Of a stretch of 64,000 nt of DNA, positions 1 to 64,000 are shown one piece after another. Numbering within the stretch: the stretch's first letter is position 1; each line of letters opens with the position of its first letter. Below the pieces are notes generated by a model, which saw nothing but the letters and a program-made list of their open reading frames with translations, was not told the DNA's origin and searched no databases. Source of the stretch: Hydractinia symbiolongicarpus. Taxonomy: Eukaryota > Cnidaria > Hydrozoa > Anthoathecata > Hydractiniidae. A program made the position numbers and the translations under genes. Where the stretch lies: positions 32,605,501-32,669,500 of the forward strand of contig NC_079880.1 of assembly GCF_029227915.1 (NCBI RefSeq), written 5' to 3'.

Positions 1-3000
1 TTAAAGAGGTTGATACTAAAAATAATTCTTATCCCTAAGTTTCTTAGCAAAGGATATAACAAATCAGGAATAAATTAGAGCCCTGACCTCGATGATAACA
101 ACAAAAAGATGGTGTTGTTTGAAAAAAAAAACAGTAACAATCCTAAACTTTGATAGACATTTATATAATTTGTAATAAGAATTTTAAAAAATTTTTTTGC
201 AGAAATTATTTACACAATGGTGTTTATTCAACACACAAATTTTAAAAGCTGGACCATAAGCTGACCTTTTATCTTTGCAACTTTTTATTCTTGGACAAAA
301 TATAGCATTGTATAAACAGTTTAAAGTTTTACACAATCTTATTTTTTAAATGTAAGAACAAAGTTTAACCCCTCGTTATCTGTGATTTGAGACTTTTCTC
401 ATCTTTGATGATTTCGCATTGGAATAAATCCACAGCAAAAAGTGTGATCTAAATGATCATGGCAATATTATGTAGCTTTTAAGCCTGGAAACACCACAAA
501 ACTAACTCATCTGCTTTAAAATTAAGCAAAGATGTAATGTTATTATTCGAATAACTGCTCTGAAAGAAAATTGTCAAGTCAAGTGGAAAATAATTATTGG
601 TCAGAATATCATGTCATTGATGTTATGAAATTTCTGCAAAGAATATCAGGTGCAAAAAAACATCCAAAAGAGGATTCTAAGAAGCTTTAAATAGGGGTCA
701 ATAACAATTGATGTGTATGTGCAAAATAATAAAAACTTTGATGGTGCAATAGAGAGACACAGATTTTGGTAAGTAGGTATATCTGAACAAAAACTATATC
801 AAAATCCTATACAGCCCTCTGAATTAACAAAAATGCTCAACAGCAAATTTTACCAACATTAAGGTTAGCTTTGACAGCAAAACTAAAATCATGATTTCAA
901 AATTAAGAGTATCAAACACCTGAAAAAGAAACCAACAATAAAGAAAATAGAAATTGTTTTTTTCTAGAGTATAGTTCGATTGCCTTCTCAGCAATACCCA
1001 ATACAGCAATATAACATTAAAAGCTCCTAGCGAAAAATAAAGTAACTACGTCTTTTGCACTTTAACTATATCATTAAAAACAGTTCACAACCATTTGTGG
1101 TGAAATTAAATCAATGTAGAAAGAGCTAAAAATTATTTAATTAAATGCAGTTTTTCTGTGGCATTAAACTTTAATACTTTCAAACCGTCTTTCTTCTTTA
1201 ATAATTTCAAATTTTAAATGTTTTGAAAAAAGTAATCCTTTAAGTATGGTTCAGAGAATACGTGTTCACCACCACCATAGCGCGTGGTCATCACATTTGT
1301 TAGGATAAAATCGCTAGTATTTAGAAAATAACGTTCTTACAATGGTCAGATTTGAAAACAATAATAAAATAACTGAAAAATAAATATATTATTATAAGTA
1401 ATGATTTTTATCAATGTTGTCACCATAAGTCACTATTCAACTTTCCCTAATTCAATTTACATTTTTTTTATTTTACAAGTAGTTCCAAAGTTTAATTAAT
1501 GATTCCACTTACAAAATTATCATACATGGGGTGAAATCCCCAGCTTTGAAGATAACTGGGACTTATACCATGCTTGTTCTCAATGCCAAAACAAGGGTGC
1601 CTTTATCTTGCTGGTGCAGTATGTTTTTTAACGAAGTCTTGTTTTTTTTATAAAAACCAGGGAAAAGTTACTATGTATATTTATGTGTGATGTAAAAATC
1701 CCTACAGCTAAATTTTGCCGTCATAAGGATGTGCCTCTACGACATTTACGACAGCAAAAGCTGAATGACGTCTCCGATTCAAAGGGCTGTCCATATTTCT
1801 GGATTTGTCTGTAAACAGTGTCTGGAGTCAACAGCAGTATTGGACAATGCTGAAACATTATTGTGGAAGACCAATCTACTTAAGAATAAAGTCACTACAA
1901 AGCCTATCCTTGCATATCAATTAAAAAATTGGTTCAGGATAAATACTACTCAAAGTTCTCTCTTGTACAACAGAGCAAGTAGCAAGTAATACCTGCCCTC
2001 GGTTTTGCAAGAATAGGCTTGAAGACTCTATTATCTCCTGTACATTTTGCTTTTGTAAAACTGTGTCCATTACAAGAATTTTTTAAGGTGTCTATTACAA
2101 GTATTTTTTAAGTGTGTCCAACGACATGTTTATAGTGAGAGAATAGCTACAATTGTGCTGTCACAAATCAAATTTAAAATGGCAATTTCTGTAAATCAAT
2201 TACTATCTCCAAATTTTCTAGATTCTCTAAACTGTGTAAATAACATTATAAATGTCAAATTTCTAAAATATATTGTGGCAAATTTACACCTTTAGTGAAG
2301 TCATAAAGAGCTGATTGTCTGTCTTTGTAAAATAAAGTGCCTGTCAGCAATTCATCATAGTTCTTACCTACAGGATATATCAGTTTTAAACAAACCTCTA
2401 GGCAAACTACATTGGTCAACTTTCAAAAAAAATCTGGGCTAATGAATTTGCATGTGTGGGGTGTGTGCTATTGCTTGCCTTTTTAAAAAATCCTGAATGA
2501 GCAACAGCTACATCTCTACATGAATAATTCTGATTGTCTGTCTATGAGAAAGTGCAAGTTAAAAAATAAGTACGTTTTTTAAGAGAGGATGGAAGATGTC
2601 AAAACTTCAAATAACGAATTTATGAAAAAATCTTGTGATTTTCAGATGCAACAAGCGGTCCAGTGTTTTGTCAATACTTTTATTTAATTTTATCAGTTCT
2701 GTCAAGTTACTTTTAAGGCTTTTCATTTATTTTAACAATTTAAAAGAAGCATCAACAAAATTTACTGAGAATTTTTTCATGGCCTAACAACTGGTTACCA
2801 GTTGAACAAAACTAGTTGAAATGCAGACAAAGAGTTCCAGCAGTTCAACAATACTCTTCATTTCCATTATAGTGATTAAGCAACGCCCCAGGCTCATTTC
2901 CGTAAAATCAAAAATGAAATAACTTAAGTATACAAAGGATAAAAAAATTATGGGGCGCTTTTACTTTATTTGTTTTATACAAATTTAATGACATTGGTAC

Positions 3001-4737
3001 AAAACAAAATTGTCTTAGCTAGGCTTTAATCAAATAACAAACAAATGGTGAAATTTCTTTAGCAGCAATGACTAAAGGCTGTGCACATGGTGAATTTTCA
3101 GGCCAAATGTTCAACAAGCTAGCCAACACACTGTTATATTCCACAGGTCAGTTTAAACAAGTACACATTCTGCATATACAACCATAATACAAGTTATTGC
3201 ACGCCTGGTCAGGAATGGAATACAATTGCATGCACATGCCTCTACACACACACACCTGTATTAATTTTGGTGTGCTATCTTTACTTGCCTCAGCGTGTTA
3301 ACAAAAGTTCAATTTTAACACTGATCAAAACACTGCAGCGTTTGCAAAATATTTCCAAAATAGTTTTTGAACCAAAAAAAAAACAAGAAAAAAACTGCAA
3401 GTTCACAGGTATGGAATCTGGCTTAAAAGTTTCATTATCAAGTGTATAATTAGCTAGTGGTAACACGTGGTTAATGGTCTGATAACGTTACATTTTCTCC
3501 ATATTTTTATACAGGCCATTCTATACATGCAGCTGGCCAGACTCTTTTTACTCTCAACTATTTACAATTAGATGATCCATTTATTCGTGTATCGAAAAAA
3601 ATTGATTTTTTTTGACTAACTTGTGCTACTCTTAAACCCAAGTTTGTTCTCCCTTACGGGCCAAGCTATAGAAACCAACCAATACACAGGCGACTTTTAG
3701 TGCCAAAATGTTTGATATGATTTAAAAATAAACACTTTAATTACTGCTGCAGTGGCCAGGTAATTTGAAGTGACAATAAATGTTTTCTCCTTTTCTCATT
3801 TTTTTACTTTATGTTTCAGGAAACAGATGGACTTTAAAAGGTGGACTTTAAACCTACATTAAACACAGCTCAAAATCAGTAAAAAATCCTATTGTAGGAC
3901 AGACACCTTTTTTCGTTAATAATATCTAGCCTCTACCAGCTAGATTACAACTAAGAAAGATGAGAAAACTTTTTCATGAAGGAGGGAACAGTTATTATTT
4001 ACTTTTACGTTATGAATTTAATTTCTTAATAGTGGATTAGATAGATAATGGACCTTAACATAACTTAGCGATGGTTCAAACAATACCCTGTTATAGCAAA
4101 AGCTTTTTTGAAAAAAGGATTTGCTGGGTAATTCTTCACTCTAGGAAAAGTTATAACCATAAATTGTTTTCTGCTTTGATTGGAATAAAGATATAGGCTG
4201 TCATGCTTAGAATACTAAATCTAATTGTAATTTCAACAGAAATATAAATAAAAAATAATGAGAAAGAGGTAGCTAAAAATCATAAGTAATGTGTATCGGC
4301 TAGGCTGATTTAAGAATAGAACACAAAGTACATTTTGGTCCCTTTAGGTAGCTTAAACTTCCAAACACATATCTATAATTCTTGTCTGTCTGCAAACCAA
4401 AGATGATAGCTGTGGGAAGACTTAAAAATAGTATTTGAAATTTGAATATAGGAAATTGCATAAAAAGGGGATAAAGAAGAAAAAAAAATTCTAAAAAATC
4501 TAAATAAAGAAGTAAAACAGATTAGAAAGAGCTACAGAAGGAACATAAAAAAGTTTTGGCTGCTCTCACTTGGGATCAAAGTTACATTGTTATACTTTGG
4601 AAAGATAGATCAGGAGTTGATACTGCAAGTAACGTACCACCATAAATAAGTGTCAACACAAGCAGGAAGGCAGGCAAGCAGATGGCATGTAATTAACATA
4701 AGATAAAAGCACAGTAAAAATGTATGGTAATGCATAC
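1..4737. other. SDAD1 downstream intron, no exon recognised
   Basis: This AT-rich sequence follows the splice donor of SDAD1 exon 2 on the minus strand. The remaining SDAD1 exons (C-terminal about 40% of the protein) must lie below position 4738, but I could not recognise any in this stretch. The next intron is therefore either at least 4.7 kb long or contains short exons I missed. Small open frames here (for example 1765-1989 plus) show no family signature. No RNA gene was seen. Confidence 0.5.
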
Positions 4738-5712
4738 CTCATTTGAATTTCTTTCTGACACGAAGTTATTGGCAATAGTCATTAATACTGGTTCAATTGC
4801 ATCTGGTGGAACCATTTCGTGGGCAGATTGAGCAGCAAACATAAGCAACTTTGTCACCTCTCGTTGGTGTGGTTGAAGAAACCTCTGAAGGAATGGGTAA
4901 TAGTTAAGTAATATTAATTCATGTAGACCCACCAGTCTTGCAATCAAATTCAACACCATCAGTTTGACTTCAAATCTGTCTGCAGAGTGCTCTACCTGTT
5001 TAAAAAGTTTTTCTGCAAAGCCTTGTGGGTCATTGATTAAATGAATAGCAGAGAAGTTGAAACTGACAGGTTTCTGTTTCATTTTTGATTTTCGTAACAA
5101 CGACAATGCCTTTTCTAACTTTCTAGCTTTTTTACCAGTTTTTTTGCTCACTTGGCTTGCAGTCATTAACTTTTTTGCTTTTAACTCTTCATCCTCACTT
5201 TCTGAATCACTATGCTTAGCTTCTTCAGGAGTATCACTTCCCAAAAAGAATTTCAGCGCTGCAACCATCACCTTTGTTATTTTAGAATGACATGCAGTGA
5301 CAATAACATTTACAGTTTTGACATCATTCCAGACATTTCGTCTATAAAGTTCAATCATGATATCTAATGATGTTTTGGCGGCAATGGAGTGAGATTCATT
5401 TAACATCGAGAACATGTAATTTTGCAACACAGTATTCACTTTGTTATTTTTATGCTTTGCATTAATATTCTTGACATCAGTCACAATGTGTGAATACAAC
5501 GTTTTCCTCAATAACTTATCTTTGGCTCTTAAAAGCTTAAAAAACAATTCCAAGACTTCTAATGGCGACACCAAATTTTTATTTCTCAGGAGCATTAATG
5601 CTTTGCACATAGTCATTCGTAACTCTGGACACATTACTGAGTAATGGTGTGCCAACAGATTAACTACATCTATTGGAAATGATGTAATTCCAGCTTCATA
5701 ACAACCACCAAC
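4738..5712 (-). CDS. SDAD1: SDAD1 (SDA1 homolog), coding exon 2
   Basis: A 975-nt exon encoding about 325 residues of the SDA1/SDAD1 family, a nuclear/nucleolar protein needed for 60S ribosomal subunit biogenesis and export. Family landmarks read in order: [18 protein letters not shown], then [29 protein letters not shown], an acidic SDSESEDEE patch, a lysine-rich stretch, [18 protein letters not shown], and [13 protein letters not shown] near the end. These follow the order of the human protein (roughly residues 67-400). The exon is framed by an acceptor (TTTTTCCTTCAG before 5712) and a donor (GAG|GTATGC after 4738). It begins in phase 0, matching exon 1. No lesion is seen. Later exons are not found in the window. 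Confidence 0.95.
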
Positions 5713-6373
5713 CTGAAGGAAAAAGGACAAAATAAACTGTTTTTCTATCTAAATCGAAGAACATTACCTGAGGTCAGGTATAGACTGAGCTTGCAAGGTG
5801 AATAGGCTTACCAAGGCTAATATTTCTCGGAAGAGATAGATAAAAAGTTTATATTTTATTTATTAACTGATAGCAATTTTGTTTGGGTTTGTAGAAAACA
5901 GGATTTTTCCAGAGATTTCAATATTTTCTGTCATCAGTAATTTTAGACCTGTGAGGGGTGTGAAAATTTTTAAGCTCTATAATAGAAGTCCAACATCATT
6001 TTACACTTTGGGTTCTCTTTTTTTGGTTAGATCCAACACTTTAAGGGTACTATTTTTTTTACTCAATTTCCGTTTTTTCAGGAAGTCTGGGTTGTGGATC
6101 AAAAATTGTTTCATATAATGTGGAAATTGTAGAAAGTGCAACTTAGGGTATTTTTGGTGTTGGTTACTCGGCCTACATCCTAGCCAAAGTAAAAATTTTG
6201 AAACACAACAGCTGCAGGGTATGGCCAAGTAATGCCGTTTGGTCATTTTCGGAAACTGCTTCTTGTAAAAATATTATGTCCACAGTTGAGGATGCCCTTA
6301 AAACAGGATGCCCCTAAAACGAGGTTGCCTTTTTGTAGAATTGTCAATTTTTGATTTTCTAAAGTGTTTTTAT

Positions 6374-7143
6374 ATATATGTGATGCTCTCTGGGAAAATC
6401 GACCACTTCTCTTTCCGTATTTAAAAATACGGATTTCGTATTTCGTATTTTAAAATACGCTTATTTTTAAAAATACGTAATACGAATTTTCGTATTTTTA
6501 AAAATGCGAAATTTTATTTTTAAAAATATGAAATTCGTATTTCATATTTTTAAAAAAATATGAAATATGAATTTCGTATTTTCAATTTAACAAGTTTGTT
6601 TTTATTAGGTTTTTAATTGGCTCAATGATTTCACAGGAATGTTTTCTCGTCATTTTAGAAAGAAATATGGCAACTTTGAAGCTTCGCGGAGACGTTTTCT
6701 CGTCATTTTAGAATGATATATGGCAACTTTAAAGCTTCGCAGGGATGTTTTCCCGTCATTTTAGAGTGAAATACAGCAATTCGTATCAAAAATGAGACGA
6801 ACCCTAACCAGACATTACTTTTTTACGTCTTTGTATTTTAAATCTACAGTGTTTTTTTAGAAACGCATATTTTTTAATACCAATTTCGTATTTCAAAATA
6901 CGAGTATTTTTAAATACGAATTTCATATTTTTAAAAATACGAAATTCGTATTTCAAAATATGCGTATTTTTTAATATGAATTCCGTATTTTTTGAAAATA
7001 GGAAATACGGTTTTAAAAAAAATATGCATATTCTTAAATACGCAATTCGTATTTTTGAAAATACAAAATACGGAATTCTATTGTTTTAAAAATATGAATT
7101 AAAAATAGAAGCGGTCGATTTTCCTAGAGAGCATCACATATAT
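6374..7143. mobile_element. palindrome-rich MITE with 37-bp TIRs
   Basis: The terminal inverted repeat starts ATATATGTGATGCTCTCT and continues through GGAAAATCGACC to CTTCT (6374-6410). Its reverse complement sits at 7107-7143 with two differences. Inside are two blocks made of short palindromes of the TTTTTAAAAATACGAAAT type, arranged almost symmetrically around a central 53-bp tandem repeat. It is non-autonomous, with no open reading frame of note. A TA-type target is plausible. Confidence 0.75.
6635..6780. repeat. 53-bp tandem repeat, about 2.7 copies
   Basis: The unit contains GTTTTCTCGTCATTTTAGA followed by ATATGGCAACTTT and AAGCTTCGC. Copies start at about 6641, 6694 and 6747, giving a constant 53-bp spacing. 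It forms the core of the palindromic element. Confidence 0.8.
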
Positions 7144-7757
7144 TGATAGCTAGCAAAACACTCTTGTTAACTTTTTTTGCCTTTTGATTAAGAGGGTAGA
7201 TATCACAACCTACTGTGCAACCTCGTTTCAGGGCTAGAATGGTACTGCGAGAACAAGGTTGATGTTCTGTGGACTTAAAGTTGGTGGATTTGAGTGATAA
7301 CTTTGGTGATGGCTGTTTTATTCAAAATCTTAGTACAGGTGTTTATTCTTTTTTAACCACTTCCAAACTTTTTCTTCTAGAGTGACTTCTAGTGATATGA
7401 GGTGTGTACAGGCTTTAATGTACACAATTTAATGGGGGTGAAGGGTTGACCTTCCTAATTAAGTGCTTCATTACTCAAGATATACACCATGCTAACCAAG
7501 GTACATCGTCTCTCCAAAGATGAGCATTCTATCGATCTTTCAAGAAAATTTAAGGTACACAGTGAAATATTTCAGAAACGTTTGAATTTTTTTTTTGCTT
7601 TTGCATGTATGTATTCTGAAAAAGAATTGTTGTCGAAAATCAAAGCACAAGGTAGCTGCTTGTATCTATATAATAATACAGAGACTGTGTGTGTATGTAT
7701 GTGTCTGTCTGTAACGGGCATATTTTTAACAGTTATATTACAAATGTTAAATTTTCA

Positions 7758-7795
7758 GACGTTACGGCGCGATGTTGACATCGCGCCGTAACGTC
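7758..7795. repeat. perfect 18-bp-arm inverted repeat
   Basis: GACGTTACGGCGCGATGT (7758-7775) is followed after 2 nt by its exact reverse complement (7778-7795). The GC-rich stem contrasts with the AT-rich surroundings and runs directly into a 14-bp tandem array whose unit begins ACGTCATAAC, so stem and array share ACGTC. Confidence 0.9.
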
Positions 7796-7930
7796 ATAAC
7801 TTAAACGTCATAACTTAAACGTCATAACTTAAACGTCATAACTTAAACGTCATAACTTAAACGTCATAACTTAAACGTCATAACTTAAACGTCATAACTT
7901 AAACGTCATAACTTAAACGTCATAACTTAA
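7791..7930. repeat. 14-bp minisatellite, ten perfect copies
   Basis: Exactly ten identical units of ACGTCATAACTTAA with no substitutions, then a partial copy (ACGTCAA). The first unit overlaps the right arm of the hairpin. Confidence 0.95.
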
Positions 7931-7959
7931 ACGTCAATATCTTAATTTAAATTAATGAA

Positions 7960-8365
7960 ACCATTACAGTGCACTTAAAACTTTGAGGCCAAATAACTTG
8001 GAAACAAGGTGGTGACCTTGGTCATTTTTCACTGCGTGGGTAACTAGGGACCACCTGGAACCAATTTGGTTTTGGAATGGACGGGTTGATGACGTCATCA
8101 AAAAACCTTTAAACCCCAATTGCTCTGCAACCGTTTGGTAAAGATAAATAATCCTATACATTTTCTTGATCAGCGTTTCAAGATCTATAAGATGAAGGCA
8201 ACATGAATACAAATTTTTAAAAACAAATTGGAGGATTAGGGGCGGGTCTTTGCTGACGTCAGCAAAATATTAAAACCCTTATATCTCCTTAGGCGTTTGT
8301 CGAAAACATTTGATCCTGTAGATTATTTTGCGGTTCAACCTCTACACATTACAGGCAACAAATAA
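7960..8365. repeat. two diverged tandem modules of about 130-140 bp
   Basis: Two modules share the order GGG...TGACGTCA...AAAACC, an A/T-rich middle, GATC, TTTCAAGATCTA-like or TTCAACCTCTA-like sequence, then GGCAACA. The first lies about 8080-8215 and the second about 8237-8365. Probably part of an old repeat element whose ends were not resolved. Confidence 0.4.
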
Positions 8366-8449
8366 ACTAAATTACAAGGGAGACTATTTCGTCTTGCGTC
8401 AGGTAATTTGGAGCTATTTTCAAATACTTGTTATTATCTTCACGTTCCT

Positions 8450-8564
8450 CTACTTGATTACAAATATCAAGTTTACATAATTGTTTTGCTGATTTAGGAA
8501 GCACATCAGTGCAATAAGCAGAACCAATAGATTTGTTGTGATGTGACTTGATGTTAAACTATCT
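8450..8564 (-). CDS. possible nested small membrane protein, exon 2
   Basis: Joined to the candidate exon 1 at 9113-9129, this gives a 43-residue protein ending in TAG (8452-8450). It contains one clearly hydrophobic segment (TTNLLVLLIALMCFL), so a single-pass membrane protein is predicted. The acceptor is good (TTTGTTTTTTCAG|A). A competing reading exists: another frame of the same stretch stays open to about 8368 with a more typical protein composition, entered if the acceptor were TAG|TTTAAC. I do not recognise either product. It lies inside SDAD1 intron 1 on the same strand. Confidence 0.3.
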
Positions 8565-9112
8565 CTGAAAAAACAAAGAATGTTTAATAAGGGCATGTTA
8601 TCTTAGCAACATCACAAATACCTTTACCACTTTTCATTAATGATTGTTTCCTATTCCTTCGAGAACCATAATAAAGTCTTATACTGTGTAATTTGGCTGT
8701 AATGTAATCAGTGGTCACTCCAGTAACACTTGTATTTCAACGATTTTTTTTTAAAACACTCAAGTGTTCAATCTAAAGCCTGGTTTGTACAAGGTAGGCT
8801 CAGCGTTCCAAAATTTAATGAGTTTGATGATGAAATCATGACACCAAGTATACTTTCTCTTCTTGTTGGTCTTTCCTGTTTTTGTGAGCTTTCACATTTA
8901 TTAATAGTAATGTCATAATTTGTGATTTTTTTTGTATTTGCCTATTTTCTTCTTCAACTGTGTCGACTAGCCTAAAAAAAACTTTCTACCTTGTCATAAC
9001 CATAATACGGCAACTTGGATAGCTTATCATTAGGCTAGATAATCAATGCACGCCAAAAATTATCAATTAAGAAAACATTAAAAGGTTAAAAAAGTTATCA
9101 AAGATAACTTAC

Positions 9113-9129
9113 CTTGTTTCACTTTCCAT
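9113..9129 (-). CDS. possible nested small gene, exon 1 (MESETR)
   Basis: An ATG followed by five codons and a strong donor, ACAAG|GTAAGTTATC, on the minus strand. The 2-nt overhang fits the exon at 8564-8450 in frame. The 548-nt intron between them is of normal size. The case rests only on splice consensus and frame agreement. Confidence 0.3.
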
Positions 9130-11339
9130 TTTGGCACACTTTCCTTCTCACAAAAACTGAAAATGCACTAATAGCTTTGTTTAAAATGACTGGCGCAAAA
9201 GGGAACCCGAGGTATAAAATGATGTTAGACTTATAGAGCTTAAAAAGTTAGCTAACAAGTCTTTTCAAATTTTTTAAAAAGCTCTTCATGCAGATCCCAA
9301 GTTATGGGGTCATCAGCAAAAAATTAGGACACCTGGGACGAGCAAACAAGTATTATTTTAGCAAAAAATATTCGGTTTATCAATTCACATTTTCGCTTTC
9401 TACAATCTCATTTTCAAGATTTTTAAAAGATCTACGGCAATGTTTTCTCTTTCTACGATCCCGTTTTCATTAACTTGGAATGGTCTACAGGAATATTTTC
9501 ACTTTCTACCATCCCACTTTGACTCATTTCAAATACAATATTTTACGAATTGAAACAATATTAAATGACACCAAGAGGGAAAGAACCCCAGCCTCCTGCA
9601 CGAAGTGTAAGAGTTATAACCAGTAAGCCAAGTTACCAAACAATAAGCTTCAGCGCCAACCACTAAGCTATGGCTACAATGTAAAAATGATTGGGAAATT
9701 ATTAGTGGACAAAAACCTAATAAGTTCAATTCCGATGTTATGGTTTAGTCATAAGGATATCCTGCAGGCCACCTACTTCACACTAAATAGACAATGCTAA
9801 GGCATTCAAAACCTTTCAAGATAAAACCTCTCAAAAAGCTTTGGGGCTGAGAATGTTTTCAGTTCACATAAATTCAGTTAAGTCGGGCAGCAAAAGTTTA
9901 GTCCAATTTGACAAGGCACAAAGAACACAACGTTTGCAGCAATTTTCTAACTTCTTATAGATTGACACCATCTCCACGTTCGAACTGGGAATCTAGCACT
10001 AAGTTGTTAAATAATTTTTGAAAATCTGTATACCTTTTCTTATAATAACTATTTAAATCTTCTCCTTTAATTTAAGAAAAGAATTACGCATACTATATAG
10101 TACGCAAATCTGGTCCCTTAAGATTATGGTTGTGACATACAGCACTGCACCAAGGGTGTCCACTAATTGGAGAGTTTACTGTATATATACCCTCTGTGAG
10201 AGATGTGCTTGTACATATGTGTGTGTGGAAGTTTATCTGTTATTTTATTATAGTTGATTGTAATTTTTTAGCGAGAGAAACGCAAAACTTTAGTCCATAG
10301 AAAATTTGGAAAAAATCTTTATTATTTTGTTGTATAGGCATTCTGATCATCTTCTTCTTCATCCAAGTCAATTAAGTCACTTGCAGTTAATTCTTATTCA
10401 TATTAAATTGCTGCCTTTGTATCAACAGCAAAAATGATAGTGCATTTTGATTCATTATTATAAAATATTTAAAAAAATAAAAACAGTAGTAGTTTCAGCA
10501 GGAAAGTATTTCTATTATGTTGATTACAAAACCATTTACTCACATATACTGACTAAGAAAGCATTGTCGCTTCCTTTGTTGTTTTCAGTCTAGTCTTGTT
10601 TCTATGATGTCAAGAGTGCGATTTTGAATTCTTAATGACTGTGCCTACAACAGAAGAGGTGTTGCGACAAAAATATTTTTCCTTGTATTTACTCATCAGG
10701 GACGCAGTTAATATTTTTTGTTGCGAAGGAAAAAAGTAATAATCTGTCTTACTAAAAAAAATGTTAGGATAATGTTTTGGATAAATTTAAACATAACTAG
10801 CTGTCAAGGTGAAAAGATAAATATACTTGCATGCAGAAACTTGTTTTTATAAGTTGTTTTGTTAGTTCTGAAAGTTAAAAAGCAAGAATTATTCTTGTGC
10901 TGTTTTGAAAGTTACACAGATTATGCCTGTTTTGTTTTAAAAAGTTAAACAGCAAGTGCTGTGGTGAAATTTATGCAACAAGTTATACTTTCGCTGTTTT
11001 GAAATTTATACAGCAAAAGTTATTCTCCTTCAATTTAAAAAAATTTTAAAAAAAGGAAAATTTAATTTTTAAAATTTTTTTAGTGATAATTTAATGTTTT
11101 TTGCGCAGTCTTATTTAAATCTATGTGCAAAATGTTTTTATGGATTATATATAGTTTAGTTGACAATATTCAAAGTCTTTTGCAGCATTAAAATCATATA
11201 TTTAAAATTCATAACAGAGGAGGATGTTACGACCAGCATATTCTACCTTGTTTTTATAATTTTTCCTAAATGGTATGGATGATATCCTCGAAAGTCTTGC
11301 AGCATCAGGTTTTCACTAGCATTTTTTTAAAAATATATA

Positions 11340-11452
11340 ACAACTAGTCGGTTGCCTGTGGATAAATCTACATTCGCCCGTCCTTTATTAACCGCATTTC
11401 GTGTTTCTTGCTACTGTGACAGACAACCGTATACGGGTATTATAATATAGAT
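11340..11452 (-). mobile_element. degenerate mini-Helitron-like unit
   Basis: Reading the minus strand, it begins TCTATATTATAATACCCG, has a CTGTC segment, then AAAGGACGGGCGAA and an imperfect terminal stem before CGACTAG. The same order is seen in the tandem units at 60282-60784. The terminal hairpin is damaged. Confidence 0.6.
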
Positions 11453-13017
11453 CATAACAAAGGAGGGTGTTACGACAATAATAATCTGTCTTGATTTTCA
11501 CTTGCATTATAACTATTTTAGCGAAAGTAGCTAATTCGTGTTATCACATAAATAATTTTTTTTTTCGCTTAATCATGTGCTTTATAATAATTGCTACAAT
11601 ACTTCTTTGTAAAAGCATTGTTTGGAAACTTGCAAATATAAACTCACAAATCTCTTAAGGGATTAAATTATATAACAAAAGTTAAGTGACTGCATGAAGA
11701 TGCAAAGGTTTGGTATTAGCTTGTACATGACAGATTACATTCAAACTGTATATACTGCATTTCTTCAAATCAAAATTTTGGCTTTGTTTAAGAATATAAA
11801 ACCGTTTGATTGGATAAAATGAAACACTTCAGTTCTTTTACATTTCATACAAAATTGGCGTGTAAAATCCTTCAATCTCAACCCTTTCTATATTTGAGCT
11901 GTATTAAAATTAGAAATACTACTGTAAAATACAGCCCTGTGAATCCAAAGTACTGAATGTCCGCACGATAGTGCCAACATCAGCGGCCAAAAGCTGGTAC
12001 AATATTGCAGACCTACAGTAAAAATGAGGTTAGCAAAGCCAATTTAGAGGCAATTTACAGGTCGGCACACATTATATTCTCCTTTACTCTGGGGATTTAA
12101 ATTACAAAATTTATCTCAACTAATATCTTTTGCAGGCATGTTATTCATTGACAACTTTTTCTTACCTTTTTTCTACATCCTTTGAAACAAGGTCTGTATA
12201 AAATTTTTTTTCTCAGCATGCCGACCCTGGCACACATGGGCTGCATAAAAAACATGTCCTTGGATCAATGTAGCTCAGCCCTAAGGTCAGCAATCAATGC
12301 CAAAATTGATGTGAGTTCACAAGGCTGAAAATGCATGAAAATGTTTCGGAATTAATGAATAATTATATTATAATATATTTATGGGAGAAAATACATAACA
12401 TAGGACTAAGAAATAATTCCAGTGGATTTCACATTGGAAAAACACATCACAGACGTAAATCACGGAAATAAAATAAAATAAAATGAAATGAAATATTTTT
12501 CTGTTCCACCCTGCACAAAACGCCCACCTTGTTCACCAGCATTTTTGCCAAGTTGTTTCAAAGGATTGCTTATAGCCAAAACCATGAAGTTATGTGGCGA
12601 GCGGAGTTGGCAGATCATCGCTAGAGCTGCTTGTTTAGATCTACGTAATTAGGCTGGTATACGCTAGCTAACTAGCTGGCTATTTTTTAAAGAGGATCTC
12701 TAATAAATCTCAAAAAAACTTTTCTTATATCTGAAATATATATGGTTTTAAAAACCCTGCATTCCAAAAAGCGAATTTGCTTACATAATGCAACTTACGA
12801 TTTACACAGACAAAAAATGCCAAATAAGTGTGGGAAAAAAACACAATATCTTCTGCTTTTAAAAAGTAACATTGCTTTAACATATATATATTAGATTTTT
12901 AATGTTAATTTCCTAGAAAAAAAATATCAGAGAGGAGATTATAACACTAATTATTTAGAACGACATTGTTTTTCTGCAGTCAATAAGTTATATATCCTTC
13001 AGAACAATCAGGCGTCG

Positions 13018-14125
13018 TCAGGAATGGCGTGCGATCGCACGCGCACATGCCCACACACGCCATGTTTGAATGTTCCTGTGCGATCTTCGCACGCCAAAAA
13101 AAACACTAAATACCTCAGGCGTGCGCTAATCGCACACCAAAATAAATAATGTTCTGTTCAATGAAGGCGCACAGGAATAATATAAAGTGTCGATCGCGAG
13201 TAAAGCTACACATCCTTGAGAGTACGAGTACAAATAAATGTGAGTAAAATAATTCAGAGTGAAAGTACAATGCGAGTGCGAGTAAAATAAATGAGAGTAA
13301 TCAATAATTAAACTACTCGTAAGTAAATCTTTAAAAATATATATCATGTTACTCGCGAGTTATATTAAAGAAAAACAAAGACATTAATTTTAATTCATTA
13401 TTTAATTTTTTTTAATTTAGTTGCTCTTTTGAAACTATTAAATAAATTTTAAAGTTCAACTTTTCCGTCTTTTACTTTTTTAAATCATATGCTTTCGCTA
13501 CTTTCGTTATATGAAATCACTTCCAGCATGTTCTTTCGCAGAAATCACTTCCAGCATGTTCTTTCGCAAGCACAGAGTCAGCATGATATCTAATTATAGT
13601 TATGGTGATCAATTGCCACATGCAGACTGTGCTTTCTGAATACTTTTCAACAATCATTGCTTTACAACTCGGACAACAATCTGCATAGTTTTAAAACGTC
13701 GCCATAGAAACAGGACGTCACAAAGCTTGTTATTGTTTTGTTTAGGGGGAATGTTTTAAGATCGAAGCAACAATAATAACGTGAGGGAAAAAAACAGTTT
13801 AATGTTTAATGATATATTTTTTTGAAAAATATAAAAATAAAAAATATTTACCTCTAAAAAAATATTTACAAAAAAGTTATTAACTGAAAGAGTTTTATGA
13901 CTGTAACTTGCATGTTTTATAATTTTTCTTTGTTCTGTTGCTACGTCACATATTTTTTTTTTCAAAAATAATGAATAATGAACGCATCGCACATTTTAGT
14001 TTCGTCGCAACAAATTACCTGCTTTTCAAAACATGGCTAAATTAGTGTTGCTGTTGCGAGTTCTATGATTATTCGAAAAAAAAATGAAAAAAAATGAGCA
14101 CACGCCATCGCACGCCATTGAAAAT
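13018..14125. mobile_element. candidate non-autonomous element with GGCGTGCGATCGC ends
   Basis: AATGGCGTGCGATCGCACGC near 13023 is mirrored by CGCACGCCATT near 14119, with further GCACGCC-type copies close to each end. The interior is AT-rich, contains a GAGTAAAA-type degenerate microsatellite (13190-13345) and a 26-bp duplication around 13520-13570, and has no gene. Ends are not precise. Confidence 0.3.
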
Positions 14126-15964
14126 TATGCCGAGCGAACAATGCACGCCTCAAAATTATTAAGAAGTATCATGACGTGAGAAGCTAGCACTCTGGCATTT
14201 TTCTTCCTGACGAGGCCTGAACAATTGCTAACTATTGAAGTGACAACCAAATCCTCAGGGTTGTTTTTCACTTTCTGATGTTTGGATGGTGTGTAACAGA
14301 CGAACGTCCTCCCAAAATCAAAAGTGCAAAGGGTCATGGGGAACAGCTCGACAGCTTGATACTAAACAGGAACGTGCATATAAAAAAGGCTTTTAAAGAC
14401 AATTAATTCTGATATATATCACAACCAAATGTCGGTATATGTTAGGGGAAATAGCAAAGCACGGTTTCCTTGTTACGTGGTGTCATTCGTAAAGAGTGGG
14501 CCAATGACATAAATTTTTAGGATTTACATACAGGGCACTTTGGTTACACCTATAAGAGCAAGAAATGCACACATAAAATTTGGTACTTATTACAAAAATA
14601 CCACTGGTTTTGTTTACAAAAGAGAACAGCCTCGACGTTGTTTGATGTTGTTCTTACGGGTAACTTAGCTACCCTATAGCTAGATTTAGGATTAAAGTAG
14701 CATTTATTAATTACTTAATACTCAGTAAAATAGGTCAAGTTTGAATATTAAACTTTTTTGCTATAGCTAGCTAGACTAAGTATGGAAAGGACAAGGCTGA
14801 GATTTTTAGCTGGATTAAAAGTCAAAACTTGAGGAAAATTACATCACATTTTTAAAATTATATTACACATATTTTAGAACACCTGTGGGAAAATTCATTA
14901 TTCATTAAGTTACCCCATATGGGTAATATAATATGGAAGATTTCTTCATAAAAAACCTCAGAAACCTTTTCAAGTGGATTACTTTCACATTAACAAAAAT
15001 TAAAAGTTTTTAAAATAAACTTTTGCGATTTTGTCATTTATTATTTTTTAAATTTCTCGCTGGAAATTTTTAAGGTTTAACATCCATGTCGCACAATAAC
15101 TTTTTCGTCCTTATCATAATGTTATATACATAATCTATGCAACAACTTTTGCAGGAAAATAAAAACACATAAAGAGAAAAAGGTTGTTACTAAAATATTA
15201 TAAATTAATTTCAAACTGATTAGTCCCTGCAGCCATTTTGATGTCAGCAGTATAAAAAACTATGCTAAAACTATACTAAGTAAAAGTCCTATTACTTCAG
15301 TAAAAATTAAAATAATGACTTGAAACTTAGTATTATATATTTTTAGACTGGTTTGATGAAATGAACCCAAAAAAGTTTGCTACTATCATAGTTTCTGAGT
15401 TCCTGAATTTAGCCATTTTTGGAGACGCTGATAAACTGTTTTTGACAGCATATCAATTTTGACAAGCCATGTGCACAGAAAACATTTAAAAGTGATTCTC
15501 AGGATTCAAAATAATTCAAACAGATAAAATGTGTCCCAGGTTTAGGACCAAATACCTTATCTAGCTCAGAGAAAGTGGGAATGTGCTTCTAAAGCACAGT
15601 GCCAATACATAATCTAAATTTTATGCCGTATAAATACAAAGTGGTTAGAAAGTTATTTTTTTGTCCACCTGGATCTGCAACACGTTTCTTGCACTAATCG
15701 CTCAGCCTGGTACCACTCACAATTAATTTTTGAATATCTACAGGAACTTATTATGCAAAATGACTGTATTTGCTTTGCAGTAGTAACAATAGGCTTCATC
15801 ATAAGTCCTGTGAATGTTGGTTTATGAAAAATGTATTATAACTTTAATGCTATAAGCCCTCCACTGGATTTGTAACACATTACACAAGTGTCTTCCGTGT
15901 GACACAGTTTACCCTTTACTTAGGTCTTTCCGCTCCAAGTGAATATTACTTCTGGCTATACTTT

Positions 15965-16090
15965 CCCAAATTTTGTTATTTCATAAAAGAAACCTGAAAA
16001 TCTACAAAAATTTATTTACGAAAAATAGGTTTCCGTTCAATAAAAAAAACCTGAACATTTGCAGAAATTTATTTATGAAATATAGGTTTC
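15965..16090. repeat. roughly 60-bp tandem duplication
   Basis: Two adjacent copies of a unit containing AAACCTGAA, then ATTTATTTA and GAAAATAGGTTTC or a close variant. No coding role is evident. Confidence 0.6.
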
Positions 16091-16851
16091 TGTTTGTTGT
16101 GGCAACATATTTAACCAACACGCAATGCCTTGCATACCTAACTAGCTATATACTGAAGTCTTGACTGTTCACTGTTATGAAAGGTCCAAATAGCTAGCAG
16201 GTAGCCATCTTTATTTAAAATGAAATGAAATGAATAGCTACATAAAAATATATTTAGCTCTTGTACTTTATCACTTAATTATTTAGTAACAAATGTGCCC
16301 CTGGAGTGCTGGCTATAGGTAGCCTAAAATCACAAAATAAATATTATCCAGATCTGACCATCCCTCATCATCAGACATCAGAAAGGCGTTTCTGTTCTTT
16401 ACTTCTCATTGTGGGGTACCTGAAATTCTTGCAAATCCAATGAAAAAAAATTACTTAAGACTTCCTCTTCTTTCCCTTGCACCACTCATGGCATTTCTTT
16501 GCATGTCTTCAGTTCGAAGCCACGATTCCTTAGCTTCCAACCGCGTCTTGTTCAAAAGTTTCAGCGCTAGCCAATATGATGGACAACACCAAGGAACCCT
16601 GGGTAATTTTGAAAAATTGTGGTTCTGCCTAATGATTTTCAGATTTTTGCTGCTGATATCAGCATACTTTAGCCTTTGAGTGCCACACCTCCGTATATAT
16701 AGGAGTTAACTATCTTTAAGAAAGATATAATTTCCTGATTTAGAATTTTTAGCCACAATATTCTCAAAAATTTAGTGCACTTGTTTTAAATAAATGTCAA
16801 TAGTTATTATTTGCAAAGCTTTTTTCAGCCCAGTAGTCAGAACATAACTTC

Positions 16852-16962
16852 CAATCTCATTCCCAGCACCTTCTCTTTTTGACATCCAGACAGAGAGATG
16901 TTCATCTCGCCGTCCCAAAATAGAAAAATAAAACAGGTGCTGCGAGAACGAGATTGACAAGA
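16852..16962. mobile_element. short inverted-repeat MITE
   Basis: AATCTCATTCCCAGCACC at the left is matched in reverse by GGTGCTGCGAGAACGAGATT at the right (near 16936-16955). It resembles the ACGAGGTTG repeats seen near 6300, 7220, 56236 and 57880, suggesting one dispersed family. Confidence 0.5.
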
Positions 16963-17239
16963 ATGTTCTTGTCTTAAGGCAAACTTTGTCTTGGGTTGTT
17001 TTAGTTTTATACCCAATTATTTAGATCCGATTATTTAAGGTTTGGGTTCTTATATTCCTAGCATAAGAATATATGTGTAAATTCTATGTCATTTTAATGC
17101 AATATTTGGAGCCACAATGTTGCTTCCCCTGGTCCTACAGAACCACACCTTTACATGATCAATTATAACTTTCCTTAGCCTTGTGACAAATACAAAGTTT
17201 TCTTGGTTAATCTCACCCGATATAATGTCCTTTATTAAC

Positions 17240-17802
17240 CAGTACGGAATCTTCCCCCGATCAGTTGAGTGTCCCTCGATTAAGTAAACCACTCGATCGA
17301 GTGAGTCAGACCCGGGGGGAATTTTTCATGACCACCCGATTGAGTGAGTCATAACTGGCGGTAAAGTTTGTAAAAGATATCAATATTTCTCTTATATATT
17401 TTGTGTCAGATATGATAAAAAATAAGCACATTTTTCTCTATATAGCTTGCTATACTGGCTTCTTACTAAACCAACCCCAAGCACATAAACTAAAATGAGC
17501 TTTAGAGCCTCAACATGTGCAACCTAGACTGAAAATATGCACCATGTAGTCACTCCAACTCAACTCAAGAAATCATCAATCGGTGAAACAGCACAAAATA
17601 AGTTTATGACTTAGCTATGTAAACAAAAATTATATTGCACTTTTGGCCAGCGGCTTGCCCTTTTAAAAAGCAATTTTAAGCAAGAAAAATACTCACCAGA
17701 TTCAGGTAGGTATCTCCCGATTGGGTGGTTGCGCACTCACTCGATCGGATGATTTACCCCGATCGAGGGACAGTCATCCGATCGGGGAAAGATCCCGTAC
17801 TG
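17240..17802. mobile_element. 563-bp MITE with about 60-bp TIRs
   Basis: The left end CAGTACGGAATCTTCCCCCG matches the reverse complement of the right end (CAGTACGGGATCTTTCCCCG). Both continue through GATCRGWTGA and GTCCCTCGAT to a CGATCGAGTGAGT subterminal motif repeated on each side. The interior is AT-rich and non-coding. No clear target duplication. Confidence 0.75.
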
Positions 17803-18001
17803 TCAACGCAGTACTCTCACTCCTCATAGCATATTAGGAAATTATTGATAAGGTTTATCTCGATAAAAAGACGCCAGGCTAAAACAAGGTAGGAATCTGA
17901 CAAACTATAGCAGTGCAAGTAAGAAGCATTTCTATATTTTTAAAAGTTCAGCTTCACGCAATTTACGCTGTCTCATGTCAGTGCAAGAAAAAATTGTTAA
18001 C

Positions 18002-18117
18002 CTAGTCAGTGGGCAAATTCAAGGGTTCGCCCGTCCTTTATTTACCGCATTTCATGTGTCTCCTGCGGTTACTGTTTTGCTTGACAGACAGATGCATATG
18101 AATTTATAATATAGATT
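18002..18117 (-). mobile_element. degenerate mini-Helitron-like unit
   Basis: Contains the family landmarks on the minus strand: ATAATATAGA-type start, CTGTCTGTC, AAAGGACGGGCGAACC, and a CTAG at the 3' end (18002-18005). It lies in SDAD1 intron 1, 146 bp from the exon 1 donor. Confidence 0.6.
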
Positions 18118-18262
18118 TCACCTTTGATCTATAAATTATTTATATTCGAAGAAAAGATATAGATAGATATCTATCTTTGAGGTGGGAGGTCCCCTTTAAG
18201 GTCCACTAAGCAGGTCTGTGAGCCAAGAAATAATTTTTTAAAAAATCGCCTGAGGAAGTTAC

Positions 18263-18460
18263 CTGAGCTATAAACATTGATATATCTGATACAACTTCTG
18301 ATGGCTTCGACGGGTCCAACTTAAAAATTTCCAGGTTTGACTGAAAATGGCGCCATTGTTGCAAAAATTCTTCTCTGTAAGATTCTGGGTCTCTTTTAAT
18401 TAGATTCTGCAATTGCGCTAGGTTATTAGGAAGGTTGTTACGATTTCTGGAACTCATCAT
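18263..18460 (-). CDS. SDAD1: SDAD1 (SDA1 homolog), coding exon 1
   Basis: Encodes 66 residues of the SDA1 amino terminus: [20 protein letters not shown], then [20 protein letters not shown] and PSKPSE, matching the family start in order and spacing. There are two in-frame ATGs (18460 and 18457); the second gives MSSRNRNN, closer to the usual start. The donor is GCTCAG|GTAACT. Joined to 5712 it continues in phase 0 into the conserved segment before LRMTMCKAL. The inverted repeat of the composite transposon begins about 135 bp upstream, so 5' UTR or promoter sequence is confined to, or shared with, the transposon end. Confidence 0.93.
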
Positions 18461-18596
18461 CAACAAGTGGTCCTGATCTAGCTATAGCTATGTTTGGCTG
18501 CACTTGCATTGTCCCGCACAAGGTCGGGCGAAAGCATTTTTCTGGTTTTACCGCCCGACTTTGAAATTTGTGCCCTACGTGGTGCATGTGTGAAAA
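18461..18596 (-). promoter_or_regulatory. SDAD1 5' UTR / proximal promoter region
   Basis: About 135 bp between the SDAD1 start codon and the outer edge of the composite transposon. It is less AT-rich than its surroundings and contains a short inverted repeat of GTCGGGCG and CGCCCGAC (about 18522-18561). No TATA box is obvious. The assignment rests on position only. Confidence 0.35.
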
Positions 18597-18660
18597 TTGA
18601 AGGATTAATCGAGTACTTACGTATGATTATGGCGCGCCTGAGGGGACAAAATTAAAAAAA
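18597..18660 (+). repeat. left TIR of composite transposon
   Basis: Uninterrupted copy: TTGAAGGATTAATCGAGTAC, TTACGTATGATT, then GGCGCGCCTGAGGGGACAAA. Identical by eye to the right copy across two blocks of 31 and 32 bp. It is followed to 18830 by a poly-A/poly-T tract with no gene. Confidence 0.85.
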
Positions 18661-18914
18661 CCCAAAAAATAAACAAAAAATCTTTTTTCCAAGAAAAAAA
18701 CATTTTTGATATTAAAATATATTAAAAAATACGAAAAAAATTTTTTTTTCGCAATTTTTTTTCTTTTTAGTTGAAAAAAATTATTACTTTTTGCAAAAAA
18801 TGTTTTTTTCTTTTTTTGTGGCACCTGTCAATCAATCAATCAAAATTTCAACAAGTATGACTGTTCGGCATTTTATTTAAAATTTCGCGCAAAAATGAAG
18901 ATGTTAGAAAAACA

Positions 18915-19107
18915 ATGATGGCGGTATATGTTCCACATGTTACAGCTGCAATTACGTTTCTAAATGGTTTAGAAAGAAACAGGTTTTTGCCCTTGAATGA
19001 AATCGGGCAGGAAATTTACATCATTCAGTTTGACGAAATTATATGGAATTTAGCATCAATATACTTAGAGTACTTACAAGTGCCTGATATAAGTGATCGT
19101 ATTCTCG
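18915..19107 (+). CDS. DDE integrase/transposase (IS3EU-like), exon 1
   Basis: Two ATGs in a row (18915, 18918) open a 64-codon helical N-terminal segment ending ...VPDISDRIL, with donor CTCG|GTAAGT. One base is left over, which fits exon 2 at 46062 and gives a smooth join into EVIRSLQNSYEELV. The assignment to the integrase gene rests on position just inside the TIR, phase agreement over the intron, and the helical N-terminal region known in related fish and cnidarian integrase-like proteins. The last base and the donor are supplied by the inserted foldback element, whose end begins GGTAAGT. Confidence 0.6.
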
Positions 19108-22100
19108 GTAAGTCGTCCACGTATTACTTCCTGAATATAAAGGAGATATAGTATTCAACATGTGTTAGACCTATGTACGTTCCCAAGCCTTGTGGAGATA
19201 ATGATGTGCTATTCTCCATAAAGCACAAGTGTAGTAGCCTGTAGTAGAGCGTAGTAGAATGTATTTCTCTGTAGTAAAGCGTATTTCTCTGTAGTAGAGT
19301 GTAGTAGCCTGTAGTAGCTTGTAGTAGAGTGTAGTAGCTTGTAGTAGAGTGTAGTAGAGCGTATTTCTCTGTAGTAGAGCGTATTTCTCTGTAGTAAAGC
19401 GAATTTCTCTGTAGTAGAGTGTAGTAGCGTGTAGTAGAGCGTAGTAGCGTGTAGTAGAGCGTAGTAGAATGTATTTCTCTGTAGTAAAGCGTACTTCTCT
19501 GTAGTAGAGTGTAGTAGCGTGTAGTAGAGCGTAGTAGCGTGTAGTAGAGCGTAGTAGAATGTATTTCTCTGTAGTAAAGCGTATTTCTCTGTAGTAGAGT
19601 GTAGTAGCCTGTAGTAGCTTGTAGTAGAGTGTAGTAGCGTGTAGTAGAGCGTAGTAGAATGTATTTCTCTGTAGTAAAGCGTATTTCTCTGTAGTAGAGT
19701 GTAGTAGCGTGTAGTAGAGCGTAGTAGCGTGTAGTAGAGCGTAGTAGAATGTATTTCTATGTAGTAAAGCGTATTTCTCTGTAGTAGAGTGTAGTAGCGT
19801 GTAGTAGAGCGTAGTAGCGTGTAGTAGAGCGTAGTAGAATGTATTTCTCTGTAGTATAGCGTATTTCTCTGTAGTAGAGTGTAGTAGCATGTAGTAGCTT
19901 GTAGTAGAGTGTAGTAGCGTGTAGTAGAGCGTAGTAGAATGTATTACTCTGTAGTAAAGCGTATTTCTCTGTAGTAGAGTGTAGTAGCCTGTAGTAGCTT
20001 GTAGTAGAGTGTAGTAGCGTGTAGTAGAGCGTAGTAGAATGTATTTCTCTGTAGTAAAGCGTATTTCTCTGTAGTAGCGTGTAGTAGAGCGTAGTAGCGT
20101 GTAGTAAAGCGTAGTAGAATGTATTTCTCTGTAGTAAAGCGTATTTCTCTGTAGTAGAGTGTAGTAGCCTGTAGTAGTTTGTAGTAGAGTGTAGTAGCGT
20201 GTAGTAGAGCGTAGTAGAATGTATTTCTCTGTAGTAAAGCGTATTTCTCTGTAGTAGAGTGTAGTAGCGTGTAGTAGAGCGTAGTAGCGTGTAGTAGAGC
20301 GTAGTAGAATGTATTTCTCTGTAGTATAGCGTATTTCTCTGTAGTGGAGTGTAGTAGCATGTAGTAGCTTGTAGTAGAGTGTAGTAGCGTGTAGTAGAGC
20401 GTAGTAGAATGTATTTCTCTGTAGTAAAGCGTATTTCTCTGTAGTAGAGTGTAGTAGCCTGTAGTAGTTTGTAGTAGAGTGTAGTAGCGTGTAGTAGAGC
20501 GTAGTAGAATGTATTTCTCTGTAGTAAAGCGTATTTCTCTGTAGTAGAGTGTAGTAGCGTGTAGTAGAGCGTAGTAGCGTGTAGTAGAGCGTAGTAGAAT
20601 GTATTTCTCTGTAGTATAGCGTATTTCTCTGTAGTAGAGTGTAGTAGCATGTAGTAGCTTGTAGTAGAGTGTAGTAGCGTGTAGTAGAGCGTAGTAGAAT
20701 GTATTTCTTTGTAGTAAAGCGTATTTCTCTGTAGTAGAGTGTAGTAGCCTGTAGTAGCTTGTAGTAGAGTGTAGTAGCGTGTAGTAGAGCGTAGTAGAAT
20801 GTATTTCTCTGTAGTAAAGCGTATTTCTCTGTAGTAGAGTGTAGTAGCGTGTAGTAGAGCGTAGTAGCGTGTAGTAAAGCGTAGTAGAATGTATTTCTCT
20901 GTAGTAAAGCGTATTTCTCTGTAGTAGAGTGTAGTAGCCTGTAGTAGCTTGTAGTAGAGTGTAGTAGCGTGTAGTAGAGCGTAGTAGAATGTATTTCTCT
21001 GTAGTAAAGCGTATTTCTCTGTAGTAGAGTGTAGTAGCGTGTAGTAGAGCGTAGTAGCGTGTAGTAGAGCGTAGTAGAAGGTATTTCTCTGTAGTAAAGC
21101 GTATTTCTCTGTAGTAGAGTTTAGTAGCGTGTAGTAGAGCGTAGTAGCGTGTAGTAGAGAATAGTAGAATGTATTTCTCTGTAGTAAAGCGTATTTCTCT
21201 GTAGTAGCGTGTAGTAGAGCGTAGTAGCGTGTAGTAAAGCGTAGTAGAATGTATTTCTCTGTAGTAAAGCGTATTTCTCTGTAGTAGAGTGTAGTAGCCT
21301 GTAGTAGTTTGTAGTAGAGTGTAGTAGCGTGTAGTAGAGCGTAGTAGAATGTATTTCTCTGTAGTAAAGCGTATTTCTCTGTAGTAGAGTGTAGTAGCGT
21401 GTAGTAGAGCGTAGTAGCGTGTAGTAAAGCGTAGTAGAATGTATTTCTCTGTAGTAAAGCGTATTTCTCTGTAGTAGAGTGTAGTAGCCTGTAGTAGCTT
21501 GTAGTAGAGTGTAGTAGCGTGTAGTAGAGCGTAGTAGAATGTATTTCTCTGTAGTAAAGCGTATTTCTCTGTAGTAGAGTGTAGTAGCGTGTAGTAGAGC
21601 GTAGTAGCGTGTAGTAGAGCGTAGTAGAATGTATTTCTCTGTAGTAAAGCGTATTTCTCTGTAGTAGAGTGTAGTAGCGTGTAGTAGAGCGTAGTAGCGT
21701 GTAGTAAGTAGAGTGTAGTAGCATGTGGTAGCTTGTAGTAGAGTGTAGTAGCGTGTAGTAGAGCGTAGTAGAATGTATTTCTCTGTAGTAAAGCGTATTT
21801 CTCTGTAGTAGAGTGTAGTAGCCTGTAGTAGCTTGTAGTAGAGTGTAGTAGCGTGTAGTAGAGCGTAGTAGAATGTATTTCTCTGTAGTAAAGCGTATTT
21901 CTCTGTAGTAGAGTGTAGTAGCGTGTAGCAGAGTGTAGTAGCCTGTAGTAGCCTGTAGTAGAGCGTAGTAGAATGTATTTCTCTGTAGTAAAGCGTACTT
22001 CTCTGTAGTAGAGTGTAGTAACCTGTAGTAGAGCGTAGTAGAGCGTATTTCTCTGTAGCAGAGTGTAGTAGCCTGTTAAGAAGCGCAGGGGTTTACAGCA

Positions 22101-22490
22101 GTTAAGCTTCATACAAATAGTTTCAAAAAATATTCTAACTTTTCAGTTAAATTGAACTGGGGAAAACGGCGTTCAAGTGACTACCATCGCCATGATGGTC
22201 TCGCACTATATACAAACGAAAAATTATCTGGACATCTTCCCACAAAAGATTCTTATCAGTACATCAATTGTAGTTGGTAGATAAACAAGCCATGATGGCC
22301 GATTCGCCAGTGGTCATCATAATATCAGAGACAAAGAAACAAATTTAGCAGACACGCCTAAATATTCATTTTCAATTTCACATCTTGTGTTTTACTGCGC
22401 TTACCCAACGAGACATGATCAGTTTGTTTGAGTCTAACAGAATACATCACAAGTAATGTATGTTCCAAATACCATTAGTGAAGGCGAGTG
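19107..22490 (+). repeat. left inverted terminus of the foldback element
   Basis: Composition in order: 124-bp unique outer end; satellite 19231-22076; about 100 bp (22080-22185) absent from the right copy; then about 300 bp from GGTCTCGCACTATATACAAA that is inverted at 39545-39860 with roughly 15 differences by eye. Homology fades near 22490. Confidence 0.85.
19231..22076. repeat. 10-bp-phased satellite array, left copy
   Basis: Built almost wholly of decamers starting GTA: GTAGTAGAGT, GTAGTAGCGT, GTAGTAGAGC, GTAGTAGAAT, GTATTTCTCT, GTAGTAAAGC, GTAGTAGCCT, GTAGTAGCTT. The phase is kept without a slip from 19231 to about 21705 (near 250 decamers), shifts once, then continues. Decamers combine into higher-order units of roughly 90-130 bp. 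Long open frames on the minus strand (722, 655 and 239 codons, rich in Y, T and L) follow from the stop-free decamers and are not considered genes. Confidence 0.95.
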
Positions 22491-22534
22491 ATCAGTATTA
22501 CGTAAGAGATACGGTTGTTTCCGTAAATTAGACC

Positions 22535-22870
22535 CTTGATAAAAATTTAAAAAAAAGCTCCTGTTTTAGAAGCAATCCATACATCTCAGATTCAGTTGTT
22601 TCGGTGGATTGGGCCATTGTTAAGCATTCAGGAAAAAGCTCCTATTTCTAGAAGCAATCCATATATCACAGATGCGGTTATTTCGGTAAATTGAGCCATT
22701 GATAAACATTCAGGAAAAAGATCCTGTTTCTAGAAGCAATCTGTACATAATAGAATTACTTGTTTTGGTGAGCTAGGCCATTGATAAAAATTCAGGAAAA
22801 TGGTCATGTTTCTAGAAGCAATCTATACATAACAGGTTCAGTTGTTTTGGTGAATTGGGCCTTTCATAAC
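22535..22870. repeat. tandem repeat, period 81-82 bp, four copies
   Basis: Each copy has GGAAAAAGCTCCTGTTTCTA, GAAGCAATC, TACAT, a CAGTTGTTTCGGT-like segment and GGGCCATTGATAA. Copies are aligned at 22557, 22638, 22720 and 22802, with noticeable divergence between them. Confidence 0.85.
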
Positions 22871-22904
22871 CTTTTAGATAATACTTTTTGACATTCAATT
22901 TTGG

Positions 22905-23115
22905 CCGGAATATAAAATTTCAGAACAAAAGTTACCGAATTTGGCGCTTGTCTATGATAATATCAGTTAAACGCTCCATGTTTCTCTTGTTTCGTTCAAT
23001 TTTGACAATATAAAACGAATTTTAGACCAAAAATCACCGAAGTCGGCACTTGTCTATGCCATTATCAATTAAGCGCTCCATGTTTCTCTCGTTTCGCTTA
23101 ATTTTGGCCGGAAAA
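22905..23115. repeat. tandem repeat, period 102 bp, two copies
   Basis: CGCTCCATGTTTCTCTTGTT appears at 22972 and, slightly changed, at 23074. It is preceded in each copy by GGCGCTTGTCTATG or GGCACTTGTCTATG and followed by an AATTTTGGCCGGAA-type segment. Confidence 0.8.
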
Positions 23116-23997
23116 TGAAATGTGTCTAAGGTATTGTCACATATACGAACTCTACTTGTCTTGTTTCGATGAATTAAGACCTGAATACTTTTTTATATGC
23201 CGATTATCTCTTGGTTGAAAGAAACCTTTTTTTGTTTCACAACATTAAAACTTGTTAACGTATACCGGAACAAAGTTTTCGGCAAATATGTATCACGCCG
23301 TCTTCGCTAAGGATTAATCTGTTATGCTTTCGAATATAGAAGAATCCGTTTTTTGTGAAACAATTGTTAATATATATTGAACGATTGTAGTTTATAGTTG
23401 TAGAGTCTTGATGAAATCTAGTGGTGTTTGTGTATTTCACAGACTAAAAGCTACTTTCTAAAAATATGCTCATGCACTACGAAAGTCAAAACAATTAGCA
23501 TCCGTGGCATCACAGAATGTTTCACAAAAAGATTGCTACTTCTTTATGAATTGCTTTTTGTTAATATAGGAAGTTTTTTATATGATTACTTCAAAAATAA
23601 TATGATCAAGCTTGTGGTCATCCTTTTTAATATATTACATAGGGAATGATATTGAGACATTCACTTTCCGTTTGATAGCCCATTGTGATTGATTTCAATT
23701 TATTTCCACAAATGAGTATGTATAATACAGTGTCACGTATGAGGTGTGCTAGTTTTACGTATATTATACGTCTTGTATTATTCTAAGAAGCAATTAACTA
23801 CTTGTTAAAAAGGGAAAAATATATATTCTACAAATAGTTGAAATATAGTATAGAGCTATTAGTTTTTCTCTTCTTGATTAAAGTAGAATGAAAAGTCCTT
23901 GCAGGCTAAAAGATTTCGGAACAAATTCAATTTATTTCATTCCCTTTATAGTTCAGAGACATACTTTAATGACTTGACACAAGTTGATAATATAAAT
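23116..23997. other. interior of foldback element, nothing recognised
   Basis: AT-rich sequence between tandem repeats and mini-Helitron units. Short open frames around 23255-23649 have no family signature. No RNA gene or inverted repeat was noticed. Confidence 0.5.
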
Positions 23998-24157
23998 TGA
24001 CTAGTCGTTGATTAGTCGCCCGTCCTTTATATTTACCTGTCGCAGCAAAGTGAATAAAAATATATCGCATTTGATATTCGTGTTTCCGCAACATCATTTT
24101 CTAACTCAGCGGGGGGTCCGCGCAGAGACAGACAGACGACGGCTATTATTATAGAGA
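23998..24157 (-). mobile_element. mini-Helitron-like unit, tandem copy 1
   Basis: On the minus strand it starts TCTCTATAATAATAGCCGTC, has GTCTGTCTGTCTCTGCGC, a GGAAACACGAATATCAAATG-like stretch and AAAGGACGGGCGAC, then CTAG. The terminal stem is degraded. It abuts the next unit directly at a CTAG junction. Confidence 0.7.
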
Positions 24158-24345
24158 CTAGTCGTTAGCCCGTGGAAAAATCCACGGGGTCGTCCGTCCT
24201 TCAAATTAACCCGTTGCAACAAAGTGGACAGAAATATATCGCATTTGGTATTGATGCGCATTTTAAAAATTCGTGTTTCCGTTACGGGACACGGCTTTCG
24301 CGGACACACAGACAGACAGACGACGGCTATTATTAAATAGATTAC
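24158..24345 (-). mobile_element. mini-Helitron-like unit, tandem copy 2
   Basis: Same family, with an intact terminal stem (CCCGTGGATTTTTCCACGGG in minus-strand sense) followed by CTAACGACTAG. The 5' start AATAATAGCCGTCGTCTGTC lies near 24340. It is head-to-tail with copy 1, which fits rolling-circle-type amplification. Confidence 0.75.
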
Positions 24346-24792
24346 AAACAATAGAACATACTGTGTGAAATGAGTGAGAAGGATAAGAAGGAAAACGAAG
24401 GAGGAAAAAGCCCGTTTAAACAAGATTTCGGATACGATACGAAATCTTAAAAAAATATGTAATCCCGGAAAAGAGCTATGGTAGTTCAAATAATAAATAC
24501 AGACGATAACAGCTACATTATTCCGGGTCACTGTCTGAGCCGGACAGGGAAACATGCCTCTCTTCAGGATTAACCTTTTCGCCATTGGTAAGCACTGAAA
24601 TATAAAAAAATGTCATAGAAAAGCATTTGAGAAACCATATCTAATCCTAAGTTTTAAAACTGCAAGAGCTGTTGTTAAGATATCCCAATCAGAAGCACAC
24701 AATAAAGAAGAATCCTGAACATTTGACAAAACCAAAAAAAAATAAATATAAATATAAACTAGCACAATTAGGCAAAAGAAGCATTCAGCATA

Positions 24793-25410
24793 CCTCATTC
24801 GCATAAAAGTTGAAGCTATTGACATCTATCTCATTTTCCAATTATACTGTAAAAAAGCCAGTAGCTAGACATTTCTTTTTTGAGTATGCCGACTTCTTCT
24901 TCGCATCTTTTCAACAACTCATTTTCGTTGTCGCCACTATTTTTTAAACCCTACAGTACCTCAACCCGAATGTTTTCACAATGAGTGTAAAATCATGATA
25001 TATGAAGTGTCAAGAAATGTAACAACAATCCTACTTACCATCAATCTCTGTATTTTCCATCCATAAGAAATCAAAATCACTGTCTTCGCCAGACTTCTCC
25101 TCAACACGAGGTACACCAATGTCCCCGCAATGGTGTTATAACATTTCATGAAGTCTTTATCAACGTCTCCACAGATTTACATACTATGTAATTCAATCCT
25201 CCTTTTATTATCTGCCTTCTTTGTTTCTTGTTTGTCCTTATATGCATTGCTTCTGCCCATGAAATAAGGTGTCGTTGTCCTTTTCGCTTGCTGTTGTTAT
25301 TTTCAAGTTTTTCACGGAGCAACTTTTCCATTTTGCTAGCAGGATAATTCTTTGTTGAGATCCACTCTATATCTTTTGCATGAAACAAGAAGATATATTC
25401 AGATGATAGA
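24793..25410 (-). pseudogene. remnant of an unidentified protein gene (exon-like blocks)
   Basis: Three coding-like blocks on the minus strand. Block 1 (about 25388-25198) encodes EWISTKNYPASKMEKLLREK, a KRKGQRHLISWAEAMHIRT stretch and QIIKGGLNYI, before a GTATGT donor-like site. Block 2 (about 25131-25040) encodes HHCGDIGVPRVEEKSGEDSD, FDFLWMENTEID and ends at G|GTAAGTAGG. Block 3 (about 24835-24793) encodes ENEIDVNSFNFYANE before GAG|GTATGC. Acidic and basic patches and matching donors suggest a real, now decayed gene. I do not recognise the family. It may be downstream of the SAP exon at 38214-38463 on the same strand, but that link is speculative. Confidence 0.4.
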
Positions 25411-27229
25411 ATATATCTTACCTACTTTAATCATAGAAACTTTGCAAGATTGAATTGAATTGAAGAACACTTTCGAAAAGTGAATTTAAATTTCATGAAA
25501 TAGATTTTCGCCATGGAACCATTGTGTGATTGTTTTTTGAAGAGTACATACACATTTTCAATGTGTTTATTGAAATTTCAATACATTCTTGTTTCAATTA
25601 TTCCTTTTGAAATTTACTATATTGATCAGGAAGGAACCATTTTTAGCTCGAAATATACTTGCTCTGCACTTCACTCACAAGTTACCTAGTGTACCTAGTG
25701 TAGATAAACAACCACCTCCAATTTACATTCGCTCAGCGGTCATTTTTTTAAATAATGGAACAATATTCAGCAACCTTTCCCAACAAACTATCTCATGCTG
25801 ATTACGTAAGTCTCAAATGATTTTCCATTATAGAATACTTCATAGAATGTTATTAAACAATTGATATTTTATACTCTTAGCCTTTTACTTTGTGCAAATT
25901 TAGTACTATACTGTGAGTTCTTGTGTTATGGTAGTTATCCTTTTTAAACAATTTAGTTTTTTGCGGTTGTCTATACCATGGCAAACAACTCTGTTTGTGA
26001 GTGACCACGGTAAAATACACAGTATGGATTGGTGGCCCCCTAACTCACCGCTGGAGGCAAGAAAGAAGGTAAGATAACTCTTGTACGCGCCTAACTGACT
26101 GGCCATCTCCAAAAGCCACCCCCACCTCTCCCCCTCCTAGCTAATGACGGCAGTTTATTGTTTTCCACTTTCATATTAGAATCTTGATTACCTGTAAATA
26201 AACATTACCTACGTCCCCTAAACGACTATCGCGCAGAGAAACGCACAGTTCTGTGAAAAAACGAGTCTGTCTAGCCACAAATTTAGCCAGGAGACCCAGC
26301 GTTTTCCCTTCAAACCGCCTTTACGATCAATTTTTTCTTTCTCTATCAAAGAAAGCTTAAATAACTAGGCTAGTCATAAAGTATGATATGAAATGTTATG
26401 GAAGGTTGAGCTGGGTATCCTGGCTACAGACTCAGCCTAGTGTAAGTGGCGGCTTCTCAAGTTTGTAGATACCTGATGATGACGTTAATAAATAAATCTT
26501 AGTGTTATATTTTCTTGTTTGAAACAGGGAAGAGGATGGGGAACAAGGATGCAGTAGTCCGTAAACCGCGGAGCGCCCTGCAGTGCAGCGGATAGACGCA
26601 GCAGCGATGCGCTCCGTCCTGACATAGTCACCAGGTCTCTATATTATATGGATTCTCGGATTTCCTGAAAAAATCATCAATATATCCATTTTTCATACAT
26701 ATGGTCAATATGTCAATATTTAGAAGCCCGTTCATTGCAGTGCGTATGGACATAATATCAATTCTACATTATCGATATATTGTCCGTTTTTTATAGTGAG
26801 TATGTTGTAAAAACAAAGCCCTTAGAAGTCAAAAATGTCATAAGGAGAACATTTTAAACCTTGTCAAAACCCAACAACTTTACTATTCAAATCTGGCTGT
26901 TCAAATCTTCGTTGTTGAACCATTAAAAAGCAATGTAAAGAGCCTTAACTTTTGATTAATCACGGTAGAAAAATTCGAAGAGCTTAAATTTCTGATTTGT
27001 TTCCATTTTAAAAAAGCAGCAAAAGATAAATAAGAATCTCCTCCATATCGTTACTTACCGGTACTGGCTTGGATAGAACTTGATGATGTGGTTACAAAAG
27101 ACTGGGTAAGAAAGCGTACGGCGGTTCTTATGATCAATGGCAATTAAAAATAATTAAAATACCGGAGATTAATGTAGTTTATTCTATTACACCGCAATTT
27201 TGCACACAAAAAGATAGAATAAGTGTATT
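25411..27229. other. interior of foldback element, no gene recognised
   Basis: Mixed sequence with a short GC-richer patch around 26560-26630. No supported coding sequence, RNA gene or inverted repeat was found. Confidence 0.4.
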
Positions 27230-27395
27230 ACTGAATGAATTACAAATTTTGAATTGATTTGGATTATTGTTTGTTGCAGTATGAAACTAATTACTGCACA
27301 CCCTGTTGTTCTTTAATTTGAACTACCACCTTTTAAAGATGGATTGGATTCGAACCAATAACTTTCATAGTCTTGCAACAATAGACTTAATTTAC
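27230..27395 (-). mobile_element. tRNA-derived SINE-like repeat, copy 1
   Basis: Shares about 135 bp with 32879-33016. On the minus strand it contains a canonical RNA polymerase III B box, GGTTCGAATCC, within a tRNA-like T arm (ATTGG TTCGAAT CCAAT). No A box could be placed, so it is probably truncated or decayed. Confidence 0.6.
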
Positions 27396-28189
27396 TTGGA
27401 ATTCACGAAATTCAATGTCACTTCAAATAAAAACACATCATAAAGCTTGTTGTTACAAAATTAATTGTGAGTTAAAAACCGTAGCTAAGTATTACAGGTT
27501 TGTTGAAACTGTTGTCTCCTTGAATTAACAAACTTTAGACTTTCGCCAAATTTTTTTTTAAAGTAAAGGGTGTAGCCACCTATCTGAAAACTTTGTTGCA
27601 GCCAACTGGTTTTCGGCTATTTTCGCTTTTTAGCCAGATTTTTTTAAAAATTCACGTTAATTTAATGTCCCTTATTAAAGTGTAACGTAAATATCCAGGA
27701 CGTTTAAAAAGCTACTAGTTGTATTTTTCTGACATCGCAACAGCGATTATAGCCAGGGACGAGGTTGTATTATTATAACCTCGCTACGGACGACGTTGTA
27801 CTTATATAACATAACACAAGTTCAGCTGGGAAGAGGCCAGGGAAGGGCTGCAGAAAGTTAGTATGTATCACCATGCTCGGCAGCATGGCTGCATGTATTA
27901 ATGTAACTGTGTCTCTTTTATTATTTGCAGAGTAATTAATTACCCAATGGGTTATGGCATATGCTCGTCATTCATAAAACAACGCATCCATCCATACCGT
28001 ACCGTACGCATTTAATTTTTGCAACGTGAAATTCATCGTTAAACAAATTTTAAAATTCTGGTTAAATACTAAGAATTAAAACGCAAAGGTCTACTAAATA
28101 TCTCGATTAACATTTAAGGTCTTTTTTTATCACATGAAATGTGTACAACTGTTCTAAATTTTAACGAGTTTGTTCGGAAACAAAAAAGC

Positions 28190-29530
28190 AAGGGGAAACT
28201 TTATTCTAGTCAGTACACAAGCAAGCGAATTGAATTAAGTAATTGGGAAAGATGTCCTATTAGGGTAGATATTTAGGCAATTAGCCTGGCACATCCACAC
28301 CTACACATACAATACTGAAAACAAAATTTAGGAAACTATTCCCGCAATATATACGATATTGAATGTTTTGTGAAGCTAAACAAGGCAAATCTTATTCTGA
28401 TTAAAAAACAATTAGACAAGTAGCGAAACCTATCAACTCATCATTAAAAAAGTATTTTGGGGAATAATCTTACGCAATATAAAAAAAAGAACAGAATAAA
28501 AAACGGTCCAACGATCACTTTTTTCTACTCAAAAATCGAAAGGGCGAGTAGCACGCGCGTGCGTATATCATTGCATGTGCATACATCAAAGGTTTTGTTA
28601 AAGCTCTCTCGCACCTTGTAGGAAGAAGCTCGCACCAAATGAAATGTTCAATGTACTTGCAAGCGAATAAAAAAGCCTTTCTTCTACTTTGTAAACAGGC
28701 AAGGGAGCAAAAGATCCTGACATACAACCTAAAAGATATCTGATAAAAACGCTATCGCGAAAGGTGAAGTATTAAATCTCTTGGTCGGCCAATTCGAGAA
28801 AAGACTTTATTCCACTCAGAAAACAGGCACGAGAGTGTTAGACCTATCCATACATCATTTGAAATGAGAATTTTGGAAGTTGCCTTTCACGCTGAATATA
28901 ATGTTAGATATCCATACACTACTAAAAAGGAGATTTAGCTAGTAAGCGAATCAAAAGCGAAACTTTATTCTACACCACAAAGAAGCAATCAAGAAGAAGA
29001 ACCTACCAGATATGTCTAAAAACACTTCATTCCACTCCGATAACAATCACGCGCGATAATATCAGATGTCCTAGCATGTAAATTCACGGGAAGACTTTAT
29101 TGCACTCAGTAAGAAGCAGGAACAAGGGAGACCGATCCATACCACCATACAATATTAAAAGGATATTTTGCAAAATACCTTCAGGCGGAAAAACATACAG
29201 CATGTCCTAGCAGACCTGTGTATACAAAATTAGTTCTACTCAGTAAACAACCAATCAAATGAGAGATCCATCCATACCTTATAAAAATAGAGATTTTATC
29301 AATATACATGCATCATTTGAAAAACGCATTTTTTGATCTTACCCTTCGCGCGAATTAAAATATTTAGCACGCCAACCTTAGATGTTCTAACAGCTCAATT
29401 CACGGAATACTTTATTCGACGCAGTAAAAATGAAGGAATGTGGGACACCTATCCATACATCTATCAAAAGAGAGATATTGAAACAAGCAGTAGAGTTGAA
29501 TAACTATCCATACACAAATAAAAACGATAT
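28190..29530. repeat. diverged tandem repeat with ACTTTATTCYACTCAGTAAA core
   Basis: Recurring blocks near 28197, 28803, 28972, 29092, 29225 and 29410 contain CTTTATTCCACTCAGTAA, an AAGCAA/ACAAG segment, then GACCTATCCATACATC, ATTTGAAA and GAGATTTTG. Blocks are about 100-200 bp and well diverged. The stretch looks like an old satellite or subterminal repeat inside the foldback element. It has no supported gene; the open frame at 28515-28727 is part of the repeat. Confidence 0.6.
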
Positions 29531-30162
29531 TTCAGAAAAATACTTGTGTGTATCATATGTTTTTTTTGCTGTTCATAGGAAGCAGTTTAATGTGATTTTG
29601 AACTTTCAATATTTTTAAAACTAAAACCATGATAAAAATGATAAAAATGTATATGGACTTTTTTTGTTCGTAGCTGTTAGAAAAACTATTGGAGGGACAT
29701 AGTTATTAATATAGTCTAACTAGCTAAATAAAATTGAGTTATGACTGTTATGGTTGCTACGAAGTTAAGTTATATTGTGCTGTCCTAGGCCCGTTCTTAA
29801 GGCTCTCTAGCCATTGAACGCTACGACTTTCTCATAATAACCGGTTGAAAATAGCTATTAGGTAATAATAGTATGAATAGAATTTGATTTAGCTAATATT
29901 GGGTATATTTTGACTCCTAAAAAGAAATAGTACTCTAGCATTTTTTTTTTTTGCAAAACGGTAAAATTTGTTGAGTTATTTCTAAAAGGTTTTAGTAATT
30001 CTAATAGACTAAGGCAGTTCACAAGATAGTTAGCGTATTGCTCTGAATAGCCCCGTCATCATGCTCCATCCATACTACACGAAGGTAGCATAGAAGCACA
30101 CAGTATGTTACAAAAAAATTATGGTCCTTTTTTGAACATTATATTTAATTAAAACGTATATA

Positions 30163-30342
30163 CAGTTGACTCTCTCCGATCCGAATCTCTATTATCCGAA
30201 TTTTTAACTATAATCCAAACAAAATAAAAATCAGCGTCAATTTTCCTTAAGAAACTCTCATAATCTACTTTCTACTATCCGACTCTCTGTAATCTGAAAG
30301 AGAATTATCCCCCTTGAGATTCGGATTAGAGAGAGTCAACTG
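30163..30342. mobile_element. 180-bp pogo/Tigger-type MITE
   Basis: TIRs CAGTTGACTCTCTCCGATCC (left) and the reverse complement of the right end (CAGTTGACTCTCTCTAATCC), both followed by GAATCTC. A TA dinucleotide flanks each side (30161-30162, 30343-30344). The CAGT start and TA duplication fit the Tc1/mariner-pogo group. No coding sequence. Confidence 0.85.
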
Positions 30343-30489
30343 TACATACATTTCAATAAAATAATTTGTTATAATTTTTCTATACCGAAAAATCGCCGCT
30401 TTATTAAAAGAAAAATGCTATTCAGTTGATGTCGACATAAGTATGATATATAAAGGTAGCAGAACTACTTTAGGATCCACTGACAGAGA

Positions 30490-30867
30490 TGCGACAAGGT
30501 TAGATGAAAAGACTGATCGACTTCCTCGAACACATATGCATATAGACTTGATAAGCGCAAAACAAATGTTACGTCATATCCATGCTGAAAGTTTTAAAAA
30601 ATGTTGTTTACGCTTTTCAGAAATCATTTCAGAAAGCCGAGTATAGAACTTTCGACACACGCGACCCATTCCGCCACACACGGATATCGCTAGTGGCGTT
30701 AAAGTTTCATGCTCTACTTGCAAAATAAGTTTATTGTAATTTTTCTTTTTTTCCATTTTATTTACATCATATGCTTTTGGTATCACACCTTCGCATCTAA
30801 AAATGCCATTTGACCAGTGTTCCAAAAGCCTCTTGTGCATACATAACTCTCGATTCCTGAGAAACAT
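30490..30867 (-). pseudogene. decayed non-LTR reverse transcriptase C-terminal fragment
   Basis: On the minus strand, KKKNYNKLILQVEHETLTPL, then CGGMGRVCRKFYTRLSEMI and, after an in-frame TGA, RNICFALIKSICICVRGSR. The order VEHGTFTPL, GGMG..C..F...L, and ALLCIRGSR is what I recall for the C-terminal tail of reverse-transcriptase proteins in cnidarian and fish LINE-type elements. A short tail fragment only, with at least one stop. It lies inside the foldback element. Confidence 0.6.
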
Positions 30868-31747
30868 TCGCTGTCCACTGGCTCAATGGCTCACCAGGTA
30901 ACTGTTGTAGACACGGTTCAATGCGTACATCATGACAAACCTCTTTTAGTTACATCCCCGTGACATTACGGATTTCATTGTCTAAGCGAAAGGAAGCCAC
31001 ATTATTTGCATGACAAAGCATGATCAATTGTGAACTTGAAATTCGAATCTGAGCCCAGAAGCATAGCTTGTTAATTGTGTATCTCTCGTTCCTTGAAGGT
31101 AGTCAGTCAACTAGATACACTGCTTCCTGGTTGATATCGTTCAGTCTGATTTCCTGCTTACACATTTCACTTCTGACATGATCAAGAATGACACTAATCT
31201 TAGTAATTTATTTTGTTTGATTGTTTTTTCTTTTGTTTCAGTTCTGGATCTTCTTCATATTGTCGAGTCTGTTTTTTTATTTGTTTACCAAGATATTCAG
31301 TTATTTGTGATAAGTTTTAGAATATTCGTAAGACGACCAAGTTTAACCGGGAGTGACAGCAGTTGTCTCTCGTTATTGTTTACTTTAATACCTCCCGTCA
31401 GTGCTGGTATTAATTCGAATTAATAACTACGAGTACTTCTTCCAATAATTATATTATGTGTGGTATGTTTGCATACAGTATGTTAATTTATGCTTGTAGC
31501 CAGCCACTGATAAAACAACTTTATGTCCCTTGCGACTCTGTTTTAGCAATTTTACTCAGCATCTTTAATTCATTAATCCAATCTTCTACCTTATCCAAAA
31601 ATATATCCACCTTTCAAGCTTCTTGAACCAATTACATTATTACATTATTACCAATTACATGTTACAAACTGCGGTGTGATAAATTAGTTTCCTCAAAAAA
31701 TTATTTTTTTAACTAAATTTTACTTATTGGATTTGATTTTCACATGG

Positions 31748-31957
31748 CAACTACAATCATGTTCATAATAGTTTTGGAAAAACCACTTTCCCCCTCCCCC
31801 CACTCTTCAGTGTTGGTTGGAGGTCTTTTCCAGAGTCGCCGGCAGTATTTTGGGGCACAAATCAACACAAAATCAACACTGACTGTTGGGGGAGAGGGGG
31901 GAAACTCTGAAAAAAGCCTCAAAAGCCGTTTTTCCAATAATTTATGAACACGATTGT
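31748..31957. mobile_element. foldback MITE, copy 1
   Basis: About 205 bp with ends ACAATCATGTTCATAA and its inverse. Internal inverted segments (TCAGTGTTG versus CAACACTGA; CCCCCTCCCC versus GGGGGAGAGGGG) mean that nearly the whole unit could fold on itself. The same element is at 32556-32762 with only a few differences. Confidence 0.8.
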
Positions 31958-32149
31958 CTGTAAATGACATAAAAAATTGAAAAGGGGTTGCCCTTGTTTA
32001 GAGCCAAAATTTTGCTTTGATGACACGTTACACACGTTCCGTACACGTTCCACACCCGTTCCAAGGTGCTCCACCATCGGTTGAACCTAAATTGAACACG
32101 TTCCACACGTACCGTCAAATTCAATGAAATTGAAGTAAATTTTAATTTT

Positions 32150-32272
32150 TATAAAAAATTGACGGAACGTGTGAAACGTGTGCTACTGCAGTCTCCTCTT
32201 GTACACTTGGCTATGGAACTTGAGTGGAACGTGTGCGGAACGTGTGTGGAACGTGTGTGTTTTCCATTTCTT
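32150..32272. repeat. GGAACGTGTG-rich short repeat patch
   Basis: Several copies of GGAACGTGTG lie on the plus strand (32164-32262) and the inverse ACACGTTCC on the left (32030-32110). They form an irregular inverted cluster with no coding role seen. Confidence 0.45.
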
Positions 32273-32555
32273 TTATACTACAAAGTGTCTATGTTATACA
32301 AAGAACAATTTTAGTCATGTATATACAATATATAAGCATATAAAAGCTCTTGCCACATACGACAAACAATAAGAAACAAACAGACATTAGGAGGCCTGGA
32401 ACCTAGTTTATGAAACAAGAAAACCAACCAGCTCTGCATGCACGGTATAAGGAATGACAAAGTAGTACTTGTCCTTAATTCAGCCAACACAAACGCACAC
32501 AAAAGCTTTTGTAAAAAAAAAGCCACTTAAAAAAACTAAGTCTCACATTATAGAG

Positions 32556-32762
32556 ACAATCATGTTCATAATAGTTTTGGAAAAACCACTTTCCCCCTCC
32601 CCTCACTCTTCAGTGTTGGTTGGAGGTCTTTTCCAGAGTCGCCGGCAGTATTTTGGGGCACAAATCAACACAAAATCAACACTGACTGTAGGGGGAGAGG
32701 GGGGAAACTCTGAAAAAAGCCTCAAAAGCCGTTTTTCCAATAATTTATGAACATGATTGTAG
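32556..32762. mobile_element. foldback MITE, copy 2
   Basis: Nearly identical to copy 1 (three or four substitutions seen by eye) and in the same orientation, 800 bp away. The open frames read through both copies are an incidental result of the repeat. Confidence 0.8.
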
Positions 32763-32878
32763 TTATAGCTCAGCAAAACCTGAATAACTGAACGTATATC
32801 CCGAGTAAATTAAAAAATTTCCTTCTTTCATTTCTTTTCTTATAGTTACCTCTTTTTTTGAAACATTTGTTTATAAAA

Positions 32879-33016
32879 TTTTTTGAATTGATTTGCATTA
32901 TTGTTTGTTGCAGTATGAAACTAATTACACACCATGTTGTTCTTCCATTTGAACTACCACCTTTTAAAGATGGATTGGATTCGAACCAATAACTTTCATG
33001 GTTTTACAACAATGGA
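32879..33016 (-). mobile_element. tRNA-derived SINE-like repeat, copy 2
   Basis: Second copy of the repeat at 27230-27395, with the same B box (GGTTCGAATCC on the minus strand) and the same TTGTTTGTTGCAGTATGAAA start region. Slightly diverged, same orientation. Confidence 0.6.
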
Positions 33017-33676
33017 AATATTTTTTAAATAACATAACACAGAAATACAAAAGGTCACACATAGTATCAGTATTTACACAAAACTAATTTTGTTACCAGA
33101 AAACTTCCTTATCCCACTCTTCCAAGAATCATTTTCATCAAAGTTTTTTTTGGTTTTACCTGCATTAGAAATACAAAAAAAAACAAAAAAAAAACAGTAA
33201 AGAAGCAAAAATTACCACCAAATTGATTAACATAAAAAGCAAAGTATAAATTAGAACAGAAAAATCCCAAAAAGAGTTGTGAACAAAAAACATTGCGCAT
33301 CATCATTAAATTAAAACAACAGAAATTTATCTAGTTTTTAAAATCATTACACTGTAAAACTAATTCCACCACTCCACGATTGTTATAAATTAAAACAGGG
33401 TGTAAAAGTTTCAGAAATTGCTTATTCAATTTTTCAGCATAAGTCGCAATAAAGCCTTGAGGTAGGAAATTAGCTGACTGAAGAGAGGGATATACTTCAA
33501 CTTAGGGGTATTTCAACTGGCAATATTACCTGTACATATAACATGTCCCTCCTGAAAGTCAATATACTGAATAAAAATTTGACTACTTATTCGAATAATT
33601 ATGGTACCAAGTTAGCAGTATCTCTACACTGTCTCAGTTTAACAAGGATTGTACAGATTTCAGACATGTCTAGCCT

Positions 33677-35126
33677 AGTTAAAGGGGAACTCCAGTAAAA
33701 ATCACTTTTCTTTTTTTTGTTTGTTTTATACGTACTCAGAAAAGCATAAGAAATCAAAAAAAACTTACTTTACTTGTTTTTCTTATTTAAAATTGTTGTA
33801 CAAGCCTTCGATATTCAATTTTTTTCTCATAAAAAACAGACAGGCGCGATTTCGTTTCGGACTGGACCCGATTATAAATAATGACATCACATTGTGCAGA
33901 AAGTTTAAGCAAGCGCATGTTAAGACCTATAAATACAGCTTACATTAAATCGCTTTTTGTATGTAATTTACGTTTAAATCTTTAAAAAATGGTTAGTTGC
34001 TCTGTGTTTCTACCGATCGATCAGAGAAGTGTAAAGAAGTAAGTTTTCACAGAATCCCGTCTGTGAAAAAGAAAGAACTCAAAAACGGCTAAACAAAATA
34101 CGTCGTGCAGGTGATCTACCAAGCGATCAAAGTTTTTATATTTGGTTGGTGCACTTCACAGATAGTTCTTTTAAAAGATATCTGCAGGAAATAAACTTCC
34201 ATATTAAGATACTCTGCCACTTTGTAAAAATGCCATTTTAGCTAGTGAACGCGATTAAAGTTTCTCATTTCTTCTCATCTCAATATTTGTACTTATATCC
34301 ACAGAACTCAACCAAATAACGTTTTGTACATTTTTATATTAAATAAGAGAACATTATACGAATTTCCAATACAAACACAGACAAAAAAGCTCAAGTTTCT
34401 ATTCTTTGTTTTTCAAAAAAGAAGCTTTTTTGATGGAAGGACATGCCAAGTATTTTCAGGGGGTAAATGTACCCATTTTCTTCAATCTTTGTAACTTTAT
34501 AACGGCTGCATGTAATGCTGATAATGCAGTTTCTAAAACAGCTTTGTCAAAACAACCACTTGTAAGTCAGTAGCTTCTGCAACACATTTATGACCTACCA
34601 TAATCATAAGATTGATTTTTATTTATACAATAATAATACCCCGTTTTACCAACTTATCTAGACCCGAACATTATTTGATTTTATATCACGCATTTCAATG
34701 GTCCTCCATCACGGAGAAAATTTCAACGTTACATAAAATTTGTTTACATTTGTGCGCAAAAAAAGCGCGTGCAGAGAAAAAATATTGCTGAACTGTAAAA
34801 AAAATAAATTGGCTTGTAAAGTATGAAAGATTTTTTAATGAAGCAAATGATAAAGTTTTTTGACGAAAAGAATGTTAAAAAAGCGATTAAGTATATTTAT
34901 TTCTTAAAAAAAAAAATATTTTGCTAAGAACGTTGCTTGAGCCAGTAAAAGACACCTCATCACTTTGCATCATTATTAATTTCTCCCTTGTGAGACAGAA
35001 GAGGTTCGAAGTCGTGTGGCTGTAGCTTTGTAAAGTCTTTTTCATGAAGAGAATTATCCGATTCTGTTTTATATAACATTTTTTTTTTAAATATTTTTTT
35101 TTCACTGGAGTGCTCCTTTAACTAAG
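33677..35126. mobile_element. 1.45-kb DNA transposon remnant with THAP fragment
   Basis: The left end TTAAAGGGGAACTCCAGTAA matches the inverse of the right end (TTAAAGGAGCACTCCAGTGA). A decayed THAP-domain sequence lies between, so it is probably a deleted copy of a THAP-containing transposon. The interior after 34300 is AT-rich and non-coding. Confidence 0.65.
33990..34245 (+). pseudogene. decayed THAP zinc-finger fragment
   Basis: It starts MVSCSVF, is interrupted by a frameshift and a stop (near 34039), and resumes as RLNKIRRAGDLPSDQSFYIW, LVHFTDSSFKRYL, up to MPF and TAG. The layout fits a C2CH THAP domain, but one metal ligand position reads W instead of C. Non-functional. Confidence 0.6.
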
Positions 35127-36935
35127 TTTTCTTTGAGATATTAAAATTGAGTTTTTTATATAATAATTTTTCAGTGCAACCCGAATTAAAATCAACCAAT
35201 ATGCATAAAGCCAGCATGGACACATCTAACATTAAAGAAGAAAAGATTTACCAATAATGATCACGTGAGCAAAGAACAATAGAAGTTCTTGCCTTAAAGT
35301 ATTGTCCAAATTTCTTTCATACAAGACAAAAAATATCTTCGGATCAATTGTATTTCAAGTGGCAAAAAGTATTCCTACTACTAAAGTGAACACACAGCAC
35401 TATTTGTCTTTCTTTAAAAAATAAGCTTACTCAAAATAATTAACAAAATTCAATCTAGCTCAGGCTACAGAAATATAATTATATGCTTAACTCAGATATC
35501 TTTGAATAGATGACGTACACTGTCTCTTTTTTTCAAAAATAAATATAAATGTGCCAGCTCTTTCAGAACATGTATTCAGTATGGAATTAGCTGCATTTCA
35601 TGTTGGTGGAAATTATATTTAAAAAAATATTCTCTTTATATAAAAAATCAACCCTGGCCTACTTTTCCACCACATCAGATTTTAAAAACTAACGTTTTCC
35701 TCAAAAAATTATTTTTTAATTTTTTTATAAAATTATTATTCAGCAGATAATTGAAAAAAACAACAACACCAATTTAAACTTTTTAATAGGAAATTTCCAC
35801 AGTTAATGTGTACCATTAATAGCATGGCTTTCCAATGAATGGCTGTAATAAGTATTATGACAATCAACAGCGTAAGTTATTGTTGCCAGAAATTGTATAC
35901 TGGAAAGAATCAATTTTTATATGTAAATTATACCTATTATCATTATTTTCCTCAAAAAGTTATTTTTTGGTCTTATAACAGCAGATCACTGAGAATTTAC
36001 GGAACTAAAAATCTTGTGGTAACATTTTTAAAATTAAAAATCTTGATTTTGTAAACATTAAATGCACAAATCCTAACAAATTATAAATTTTTTAAAAATA
36101 AATTGGAATGATCATCTGTTTTAAAACATCAATGCACATGCATCTTGCCCACGAAAAAAAGAATTGTATGGAGCAAAAGATTGAAATGGAATTAGAGTTT
36201 AAAAAAGAATGTCTTTTAGTAAGGAACACAATCGTTACGAGAAAATATAACCTGCTGTGAAAAGATAATCTGCGGCCATGTTGAGGGGCGGATTGACACG
36301 GCAAACGAAATAGTAGATGATTGCAGTGAATACAACATCGTACGACATAGCCCTCCCTTTGTCATGTATTTCTGCAGTATATATTTGCTATAGGTTACTT
36401 CTACCGACAAAACAATGTGTTAATATATTTAACACTTTTAAACCATTCAATAAGTGAATACTAAAAATTAAAAAATTGGATGCGCAAATTCTCCAATATA
36501 GATTCATGCGTGTTGTTTTTTTCATGGAATTCCTGGTAAAATGTGCATATGTTATACAGTGATAGTCTTGATCTCTAGTTCTGATTCACTGGTGGGACTG
36601 TCAAGATTGAGGCCCTGGACGCCACTTCAATTTTAATCTTTAATAGATCCCAGTATTGTCATACCATCAGTGAGTCAAACCTTTTGAGCCATCGAATTAT
36701 TTTTATAGATATTTTCTGATACCTCAATATTTCAGCTTTCCTTTCAGGCTGCATCCTTTTCCATTTCTGAAAAGACAACCGATAGCCAATGATATATTGT
36801 AGTAATGTTGTGTATCGTAATAATTGAGATTTACTTTTAAAATTTCAGAATATAGGTCTATACTTTAAGTTTACGTATTTTCCAGGTTATTTGAAACCCT
36901 GGTTTGTGTAAAGGAGGAAATCTCGAGGTTACTTG
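35127..36935. other. interior of foldback element, no gene recognised
   Basis: AT-rich sequence. An open minus-strand stretch around 36216-36410 looks partly coding-like but has no recognisable motif. No RNA gene seen. Confidence 0.4.
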
Positions 36936-37090
36936 TGGGGCCGTAGATTAGTGGTTATAGCTCTCGTACTCTGACCGGGACTGGATTCCTCTTGATGGAG
37001 ATTCAACATGGGTGAGTGAATCTGAATGTTACCATAGCCCCGGTTTAATTGGTTACCAGAAGTTCAGAATAAAAGAAGTGAAGTTTATTC
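36936..37090 (+). mobile_element. tRNA-derived SINE-like repeat, second family
   Basis: GGGGCCGTAGATTAGTGGTT, then ATAGCTCTCG resembles a tRNA 5' half with an RNA polymerase III A box (TAGATTAGTGG). A loose B-box-like GGAGATTCAAC follows near 36999. The tail is A-rich toward 37090. Confidence 0.5.
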
Positions 37091-37338
37091 AAAAGAAATA
37101 CCACAGCCCATTTATCTTTTATCATTCAGCACAGTGGGTGTTCTTTTTAACTTACTAATTACAGGCTTTTTATTAGTAGCTAGCTAAACATTGGCTTTAT
37201 AGTAAAAATAAATATACAGCTACTTTACCACCGAAAGCCTTAATACAAGCTGGAATTCAGAATTAACAGTTCTTTATGCATTTCAAGCCTTCAAAGAGTG
37301 GAAACACTTTGAACGATAGCTGGCATCCAAATTACATA

Positions 37339-37698
37339 AGGCGGACGTCACAAATATCTGGTGTTAGAGTCATTTGAGCACCAAAAATAAAGTCGGTCGG
37401 TAGATCGGCGAATGATAACTCAAAATTTCGAAAAATTTTATCCAACCATCCAGCCATTAACGCGCGCCATTAAATCGCCGATGTTTAATGATAACTTTGG
37501 CACCTCCGGCAGTTTCCGCGTGAACACTTTTCACATTTTAAAGCGAAGCACAATAATCGCTGCAATTGCTGTGGAGAGACAACAAGCGTATAATATTTTT
37601 TGTCATTTTAGTTTTTCCAACTCAGTATATCAAAAATTTCGATCAAAAATTAGGGTCAGTCGGGTGACTCTAACACCAAATATTTGTGACGTCCGCCT
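37339..37698. mobile_element. 360-bp MITE with about 34-bp TIRs
   Basis: AGGCGGACGTCACAAATATC, TGGTGTTAGAGTCA at the left is matched in reverse at the right with one or two changes. The 100-codon open frame inside has no family match. Confidence 0.85.
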
Positions 37699-37717
37699 AA
37701 TCATTAATAAATAAATA

Positions 37718-37846
37718 CTGACCGGTTTTGATAACGTACTGTGAAATACAAAGCCTGGCTCAAAAGTACAGACCGAGCTTGTGAGGTCTGTGCCCCTGAC
37801 AAATGGCTTTGTATTTTACAGGGCAGAATCAAAACCCGTCAGTAGC
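37718..37846. mobile_element. short hairpin MITE
   Basis: TACTGACCGGTTTTGATA, GTGAAATACAAAGCC at the left and GGCTTTGTATTTTACAG, ATCAAAACCCGTCAGTA at the right are inverted arms around a short spacer. No coding sequence. Confidence 0.8.
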
Positions 37847-38213
37847 CATTTTATAGCTGAAATCTATTCTCATCTTTAAAACAACAATCAAATTTTGCAC
37901 ATGATTAGATGGAATACCAATACATGGAATCACAGTCCTGATATTTACTTGCGCACGCATCTAAGTGATTATGTAATGCCCGATGCGCACGCAGAAATGG
38001 AGGTAAAAATGTAAACAAACTAATCAGAAAAGTTACCTCAATTTCTGCGCGCGCAGGAAAAATACGGCACTATAATTGAGTGTATGGCAAATTTTAATCC
38101 ACAACTACTTATGTACAGTTCAAATTTTAAAGGGAGAAGAAAACGTTCGAAATTACGTTAAAAACGAACCAACCAAAAAGGGTATTTGTTTCAGTTATTT
38201 TAAACCGACTTAC

Positions 38214-38463
38214 CCTTCCAAACATTCCAAGTCAGCTCTTCGTCTGAATCAAATGTCTTTTCGCATGTTACGCAGAAGCAAATTGTATGTTCAGCAGTGG
38301 CTTTTACTTCTACTTTTTGCTCATGAGCAATCAGAGCTCTTACAGCCAACGTTCCATGTGATCCAGATGTTGGAAGCCCACGCTGGGAAAGGAAAAATTG
38401 AAGTTCAGCCATAGAAAGTTCTAAAAAATTCTGCAAACATTTAATATCTTTAACCGAAGCCAT
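38214..38463 (-). CDS. SAP-motif exon of a SWIM/YqaJ-type element gene
   Basis: It starts at ATG 38463 (MASVKDIKCLQNFLE), contains a SAP-like helix pair (MAELQFFLSQRGLPTSGSHG, then LAVRALIAHEQ), a CxxC pair (CFCVTCEKTF), and ends at a good donor, AAGG|GTAAGTCGG. SAP motifs bind DNA. A SAP-like N terminus is, as I recall, found in some cnidarian proteins that also carry SWIM and YqaJ domains. No partner exon was found nearby, so it is probably an orphan first exon inside the foldback element. It is open throughout. Confidence 0.5.
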
Positions 38464-38679
38464 CAAGCTCACTTGATTTAACTTTTTAGCTCTTTTAATT
38501 AATTTTTTTGTGTAAAATATATAAGAATTGATTAAAAATTAACTTGTATAAACAGAAAAACCACGCCACCACATAAACTTCGCATCCCTGCTAGCAGCGG
38601 TGTTGTATTTTGTCATAGTGATTACCCAGAATGCTTTGCGCAACCGTGAAAGATCTATTACGTCTACCGTTAATGATCG

Positions 38680-39030
38680 ATTAGGCCCCTGGGGGCTTAT
38701 TTGTCAAAATGGGTTTTGGGGGACGGGGCTTATTTGGGAGGGGCGTGGCGGGGGGTTAAATGGGAGGGGACTTATAAAATTATGCAAAAGTCTTAGTGTG
38801 CTAAAAAAAAAAAAACAACAATTTTAATAAACACAACATATATTTCTAAAAGTATAATAAAAACAAACACTAATCGATCTCAATATCACTATTGCATTCT
38901 TCGTCCTCGTCTACGATCGTCTCTAAGGGAGCCGCATCAATCATTTCCTCCGGCATCTGGGATAAATGGGTTGTCTTCCGTCTCGTTTACCAGTTGTATT
39001 TGTTCATTGAGCATTGAGGGTATTTCGAAC
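38680..39030 (-). pseudogene. possible 3' end of a decayed pogo/Tigger-type transposon
   Basis: On the minus strand a short acidic tail (ETIVDEDEECNSDIEID and TAG at about 38874) follows another acidic stretch in a shifted frame (LVNETEDNPFIPD). Beyond it lies a G/C-rich CCCCTCCCATTTAACC-type segment and GCCCCCAGGGGCC. This resembles the C terminus and 3' end of pogo-like transposases, but the rest of the gene is absent, so the call is weak. Confidence 0.25.
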
Positions 39031-39034
39031 TCGT

Positions 39035-39235
39035 TGGGTGAGCGCAGAAGAACACAAGATGTGAAATTGAAAAGGAATATTTAGACGGGTCTCCTAAATT
39101 TGCTTCTTTGTATGTGATATTATGATGAACACTGGCAAATTAACGTTTATGCCTTGTTTATCTGCCAAATACACTTGATTTACTGAGAAAAAGCTCTTTG
39201 TAGGATGTAAACATATCCAAATTTAGTTTTGCTTC
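39035..39235. repeat. extra diverged copy of the inner TIR segment
   Basis: CGTTGGGTGAGCGCAGAAGA, ...GATGTGAAATTGAAAAGGAA and ...GATATTATGATGAACACTGG correspond, in the same orientation, to 39637-39830 of the right terminus. It is clearly more diverged. It suggests an older duplication within the right arm. Confidence 0.75.
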
Positions 39236-39544
39236 ACCCAGTGAACGGCTATCATGAATTGCGTTTGAACATATAAACTACATTGAAAAGGCTTCATTTA
39301 TTTTTTCCATGAAGACTTTTGTAGTGTTTTCGCAAATACTAAACACGGTAGAGCAATTTTAAAGTAACAATTTCTGCACTTGAAAATTATGAAGTATGGA
39401 TGACATTACACACTGGTTGTTCACGTTCCAGCTCAAAGATAGAAATTTTGACTATTCTTTCATAAAACCGCAACTAGACATTCAACAATCAAGAGCAAAA
39501 TTAATATCCCCAAAGTAACTTGTGAGGAATTGACGATTGATGTA

Positions 39545-41728
39545 TGAATACAAAGCATAATAGTGAACACTCATGGTATTTAGGACATACATTGCTTGTA
39601 ATGTATTCTCTAAGGCTCAAACAAACGGATCATGTCTCGTTGGGTAAGCGCAGTAAAACACAGGATGTGAAATTGAAAATGAATATTTAGGCGTGTCTGC
39701 TAAATTTGTTTCTTTGTCTCTGATATTATGATGACCACTGGCGAATCGGCCATCATCCCTTGCTTATCTACCAACTACAAGTGATGTACTGATAAGAATC
39801 TCTTTGTGCGAAGATGTCACGATAATTTTTCGTTTGTATATAGTGCGAGACCATTATGAACGCCTCTTTACTACAGAGAAATACACTCTACTACAGGCTA
39901 CTACACTCTACTACAGAAAAATACGCTCTACTACAGAGAAATACATTCTACTACGCTCTACTACACGCTACTACACTCTACTACAGGCTACTACACTCTA
40001 CTACAAAGAAATACGCTTTACAACAGAGAAATACATTCTACTACGCTCTACTACACGCTACTACACTCTACTACAGAGAAATACGCTTTACTACAGAGAA
40101 ATACATTCTACTACGCTCTACTACACGCTACTACACTCTACTACAAGCTACTACACGCTACTACACTCTACTACAGAGAAATACGCTTTACTACAGAGAA
40201 ATACATTCTACTACGCTCTACTACACGCTACTACACTCTACTACAAGCTACTACAGGCTACTCCACTCTACTACAGAGAAATACGCTTTACTACAGAGAA
40301 ATACATTCTGCAACGCTCTACTACACGCTACTACGCTCTACTACACGCTACTACACTCTACTACAGAGAAATACGCTTTACTACAGAGAAATACATTCTA
40401 CTACGCTCTACTACACGCTACTACACTCTACTACAAGCTACTACAGGCTACTACACTGTACTACAGAGAAATACGCTTTACTACAGAGAAATACATTCTA
40501 CTACGCTCTACTACACGCTACTACACTCTACTACAAGCTACTACAGGCTACTACACTCTACTACAGAGAAATACGCTTTACTACAGAGAAATACATTCTA
40601 CTACGCTTTTCTACACGCTACTACGCTCTACTACACGCTACTACACTCTACTACAGAGAAATACGCTTTACTACAGAGAAATACATTCTACTACGCTCTA
40701 CTACACGCTACTACACTCTACTACAGGCTACTACAGGCTACTACACTCTACTACAGAGAAATACGTTTTACTACAGAGAAATACATTCTACTACGCTCTA
40801 CTACACTCTACTACAAGCTACTACACGCTACTACACTCTACTACAGAGAAATACGCTTTACTACAGAGAAATACATTCTACTACGCTCTACTACACGCTA
40901 CAACACTCTACTACAAGCTACTACAGGCTACTACACTCTACTACAGAGAAATACGCTTTACTACAGAGAAATACATTCTACAACGCTCTACTACACGCTA
41001 CTACGCTCTACTACACGCTACTACACTCTACTACAGAGAAATACGCTTTACTGCAGAGAAATACATTCTACTACGCTCTACTACACGCTACTACACTCTA
41101 CTACAAGCTACTACACTCAACTACAGAGAAATACGCTTTACTACAGAGAAATACATTCTACTACGCTCTACTACACGCTACTACACTCTACTACAGAGAA
41201 ATACGCTTTACTACAGAGAAATACATTCTACTACGCTTTACTACACGCTACTACGCTCTACTACAAGCTACTACACTCTACTACAGAGAAATACGCTTTA
41301 CTACAGAGAAATACATTCTACTACGCTCTACTACACGCTACTACACTCTACTACAAGCTACTACAGGCTACTACACTCTACTACAGAGAAATACGCTCTA
41401 CTACGCTCTACTACACTCTACTACAGAGAAATTCGCTTTACTACAGAGAAATACGCTCTACTACAGAGAAATACGCTCTACTACACTCTACTACAAGCTA
41501 CTGCACTCTACTACAAGCTACTACAGGCTACTACACTCTACTACAGAGAAATACGCTTTACTACAGAGAAATACATTCTACTACGCTCTACTACAGGCTA
41601 CTACACTTGTGCTTTATGGAGAATAGCACATCATTATCTCCACCAGGCTTGGGAACGTACATAGGTCTAACACATGTTGAATACTATATCTCCTTTATAT
41701 TCAGGAAGTAATACGTGAACGACTTACC
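39545..41728 (-). repeat. right inverted terminus of the foldback element
   Basis: Inverted relative to 19107-22490. Order from the inside: about 300 bp of inner homology, satellite 39868-41608, then the 120-bp outer end finishing ...CGACTTACC at 41728, immediately before the ATTCTC target duplicate. The satellite here is about 1.1 kb shorter than on the left. Confidence 0.85.
39868..41608. repeat. 10-bp-phased satellite array, right copy
   Basis: Complementary decamers (CTACACTCTA, CTACGCTCTA, CTACAGAGAA, ATACGCTTTA, ATACATTCTA in the printed phase) keep the same 10-bp register for essentially the whole stretch. Overlapping plus-strand open frames of 635 and 602 codons are by-products of the repeat. 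Confidence 0.95.
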
Positions 41729-41735
41729 ATTCTCG

Positions 41736-42549
41736 GTAAGTAAACACGGTAAACAGACACTAATGATTTAAAAAACTGTAAAAATTAAAATAAACTTGCT
41801 ATGTGGTAGCGAAGCTCTTAAAAGAACTGTTTTTGATTTAAAATAAGATTTACTTGATAAATAACTTATATATAAACTTTATAACTCCTTTATCTTCAGG
41901 TGCCTTCTTCTAACTATCGTCCGCATGGTATGTTACAAGGAATTGCATTTCGGAAATGTTCCCGGCCAGTTCGGGAAAGTGCGGGCGGTTTCCGGGTGAC
42001 AACCGCCAGTTTAATTCGAAAAGTCGCCCGAACTCGCCCTTATATATGCGGGCGTTTGCGGCTTATCGGCACCCTCTTAAACTTCATTGCAACTTCAGTT
42101 TTAATGAAAACACAGGGAACAGCCTTTCATTACCGGTTCAGCTAAAATAATATGTCAGTCATTTTATTTGCACAAAAAGTTTTCAGGAAAATATAAAAAA
42201 AGATGTAGCTACCTAGCTAACTGCATTTAGCATAACACTTTTTGTTTAAGAATATTGTTGTAGCCAAACTGCATTTTTATACTCTCACTTTCTAGCCAAA
42301 GATAGGAGCTAGCTAAATGGCTACAGTCTCAACACAAAAATAAATGGTGGGTAGGAGGATAAAAACTGTTATACCATACAGAATAGTAATAAGTAAGGTT
42401 CTAGCTAGCTAGCCTCCAAAATCTTCGTTCCTAGCCAATAATTCTAAAACTGGTGCGTTTAAGATCTGTACGTGACTAAAAACGTGACAATATATTTATC
42501 TTAACATTTTACACCATACAAAAAAACAATATTACAAAAATAAAAAGCT
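41736..42549 (+). other. original intron 1 of the integrase gene
   Basis: The sequence beginning GTAAGTAAACACGG right after the second ATTCTCG is the pre-insertion donor and intron. Together with the last bases before 46062 it makes an ancestral intron of about 820 bp. It includes a GC-rich patch with CCCGGCCAGTTCGGG-type palindromes (41940-42060). No exon is required here. Confidence 0.6.
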
Positions 42550-42681
42550 TATTCTCGGATCCGGGTTAATCACTGACGGTAATTTTCTGCGCATGCGCGA
42601 TTTACTGCAGTGAAAACAAACTCTCCTGGAGCAGTCATTTTAACCTAGCGAAGCTGGAGTGAACACATAGAAGTTTTTAAA

Positions 42682-42883
42682 ATGCCAAATAGTTGTGCTG
42701 CTTTTGGTTGTTCAAACCATAATTTAATGGAAAATAAACCTGGATTCTACAGATTTCCGAATAACAACCCAGAACGAAGAAAAATGTGGATAAGTGCATG
42801 TAAAAGGAAAAACAAAGATGGTACTGCTGACTGGAACCCAACTGGAAAAAATGTTTATCTCTGTGGGAAACATTTTACAACTG
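42682..42883 (+). CDS. THAP-DDE transposase, exon 1 (THAP domain)
   Basis: Encodes a THAP zinc finger, the sequence-specific DNA-binding domain of many transposases. MPNSCAAFGC gives ligands C5 and C10; CGKHF gives C61 and H64. The P and W of GFYRFP and KMWISACK sit at the expected positions. The exon ends in phase 1 at ACTG|GTAAGTG, leaving a G that joins GG at 43037 to make the first codon of GKPVKDP. The start is the first ATG after the TIR. Confidence 0.85.
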
Positions 42884-43036
42884 GTAAGTGTTATTTATAA
42901 AATTTTATTAATAAGAAAGCTCTCTTCATTGTAAAATAGACCATGCTCTGTGCTATATTATAAGAGATTAGTAACTCTTTTAGGCTGGCATTGTTTAGCT
43001 AGCTAGCTAGGTACAGTATTTGTTTTTCTTTATTAG

Positions 43037-43968
43037 GGAAACCAGTAAAAGATCCTGCACATCCTGACTACATACCAACTATATTTGTGTATACACAAAA
43101 TAATTGAGAAAAAAACAAGAAGAAAATAGAAAGATTCGAGTCAGCCAAAAAAAGAAGCCTAGCAAAAGCAAGAACACCCGTCGCACCAAAAAAACAGCGT
43201 ACCTTAAATTTTGTTTCACCAGGAAAGCCACCATTACAGCAAAGTAACACATTTATTTCACCACCACTATCACCATGTTCTAGTACTACATCTCTGATGT
43301 CACCACTGCCAGAAATGCCTGAAATGGAAGTAGACTTTTCTCTTTCTTCACAAACACAACATTTAACACCAGTAACTATATCAAGACCAACAACCTTAAA
43401 TGCAAGTACCCAGAACACAAGCTCAATTTTGGATAATAAACATTTAATTGAAATAACAAATCTGACAGAAGCTCTTCAAAAAGCAAAAATTACAGTTAAT
43501 GATCTTGAGAGTAAATTCATATGCTATGAACATCTGAAAAAAAAGCCAGCAAAATTTAAATATAACACTGGAATAAACAAAGATCAATTTGACACTGTTT
43601 TTGACATGGTGAAAGATTCGTTGCCAAAAAAATTTCGATCGAAGATGCCTTTCAAAGATCAGTTGCTGATGACTCTTGCAAAGCTGCGTTTGAACCTACA
43701 ATTTGAAAATATGGCAGACCAATTCAACTGTCCAAGAAGTACTGCCCATGAAGTATTCCAAAGGTGGATCGACTTACTCTCTACAAAATTATCATGGCTA
43801 ATACATTGGCCTGATCATGATGCAAGCATTCACTCTCTTCCAAATGTTTTCCGACAATATTTTCCAAGGTTGACTGGTATTATTGATTGCACTGAAATTT
43901 TTATTGACAGGCCAAAAAAGTCCTTTATAATTGCAATATTGGGAACTGTAAAAAATTTTTTATCATAA
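43037..43968 (+). pseudogene. THAP-DDE transposase, exon 2 (stop codon, truncated catalytic domain)
   Basis: It continues from TTATTAG|GG with GKPVKDPAHPDYIPTIF, the usual tail of a THAP module. An in-frame TGA at 43105-43107 follows; the same frame then stays open through a lysine-rich linker and a helix-turn-helix region (FKDQLLMTLAKLRLNLQF, CPRSTAHEVFQRW). It reaches GIIDCTEIFIDRP, the first catalytic Asp of the DDE_Tnp_4-type nuclease. After that about 15 unrelated residues precede a stop, so the remaining catalytic residues are missing. A tRNA-like sequence begins 18 bp later. The transposase cannot be active. Confidence 0.8.
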
Positions 43969-43985
43969 GCAATACAATTGAAAAA

Positions 43986-44060
43986 GTCTTGACCAGGAAT
44001 CGAACCTGGGTTTCCTACTGTTTAAAACAGTGAGGTGTCCTACCACTGGACGATCAAGAC
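43986..44060 (-). tRNA. tRNA-like sequence (probably tRNA pseudogene or SINE head)
   Basis: 75 nt with a perfect 7-bp acceptor stem (GTCTTGA/TCAAGAC), D arm (GTCC AGTGGTA GGAC) and a perfect T arm (CCAGG TTCGATT CCTGG, with B box GGTTCGATTCC). The anticodon arm is abnormal: about three extra nucleotides on each side make a long palindromic stem (ACTGTTT...AAACAGT). If a 7-nt loop is imposed, the anticodon would read TTA, matching UAA. A normal functional tRNA is unlikely. It sits where the 3' half of the transposase should be. Confidence 0.55.
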
Positions 44061-44103
44061 AGATGTGGCTATAAAAATAGCCGGTTTGACGTTTAAAGTC
44101 ATG

Positions 44104-45909
44104 TCACTGACTGTGTTGAGATACCTTTTGTTTTCTGGCCTTTCGACACAAGGGACAATACCATGAACCTTTTGGGACTCCTTTCAATTTAACACAGCTC
44201 AAATGAAACCATTCATACTTGCAAGATGTAGAGTCACAACCAATAAATGTTTCGTCATTAGGATTGTATTCAGACTGACAGAGACAATACAATTTTTCAC
44301 TTGCATTTGCTTGAGGAGGAGGAGGTGGAGCTTTAACAACTTTACGCTCTAGTCTTCTTGTCAATAACTCTGGTATAATGTGTCGGAGATAAAACTGTTC
44401 AACTTTGTCCATATTCAAATTGATGAAGTTCACATCAAACAAAACCTCAACAGCATGTAACCAATGTGGAGTCCACACAATAAAAAAACAGCTTTTGCAA
44501 TTGAAAACAAACATTTGAAACTGTACTTGATAGTAATACCTGTGCTCTTTTTTTAACTTTCCTTCAGAATTCATAACAAATTTGTTGTCAGATACAGAAG
44601 CAGCGAAGGAAACAATGTTGCGATAACTGTACGGGCACTTGATTTCAATTAACTTTTCTTCCTTATGACAATCACATGTGAATATTCCATCAGGTGTAGC
44701 CCCAATATACGTCCGTTCTGGTACAAGTTTCAACCCACAATCAACAATCTTTGCATTTAAATGGTTACTACGTTTTAAAAAATCAGCGACAGCATGTTTC
44801 TCATGGTCAAGGCCCCAACGTAAAGAGGATACAGTGGTGGATACAACAGATGAAATTTTACAAATCCTTTTGATTAGGGACTCTGATGGAGTTTCCAAGT
44901 TAGTGTGGAGAACATCATATACTTTTGATGCAGTAATTCTGCCAACACGTATCTCATGCCAAATAAAACTTTTCGATTGTTTCGTACTTGAGTTGTAAAT
45001 GTAATCAACAACCTCTGCTGACAAAGTCATGTTATTATAAATATCTCTTGACATTTGTTGTAACTTGTCACCATCTTTATCAATGTTGTTACTGTTAAAT
45101 AGCGTTCTCAATGACTTTGGTAACTTGGCTCTTCTAGGTGGTTCATATATTGGCACGAATGGTTTATAAAAATCAGAGAATGTATGCAAAACAATGGATT
45201 TTTTGTCCAATTTAGACAGTTTTGATAAAAACCTTGCCTTTTCTTCATCAGTTGGTGGAACATTACTACCAGGAAATTTATTACTGCTACGATTGTTTTT
45301 CTTAAAGTTCTCAACAGCCTTCTCTGAATAAAATTTAATGTCAGAAATCTTCTTCGGTGCAACTTTTTTGACAAAATCGACATTCCACTTACATGCTTCT
45401 TCAGTACATGCTTTCTTAGTGAATCCAGCACGAACAGCAGCCTCGATTTTAAATAACAAAGCCCCTATGTGACTACATGACTCACCAAGCCCAGCCATAC
45501 ATGTGCAGTGGGCAGAAAGAACATTAACATTTTTTATGTCCACAATAATCCAGGGTATGTGAGGATCCTCATTTACTCTTTGAGAAGGCATAACTTCTGC
45601 CTTCAGTAAAATATATGGCCATGTTTTGTCTTTCTTAAAGAAAAACACAGTTCTAACCCATCCACTAACAAATTGATTGTGGGCTTCCAAACTTTTTCGA
45701 CTCTTCATAGCTTCTCTTGTAAAAACGCCAGGGGTGTTTACCAAGTAATCATAAACCTCAGGGTACTCCAAGTTTGGCCACTTCGAAGGATCGTTGATCC
45801 AAGCATCTGCTGGCAATTGGTATGGACAAGTATCCAAATTAACAATTTTTAGCTTATTAAAATATCTTGTTTTCGCTTCGACACTTATTTCTTCAATGTT
45901 GTAACTCAT
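44104..45909 (-). CDS. SWIM-YqaJ-PHD protein of the ISL2EU-type element
   Basis: An intact single-exon frame of 601 residues. A SWIM zinc finger lies at about 135-147 (CTCMAGLGESCSH; ligands C135, C137, C145, H147). A YqaJ/lambda-exonuclease-like nuclease lies at about 316-480, with R321, E370 (GLDHE), D407 (ATPDGIF), E422-x-K424 (IEIKCP) and the Q461/Q463 helix (YYQVQFQM). A proline run follows near 528. A C-terminal PHD finger lies at about 541-588 (CLCQ, GCDS, WFHLSC, WYCPLC), a histone-tail reader fold. It probably acts in the nucleus on transposon DNA ends or intermediates; its exact role in transposition is not established. It starts just inside the right TIR. All motif residues are present. 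Confidence 0.88.
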   Translation of the reverse strand: MSYNIEEISVEAKTRYFNKLKIVNLDTCPYQLPADAWINDPSKWPNLEYPEVYDYLVNTPGVFTREAMKSRKSLEAHNQFVSGWVRTVFFFKKDKTWPYILLKAEVMPSQRVNEDPHIPWIIVDIKNVNVLSAHCTCMAGLGESCSHIGALLFKIEAAVRAGFTKKACTEEACKWNVDFVKKVAPKKISDIKFYSEKAVENFKKNNRSSNKFPGSNVPPTDEEKARFLSKLSKLDKKSIVLHTFSDFYKPFVPIYEPPRRAKLPKSLRTLFNSNNIDKDGDKLQQMSRDIYNNMTLSAEVVDYIYNSSTKQSKSFIWHEIRVGRITASKVYDVLHTNLETPSESLIKRICKISSVVSTTVSSLRWGLDHEKHAVADFLKRSNHLNAKIVDCGLKLVPERTYIGATPDGIFTCDCHKEEKLIEIKCPYSYRNIVSFAASVSDNKFVMNSEGKLKKEHRYYYQVQFQMFVFNCKSCFFIVWTPHWLHAVEVLFDVNFINLNMDKVEQFYLRHIIPELLTRRLERKVVKAPPPPPQANASEKLYCLCQSEYNPNDETFIGCDSTSCKYEWFHLSCVKLKGVPKGSWYCPLCRKARKQKVSQHSQ

Positions 45910-46061
45910 TGTGTCATAGACCTTCTCTTACAGTAAACTGCAGTGAAAAAAGCTTTCCACAGCTAGCGCAAAACGTTTGTTTTCACTGCAGTTACTCGCG
46001 CATGCGCGAAGATTGGCCAATCTTCAGCGGTGTGACGTCAGCCCGGATCCGAGAATACCAG

Positions 46062-46557
46062 AAGTTATTAGGTCACTACAAAATTCTTATGAAGAACTAG
46101 TGAAACATCGTTGTCGAGGTGGTGATAAAAGCAATGCTTACATTAGTCCTAGAGCTGTGACTGGTGAGGTTGGCAGACCAAAGTATGAAGTGCCAAAGGA
46201 ACAAGTCATTAGCTTGAAAAAGATCGGATATCAATGGAAGGACATTGCTCAAATGCTTGGTATTAGTATCAAAACACTCCGTCGTCGTCGTAAAGAATTT
46301 GATTTACCTTTTGGAGAAGCAGAATATTCAGACATAACTGATCAACAACTCGATGAAATAGTTCGAGAAGTGCTTTTGATACTCCCAAATTGCGGCGAAA
46401 GAATGGTAATAGGTGCAATTACCAGCAAACATATTAAGGTGAAAAGAGAAAGATTGCGACAATCAATCATGAGGGTAGACGCGTTGAGCAGGGTGATGAG
46501 ACGAAGGAATTGTATATAAAGAAGGAGGTACAATGTGAAATCTCCAAATTCGCTGTG
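46062..46557 (+). pseudogene. DDE integrase/transposase (IS3EU-like), exon 2 with one stop
   Basis: It begins at CCAG|AAGTT, only a few bases after the ISL2EU insertion, and completes the codon left by exon 1. It encodes a helical segment (IRSLQNSYEELVKH), a GRPKY motif, a helix-turn-helix (WKDIAQMLGISIKTLRRRRK) and a YSDITDQQLDEIVREVL region typical of fish and cnidarian integrase-core proteins. An in-frame TAA (46517-46519) stands where relatives have a glutamine or lysine before RRRY; the frame continues through it to SPNSLW. The donor is TGTG|GTAAGTAAG. The single stop is one change from CAA or AAA, so inactivation looks recent. The acceptor's pyrimidine tract is poor because the other transposon inserted beside it. 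Confidence 0.75.
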
Positions 46558-46630
46558 GTAAGTAAGTTTCCCTAATTAACAAACGGTGTTTGCGTTATGC
46601 CCATATCCATTTCTTAAAATATTCTTTTAG

Positions 46631-47402
46631 GCATATGGATGGTCATCATAAGTTAATTAGATGGCGCATTGTGTTTCACGGATGTATAGATGGTTATTCA
46701 AGATTAGTAACATTTCTCAGATGTAATTCAAATAACAGAAGCACTACCGTATTAGATCTATTTCTGGAAGCCATCAATAAATACAATGTCCCTAGGAGAA
46801 TTCGCACTGACCACGGTACAGAAAATATTGAAGTAGCACGATGGATGCTGGGACACTTTGGTGTGGCCAGTAAGCCTGTCATAACTGGACTATCAGTGCA
46901 TAATCAAAGAATCGAAAGGCTTTGGCGCGACTTAGTCATACAGGTGGTTGATTATTTTAAAGGCATTTTTTATTTCATGGAGCAGCAAGAAATGTTAGAC
47001 CCCGTAAATGATGTAGATTTGTACGCATTGCATAGCGTGTTTTTGCCTAGAATTAATCGTGCTTGCGAGGAATTTGTGAAGCAGTGGAATAATCATCCTT
47101 TATCAACTGAAGGCAATAGAACGCCGTATCAGCTGTGGACTCAAGGCATGTATATGAACTGGCATTCTTCTGATAACGGTTTGAGACAGATAATGGAGGA
47201 AAATGAAAACATTGGTACACATGGAGTCGAACTTGACGGTCCAGCTCCTTTAATAGATTCGATCAACAACGTAAATGTTCCTGAGATAGCTCTGAATTTA
47301 CCAGACAATTTTATGCAAAATATTGACCCACTTTCTGAAGACCACAATCACGGAATAAACTTGTACATTCAAACTCGTGAATTATTGGTACATGCGCTAT
47401 GA
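46631..47402 (+). CDS. DDE integrase/transposase (IS3EU-like), exon 3 (catalytic core)
   Basis: Joined at TCTTTTAG|GCATATG, it completes W and reads HMDGHHKLIRWR, the first catalytic Asp. It continues with CIDGYSRL, RIRTDHGTEN (second Asp, about 56 residues later) and VHNQRIERLWRD (Glu, 34 residues after the second Asp). This is an rve-type DD(34-35)E core that cuts and joins DNA. A conserved FLPRINRACEEFVKQWNNHP, then RTPYQLW tail follows, a signature of this family. It ends at TAG after HAL (47402). The whole three-exon gene would be 1461 nt, 486 codons plus stop. All catalytic residues are kept; only exon 2 carries the stop. Confidence 0.85.
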
Positions 47403-47939
47403 TAAGCTGATGTACGGTCGAATAACAAACAAACGATTTTAAGCTCTCGCGATGGAACATAAGGGTCAAAAAATTAATTCGGTTGGTGGGTTGGCGTTTA
47501 TTTGGCACTTGATAGTAGGAGTATGTAAAGTTAAAAAGTTGTTAATTTTTAACAGAGACAAAAATGTATTTTAGTGTATCAAAGAAATACTTTAATCAGA
47601 AGTTCACATTTACTCGTATTAAATAACAAAAACTTTAGTAATCACTAACAAAACGTAGTATCCTACACATATATTTTTCACTAACGTAAAAAACTTTCAA
47701 GCCTTTTATTGTTATTAGCATTATGAAAATTAGTTAAGTCAATAAGTCTCCTTTTTATATAACGAAAAGTAAAGAAAAACTGCAGAAATGCAAAATAAAA
47801 CATAATGTCAACATATAATATAACAATCTTTTTATATAATATATAATAATCTTATATAATAATCTTTTTAAACTTCCAGGTTTGTATAACTTTGGACGTT
47901 TTAGGACGGCAAAAAGAAAAAAAACCATGTATATATATA
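47403..47939. other. gap between converging integrase and HECT genes
   Basis: 537 bp between two stop codons, AT-rich, presumably holding both 3' UTRs. An ATTAAA/AATAAA-like context occurs but no polyadenylation site can be fixed. Nothing else seen. Confidence 0.5.
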
Positions 47940-48154
47940 TTAAAAACTCACAAACGTCCAAAACCCTGTCGTAGCATCAATTGCCTTTTTGAAATCGTTA
48001 TATGCATCATGACAAATTGGAATCGAAAGTATCGAAAGACACGTATCTGCATCAGGCAATGGTTTACCTCTCCTGTTGAACTTTAGAGTAACGCTATTTT
48101 CTAAAGGAACTGGCGAAGAGCAACAAAATACTAATAGGTCTTTTGTTGTGATAG
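47940..48154 (-). CDS. HECT E3 ligase-like protein, exon 5 (C-lobe with catalytic Cys)
   Basis: The acceptor TTGTTTTAG|CT completes the codon left by exon 4. It reads LLVFCCSSPVPLENSVTLKF, NRRGKPLPDADTCLSILSIP and CHDAYNDFKKAID, then stops after FVSF. ADTC..L..P is the HECT active-site motif: the Cys accepts ubiquitin as a thioester. The order (N..GKPLP.A.TC) matches HECT C-lobes of the G2E3-like group. It ends the gene, facing the integrase stop. Confidence 0.85.
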
Positions 48155-48333
48155 CTAAAACAAAAAGAAGCTGCAAATTTTACACCCATAAGAAATACAT
48201 CAACTTGCAAACAATATTAAAAATACAAATTATAGTCCTATAAAAAATTGGAAAAATTTTCTAGAAAGTAAAAATGTAAAGTAGAATGATGACACATATT
48301 TTAGTATCTTAAAAATATACAAAATAGAAATAC

Positions 48334-48363
48334 CTTCATCAACTGTATCTTCATTGCCGTTTG
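48334..48363 (-). CDS. HECT protein, exon 4 (30-nt micro-exon)
   Basis: GTATCTCAG|CA ... GATGAAG|GTATTT, 30 nt, encodes NGNEDTVDE between split codons on both sides. It joins exon 3 (ending ...VMSL plus G) to exon 5 in frame. Its smallness makes it easy to miss; support is frame agreement and good splice sites. Confidence 0.6.
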
Positions 48364-48482
48364 CTGAGATACAAAATACAAAAATAGATACAAAAATAAC
48401 ATTTTTACAAAGTGGATTGCCATTCTAACATTGGAAACAATGATTTTATATATACTGCAGCAAATTTAAAATAATTATATAC

Positions 48483-48861
48483 CTAATGACATAACATAGT
48501 CTTTAAAGAACACCAGTGCTTTCTCTTCTGCCTCCTTTATCGCCTTAGGTAACTTAAATTGATTGTAAAGATCTTCGGCCTGAATCACAAGGTCAGATGT
48601 GGATTGAAATACATCTTTCCAAATGCTTCGATTGTTTTTTAGCACACTGATAAGGGAGATGGTTTCAAAACCTTCTCGTAGTTGCTCTGTTTCTTCATGT
48701 CTCATTTTAAAGATGCAATATATAGTTAACAGATACAAAGCTGTGTCCTTGGTCTTAGTTGTAAGCATGGAATGCCCAAATCCAGCAGCTTTAAGTTCAC
48801 ACTGTAAGAAATCATTACTTTGATATGCAAACATTTCTTTGTCATCATCACATGATCGTAT
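48483..48861 (-). CDS. HECT protein, exon 3
   Basis: The acceptor GTTTTTTTCAG|ATACGATC opens a 126-codon block: FLQCELKAAGFGHSML, KTKDTALYLLTIYCIFKMRH, REGFETISLISVL and a helical tail KAIKEAEEKALVFFKDYVM. The donor is TTAG|GTATAT. This is the part of the HECT domain between N-lobe and C-lobe, helical and moderately conserved. It is phase 0 with exon 2. Confidence 0.75.
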
Positions 48862-48985
48862 CTGAAAAAAACACGAAAATTTATAAATTTAACATTCTCA
48901 TCTAAAAATTCATGACATAAAACATTATAAAAAGTCAAATAATAATAAGTTAGAATCAATAGTACTGAATATATACTATAACCAC

Positions 48986-50125
48986 CTGCTGTATTATGTG
49001 TCGTAATTCAAAATCTGGAAAATCTTGATCTGTTACAACAGAATATGCTTCTGCAATATCATTAGTAATCAAAAAATGGACATATGCAGGAGATAAACCA
49101 ATAACTGGTCCTCCGTTATGTAGAATGCTATGTGCAATAACTTTGCCAGCATAGAGATATAACTCACTGTCCAAGTGGCATTCATTGTGAACAGGAACTT
49201 TATGATTTATATCTCCCTCAAACAATTGAATGCTTCCTTCTCCACGTATCAATCGATCAAGTAATATGTAGAAATATTCCCTTTTTGGACCATCTGCATC
49301 CATGCCTTCTTCTCCATTTTCGAAGGTTACTTCTGGGAAGTAAGATATGTCAATTTGACCACGTTTATGTTGAATTAAAGTGGTTTTTAAATATGTATCT
49401 GACCTGTTGATTGAAATTTTTTGTTTGTTCCCTGTTGCCGCATGAATTGTACGAATATCAACCAAATTCTTCATCACAAATTCTGTACTGCAGCCAAGTT
49501 TTTTTTCTGATTGTTCAAGCACAAGATCCTTTGATGAACTTTGAGATGATGACTCAATTTGGCCTGTTGAAGTATAGTTATTTACATCTTTAATTAATCC
49601 AAATGCTGGCGTTTCTAATAATCCATCGTCACTGTCAGATTCAACCTTTTCTTCCTCTTCATAGCAATTGATGAATGCACTAAAATAACTTTTAGTTATG
49701 TCAATTAAAGACCTGATATATATGCACCTGTTTATACCAGGAGAAGACAAATGCTTTAAAACTTTTCCATTTATGTTATTTATGCCTGAAGGATTCATTA
49801 ATTTTTTATGTACAGGTTTCATAAATGAAAATTGATTCTTGCTTGGAAGTTTATCTTGGAACTTTTTCAAAAATCGTTTCTCTGATTTCCTCCTCCTGAG
49901 CTTCAAGTAAAACTTCGAAGGCATTAACAATAAATCCTGATGATTGTAAATGTTCCTTTAATTCACCTTTCGGTATAACTTTAATCTTTGGTGAAGGAAT
50001 TAACACAAGATCTTTCATGAATGTTGCAGATTTCCTTCGCTTAGAAGTATTACTATTGGTATTAGTAAAAGGTCTCTTGGTGGTAGATGGTAATCGTCTG
50101 CTGAGAGTGTTCCGATCTGCGTGTT
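48986..50125 (-). pseudogene. HECT protein, exon 2 (N-lobe) with a one-base frameshift
   Basis: From ATTTTAG|AACACG it encodes a basic region (RPF...SKRRKSATFMKDLVLIP), then an acidic and serine-rich linker (EEEEKVESDSDDG), and the HECT N-lobe. N-lobe landmarks are ISYFPEVTFENGEEGMDADG (with PKREYF following, the GxDxGGxxREFF motif), LFEGDINHKVPVHN, LYAGKVIAHSILHNGGPVIG and VHFLI. The frame slips by one base in an A5 run near 49862-49873 (IFEK | FQDKLPSK). Without that base the five exons total 1926 nt, 641 codons plus stop. The donor after QQ is CAG|GTGG, weaker than the others. Confidence 0.75.
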
Positions 50126-50312
50126 CTAAAATAATTCAAAAATGACATTACAAAGGTCACAAAAATAGCTGTTACCCATACCAGCTCTTTCGGGAAAAAT
50201 ATATATTGTAGTCATTGTAACTTGGTTTTTAGCTAGATTGCTACTAGCTATATAAGTCACAAAACCAAAAAACTGAAAGTGGTTTGTGAAACAAAATAAC
50301 GTAGCTTTTTAC

Positions 50313-50475
50313 CATTTTTCTCTTGTCCATTTGGACGGAAGAGTAAATGTACAGCTTCTTCAACATTGTTTGATTCGCTGTTCTGCTCGGGCTTCTTTTT
50401 GTGCTGTTCCAAAGCACGAACAAGGTTGCTGAGGCCTTCAAGTGCAGAGCTCATGTTGTTTTCTTTCTGCGCCAT
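50313..50475 (-). CDS. HECT protein, exon 1
   Basis: ATG at 50475 (MAQKENNMSSALEGLSNLV) starts 54 codons, including a helical stretch and AVHLLFRPNGQEKN, with donor AATG|GTAAAAAG. One base carries over and joins exon 2 (G plus AA). It lies about 290 bp inside the right TIR, mirroring integrase exon 1 at the left end. The N-terminal part has no named domain that I recognise. Confidence 0.7.
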
Positions 50476-50759
50476 TTTAGGAATGCCACAGGAGGGCGAA
50501 CAAAGTAATAATTTGCAGAACAGGTTACGCTGTCGAACAAAAATGATTGATTGATAGAGCCTGGCCGTCGGACAAAAATGGTTCTCCAACTGTTTTTCAT
50601 TTTTTTTCAAAAAAATGAACAATAAAATAAATCAAATTGTTTTTATATCTTTTTGTTTATTCGTTGTTGTTTTTTCATTATTATTTTTTAAAAATTTCAA
50701 AAAATAAGTATTTTCTTCAAAAAAACTGTTTTTTTACAAAAATATTCTTTTTTTAAATA

Positions 50760-51040
50760 ACAAAATATTTTTTTAATTTTGTCCCCTCAGGCGCGCCATA
50801 TATGATGATTGATCCAGATTTTATTTTCCAAATCTTCTGCGTAAGCATGAGGGTGAGAGCGAAGCTCGATAACCCAAAATCCTACTTTGAAGACAGAACG
50901 TGACTCGCTGGCCGAGTGTACCTGCTAAAGCCAAAAAGGCATAGGGCAGGGAGGGCAGGGCACCCTCATGCTTACGCAGAAGATTTGGAAAATAAAATCT
51001 GGATCAATCATCATACGTAAGTACTCGATTAATCCTTCAA
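50760..51040 (-). repeat. right TIR of composite transposon, split by an insertion
   Basis: Inverse of 18597-18660. The inner block (TTTGTCCCCTCAGGCGCGCC) lies at about 50778-50797 and the outer block (ATACGTAAGTACTCGATTAA, TCCTTCAA) at about 51013-51040. They are separated by a DIRS-related insert. The outer edge abuts the DIRS element. Confidence 0.85.
50799..51012. mobile_element. about 210-bp DIRS-related inverted-repeat insert
   Basis: Its ends are long inverted arms: ATGATTGATCCAGATTTTAT, then TTTCCAAATCTTCTGCGTAA, GCATGAGGGTG and the inverse ending near 51012. The middle contains AGCGAAGCTCGATAACCCAA, AATCC, which is also in the DIRS terminal region at 55587-55608. It looks like a small non-autonomous DIRS derivative that inserted into the TIR. 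Confidence 0.65.
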
Positions 51041-51293
51041 TTTTATTTCCCAATCTTCTGCGCAAGCAGAGTATGAGACTTTAAAGCATAAACGCGGCCA
51101 GCTAGTGTGGTGAAAACAAAACAAAGGGTGAGAAGGATAAGATAAAGAAAATTTGAATAACTGAGCAAACTTCTTTTAACAATATAATGTTACAATCAGT
51201 ATGTAAATGTTAAAAAGAACGCAAACTAAGATTCATGACTTGTCGCTTCCATAACTAAGTCCAAGAGCGAGGCACCAAGATCATGAAGACTTG

Positions 51294-52214
51294 TCACACA
51301 CCAATAACATCTCTACAATAATAACGATAAAAGGTAGAATCCCTACTCCAAGTGCCATACTTTAAAATGACATCTAGAGGTACCCCGGTAATTTTTGCTT
51401 TACTCCCAGAGGCTGAACGACAGCTGCCTGGGGAAAAAACACTGGTATCAATACCGGCTGAGGTCATAGCTGATTTTATCCATCTTGATAGTGTATCCTT
51501 AGAGGCAGCATGATGAGGTTTCCCAAAAGTTACAAAAAGCGGAGCAATTTCCTTAGATATCAATTGTTCTCTTTTTGACAGGTAGGCTTTGGTACATTGG
51601 AGTGGGCATAAATCAGGGTCAGAAGGGAATGCCCTGTACATCAAGGTCCTATCAGTCTTTTTAGGCCGTGTTGTTTTAAGCAAGCCAGGTAAGTGACATA
51701 GCATCACATCGTCTGTCAAATCTATATACGGAACAGATATATTATGGACACTGTGAACTCTTTGATCTGCTAAAATAGTAAGGAGACAAGCCAGCTTGAT
51801 GTTAATATCCTTAAAGGATAAATCTTTGTTAGGACTAAGAGACTTTAAATAAGTCAAAAGAACATTTGTATCCCATATTAAAGAGTATTTGGGGGTACTT
51901 GGTCTTATATTAAAAACTCCTTTTATAAAACGGCTTATCAATGGATGCTCTGAAAGAGAACTGTAACCACTGATTGAAACAACTGAAGCAATAGCACTTC
52001 TAGTTGTACATAAAACACTATATCCAGATCCACCTTTGAATAATTCAGTAAGGTGTATGAACACATCTTTCACATTTGGATGATAGGGATCAATCGACCT
52101 CCCAGTGCAATATTGTATCCATCGTCTGATTGGACCCGAGTATTGTTTCTGGGTACCTTCTCTCCATGATGCTGCAATGATATCGACAGTGTCTGATGGA
52201 AGCTCTTTACCTTG
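51294..52214 (-). CDS. DIRS tyrosine recombinase
   Basis: Open from 52214 (just after a TAA) to 51294, about 306 codons. Its start overlaps the end of the pol frame in another register, so no certain start codon is given. The N-terminal core-binding part includes SWREGTQKQYSGPIRRWIQY; the catalytic domain has ADQRVHSV (Arg I), CRSASGSKA (second Arg, with C where His is usual) and FYRYYCRD with the nucleophile Tyr. It would integrate the circular cDNA by strand exchange. The order and motifs are those of DIRS recombinases. Confidence 0.85.
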   Translation of the reverse strand, partial: QGKELPSDTVDIIAASWREGTQKQYSGPIRRWIQYCTGRSIDPYHPNVKDVFIHLTELFKGGSGYSVLCTTRSAIASVVSISGYSSLSEHPLISRFIKGVFNIRPSTPKYSLIWDTNVLLTYLKSLSPNKDLSFKDINIKLACLLTILADQRVHSVHNISVPYIDLTDDVMLCHLPGLLKTTRPKKTDRTLMYRAFPSDPDLCPLQCTKAYLSKREQLISKEIAPLFVTFGKPHHAASKDTLSRWIKSAMTSAGIDTSVFSPGSCRSASGSKAKITGVPLDVILKYGTWSRDSTFYRYYCRDVIGV

Positions 52215-54130
52215 TTACGATTCCCGGAGACAGGCAGCATGAGCAGCGACAAGGTTTGGTGTAGAGGATGTTGTCTTTTTGTTCCCGGTAGAAACAATAA
52301 TCTAGATGAAGGAGGAAATAACACAGGTGTCCTGTATAACATATTAATTGCTTGAGAAAACCAAGGCTGCGAAGACCAGAAAGGTACTACAAGAATGCCT
52401 GTGGCTTGATCTATATTTATCTTTGCAAGAACTTTTCCAATCAAATTAAATGGTGGGAAGGCATAAAAGTTTAAATTCGACCAGGTCTGAGCGAAGGCAT
52501 TTACAGCTTTAGCATCTGGATCAGGTCTTAAAGAAAAATAATCCTCACATTTTGCATTGAGTCTGGATGCAAAAAGGTCAATATCAAATTTCCAAAAAAT
52601 GTCGGAAATTATGTTAAATTGTTTTACATTCAAGGACCATTCAATGTTATCCTGAAATTATCTTGATTTATAATCAGCTATAGTATTTAATACACCAGGT
52701 ATATGACAAGCTGATAACCAAACATCACATGTTCTAGCAAATTCCCATATTTCAACAGCCAATTTATTACAAGCAATGGAGTGAAGGCCCCCCATCTTTG
52801 TTATGTAGGCCACAGCTGTGGTGTTATCCAATCTTAACTGAACATGTCTATAATGTCTTATTTTCAAGAAGGCTTTGAGTGTAAAAAATGCAGCCAACAA
52901 CTCTGAAGTATTGATATGCTCAGGTAATTCTCCTTCAGACCAACGCCCCCCTATTTGAGAGTTTCCGTCAGTGCCACCCCATCCTTGAAGACTAGCATCA
53001 GAGGATAAAATAAGATCAATTTTAGGCAATTGTATAGGTCTGGTAAACTGAGCCATTGTGAGCCACCACTGTAAATCCTTAATAGAAAACTCTGAAATAA
53101 AAACCTTTGAATCAAAATTTCCATGGCCTAGTTTGAGTGCTAGATTCTTATCTGTCTCCAAGGACCTGTAATGTAACTTGCCATACTTCACGGCATCAAA
53201 GGCAGAAACTAATGTTCCAATAACCCTGGAAACAAACCTAACTGTGGGGTGATGCATGTACAGCAAGTCCTTACATAGACACTTTAATTTTATGACCCTT
53301 TCCTCGCTTAAGGCTATTGTCATCTGAGCAGAGTTTAACACAAACCCTAAAAACACCATACATTGGGTAGGCACAAGAATTGACTTGTTTGGATGTACAG
53401 TAAATCCTAAGCTGCTCAAAAGTGAGACAGTTGCCGTAATGTTTCTTTGGCATGATTCATAAGTATCACCTTGCAAATAAGAATCATCTATATATACAAC
53501 AGATACATGACCTGCCCCTCTTAGTACTTTAAAGGGTGCTTTAAGAACTTTGGTGAAGATCCTAACAGCTGGACCAAATCCAAAGGGTAAAGCTAGAAAT
53601 TGGTAAAATTGTCCATCCCAAGAAAAAGCTAAGAACTTTTGGAAGTCAATATGAAAAGGGATGCTGTGGTATGCGTCCTTTAAGTCAATACTTCCCATCC
53701 AAACACCTGGTTTGATAAGACATAAAACATCTTGCAGTGTTTCCATTTTAAAATGGCGATATCTGACAGATCTATTTAACTGTTTAAGGTTGATAATCAT
53801 TCTTGAGCTACCATCTTTTTTAGGGACAATAAATATACCTGAAAGAAAACAGTTATTTGTTGCTTGTACCTGCTGGATTGCCTTCTTTTGTAAAAGTTGT
53901 TGAATTTCCTTACTTATAGTTATACAATCTTTTTGTGAAAACTTCACTGGGTGGTAAGATGACACTGGGACACTAATAAATTCAATTTTAACCCCATGCT
54001 CAATTATGTCTAGAATATACTGGTTTGAAGTGATAGTCCTCCAAACTTCCAAAAATTTGTGAGTATTACAAGCTTGATAACGCCTAACTGCTAACTCAAG
54101 GTCAGCAACAACAAGGTCTTTACCTACCAT
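52070..54130 (-). pseudogene. DIRS reverse transcriptase-RNase H polyprotein with one stop
   Basis: From ATG 54130: RT motifs IFIVPKKDGSSRMIINLKQL (about 99-118), MGSIDLKDAYHSIP, LALPFGFGPA and the catalytic YIDD (about 213-216). RNase H follows (ILSSDASLQGWGG, INTSELLAAFFTLKAF, LRLDNTTAVAYI). An in-frame TAA (52660-52658) after ADYKSR interrupts the frame, which then continues with FQDNIEWSLNVKQF and FDIDLFASRLNAKCEDYFSL, the usual DIRS C-terminal extension. It copies the RNA into DNA. One base change could account for the stop. Confidence 0.85.
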
Positions 54131-55351
54131 TGTTTTCTCCCTTTGTACCCTTTGTACTTCAGGGTTTGAGTGTACCTTCTCAGGGAGTGGTTTCGATCTT
54201 TTGAGAAGGTCTTCTCGTTTTTTGACTGGTTATACTTTGCAGAGGAGGAATAACTGGAGGATGGCTGTTTGTACTTTTTAAAATTATTTTTTGAATATGG
54301 TGTAGATGGTCGTGAGAGCACCTTACTAGTTTTCTCCTCATCTTGCAATGATTGGATTCTTTTGTCCAAATCATCTCCAAACAGCAACAAGTCTTCTTCA
54401 GACACATCCTTTGCCAATCCTTTTAGGCGAGGCATTGCACCGATTAATCCGACTCTTCGATACTGATTTAGCTGCTGGTTGGCGTTACCGATTAGACAAA
54501 GAGCATCTTTAGCCAAATTTAATAAAATGGATGGTTCTATTACAATAAGGTTTCCTTGTTTGGGTGCCTTAATAATTTGGTCTGCCAATTGTAAGATATG
54601 CACTTGGCTTTTCGAAACAGTGGTTTGCAGTTTCTGCAATACCAGATCATTTGATCTTTTGCTGTCTGCCTTGGCCCATATAGGTTTATTGCAGCTCTTT
54701 ACAGACAAAAAAACGGCAATTCGTGAGAATTTGGACTTTTTCTAGTCTGCCTTTCAATTTTTCATTGGTAAGTTTCTTCGACCACATGAGTTTAGCCATA
54801 GATGCTAAAGGTGGAGCTACTTCTGTGCCAAAGGAGTCCTCATGGTTATACTCTTTAATGAGGTCAGACCAGACATCTTGGTCTGGGTCCTCTAACTGGT
54901 TGTCTTCTTGCCCCAGCATTTCATTCATTAAACCATCATACAATTGGTTGGATGCTGATGTACTTATGGCATCAACATCTTTTTTACTAGACCTCCTAGT
55001 AGAAGAACTAGATTCTACATGACTGAGGCAAGAGTCTGCTGATGAAGACCTGGATCTTTTCCTTCCTCTAGGGTGATCTGCAGATATGGAAGCATTTGCT
55101 TCATTTTGTTTATCTGCACCATGACTCAGACCAGGAGAATTGTCTCCACTGCGGTCCACATGGAAGTTATTATCATTGTTTAAAACATCGGCTCGGAGGC
55201 TGTTCAAGGAAGTAGAAAATTTTTCTCCTAGGGCTGTGATTGCTTCCAGCTGCTGTTGTTGCATGGCTGGAAGGAGCTTAGTTAAAAAATCCATTGGAGT
55301 TTCTAACACTATGGGTTCACCACCTTCTTTTGGAGCTGAGGTGTCTGCCAT
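54124..55351 (-). pseudogene. DIRS gag-like protein, one frameshift
   Basis: ATG 55351 opens MADTSAPKEGGEPIVLETPM, a Q-rich helix, a serine/arginine patch (RGRKRSRSSSADS) and an acidic region with WSDLIKEYN and MWSKKLTNEKLKGRLEK. The frame breaks in a T7 run (54707-54713) and resumes as SVKSCNKPIWAKADSKRSND, then RLKGLAKDVSEEDLLLFGDD and a basic tail. This is the layout of DIRS gag-like proteins thought to coat the RNA. Its end overlaps the pol start by a few bases. Confidence 0.8.
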
Positions 55352-55650
55352 CTTGGTTGCAGCTCACCATAAATTTTAGATCTATAGCAGTAAGTAAATA
55401 AATAAAATTATATAAGAGAAGGAATAAATATAATTCTCTACTACTTATGGAAAAAATAATAAAATATAGCTAGCTATAGAAAAAGAATTAAAAACGGATT
55501 AGCATAGCTGAAGTTTACCAATCGCAAACACCAACAAATCGCACACGTCCTTCACATTCAGTAAGATTTGGGAAATGAACTGCTGAGGATTTTGGGTTAT
55601 CGAGCTTCGCTCTCATACTCTGCTTGCGCAGAAGATTGGGAAATAAAATT

Positions 55651-57740
55651 ACAGGTGCTTATTGAAAATAGAGCAACCTCGTCCCCAAGGTCTAACCCAT
55701 TTTACGGAGTGGTGGCCAACGACAATTCGCCGCTATTAACTTCATCAACAAGGCAAAATGCCCTGAGATTTCCTAATTGTTTTATTGGCAAGAAATAAAG
55801 AAATTATTTACGATAAAATAAAGAGATTTTTTTTACTATAAGTATAAGAGGAAACTACCGTATTCCAAAAAAATGCGTTTTTCTAAGCTTTGTGCAATTT
55901 AATTAAAGTAGGCCCCAGTCAAAGAAGGCGTTTTTTTATCACGATCAGGAAAATAATAAGCTGAAAGATAATTTTAGGAAAAACAACCTTATTTTAAACA
56001 ATAACCTTAGCCTACAACAAAAAAAGACAATACCTTTTATAAAACTACTAACCTTTATATATACCCAACGCTTTAAAGCCAATTAAAGACGTGCAATTTT
56101 ATATAAGTCTTGACTTACTTTGATCATAGTTGTTTTGCGTTATTTTTTTGAAGAAACCACTCAAAAGCACCAAAAAATCTTGGCTATCCAAAATCTGTTT
56201 CTACTTTTCTCCACAATTTGAAAACTAGTACCCAGCAACCTCGTTCCCAGGGCAATTTTTCGCTTTTTTGATATCCGAGACGGCGCGAAAAAATGACCCT
56301 GGGCCAGGCTGGTTAAAATCAGCACGATTCGTGCTGATTTTTAATTTATGCAAATTTTGGTCATTTTGTTAAGAATTGCATGCGGACCGCCGAGAACACC
56401 GTATTGCTATAATTTATGCAAAACAATCTTGGATCGAAATCAAGGATAGAGTTTTATTTTTAATCAGAAACAAGTTAGCTAAAGTGTTTTGAGTTTTTGC
56501 TTCAAGAAAACATGATTGCAGTGTTTGCTTCGCTTTTTTTGCCCACGAACAAATTTTAAAAATATGTTTATTTTAAAGTTTTCAGCCATCTATGCTAGCT
56601 AGCTAGCAAAGGTCCGTACTTTTGTAGCTACAATGTAGCAAAGGACGTACTTTTGTAGCTACAATGGTTGTGCAAACCAAGGTAGCTAACTATACACTTT
56701 TTTAATGATGATTTTTAGATATCTTTATTTCATATTATAGTTAAAAGTGAAAGTACTTTTAGCTAGCTACCAAGCCACAGAATTCTCAGAGTGTTTTGTG
56801 ATTAGAATTACTGAAGATGCCTATTATTATTTTATTATTGAAATTATTTACCCAAGATAGCCTCTTCAGTTCCTGTTGGTACTGCTATAAACAAAGGTCC
56901 TGCGAAGGAAGTCCTAGCACATTTAAAGCCATTTGAGCTACGAAAGTTGTGCAAGCACAGAAATCACTCAACTAGACAACCGCCTAACAAGTGTTAACTC
57001 AATATCTTTTTTTTTTATTCTTTTTTATCATATTACAGTTTCGGTTTTCACGAAACGGGTCCCTGGAAACTCATTGACAACTAAATGGCCACTATGGTCA
57101 AACCAATTGACCTTTTTCAATAAATTTATGTTTGTTGCTTTACTAAGAGATTAAAGTCATAAAACATAGGATGTTGCATTTCATGCAGTCAGAGAAAATT
57201 GTTATTCAATCTGTAAAATCAATTGTTATTTAATCTGTAACCGATTTAATTAAGCGTATTACTATTTAGTTAATTAAATGGTATCAACTTCCTAATCCAG
57301 TTTCTTAATCTTTTTCAACCAAATCAACAGCATATGATTTTATTTTTTTGTTTATGTGTTCTGCACCAAAAGAATATTAGAGTGTAAAAGAAGGTATGTT
57401 CCGGAGAAACAGGATTTGTTATGTATACCTGTATATACCTTGTGTTGTATTTAAGCTAGCTAGATCGCTGCTAAGCATGTCTTCAAGGAAACCTTCATTG
57501 TTGTTAGCTACCTCCTCAACTGCACTGCAAAAAAAAAAAACGGAAGCTTACTTTACCAGGCTCTGAGTACAACTAAAAGCTATTTAATTTTATTTGCACG
57601 TTAACCTATTTTAACAATGCCAAATATTTTATTTTTCACAAAAATAAATTCAGTCCAGAAGAACAAACATTCCAGCGTCCCTTCTGCACATAAACTTAGC
57701 CGCCATTATTATTTTTCTGTTATTATTCAATTTTTTACGC
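55651..57740. other. intergenic, no gene recognised
   Basis: AT-rich with GCTAGCTAGC runs. ACCTCGTCCCCAAGG near 55676 and the hairpin at 56236-56325 belong to a small dispersed inverted-repeat family. Open frames are short and without signatures. Confidence 0.5.
56236..56325. repeat. short MITE with AACCTCGTTCCCAGGG ends
   Basis: CAACCTCGTTCCCAGGGCAA, TTTTTCGC at the left and GCGAAAAAATGACCCTGGGC at the right form inverted arms around TATCCGAGACG. Related ends occur at 57800-57890 (ACCCAGGGTCATTTCTTCTC ... GGACCTGGGGACGAGGTTG). Confidence 0.65.
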
Positions 57741-57805
57741 ATAAATTAATTTATCTTCATAATTAACGGAAATTGAGAAACCAATCAGATCTCAGAACTG
57801 ACCAG

Positions 57806-57886
57806 TGTGACCCAGGGTCATTTCTTCTCGCCCTCCGAGATTGTCAGAAAGAGAAAAATGGACCTGGGGACGAGGTTGAGTACCCA
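57806..57886. repeat. second copy of the CCTGGGNACGAGGTTG-type MITE
   Basis: GACCCAGGGTCATTTCTTCT at the left and AAAATGGACCTGGGGACGAG, GTTG at the right are inverted relative to each other, with CTCCGAGATTG in the middle. Same family as 56236-56325. Confidence 0.65.
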
Positions 57887-58035
57887 GGTATGTTCCTACT
57901 TTGGGTAGGTTCCTGCCTTAGTTGGTTGAAAATCGTCTACTTACGCGCGCGATTTGTGGTGGCTTTGATTTTGATACTATTCGCGCCCCTTTCAACTTTT
58001 CGTTACCACCATGACAGAACGCAGCCCATACCAAA

Positions 58036-58504
58036 TCACACATTTCTACGAATGTGTGAAATTAATTGTGGCTTAAAAAGGCTTGTCAAAGGTTCAGGAA
58101 TGCTATTTAATTCGGTTTCGTCAGCAGTGTCAGTTTCACTATTGGTAACTGTAAAATCTTCTGGATCATTGTCGTATAGGCTAGTAAGAATTGCAGCATC
58201 TGGATTTACTGTATAAAGTTCTTTTAATTTTTGTTTATGAAACTCATTATTTAAATGTGTGGGATCCCTGAAAGAAATAGGCTTCTTCATTCTATCCGAC
58301 ACAACTTTTTTTTCTTTGGGTACTGTTTGCTTCTGCTTTGGTCTGCTGAAGTCTATCTCAGTCATAAGAGCTGGTTCTGCGAATCGTCTAGAGCGTTTCC
58401 AAGCGCAAAGTTTACTTGTACATGCAATTTTGTTTATTCCTAATAATGCACCGGCTTGCATCTTAAATAATAGAGCCCCAACATGGCTGCATGCTGAACC
58501 AAGT
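58036..58504 (-). CDS. second SWIM-domain gene, exon C (C-terminal truncated)
   Basis: From TTTGTTTAG|ACTTGG it completes the SWIM finger: MAG plus LGSACSHVGALLFKMQAGAL, closely like the SWIM protein at 44104-45909. It continues with CTSKLCAWKRSRR and a linker ending SIPEPLTSLFKPQLISHIRR and a stop. In relatives a YqaJ nuclease follows such a linker; here it is missing, so the gene is truncated or continues by a splice I cannot see. No YqaJ sequence was found downstream to 55651. Confidence 0.6.
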
Positions 58505-58577
58505 CTAAACAAAATGTAGTGTATTAGAGCTAGGTTGCCTAATAAGTTATATACACAATGTTTAATAACCTGCTTAC

Positions 58578-58687
58578 CCGGCCATGCATGTGCAGTTTGC
58601 AGTAAGGACCCAGCCACCCTTCTTATGTAATGCAACCCATACTTCATATAGTTTTTGTTTTTGGCCTTGTCTTTGACTTGGTAAAAC
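58578..58687 (-). CDS. second SWIM-domain gene, exon B
   Basis: TTTTAAAG|GTTTTACC opens VLPSQRQGQKQKLYEVWVAL, then GGWVLTANCTCMAG, the first half of the SWIM finger (CxC). The donor is CCGG|GTAAGCAGG. Splitting the SWIM motif with an intron distinguishes this copy from the intronless one at 44104. Confidence 0.65.
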
Positions 58688-58765
58688 CTTTAAAATGCAA
58701 GTAAAGCATTAAGGGGAGCAGTCATAAAAAATAAAAAGCTAACAAATTAGCAAAGGCAAACAAAC

Positions 58766-59034
58766 CTCTGTTTTAATGTAACAAAATTCGCTTTTTGCAT
58801 CAATGTTATGATAATAGACGTCTTGTACATGACCACATAAAAAAAAGTTGTATGAATCCAATGATTTAAAAGCCTTCATCGACTCGTGAGTGATACCACT
58901 ACTAGGACTTTTCACTAAGTACATATGAATATCTCCAAATGTTATATCTGGTAAATACTTTGGATCGTTTTGCCAGTCTTTTAAGGTATAAGGATCTGGT
59001 AATACCTCATCATTGGCTAGGGTGTGCTTTTTAA
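58766..59034 (-). CDS. second SWIM-domain gene, exon A (5' end unclear)
   Basis: Reads DPYTLKDWQNDPKYLPDITF, GDIHMYLVKSPSSGITHESM, KAFKSLDSYNFFLCGHVQDV and CYIKTE, then the donor GAG|GTTTGTTTG. Equivalent to residues about 35-105 of the SWIM-YqaJ protein at 44104-45909 (WINDPSKWPNLEYPEVYDYL..., FTREAMKSRKSLEAHNQF). Upstream the frame meets a stop with no ATG in view, so an earlier exon is missing, probably displaced by the Helitron-like sequence that starts near 59165. Confidence 0.6.
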
Positions 59035-59164
59035 TATACGAAGTTTTCTCATCTTTATTTTCTCATCTTTGTTTTTTATCCTGCCAGCTTCCACAAGGTC
59101 CGAGAAAATGTAAACAAATGATGTCACAACGCAAGCCGTCTATTTGTTTCTTACTGTCACGTTC

Positions 59165-60281
59165 TCTAGCCATATATCAATCTTAAACAAACCAATTTTA
59201 AGATTCTGGCTTCCAACGTAGAAATGTAATTTTATGTTAGTCAACATTATTGCTTTTCGTGTTATTCTAACCAATCTGATTTTTACTTCACCTGGGTTTG
59301 TGGCTTGCACAGCCACATACAGTTGGCTGCAAGATAATTTCAAAATAATCTTTTTCATACTAAATGCAATCATATGCAATTAAGTAGTTAGCTACCACTT
59401 TACTGTGATATAAACTGTAGCAAAAGTCAAAAGTTTATTAATGACACAAGGAGAATACATGCGCTATGTGCCATGCTAAATGCAGCTAGCTAGGTAGCTA
59501 TATCTTTCATTATTTTTCTGCAAATAAAATGCCTGAGCGATAGTTTTAGCTAGATGGGTAATAACAATCTGCTCCCTGTGTTTTTATTTAAACCGAAGTT
59601 GCGTGAAATTGTTTTTGCAAGAGGTGTTATGAAAACTTATTCTGCAAAATAAAATAACTGAGTAATTTTTTTAACAGGACCGGGTAATGCCAGGCTGTTT
59701 CCTAATTTCTTTTTAAACCGAAGCGATAAAGATTTTGTAAATGGTATTATCGTTGGCTCATGTGTTTGACACGATTCACCTGTTAAGCGCTCTGCCTGGT
59801 GTTGACGATGAGCTAATCCTGTGGGTTTTTTTAAACCAAAGTTAAGATATAGTTATTGAAAAAAGGGTATTATGCCTATAGGCCTGTGCCACACTGTTTA
59901 ACTTTACTAAGCGCTCAGTCCGGTGTCACAATTAATTTCTCAACTTTCACAAAAACTTATTCCGCAAAATAAATTATTATTAACCGATTGTTTTTGCTAT
60001 GACGGGTAAAAACGGTTTGTAAGCTCTGTTTTTATGTCAGATATTGTTTGGGAAAGTTATTTTCTGAAAAATATGTTACAGTTGTATCACTATCATGGTG
60101 TATGCGTTTCACTTAATTTACGACTATTGTTACGACATACTGTATACATGTACTAAAGCGCTCCACCTGATGGTATGGCGCAGTTTACGGCTCTTATTAA
60201 ACGCTTCACAGAGTGTTCAACACCGGGTCACACCTTGACTTGTGGCTTACCCCGGCGTTTCGCGCCGGGTTTTCCGGCTAG
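59165..60281 (+). mobile_element. Helitron-like element, 5'-truncated copy
   Basis: A direct repeat of 61150-62473. It contains several CACTAAGCGCTC/ACTAAAGCGCTC blocks and ends with a GC hairpin (CCCGGCGTTTCGCGCCGGG), eight bases, then CTAG at 60278-60281. A 3' hairpin followed shortly by CTAG is the Helitron 3' signature. No Rep/helicase gene, so non-autonomous. Confidence 0.65.
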
Positions 60282-60406
60282 TCTCTTTAATAATAGCCGT
60301 ATTTCGTCTGTCTGTTCGTGCGTCTGTTTGTCCTTCTGTTACGGAAACATAAATGCGATATATAAAGGACGGGCGACCCCGTGGATTTTTTCACGGGTTA
60401 ACGACT
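60282..60406 (+). mobile_element. mini-Helitron unit 1 of a head-to-tail array
   Basis: Starts TCTCTTTAATAATAGCCGTA directly after CTAG; CTGTCTGT run; GTTACGGAAACA; AAAGGACGGGCGACC; terminal stem CCGTGGATTTTTTCACGGG, then TTAACGACT. The expected CTAG is mutated. Confidence 0.75.
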
Positions 60407-60548
60407 TCTATATTATAATACCCGTAAATGTCTGTCTGTCTATCTGTCACGCAAAATAGTAGCTTAGCTGCGCAGGTGGCGAGACGCACGCAATGCGGTA
60501 TAAAAAGGACGGGCGAACCCGTGGATTTTTCGACGGGCTAACGACTAG
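60407..60548 (+). mobile_element. mini-Helitron unit 2
   Basis: Starts TCTATATTATAATACCCGTA, has an altered middle, AAAAGGACGGGCGAACCC, a terminal stem (CCCGTGGATTTTTCGACGGG) and CTAACGACTAG ending at 60548. Confidence 0.75.
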
Positions 60549-60661
60549 TCTCTTTAATAATAGCCGTATTTTGTCTGTCTGTCTGCGAGAAAAACGTCGT
60601 ATTACGGAAACACGAAATGCATGATATAAAGGACCCGATTTTTCCACGGGTAACCGGCTAG
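60549..60661 (+). mobile_element. mini-Helitron unit 3
   Basis: Starts TCTCTTTAATAATAGCCG; ends CCACGGGTAACCGGCTAG at 60661. Slightly shortened before the terminal stem. Confidence 0.75.
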
Positions 60662-60784
60662 TCTCTTTAATAATAGCCGTATTTTGTCTGTCTGTCCGCG
60701 AAAACCGCGTCCTGTTACGGAAACACGAAATGCGATATATAGAGGACGGGCGACCCCGTGGATTTTTCCACGGGTAACGACTAG
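60662..60784 (+). mobile_element. mini-Helitron unit 4
   Basis: The best preserved unit: TCTCTTTAATAATAGCCGTA, CTGTCTGTCCGCGAAAACCG, TTACGGAAACACGAAATGCG, AGGACGGGCGACC, stem CCGTGGATTTTTCCACGG, then GTAACGACTAG at 60784. Confidence 0.8.
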
Positions 60785-62473
60785 TCTCTATTATAATAGC
60801 CGTATTTTGTCTGTCTCTGCGCAACATGGCGGAGCAAGTAGCGAGACCCGCCGAAAATCCCCGCGGCCCTGCAGCTTTATTTCAAATCCCCGGCAGACCC
60901 CGTTTTTTTACCGGCCTTGCTTTGCCGCTCATTGTAATAAACCAATCACGAGGCTCCATTTTCACTAATGACCAATCCAAGTGCTTCGCGGCCTCAGCAT
61001 GCCGACGGGAGGAAACATGCTACCCCTAAGGCCATTTTGGTTTGGAAGTGATGGTGTGAAGTTTGTAGGTTTCCTTTCAATCCTCCTTATTTCTTCTGAG
61101 TACTTTTTATCCTATAGGATTATTTAGTTTGTTTTCACATGTTAAGGTGAATATTTCATCACATTTTCTTAATCTTAAACAAACCAATTTTAAGTTTTTG
61201 GCTAGCTACACAACGTACATTTTGAGGCAGCTAGCTATAGCTATCTTTATTTATTCCTATTCTTTTAAAGTTTTTATTCAGTTTGGTATATTGTTCTTTA
61301 TTTTTATGTTGAAGTTGGGTCTACCTATCTAGCTCCTTTTAGCTCTACCTCTGGCTAAAAAGTGAAAGTAGCTAAATGCAGTTATAGGCAGCTACCAATT
61401 TTATTACTGCTATGAAAGCTTATGCTGAAAAATAAAATTGCTGAGTATATATTTTTTTAACTGAACTTGATAACGACAGGCGGTTTCCTGATTTTTTTTA
61501 AACTGAAGTCGCGATAAAGTTTTTTTAAAAATGGTTTTATGCCTATACTCATGTGCGACACAGTCTAGCTGTACTAAGCGCTTAGTTCGGTGGTAACAAC
61601 GGGCTGTTTCCTGTGTTTCTGTTTAACCGAAGTTGTGATAACGTTTTTTACAGAAAAAAAGTACACACTGTTTACCTATACTAAGCGCTCAGCTTAACAT
61701 TTTTTTGAACTTTTCCCGGGAACATTCCCTGAAAAATAAAGAAGGTTGGCCAGCTGCTTTCGCTATGGCGGGGTAACATTGAATTGTAATCTGGGTTTTT
61801 ATTTTACCTAAGTTGTTGAAAGTTATTTTTTGAATAGTATATTACACCGGAAACACCATAAAGTTGTGTGCACTTCACTTGATTTTCTACACACTATATG
61901 GCTGTACTAAAGCGCTTTACCTGAATGTGTGGCACAGTTGACGGTTCTTATTAATCACTCAATCTGGTGTTGCTGGGTAACACAGCTACTTGTGGCTTAA
62001 CCCGGCGTTTCAACAGAGTGTATTCTGTGTTTTGTAAACCAAAGCTTCAATAGTTTTTTTGAATAGGGTCTTAAGCCTAAACGCATGTGTCGCACGATTT
62101 ACCTGTACTAAGTGCTCAGTCCAATGTCACAATTAATTTGTTAACCTTTACTGAAACTTATTTCGCAAAATAAAATAAAATTGACCAATTGTTTTTCCTA
62201 TGACGGGGTAACAAATGGTTGTAAATTGTGTTTTTATTTTGGCTAAAGTTACAGTAGAGTTATATTTTCAAAAATACACTACAGCCGAAACACTATAGTG
62301 TTGCGTGCGCTTTACTCGATTAACGACATGCTGCGTACCTGTACTAAAGCGCTCCACCTGACCGTGTAGTATAGTTTACGGCTCTTATTAAGCACTCCAC
62401 ATAGTGTTCAATGGCGGGTCACACCTTGACTTGTGGCTTACCCCGGCGTTTCAACGCCGGGTTTCCCGGCTAG
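60785..62473 (+). mobile_element. long Helitron-like element (about 1.7 kb)
   Basis: Starts TCTCTATTATAATAGCCGTA and ends with the hairpin CCCCGGCGTTTCAACGCCGG, GTTTCCCGG and CTAG at 62473. From about 61150 it matches 59165-60281 in the same orientation. The 5' part (60830-61010) is GC-richer. No Rep/helicase coding sequence. It follows unit 4 without a gap. Confidence 0.7.
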
Positions 62474-64000
62474 TCTCTTTAATTGCGCCCCGCCGAAGGG
62501 GCGCACATTTAGTGGACCGCGGGTATATAGTGTTTGTTTTATGTATGGGAGAAGTTTTTTTCTTACTCTCAACTTCGCGGGGGAACTTCGGCTCGAACAT
62601 CCAACCTAGGTTTGATATAACACAACCTGTATGTTTGGTACCATCAAGACAAAAATAACACTGATCGAGCAAAACTTATCTTGTCTCGGTTTCTTTGTTG
62701 TCTCTGAAGATTTGACTGCCATAAAAAATATTAATCGAGATTCTTTTGCTATGTTAATTTAAAGCTTTGTAATATTGTCTCGTTTAATATGCTTAAATGT
62801 CACTGCAGCCTACGTGAATTTATCTTCAAAAAAAGGTTTGTTTTTCTTTGTCCAAGTTGTTTCGAAACTTGTTAACAGTAAGTAGAAGGATTACTTATAT
62901 TTTATATGAAATTAAACTCAGAACGGTTTATGGCGTTGATCCAAAGGCCGCAATTTATAAATGCATCACAATTTAAAGTCAATCAAGAACAGAACATTCC
63001 GTGTATGGCCATGACTAAAACTGCTTGCATTTTGTTGGTCTTCCCTTCCCGATGGTCTGGCTTGTCGTAATAGCTTTAATGATGTAGCTAGGGAGCTAAA
63101 TACTTATTTTTAAATTCTTGCATTTTATAAGTTAATAGTCGTAAAACTACTCTCACTTGTACTACAGCTATCAAGCTAGAACTGCACAAAATAGTGCTTT
63201 CATTAGAGTCCCTTTTTTCAGAAGCAACAAAAAACTTTTATCCTGCCCTGTGTAATTTTATCAACGAGGGTGCTGATAAGCCACATACACCGTAAAAAGT
63301 ATAGGCGTTTTGGGTGAGTAAAATAACTTCTAAAGGAACCTTTGTGAGGCTGCTATCATGTATTCTTGCGGTCAGAATGTTCTCCTTCGTTGCTATCCGA
63401 TGGAGAACAAAGTGGCCTTTTCACGGTCAAACCTTCAAAGTAGCAACCTTACTTAAACAGAATTTACAAGTAAAACGTCGTTAAAATGTCGCAAAATGGC
63501 AAAAATTAAGCAGTATCTAAAACATATTAAAGATTTGACTTAGAAAAAAAGAATTCCTTGAAAAATCCAGTATTGTATTTATGAAGATTTCACCACAAAA
63601 ACATTAATTACGGCATTTGTACCCCATTTCATAATGGCTGCCCGTGATTGGTTGACACGAATCCGACCGCAAGAATATATATAAAAAGATATTTGTTGAA
63701 TCATGAAAAAATATTGTTGTTCATTGCACGGAACAGTCAAGTTGAACTGATAAATTAACCAATAACATAACATAGTTAGCCCTTGCAGTACAACTAGACG
63801 CTACCCACAGTATGTTACAGGTTTCTTTGTTTTCTTCCCTTTTTCATGTTTTTTCTTGAAATTATAAATGATGTTGTTGATTTATCAAATCTGACAAATT
63901 TATTAATTGAGTGTCTACCCTTTTTTGTATCAATTTGTTGAATTCAATTCGAAAACAATGACCAATCAATTTCCTCGATAATAAACAATCAAATTTGTAA
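62474..64000. other. no gene recognised; possible start of another Helitron-like unit
   Basis: TCTCTTTAATTGCG follows the CTAG at 62473, like the start of further units, and a GC hairpin (GCGCCCCGCCGAAGGGGCGC, 62485-62504) comes next. The rest is AT-rich with no coding or RNA gene seen. A 64-codon open frame at 63579-63773 has no signature. Confidence 0.5.

Follow-up and report, generated by a model that had tools for sequence, protein, structure and literature searches.

A transposon copy enlarged by nested inserts

The window, which is the whole stretch of 64,000 nt analysed and to which all coordinates refer, harbours two genes facing each other between terminal inverted repeats (TIRs), one encoding an integrase-type (rve) transposase and the other a predicted HECT ubiquitin ligase (Table 1), an arrangement already recognised in the earlier note. 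Alignment by BLASTN with L039, an uninterrupted reference copy of 5.2 kb, revealed 97.9% identity over 18628-19102 and 98.8% over 46055-50800, and placed the boundaries of the element at 18628 and 50800, rather than at 18597 and 51040 as previously proposed. The window copy measures 32.2 kb because a nested insert at 19103-46054 has enlarged it from approximately 5.2 kb. The first exons of the transposase and HECT genes begin 287 and 325 bp inside the element ends, in agreement with the prior placement of both exons just within the repeats.

The TIR proper is 33 bp in length and exact, with the sequence TATGGCGCGCCTGAGGGGACAAAATTAAAAAAA, and the recurrence of the same ends at nine places with target duplications speaks against a chance inverted match. 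A longer repeat of 65 bp, bounding the element at 18597-51040, had been put forward earlier, and the match does extend over 65 bases on either side apart from an interruption; the motif GGCGCGCC was indeed found at both ends, but the proposed length was not upheld. The outer 34 bases (query bases 1-34) come from the end of a palindromic MITE that is unrelated to the transposon and served as its insertion site. A total of 40 genome matches to the 65-bp query were retrieved, comprising 17 TIR ends and 23 MITE ends, the latter including six inverted pairs with starts 231 bp apart. The outer part is missing from 15 of the 17 TIR ends, that is, all but the two in the window, the outer 34 bases are found elsewhere without the TIR, and target duplications lie directly outside TATGG..CCATA. 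The 65-bp TIR was hence rejected as a composite of the 33-bp TIR and a MITE end, with virtually no likelihood left to it.

The junctions of the nested insert are compatible with a 2-bp AT repeat or with no repeat. Within it, the gene pair encoding THAP with HTH_Tnp_4 and YqaJ with PHD is one that we take to be ISL2EU, the PHD scoring slightly below the Pfam cut-off. The defects of the window copy relative to L039 comprise this insert, the stop codon at 46517-46519, a 1-bp insertion in exon 2 of the HECT gene and a net loss of 14 bp from its last exon; this copy is disabled.

Table 1. Features of the transposon copy and its surroundings in the 64,000-nt window
Feature	Position	Strand	Basis
Whole IS3EU-type transposon copy, enlarged by nested inserts	18628..50800		BLASTN against L039
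Left TIR, 33 bp, TATGGCGCGCC...	18628..18660	+	33/33 inverted match to 50768-50800; ends recur at 8 other loci
Right TIR, 33 bp	50768..50800	-	Exact inverted partner of left TIR
Target duplication TATGAT, left copy	18622..18627		Junction sequence; 6-bp duplications in 9/9 copies
Target duplication TATGAT, right copy	50801..50806		Junction sequence
Transposase exon 1, 5' part, truncated by nested insert	18915..19102	+	Alignment to L039 exon; gene model
Transposase exon 1, 3' part, with HTH; in-frame stop 46517-46519 in window copy	46057..46557	+	Pfam, gene model, L039 alignment
Transposase exon 2, integrase core; D-D-E codons at 46638, 46809, 46914	46631..47402	+	PF24764, 1.3e-76
HECT exon 1	50313..50475	-	Gene model, L039 alignment
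HECT exon 2, N-lobe start; 1-bp insertion in window copy	48986..50125	-	Gene model, L039 alignment
HECT exon 3	48483..48861	-	Gene model, L039 alignment
HECT exon 4, 30 nt	48334..48363	-	Gene model, L039 alignment
HECT exon 5, C-lobe; predicted active-site Cys codon 48041-48039	47948..48154	-	Gene model, Pfam, L039 alignment
Short MITE end piece (outer half of 65-bp repeat)	18597..18627		Query bases 1-34 match 23 places, including the element's right flank
Rest of same MITE	50807..51040		Matches to MITE
27-kb nested insert splitting transposase gene; foreign to original element	19103..46054		Site continuous in L039
22.6-kb element with inverted tandem arrays, ATTCTC on both flanks, within nested insert	19107..41728		Sequence
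ISL2EU-like element (THAP + HTH_Tnp_4 gene; YqaJ + PHD gene), within nested insert	42552..46055		Pfam domains

The transposase and HECT genes

The gene models of L039 consist of in-phase exons with GT-AG introns, and predict a transposase of 486 amino acids with an integrase core, together with a convergent HECT gene of five exons at predicted splice sites encoding a protein of 643 amino acids. Among PDB sequences, the transposase core came closest to the HTLV-2 integrase (E 0.056), and no relative was found in viral contigs scanned with the family D transposase. The spliced L039 HECT protein matched the Pfam HECT profile at 1e-8 (35.6 bits, the cut-off being 23.9) over profile positions 13-303 (291 of 306). 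The active-site motif, DADTC, was located in the window family where it had been read before, on the minus strand, and its cysteine is kept in L039. From these matches, the convergent gene of the element is predicted to encode a nearly complete HECT ubiquitin-transferase domain with the active-site cysteine.

Copies of the element in the genome

Nine loci with both TIRs were identified in the same genome, including that of the window. All nine copies begin with TATGG, finish with CCATA, are flanked by perfect 6-bp target duplications and carry the PF24764 transposase, with the two genes, or the transposase and a HECT remainder, in convergent orientation; the earlier proposal that the HECT gene belongs to the element is thereby borne out. 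The HECT gene is spanned in six of the nine copies, the remaining three being internal deletions. A size of about 6 kb had been anticipated for such loci; besides the enlarged copy in the window, the five copies without a large deletion measure 5.1-6.2 kb and the three deleted copies 2.8-4.3 kb.

Two situations that would have spoken against the pairing were also sought, namely TIRs surrounding only one of the genes and HECT genes at unrelated loci without the TIR. Neither was encountered. As to the first, the two copies without most of the HECT gene, L040 and L044, have a common internal deletion and retain the HECT 5' end. As the target duplications of L040 and L044 differ, this derivative lacking the HECT core has multiplied without a HECT gene of its own, and the ligase is dispensable in cis. 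As to the second, the window HECT exon, at a threshold of 65% identity, matched only two places outside the nine loci, C9:19.50 Mb and C6:14.10 Mb, both decayed with stops.

Recurrence of the transposase-HECT pair in other families

Within this genome the pair is not limited to the window family, but is shared with other diverged families, among them A, C and D. Given that the window does hold nested elements, an independent integrase element and an independent HECT element nested by chance might be envisaged. However, both genes, or what deletions have left of them, lie within the same TIRs at nine loci with target duplications, and the pair is found again in families A, C and D; chance nesting is refuted by the nine-locus data and by family A, and is not a credible account of the locus.

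Family A is represented by 19 inverted TIR pairs, with both genes present in 10 of these, seven of which measure 6.47-6.53 kb. At the one end read, families A and B start with TATGG. The D-D-E residues of the transposase are invariant across five families. The HECT domains of families A, C and D were recognised by Pfam at 5.6e-14, 2.2e-10 and 5.9e-18, respectively, that of family A being preceded by a CUE domain (1e-5). Ten columns are invariant in a HECT alignment of four families, at 17-21% identity to its first row, and one of these holds the active-site cysteine, which also aligns in L081, a further locus described below. For the HECT exon of family D, a structure predicted from an alignment of two rows reached a mean pLDDT of 35.

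Genome-wide, 150 of 705 transposase candidates were scored and listed, and a HECT gene lay within 6 kb of 68 of those listed (random mean 0.75, maximum 5 in 500). Conversely, of 93 loci with a Pfam HECT match, 37 co-localised with the transposase, against a mean of 0.37 and a maximum of 3 in 1000 random placements. The other 82 listed transposase matches had no HECT match within 6 kb; eight of these are family A copies, located in shortened TIR pairs or in a C10 cluster, and L081, the one further locus read, faces a HECT-like gene detected by profile comparison, which is split across two overlapping frames and has no Pfam HECT match. Among the matches listed, 124 of 192 HECT loci were without a transposase within 6 kb, to which host HECT genes and the listing of only 150 of the 705 transposase candidates both contribute.

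Selection on the HECT gene and its proposed role

The HECT proteins of the families that keep the pair are only 15-31% identical to each other, and family identities rank alike for the transposase and HECT proteins. In the longer comparisons, between two subfamilies, HECT dN/dS ranged from 0.40 to 0.59, whilst comparisons among the youngest copies gave ratios near or above 1. An excess of synonymous changes was found in both HECT comparisons tested (p = 0.0007 and 0.014), and was not significant in the one transposase comparison tested (p = 0.24). The HECT gene looks like a long-term resident of the element.

It could nonetheless be argued that the element captured its HECT gene from the host and carries it as an inert passenger, neither needed by nor useful to the transposon, in keeping with the spread of the derivative without the HECT core to two loci and with the 82 of 150 listed transposase matches at which no HECT was detected. 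Such a passenger would hardly be expected to recur across families with HECT proteins this diverged, to keep its cysteine invariant in four aligned families, or to exhibit synonymous changes above expectation. Family A copies, moreover, are 100% identical over 3.1 kb with a 641-codon HECT frame open, marking this family as very young and, because of that identity, making live activity plausible. An inert passenger is accordingly improbable.

Taken as a whole, the locus is very probably one damaged copy of a two-gene IS3EU-type DNA transposon encoding a transposase and a HECT protein. The transposase would bind the TIRs, excise the element and insert it with a 6-bp stagger. The HECT protein is probably a working E3 ligase that the element makes and that targets, in trans, a host factor of silencing, DNA repair or chromatin by which transposition is restricted. 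A rather unlikely alternative is that the ligase controls the transposase of the element itself, through turnover, release from the strand-transfer complex or copy-number control, such that ubiquitination would set the transposase level or remove the transposase after strand transfer. Self-control is in line with the presence of both genes in one element, with their shared divergence ranking and with the Ulp1 and OTU ubiquitin-pathway domains described as fused to Ginger1 transposases (PMC2836005), but a self-regulator acting in trans would act on copies without HECT too.

Returning to a ligase directed at the host, we tentatively extend this reading to a HECT ligase that may be the ancestral, near-universal second gene of IS3EU in this animal lineage, selected over the long term to disarm a host protein by which the transposon is silenced or repaired away, although we consider this broader proposal somewhat doubtful. 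If true, the element family would have at its disposal a targeted protein-degradation (or signalling) system of its own, and a superfamily with its own conserved ubiquitin ligase would give a direct route to the host protein limiting such elements, which would be found by identifying the ligase substrates. It would also be a caution that diverged HECT genes in such genomes can belong to transposons, rather than to expansions of host E3 ligases.

Comparison with known systems

Relative to HECT E3 ligases in the PDB (AREL1, Itchy and WWP1), the order of N-lobe and C-lobe and the TC of the active site, preceded by A or S in some, are alike, and the GF-type C-terminal tail is matched in the window family, A, D and L081, though absent in C. 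The transposon HECT is nevertheless strongly diverged, with a best match of E 0.006. A literature search for IS3EU together with HECT, its scope excluding Repbase and most subscription journals, returned no paper.

Transposons carrying ubiquitin or SUMO proteases are already known. Polinton/Maverick elements are 15-20 kb long and encode a DNA polymerase B and capsid proteins of their own; membership of this group was rejected, as L039 measures 5.2 kb, most of it occupied by the transposase and HECT genes. Ginger1, found in hydra and other animals, is likewise an integrase-type DNA transposon with a tie to the ubiquitin/SUMO pathway and an overlapping size range, but is described with 4-bp CCGG/CCGT duplications, TGTNR ends and fused protease domains (PMC2836005). 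The window family instead ends in TA and has its predicted HECT ligase encoded by a separate gene. Its 6-bp duplications of unrelated sequence, its TATGG ends and the lack of any Ulp1 or OTU match when transposases from six families (window, A, B, C, D and L081) were scanned with Pfam rule out Ginger1 membership.

The IS3EU (GingerRoot) superfamily, described by Kojima and Bao (2023) from Repbase, is characterised by TA..TA termini, target duplications of 6 bp and a DDE transposase of integrase type with an HTH-like N-terminus and no zinc-finger match; the term HECT does not occur in the main text of that paper (PMC10045372). The termini and duplications of all nine window-family copies match those of IS3EU, and the integrase-type DDE core here lacks the HHCC zinc-binding N-terminus by Pfam, which gave no zinc-finger match in the window transposase ORF (taken without its first exon part) or in the longer ORFs of families A-D. 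The assignment as IS3EU-type is based on these features. A similar arrangement is that of the TET-bearing IS3EU elements of rust fungi and Tuber, which are described with TIRs of more than 30 bp ending in TAYGG..CCRTA, comparable to the exact 33-bp TIR here, with 6-bp duplications, and with a second gene opposed to the transposase (PMC12730594). In those fungal elements the opposed gene encodes an alpha-kinase, with a TET/JBP gene in between (PMC12730594), whereas in the window family it encodes the predicted HECT ligase.

Element ends and the window copy

The 65-bp inverted repeat described in the earlier note was indeed found on both sides of the transposon, but proved to be composite, with a true TIR of only 33 bp. 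When the 65-bp query was searched against the genome (480.9 Mb, 76 contigs, the window being C6:32605501-32669500), its 40 matches fell into two groups: 17 covered the inner portion, which starts TATGGCGCGCC, and 23 covered the outer 34 bases, which are part of a palindromic MITE. Elsewhere in the genome, the MITE sequence forms six inverted pairs, the starts of which are 231 bp apart; MITE ends lie on both flanks because the transposon inserted within one such MITE, and the boundaries previously placed at 18597 and 51040 were accordingly moved inwards (see table).

Relative to L039, an uninterrupted copy of the family, the window copy is interrupted by a 27-kb insert containing a 22.6-kb element that bears inverted tandem arrays, between which no stop-to-stop frame exceeded 168 aa, and an element that, from its gene pair, we take to be ISL2EU-like. 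A further start with TTCTCGG, at position 41730, points to two elements stacked here. ARAGORN called a tRNA in the interval that separates the ISL2EU-like element's two genes; its anticodon, TTA, would read the stop UAA. The call could reflect a suppressor tRNA, a tRNA that has decayed, or a repeat derived from a tRNA. The window copy is a relic: its transposase exon 1 contains a stop codon, and its HECT gene carries frame lesions. A DIRS-like retrotransposon adjoins it, and a host-type gene is also encoded in the window.

Features of the window and target duplications of the window family
Feature	Window position (strand)	Details
Host-type gene	4693-5748 (-)	SDA1 HEAT-repeat domain, 1.5e-132
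Palindromic MITE pieces	18597-18627 and 50807-51040	ends TTGAAGGATTAATCGAGTACTTACGTATGAT
Transposon	18628-50800	transposase and HECT genes
27-kb interruption	19103-46054	relative to L039
22.6-kb element	19107-41728	TGTAGTAGAG-type units in long inverted tandem arrays; termini match (GGTAAGTCGT); ATTCTC flanks both sides
ISL2EU-like element	42552-46055	THAP + HTH_Tnp_4 gene facing YqaJ + PHD-like gene; TTCTCGG ends
tRNA call	43985-44060 (-)	anticodon TTA
DIRS-like retrotransposon	51294-55363 (-)	tyrosine recombinase PF00589 (just under cut-off), reverse transcriptase PF00078, gag-like ORF by position
6-bp target duplications (nine copies)		TATGAT, ATATAT, CATGAG, TAATAC, TATAGA, GTTTTA, GAAACG, AGATCC, GAAAAC

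Copies and gene content of the family

Eight other TIR-bounded loci were retrieved, L039 to L046 (5225, 2877, 5798, 6158, 4296, 2818, 5147 and 5051 bp, respectively), with L047 representing the outer flank of L046. The expectation that both genes would recur with a target duplication of constant size was borne out: in all nine copies, including that of the window, the 6-bp sequence directly preceding TATGG is repeated directly after CCATA, and six (the window, L039, L041, L042, L045 and L046) retain HECT pieces from exon 1 through the cysteine exon, with in-frame stops in L041 and L046. Transposase sequence was present in 9/9, its frame being free of in-frame stops and gaps in L039, L040, L043 and L044; HECT frames lacking in-frame stops, with few bases missing, were those of L039, L042 and L045. 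The middle of the HECT gene is missing from L043, whilst L040 and L044 keep its 5' part alone through one common deletion (L039 element coordinates 1881-4241) at two different target sites, indicating that a derivative already lacking HECT was itself copied or moved.

Gene models for L039, based on predicted splice sites, comprise a transposase of two exons (827-1515 and 1589-2360; 486 aa) and, on the opposite strand, a HECT protein of five exons (643 aa), with all exons in phase and GT-AG introns. The transposase core matched PF24764 at 1.3e-76, and its D-D-E residues are invariant across five aligned families. For the spliced HECT protein, the PF00632 match (1e-8) exceeded the curated cut-off and spanned positions 13-303 of 306; the window HECT exons taken singly gave no PF00632 match, and the window family is absent from the list of the Pfam HECT genome search.

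HECT dN/dS between the L041/L046 subfamily and the remaining copies was 0.40-0.59 in the longer comparisons, and 0.27-0.79 in short ones involving L040 and L044. In three chosen comparisons, assuming 21.5% synonymous sites, a synonymous excess was obtained for HECT (p = 0.0007, L039-L041; p = 0.014, L042-L046) and not for the transposase (p = 0.24, L039-L041), the dN/dS of which was 0.52-0.67 against L041 or L046. Amongst the youngest copies HECT ratios were often approximately 1 or above, as is expected after insertion.

Transposase-HECT pairing across the genome

The Pfam HECT search returned 141 pieces, merged into 93 loci, 37 of which lay within 6 kb of one of the 150 PF24764 matches listed (those scored of 705 candidates), against a random mean of 0.37 and maximum of 3 (1000 placements, C13 and C15 contig sizes estimated). 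Matches to the HECT proteins of the window (28 of 53 entered), family D (15/30) and family C (94/114) were added, those not entered being further pieces of entered genes or Pfam-listed copies, joined or omitted by hand. Against the resulting 192 loci, 68 of the 150 transposase matches listed had a HECT locus no more than 6 kb away, in convergent orientation in 42 cases, on the same strand in 24 and divergent in 2, where random placement gave a mean of 0.75 and maximum of 5 (500 placements, C15 size estimated); identical copies were counted separately, hence these pairings do not amount to 68 independent events. The other 82 had no HECT match within 6 kb. One such locus, L081, was read, and its transposase faces a gene without a Pfam HECT match that profile comparison nonetheless indicated to be HECT-like (N-lobe, E 1.2e-6, probability 91%; C-lobe, E 1.3e-4, 54%), split over two overlapping frames and with the active-site cysteine aligned in the C-lobe match.

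Gene order is convergent in families C and D, and same-strand in family A, the HECT protein of which additionally carries a CUE domain, a ubiquitin-binding fold. The family A TIR starts TATGGAGTCATG; 41 ends were found, 40 identical at 66/66, forming 19 inverted pairs, ten of which enclose both genes. This family is very young, since over 3120 bp four copies show 100% identity to a fifth. Copies identical over 3.1 kb (L048-L064) sit on different contigs, and a series of same-strand TIR ends spaced 3744 bp apart occupies C10:7938486-7954529. In family B (L074, L077), a weak SAM-domain match, below cut-off, lies near the transposase N-terminus (L074 frame scanned), and is possibly a protein-protein module.

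Pairwise identities of the two proteins rank alike in the window family (W), A, C and D, a ranking of four taxa rather than a formal tree test: A-D is highest (transposase 0.40, HECT 0.31), followed by W-A and W-D (0.35 and 0.34; HECT 0.20 for both), with pairs involving C lowest (0.25-0.28; HECT 0.15-0.16).

Proposed function and relation to known elements

Read from the termini and duplications, the transposase would make staggered 6-bp insertions, and its enzyme class points to cut-and-paste movement. As the cysteine and both lobes are kept, we infer that the HECT protein would ubiquitinate a protein in trans, for which a host restriction factor is our first choice of target. The main rival is that HECT controls the element's own transposase; two considerations favour a host factor, namely that derivatives lacking HECT still spread in a genome that also contains full copies, and that other anti-host tools are found in related elements, such as the TET/JBP of fungal IS3EU, for which one report proposes escape from methylation silencing (PMC12730594).

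No paper containing both IS3EU and HECT was found in our literature search; Repbase entries may describe the pairing, hence we claim novelty only for a variant within the known IS3EU superfamily. In TET-bearing fungal IS3EU, according to the same report, the transposase and an alpha-kinase gene are oppositely oriented (PMC12730594). The superfamily is characterized, in PMC10045372, by TA..TA termini and duplications usually of 6 bp, and, on that description, the window family has both in common with it, in its TATGG/CCATA termini and 6-bp duplications.
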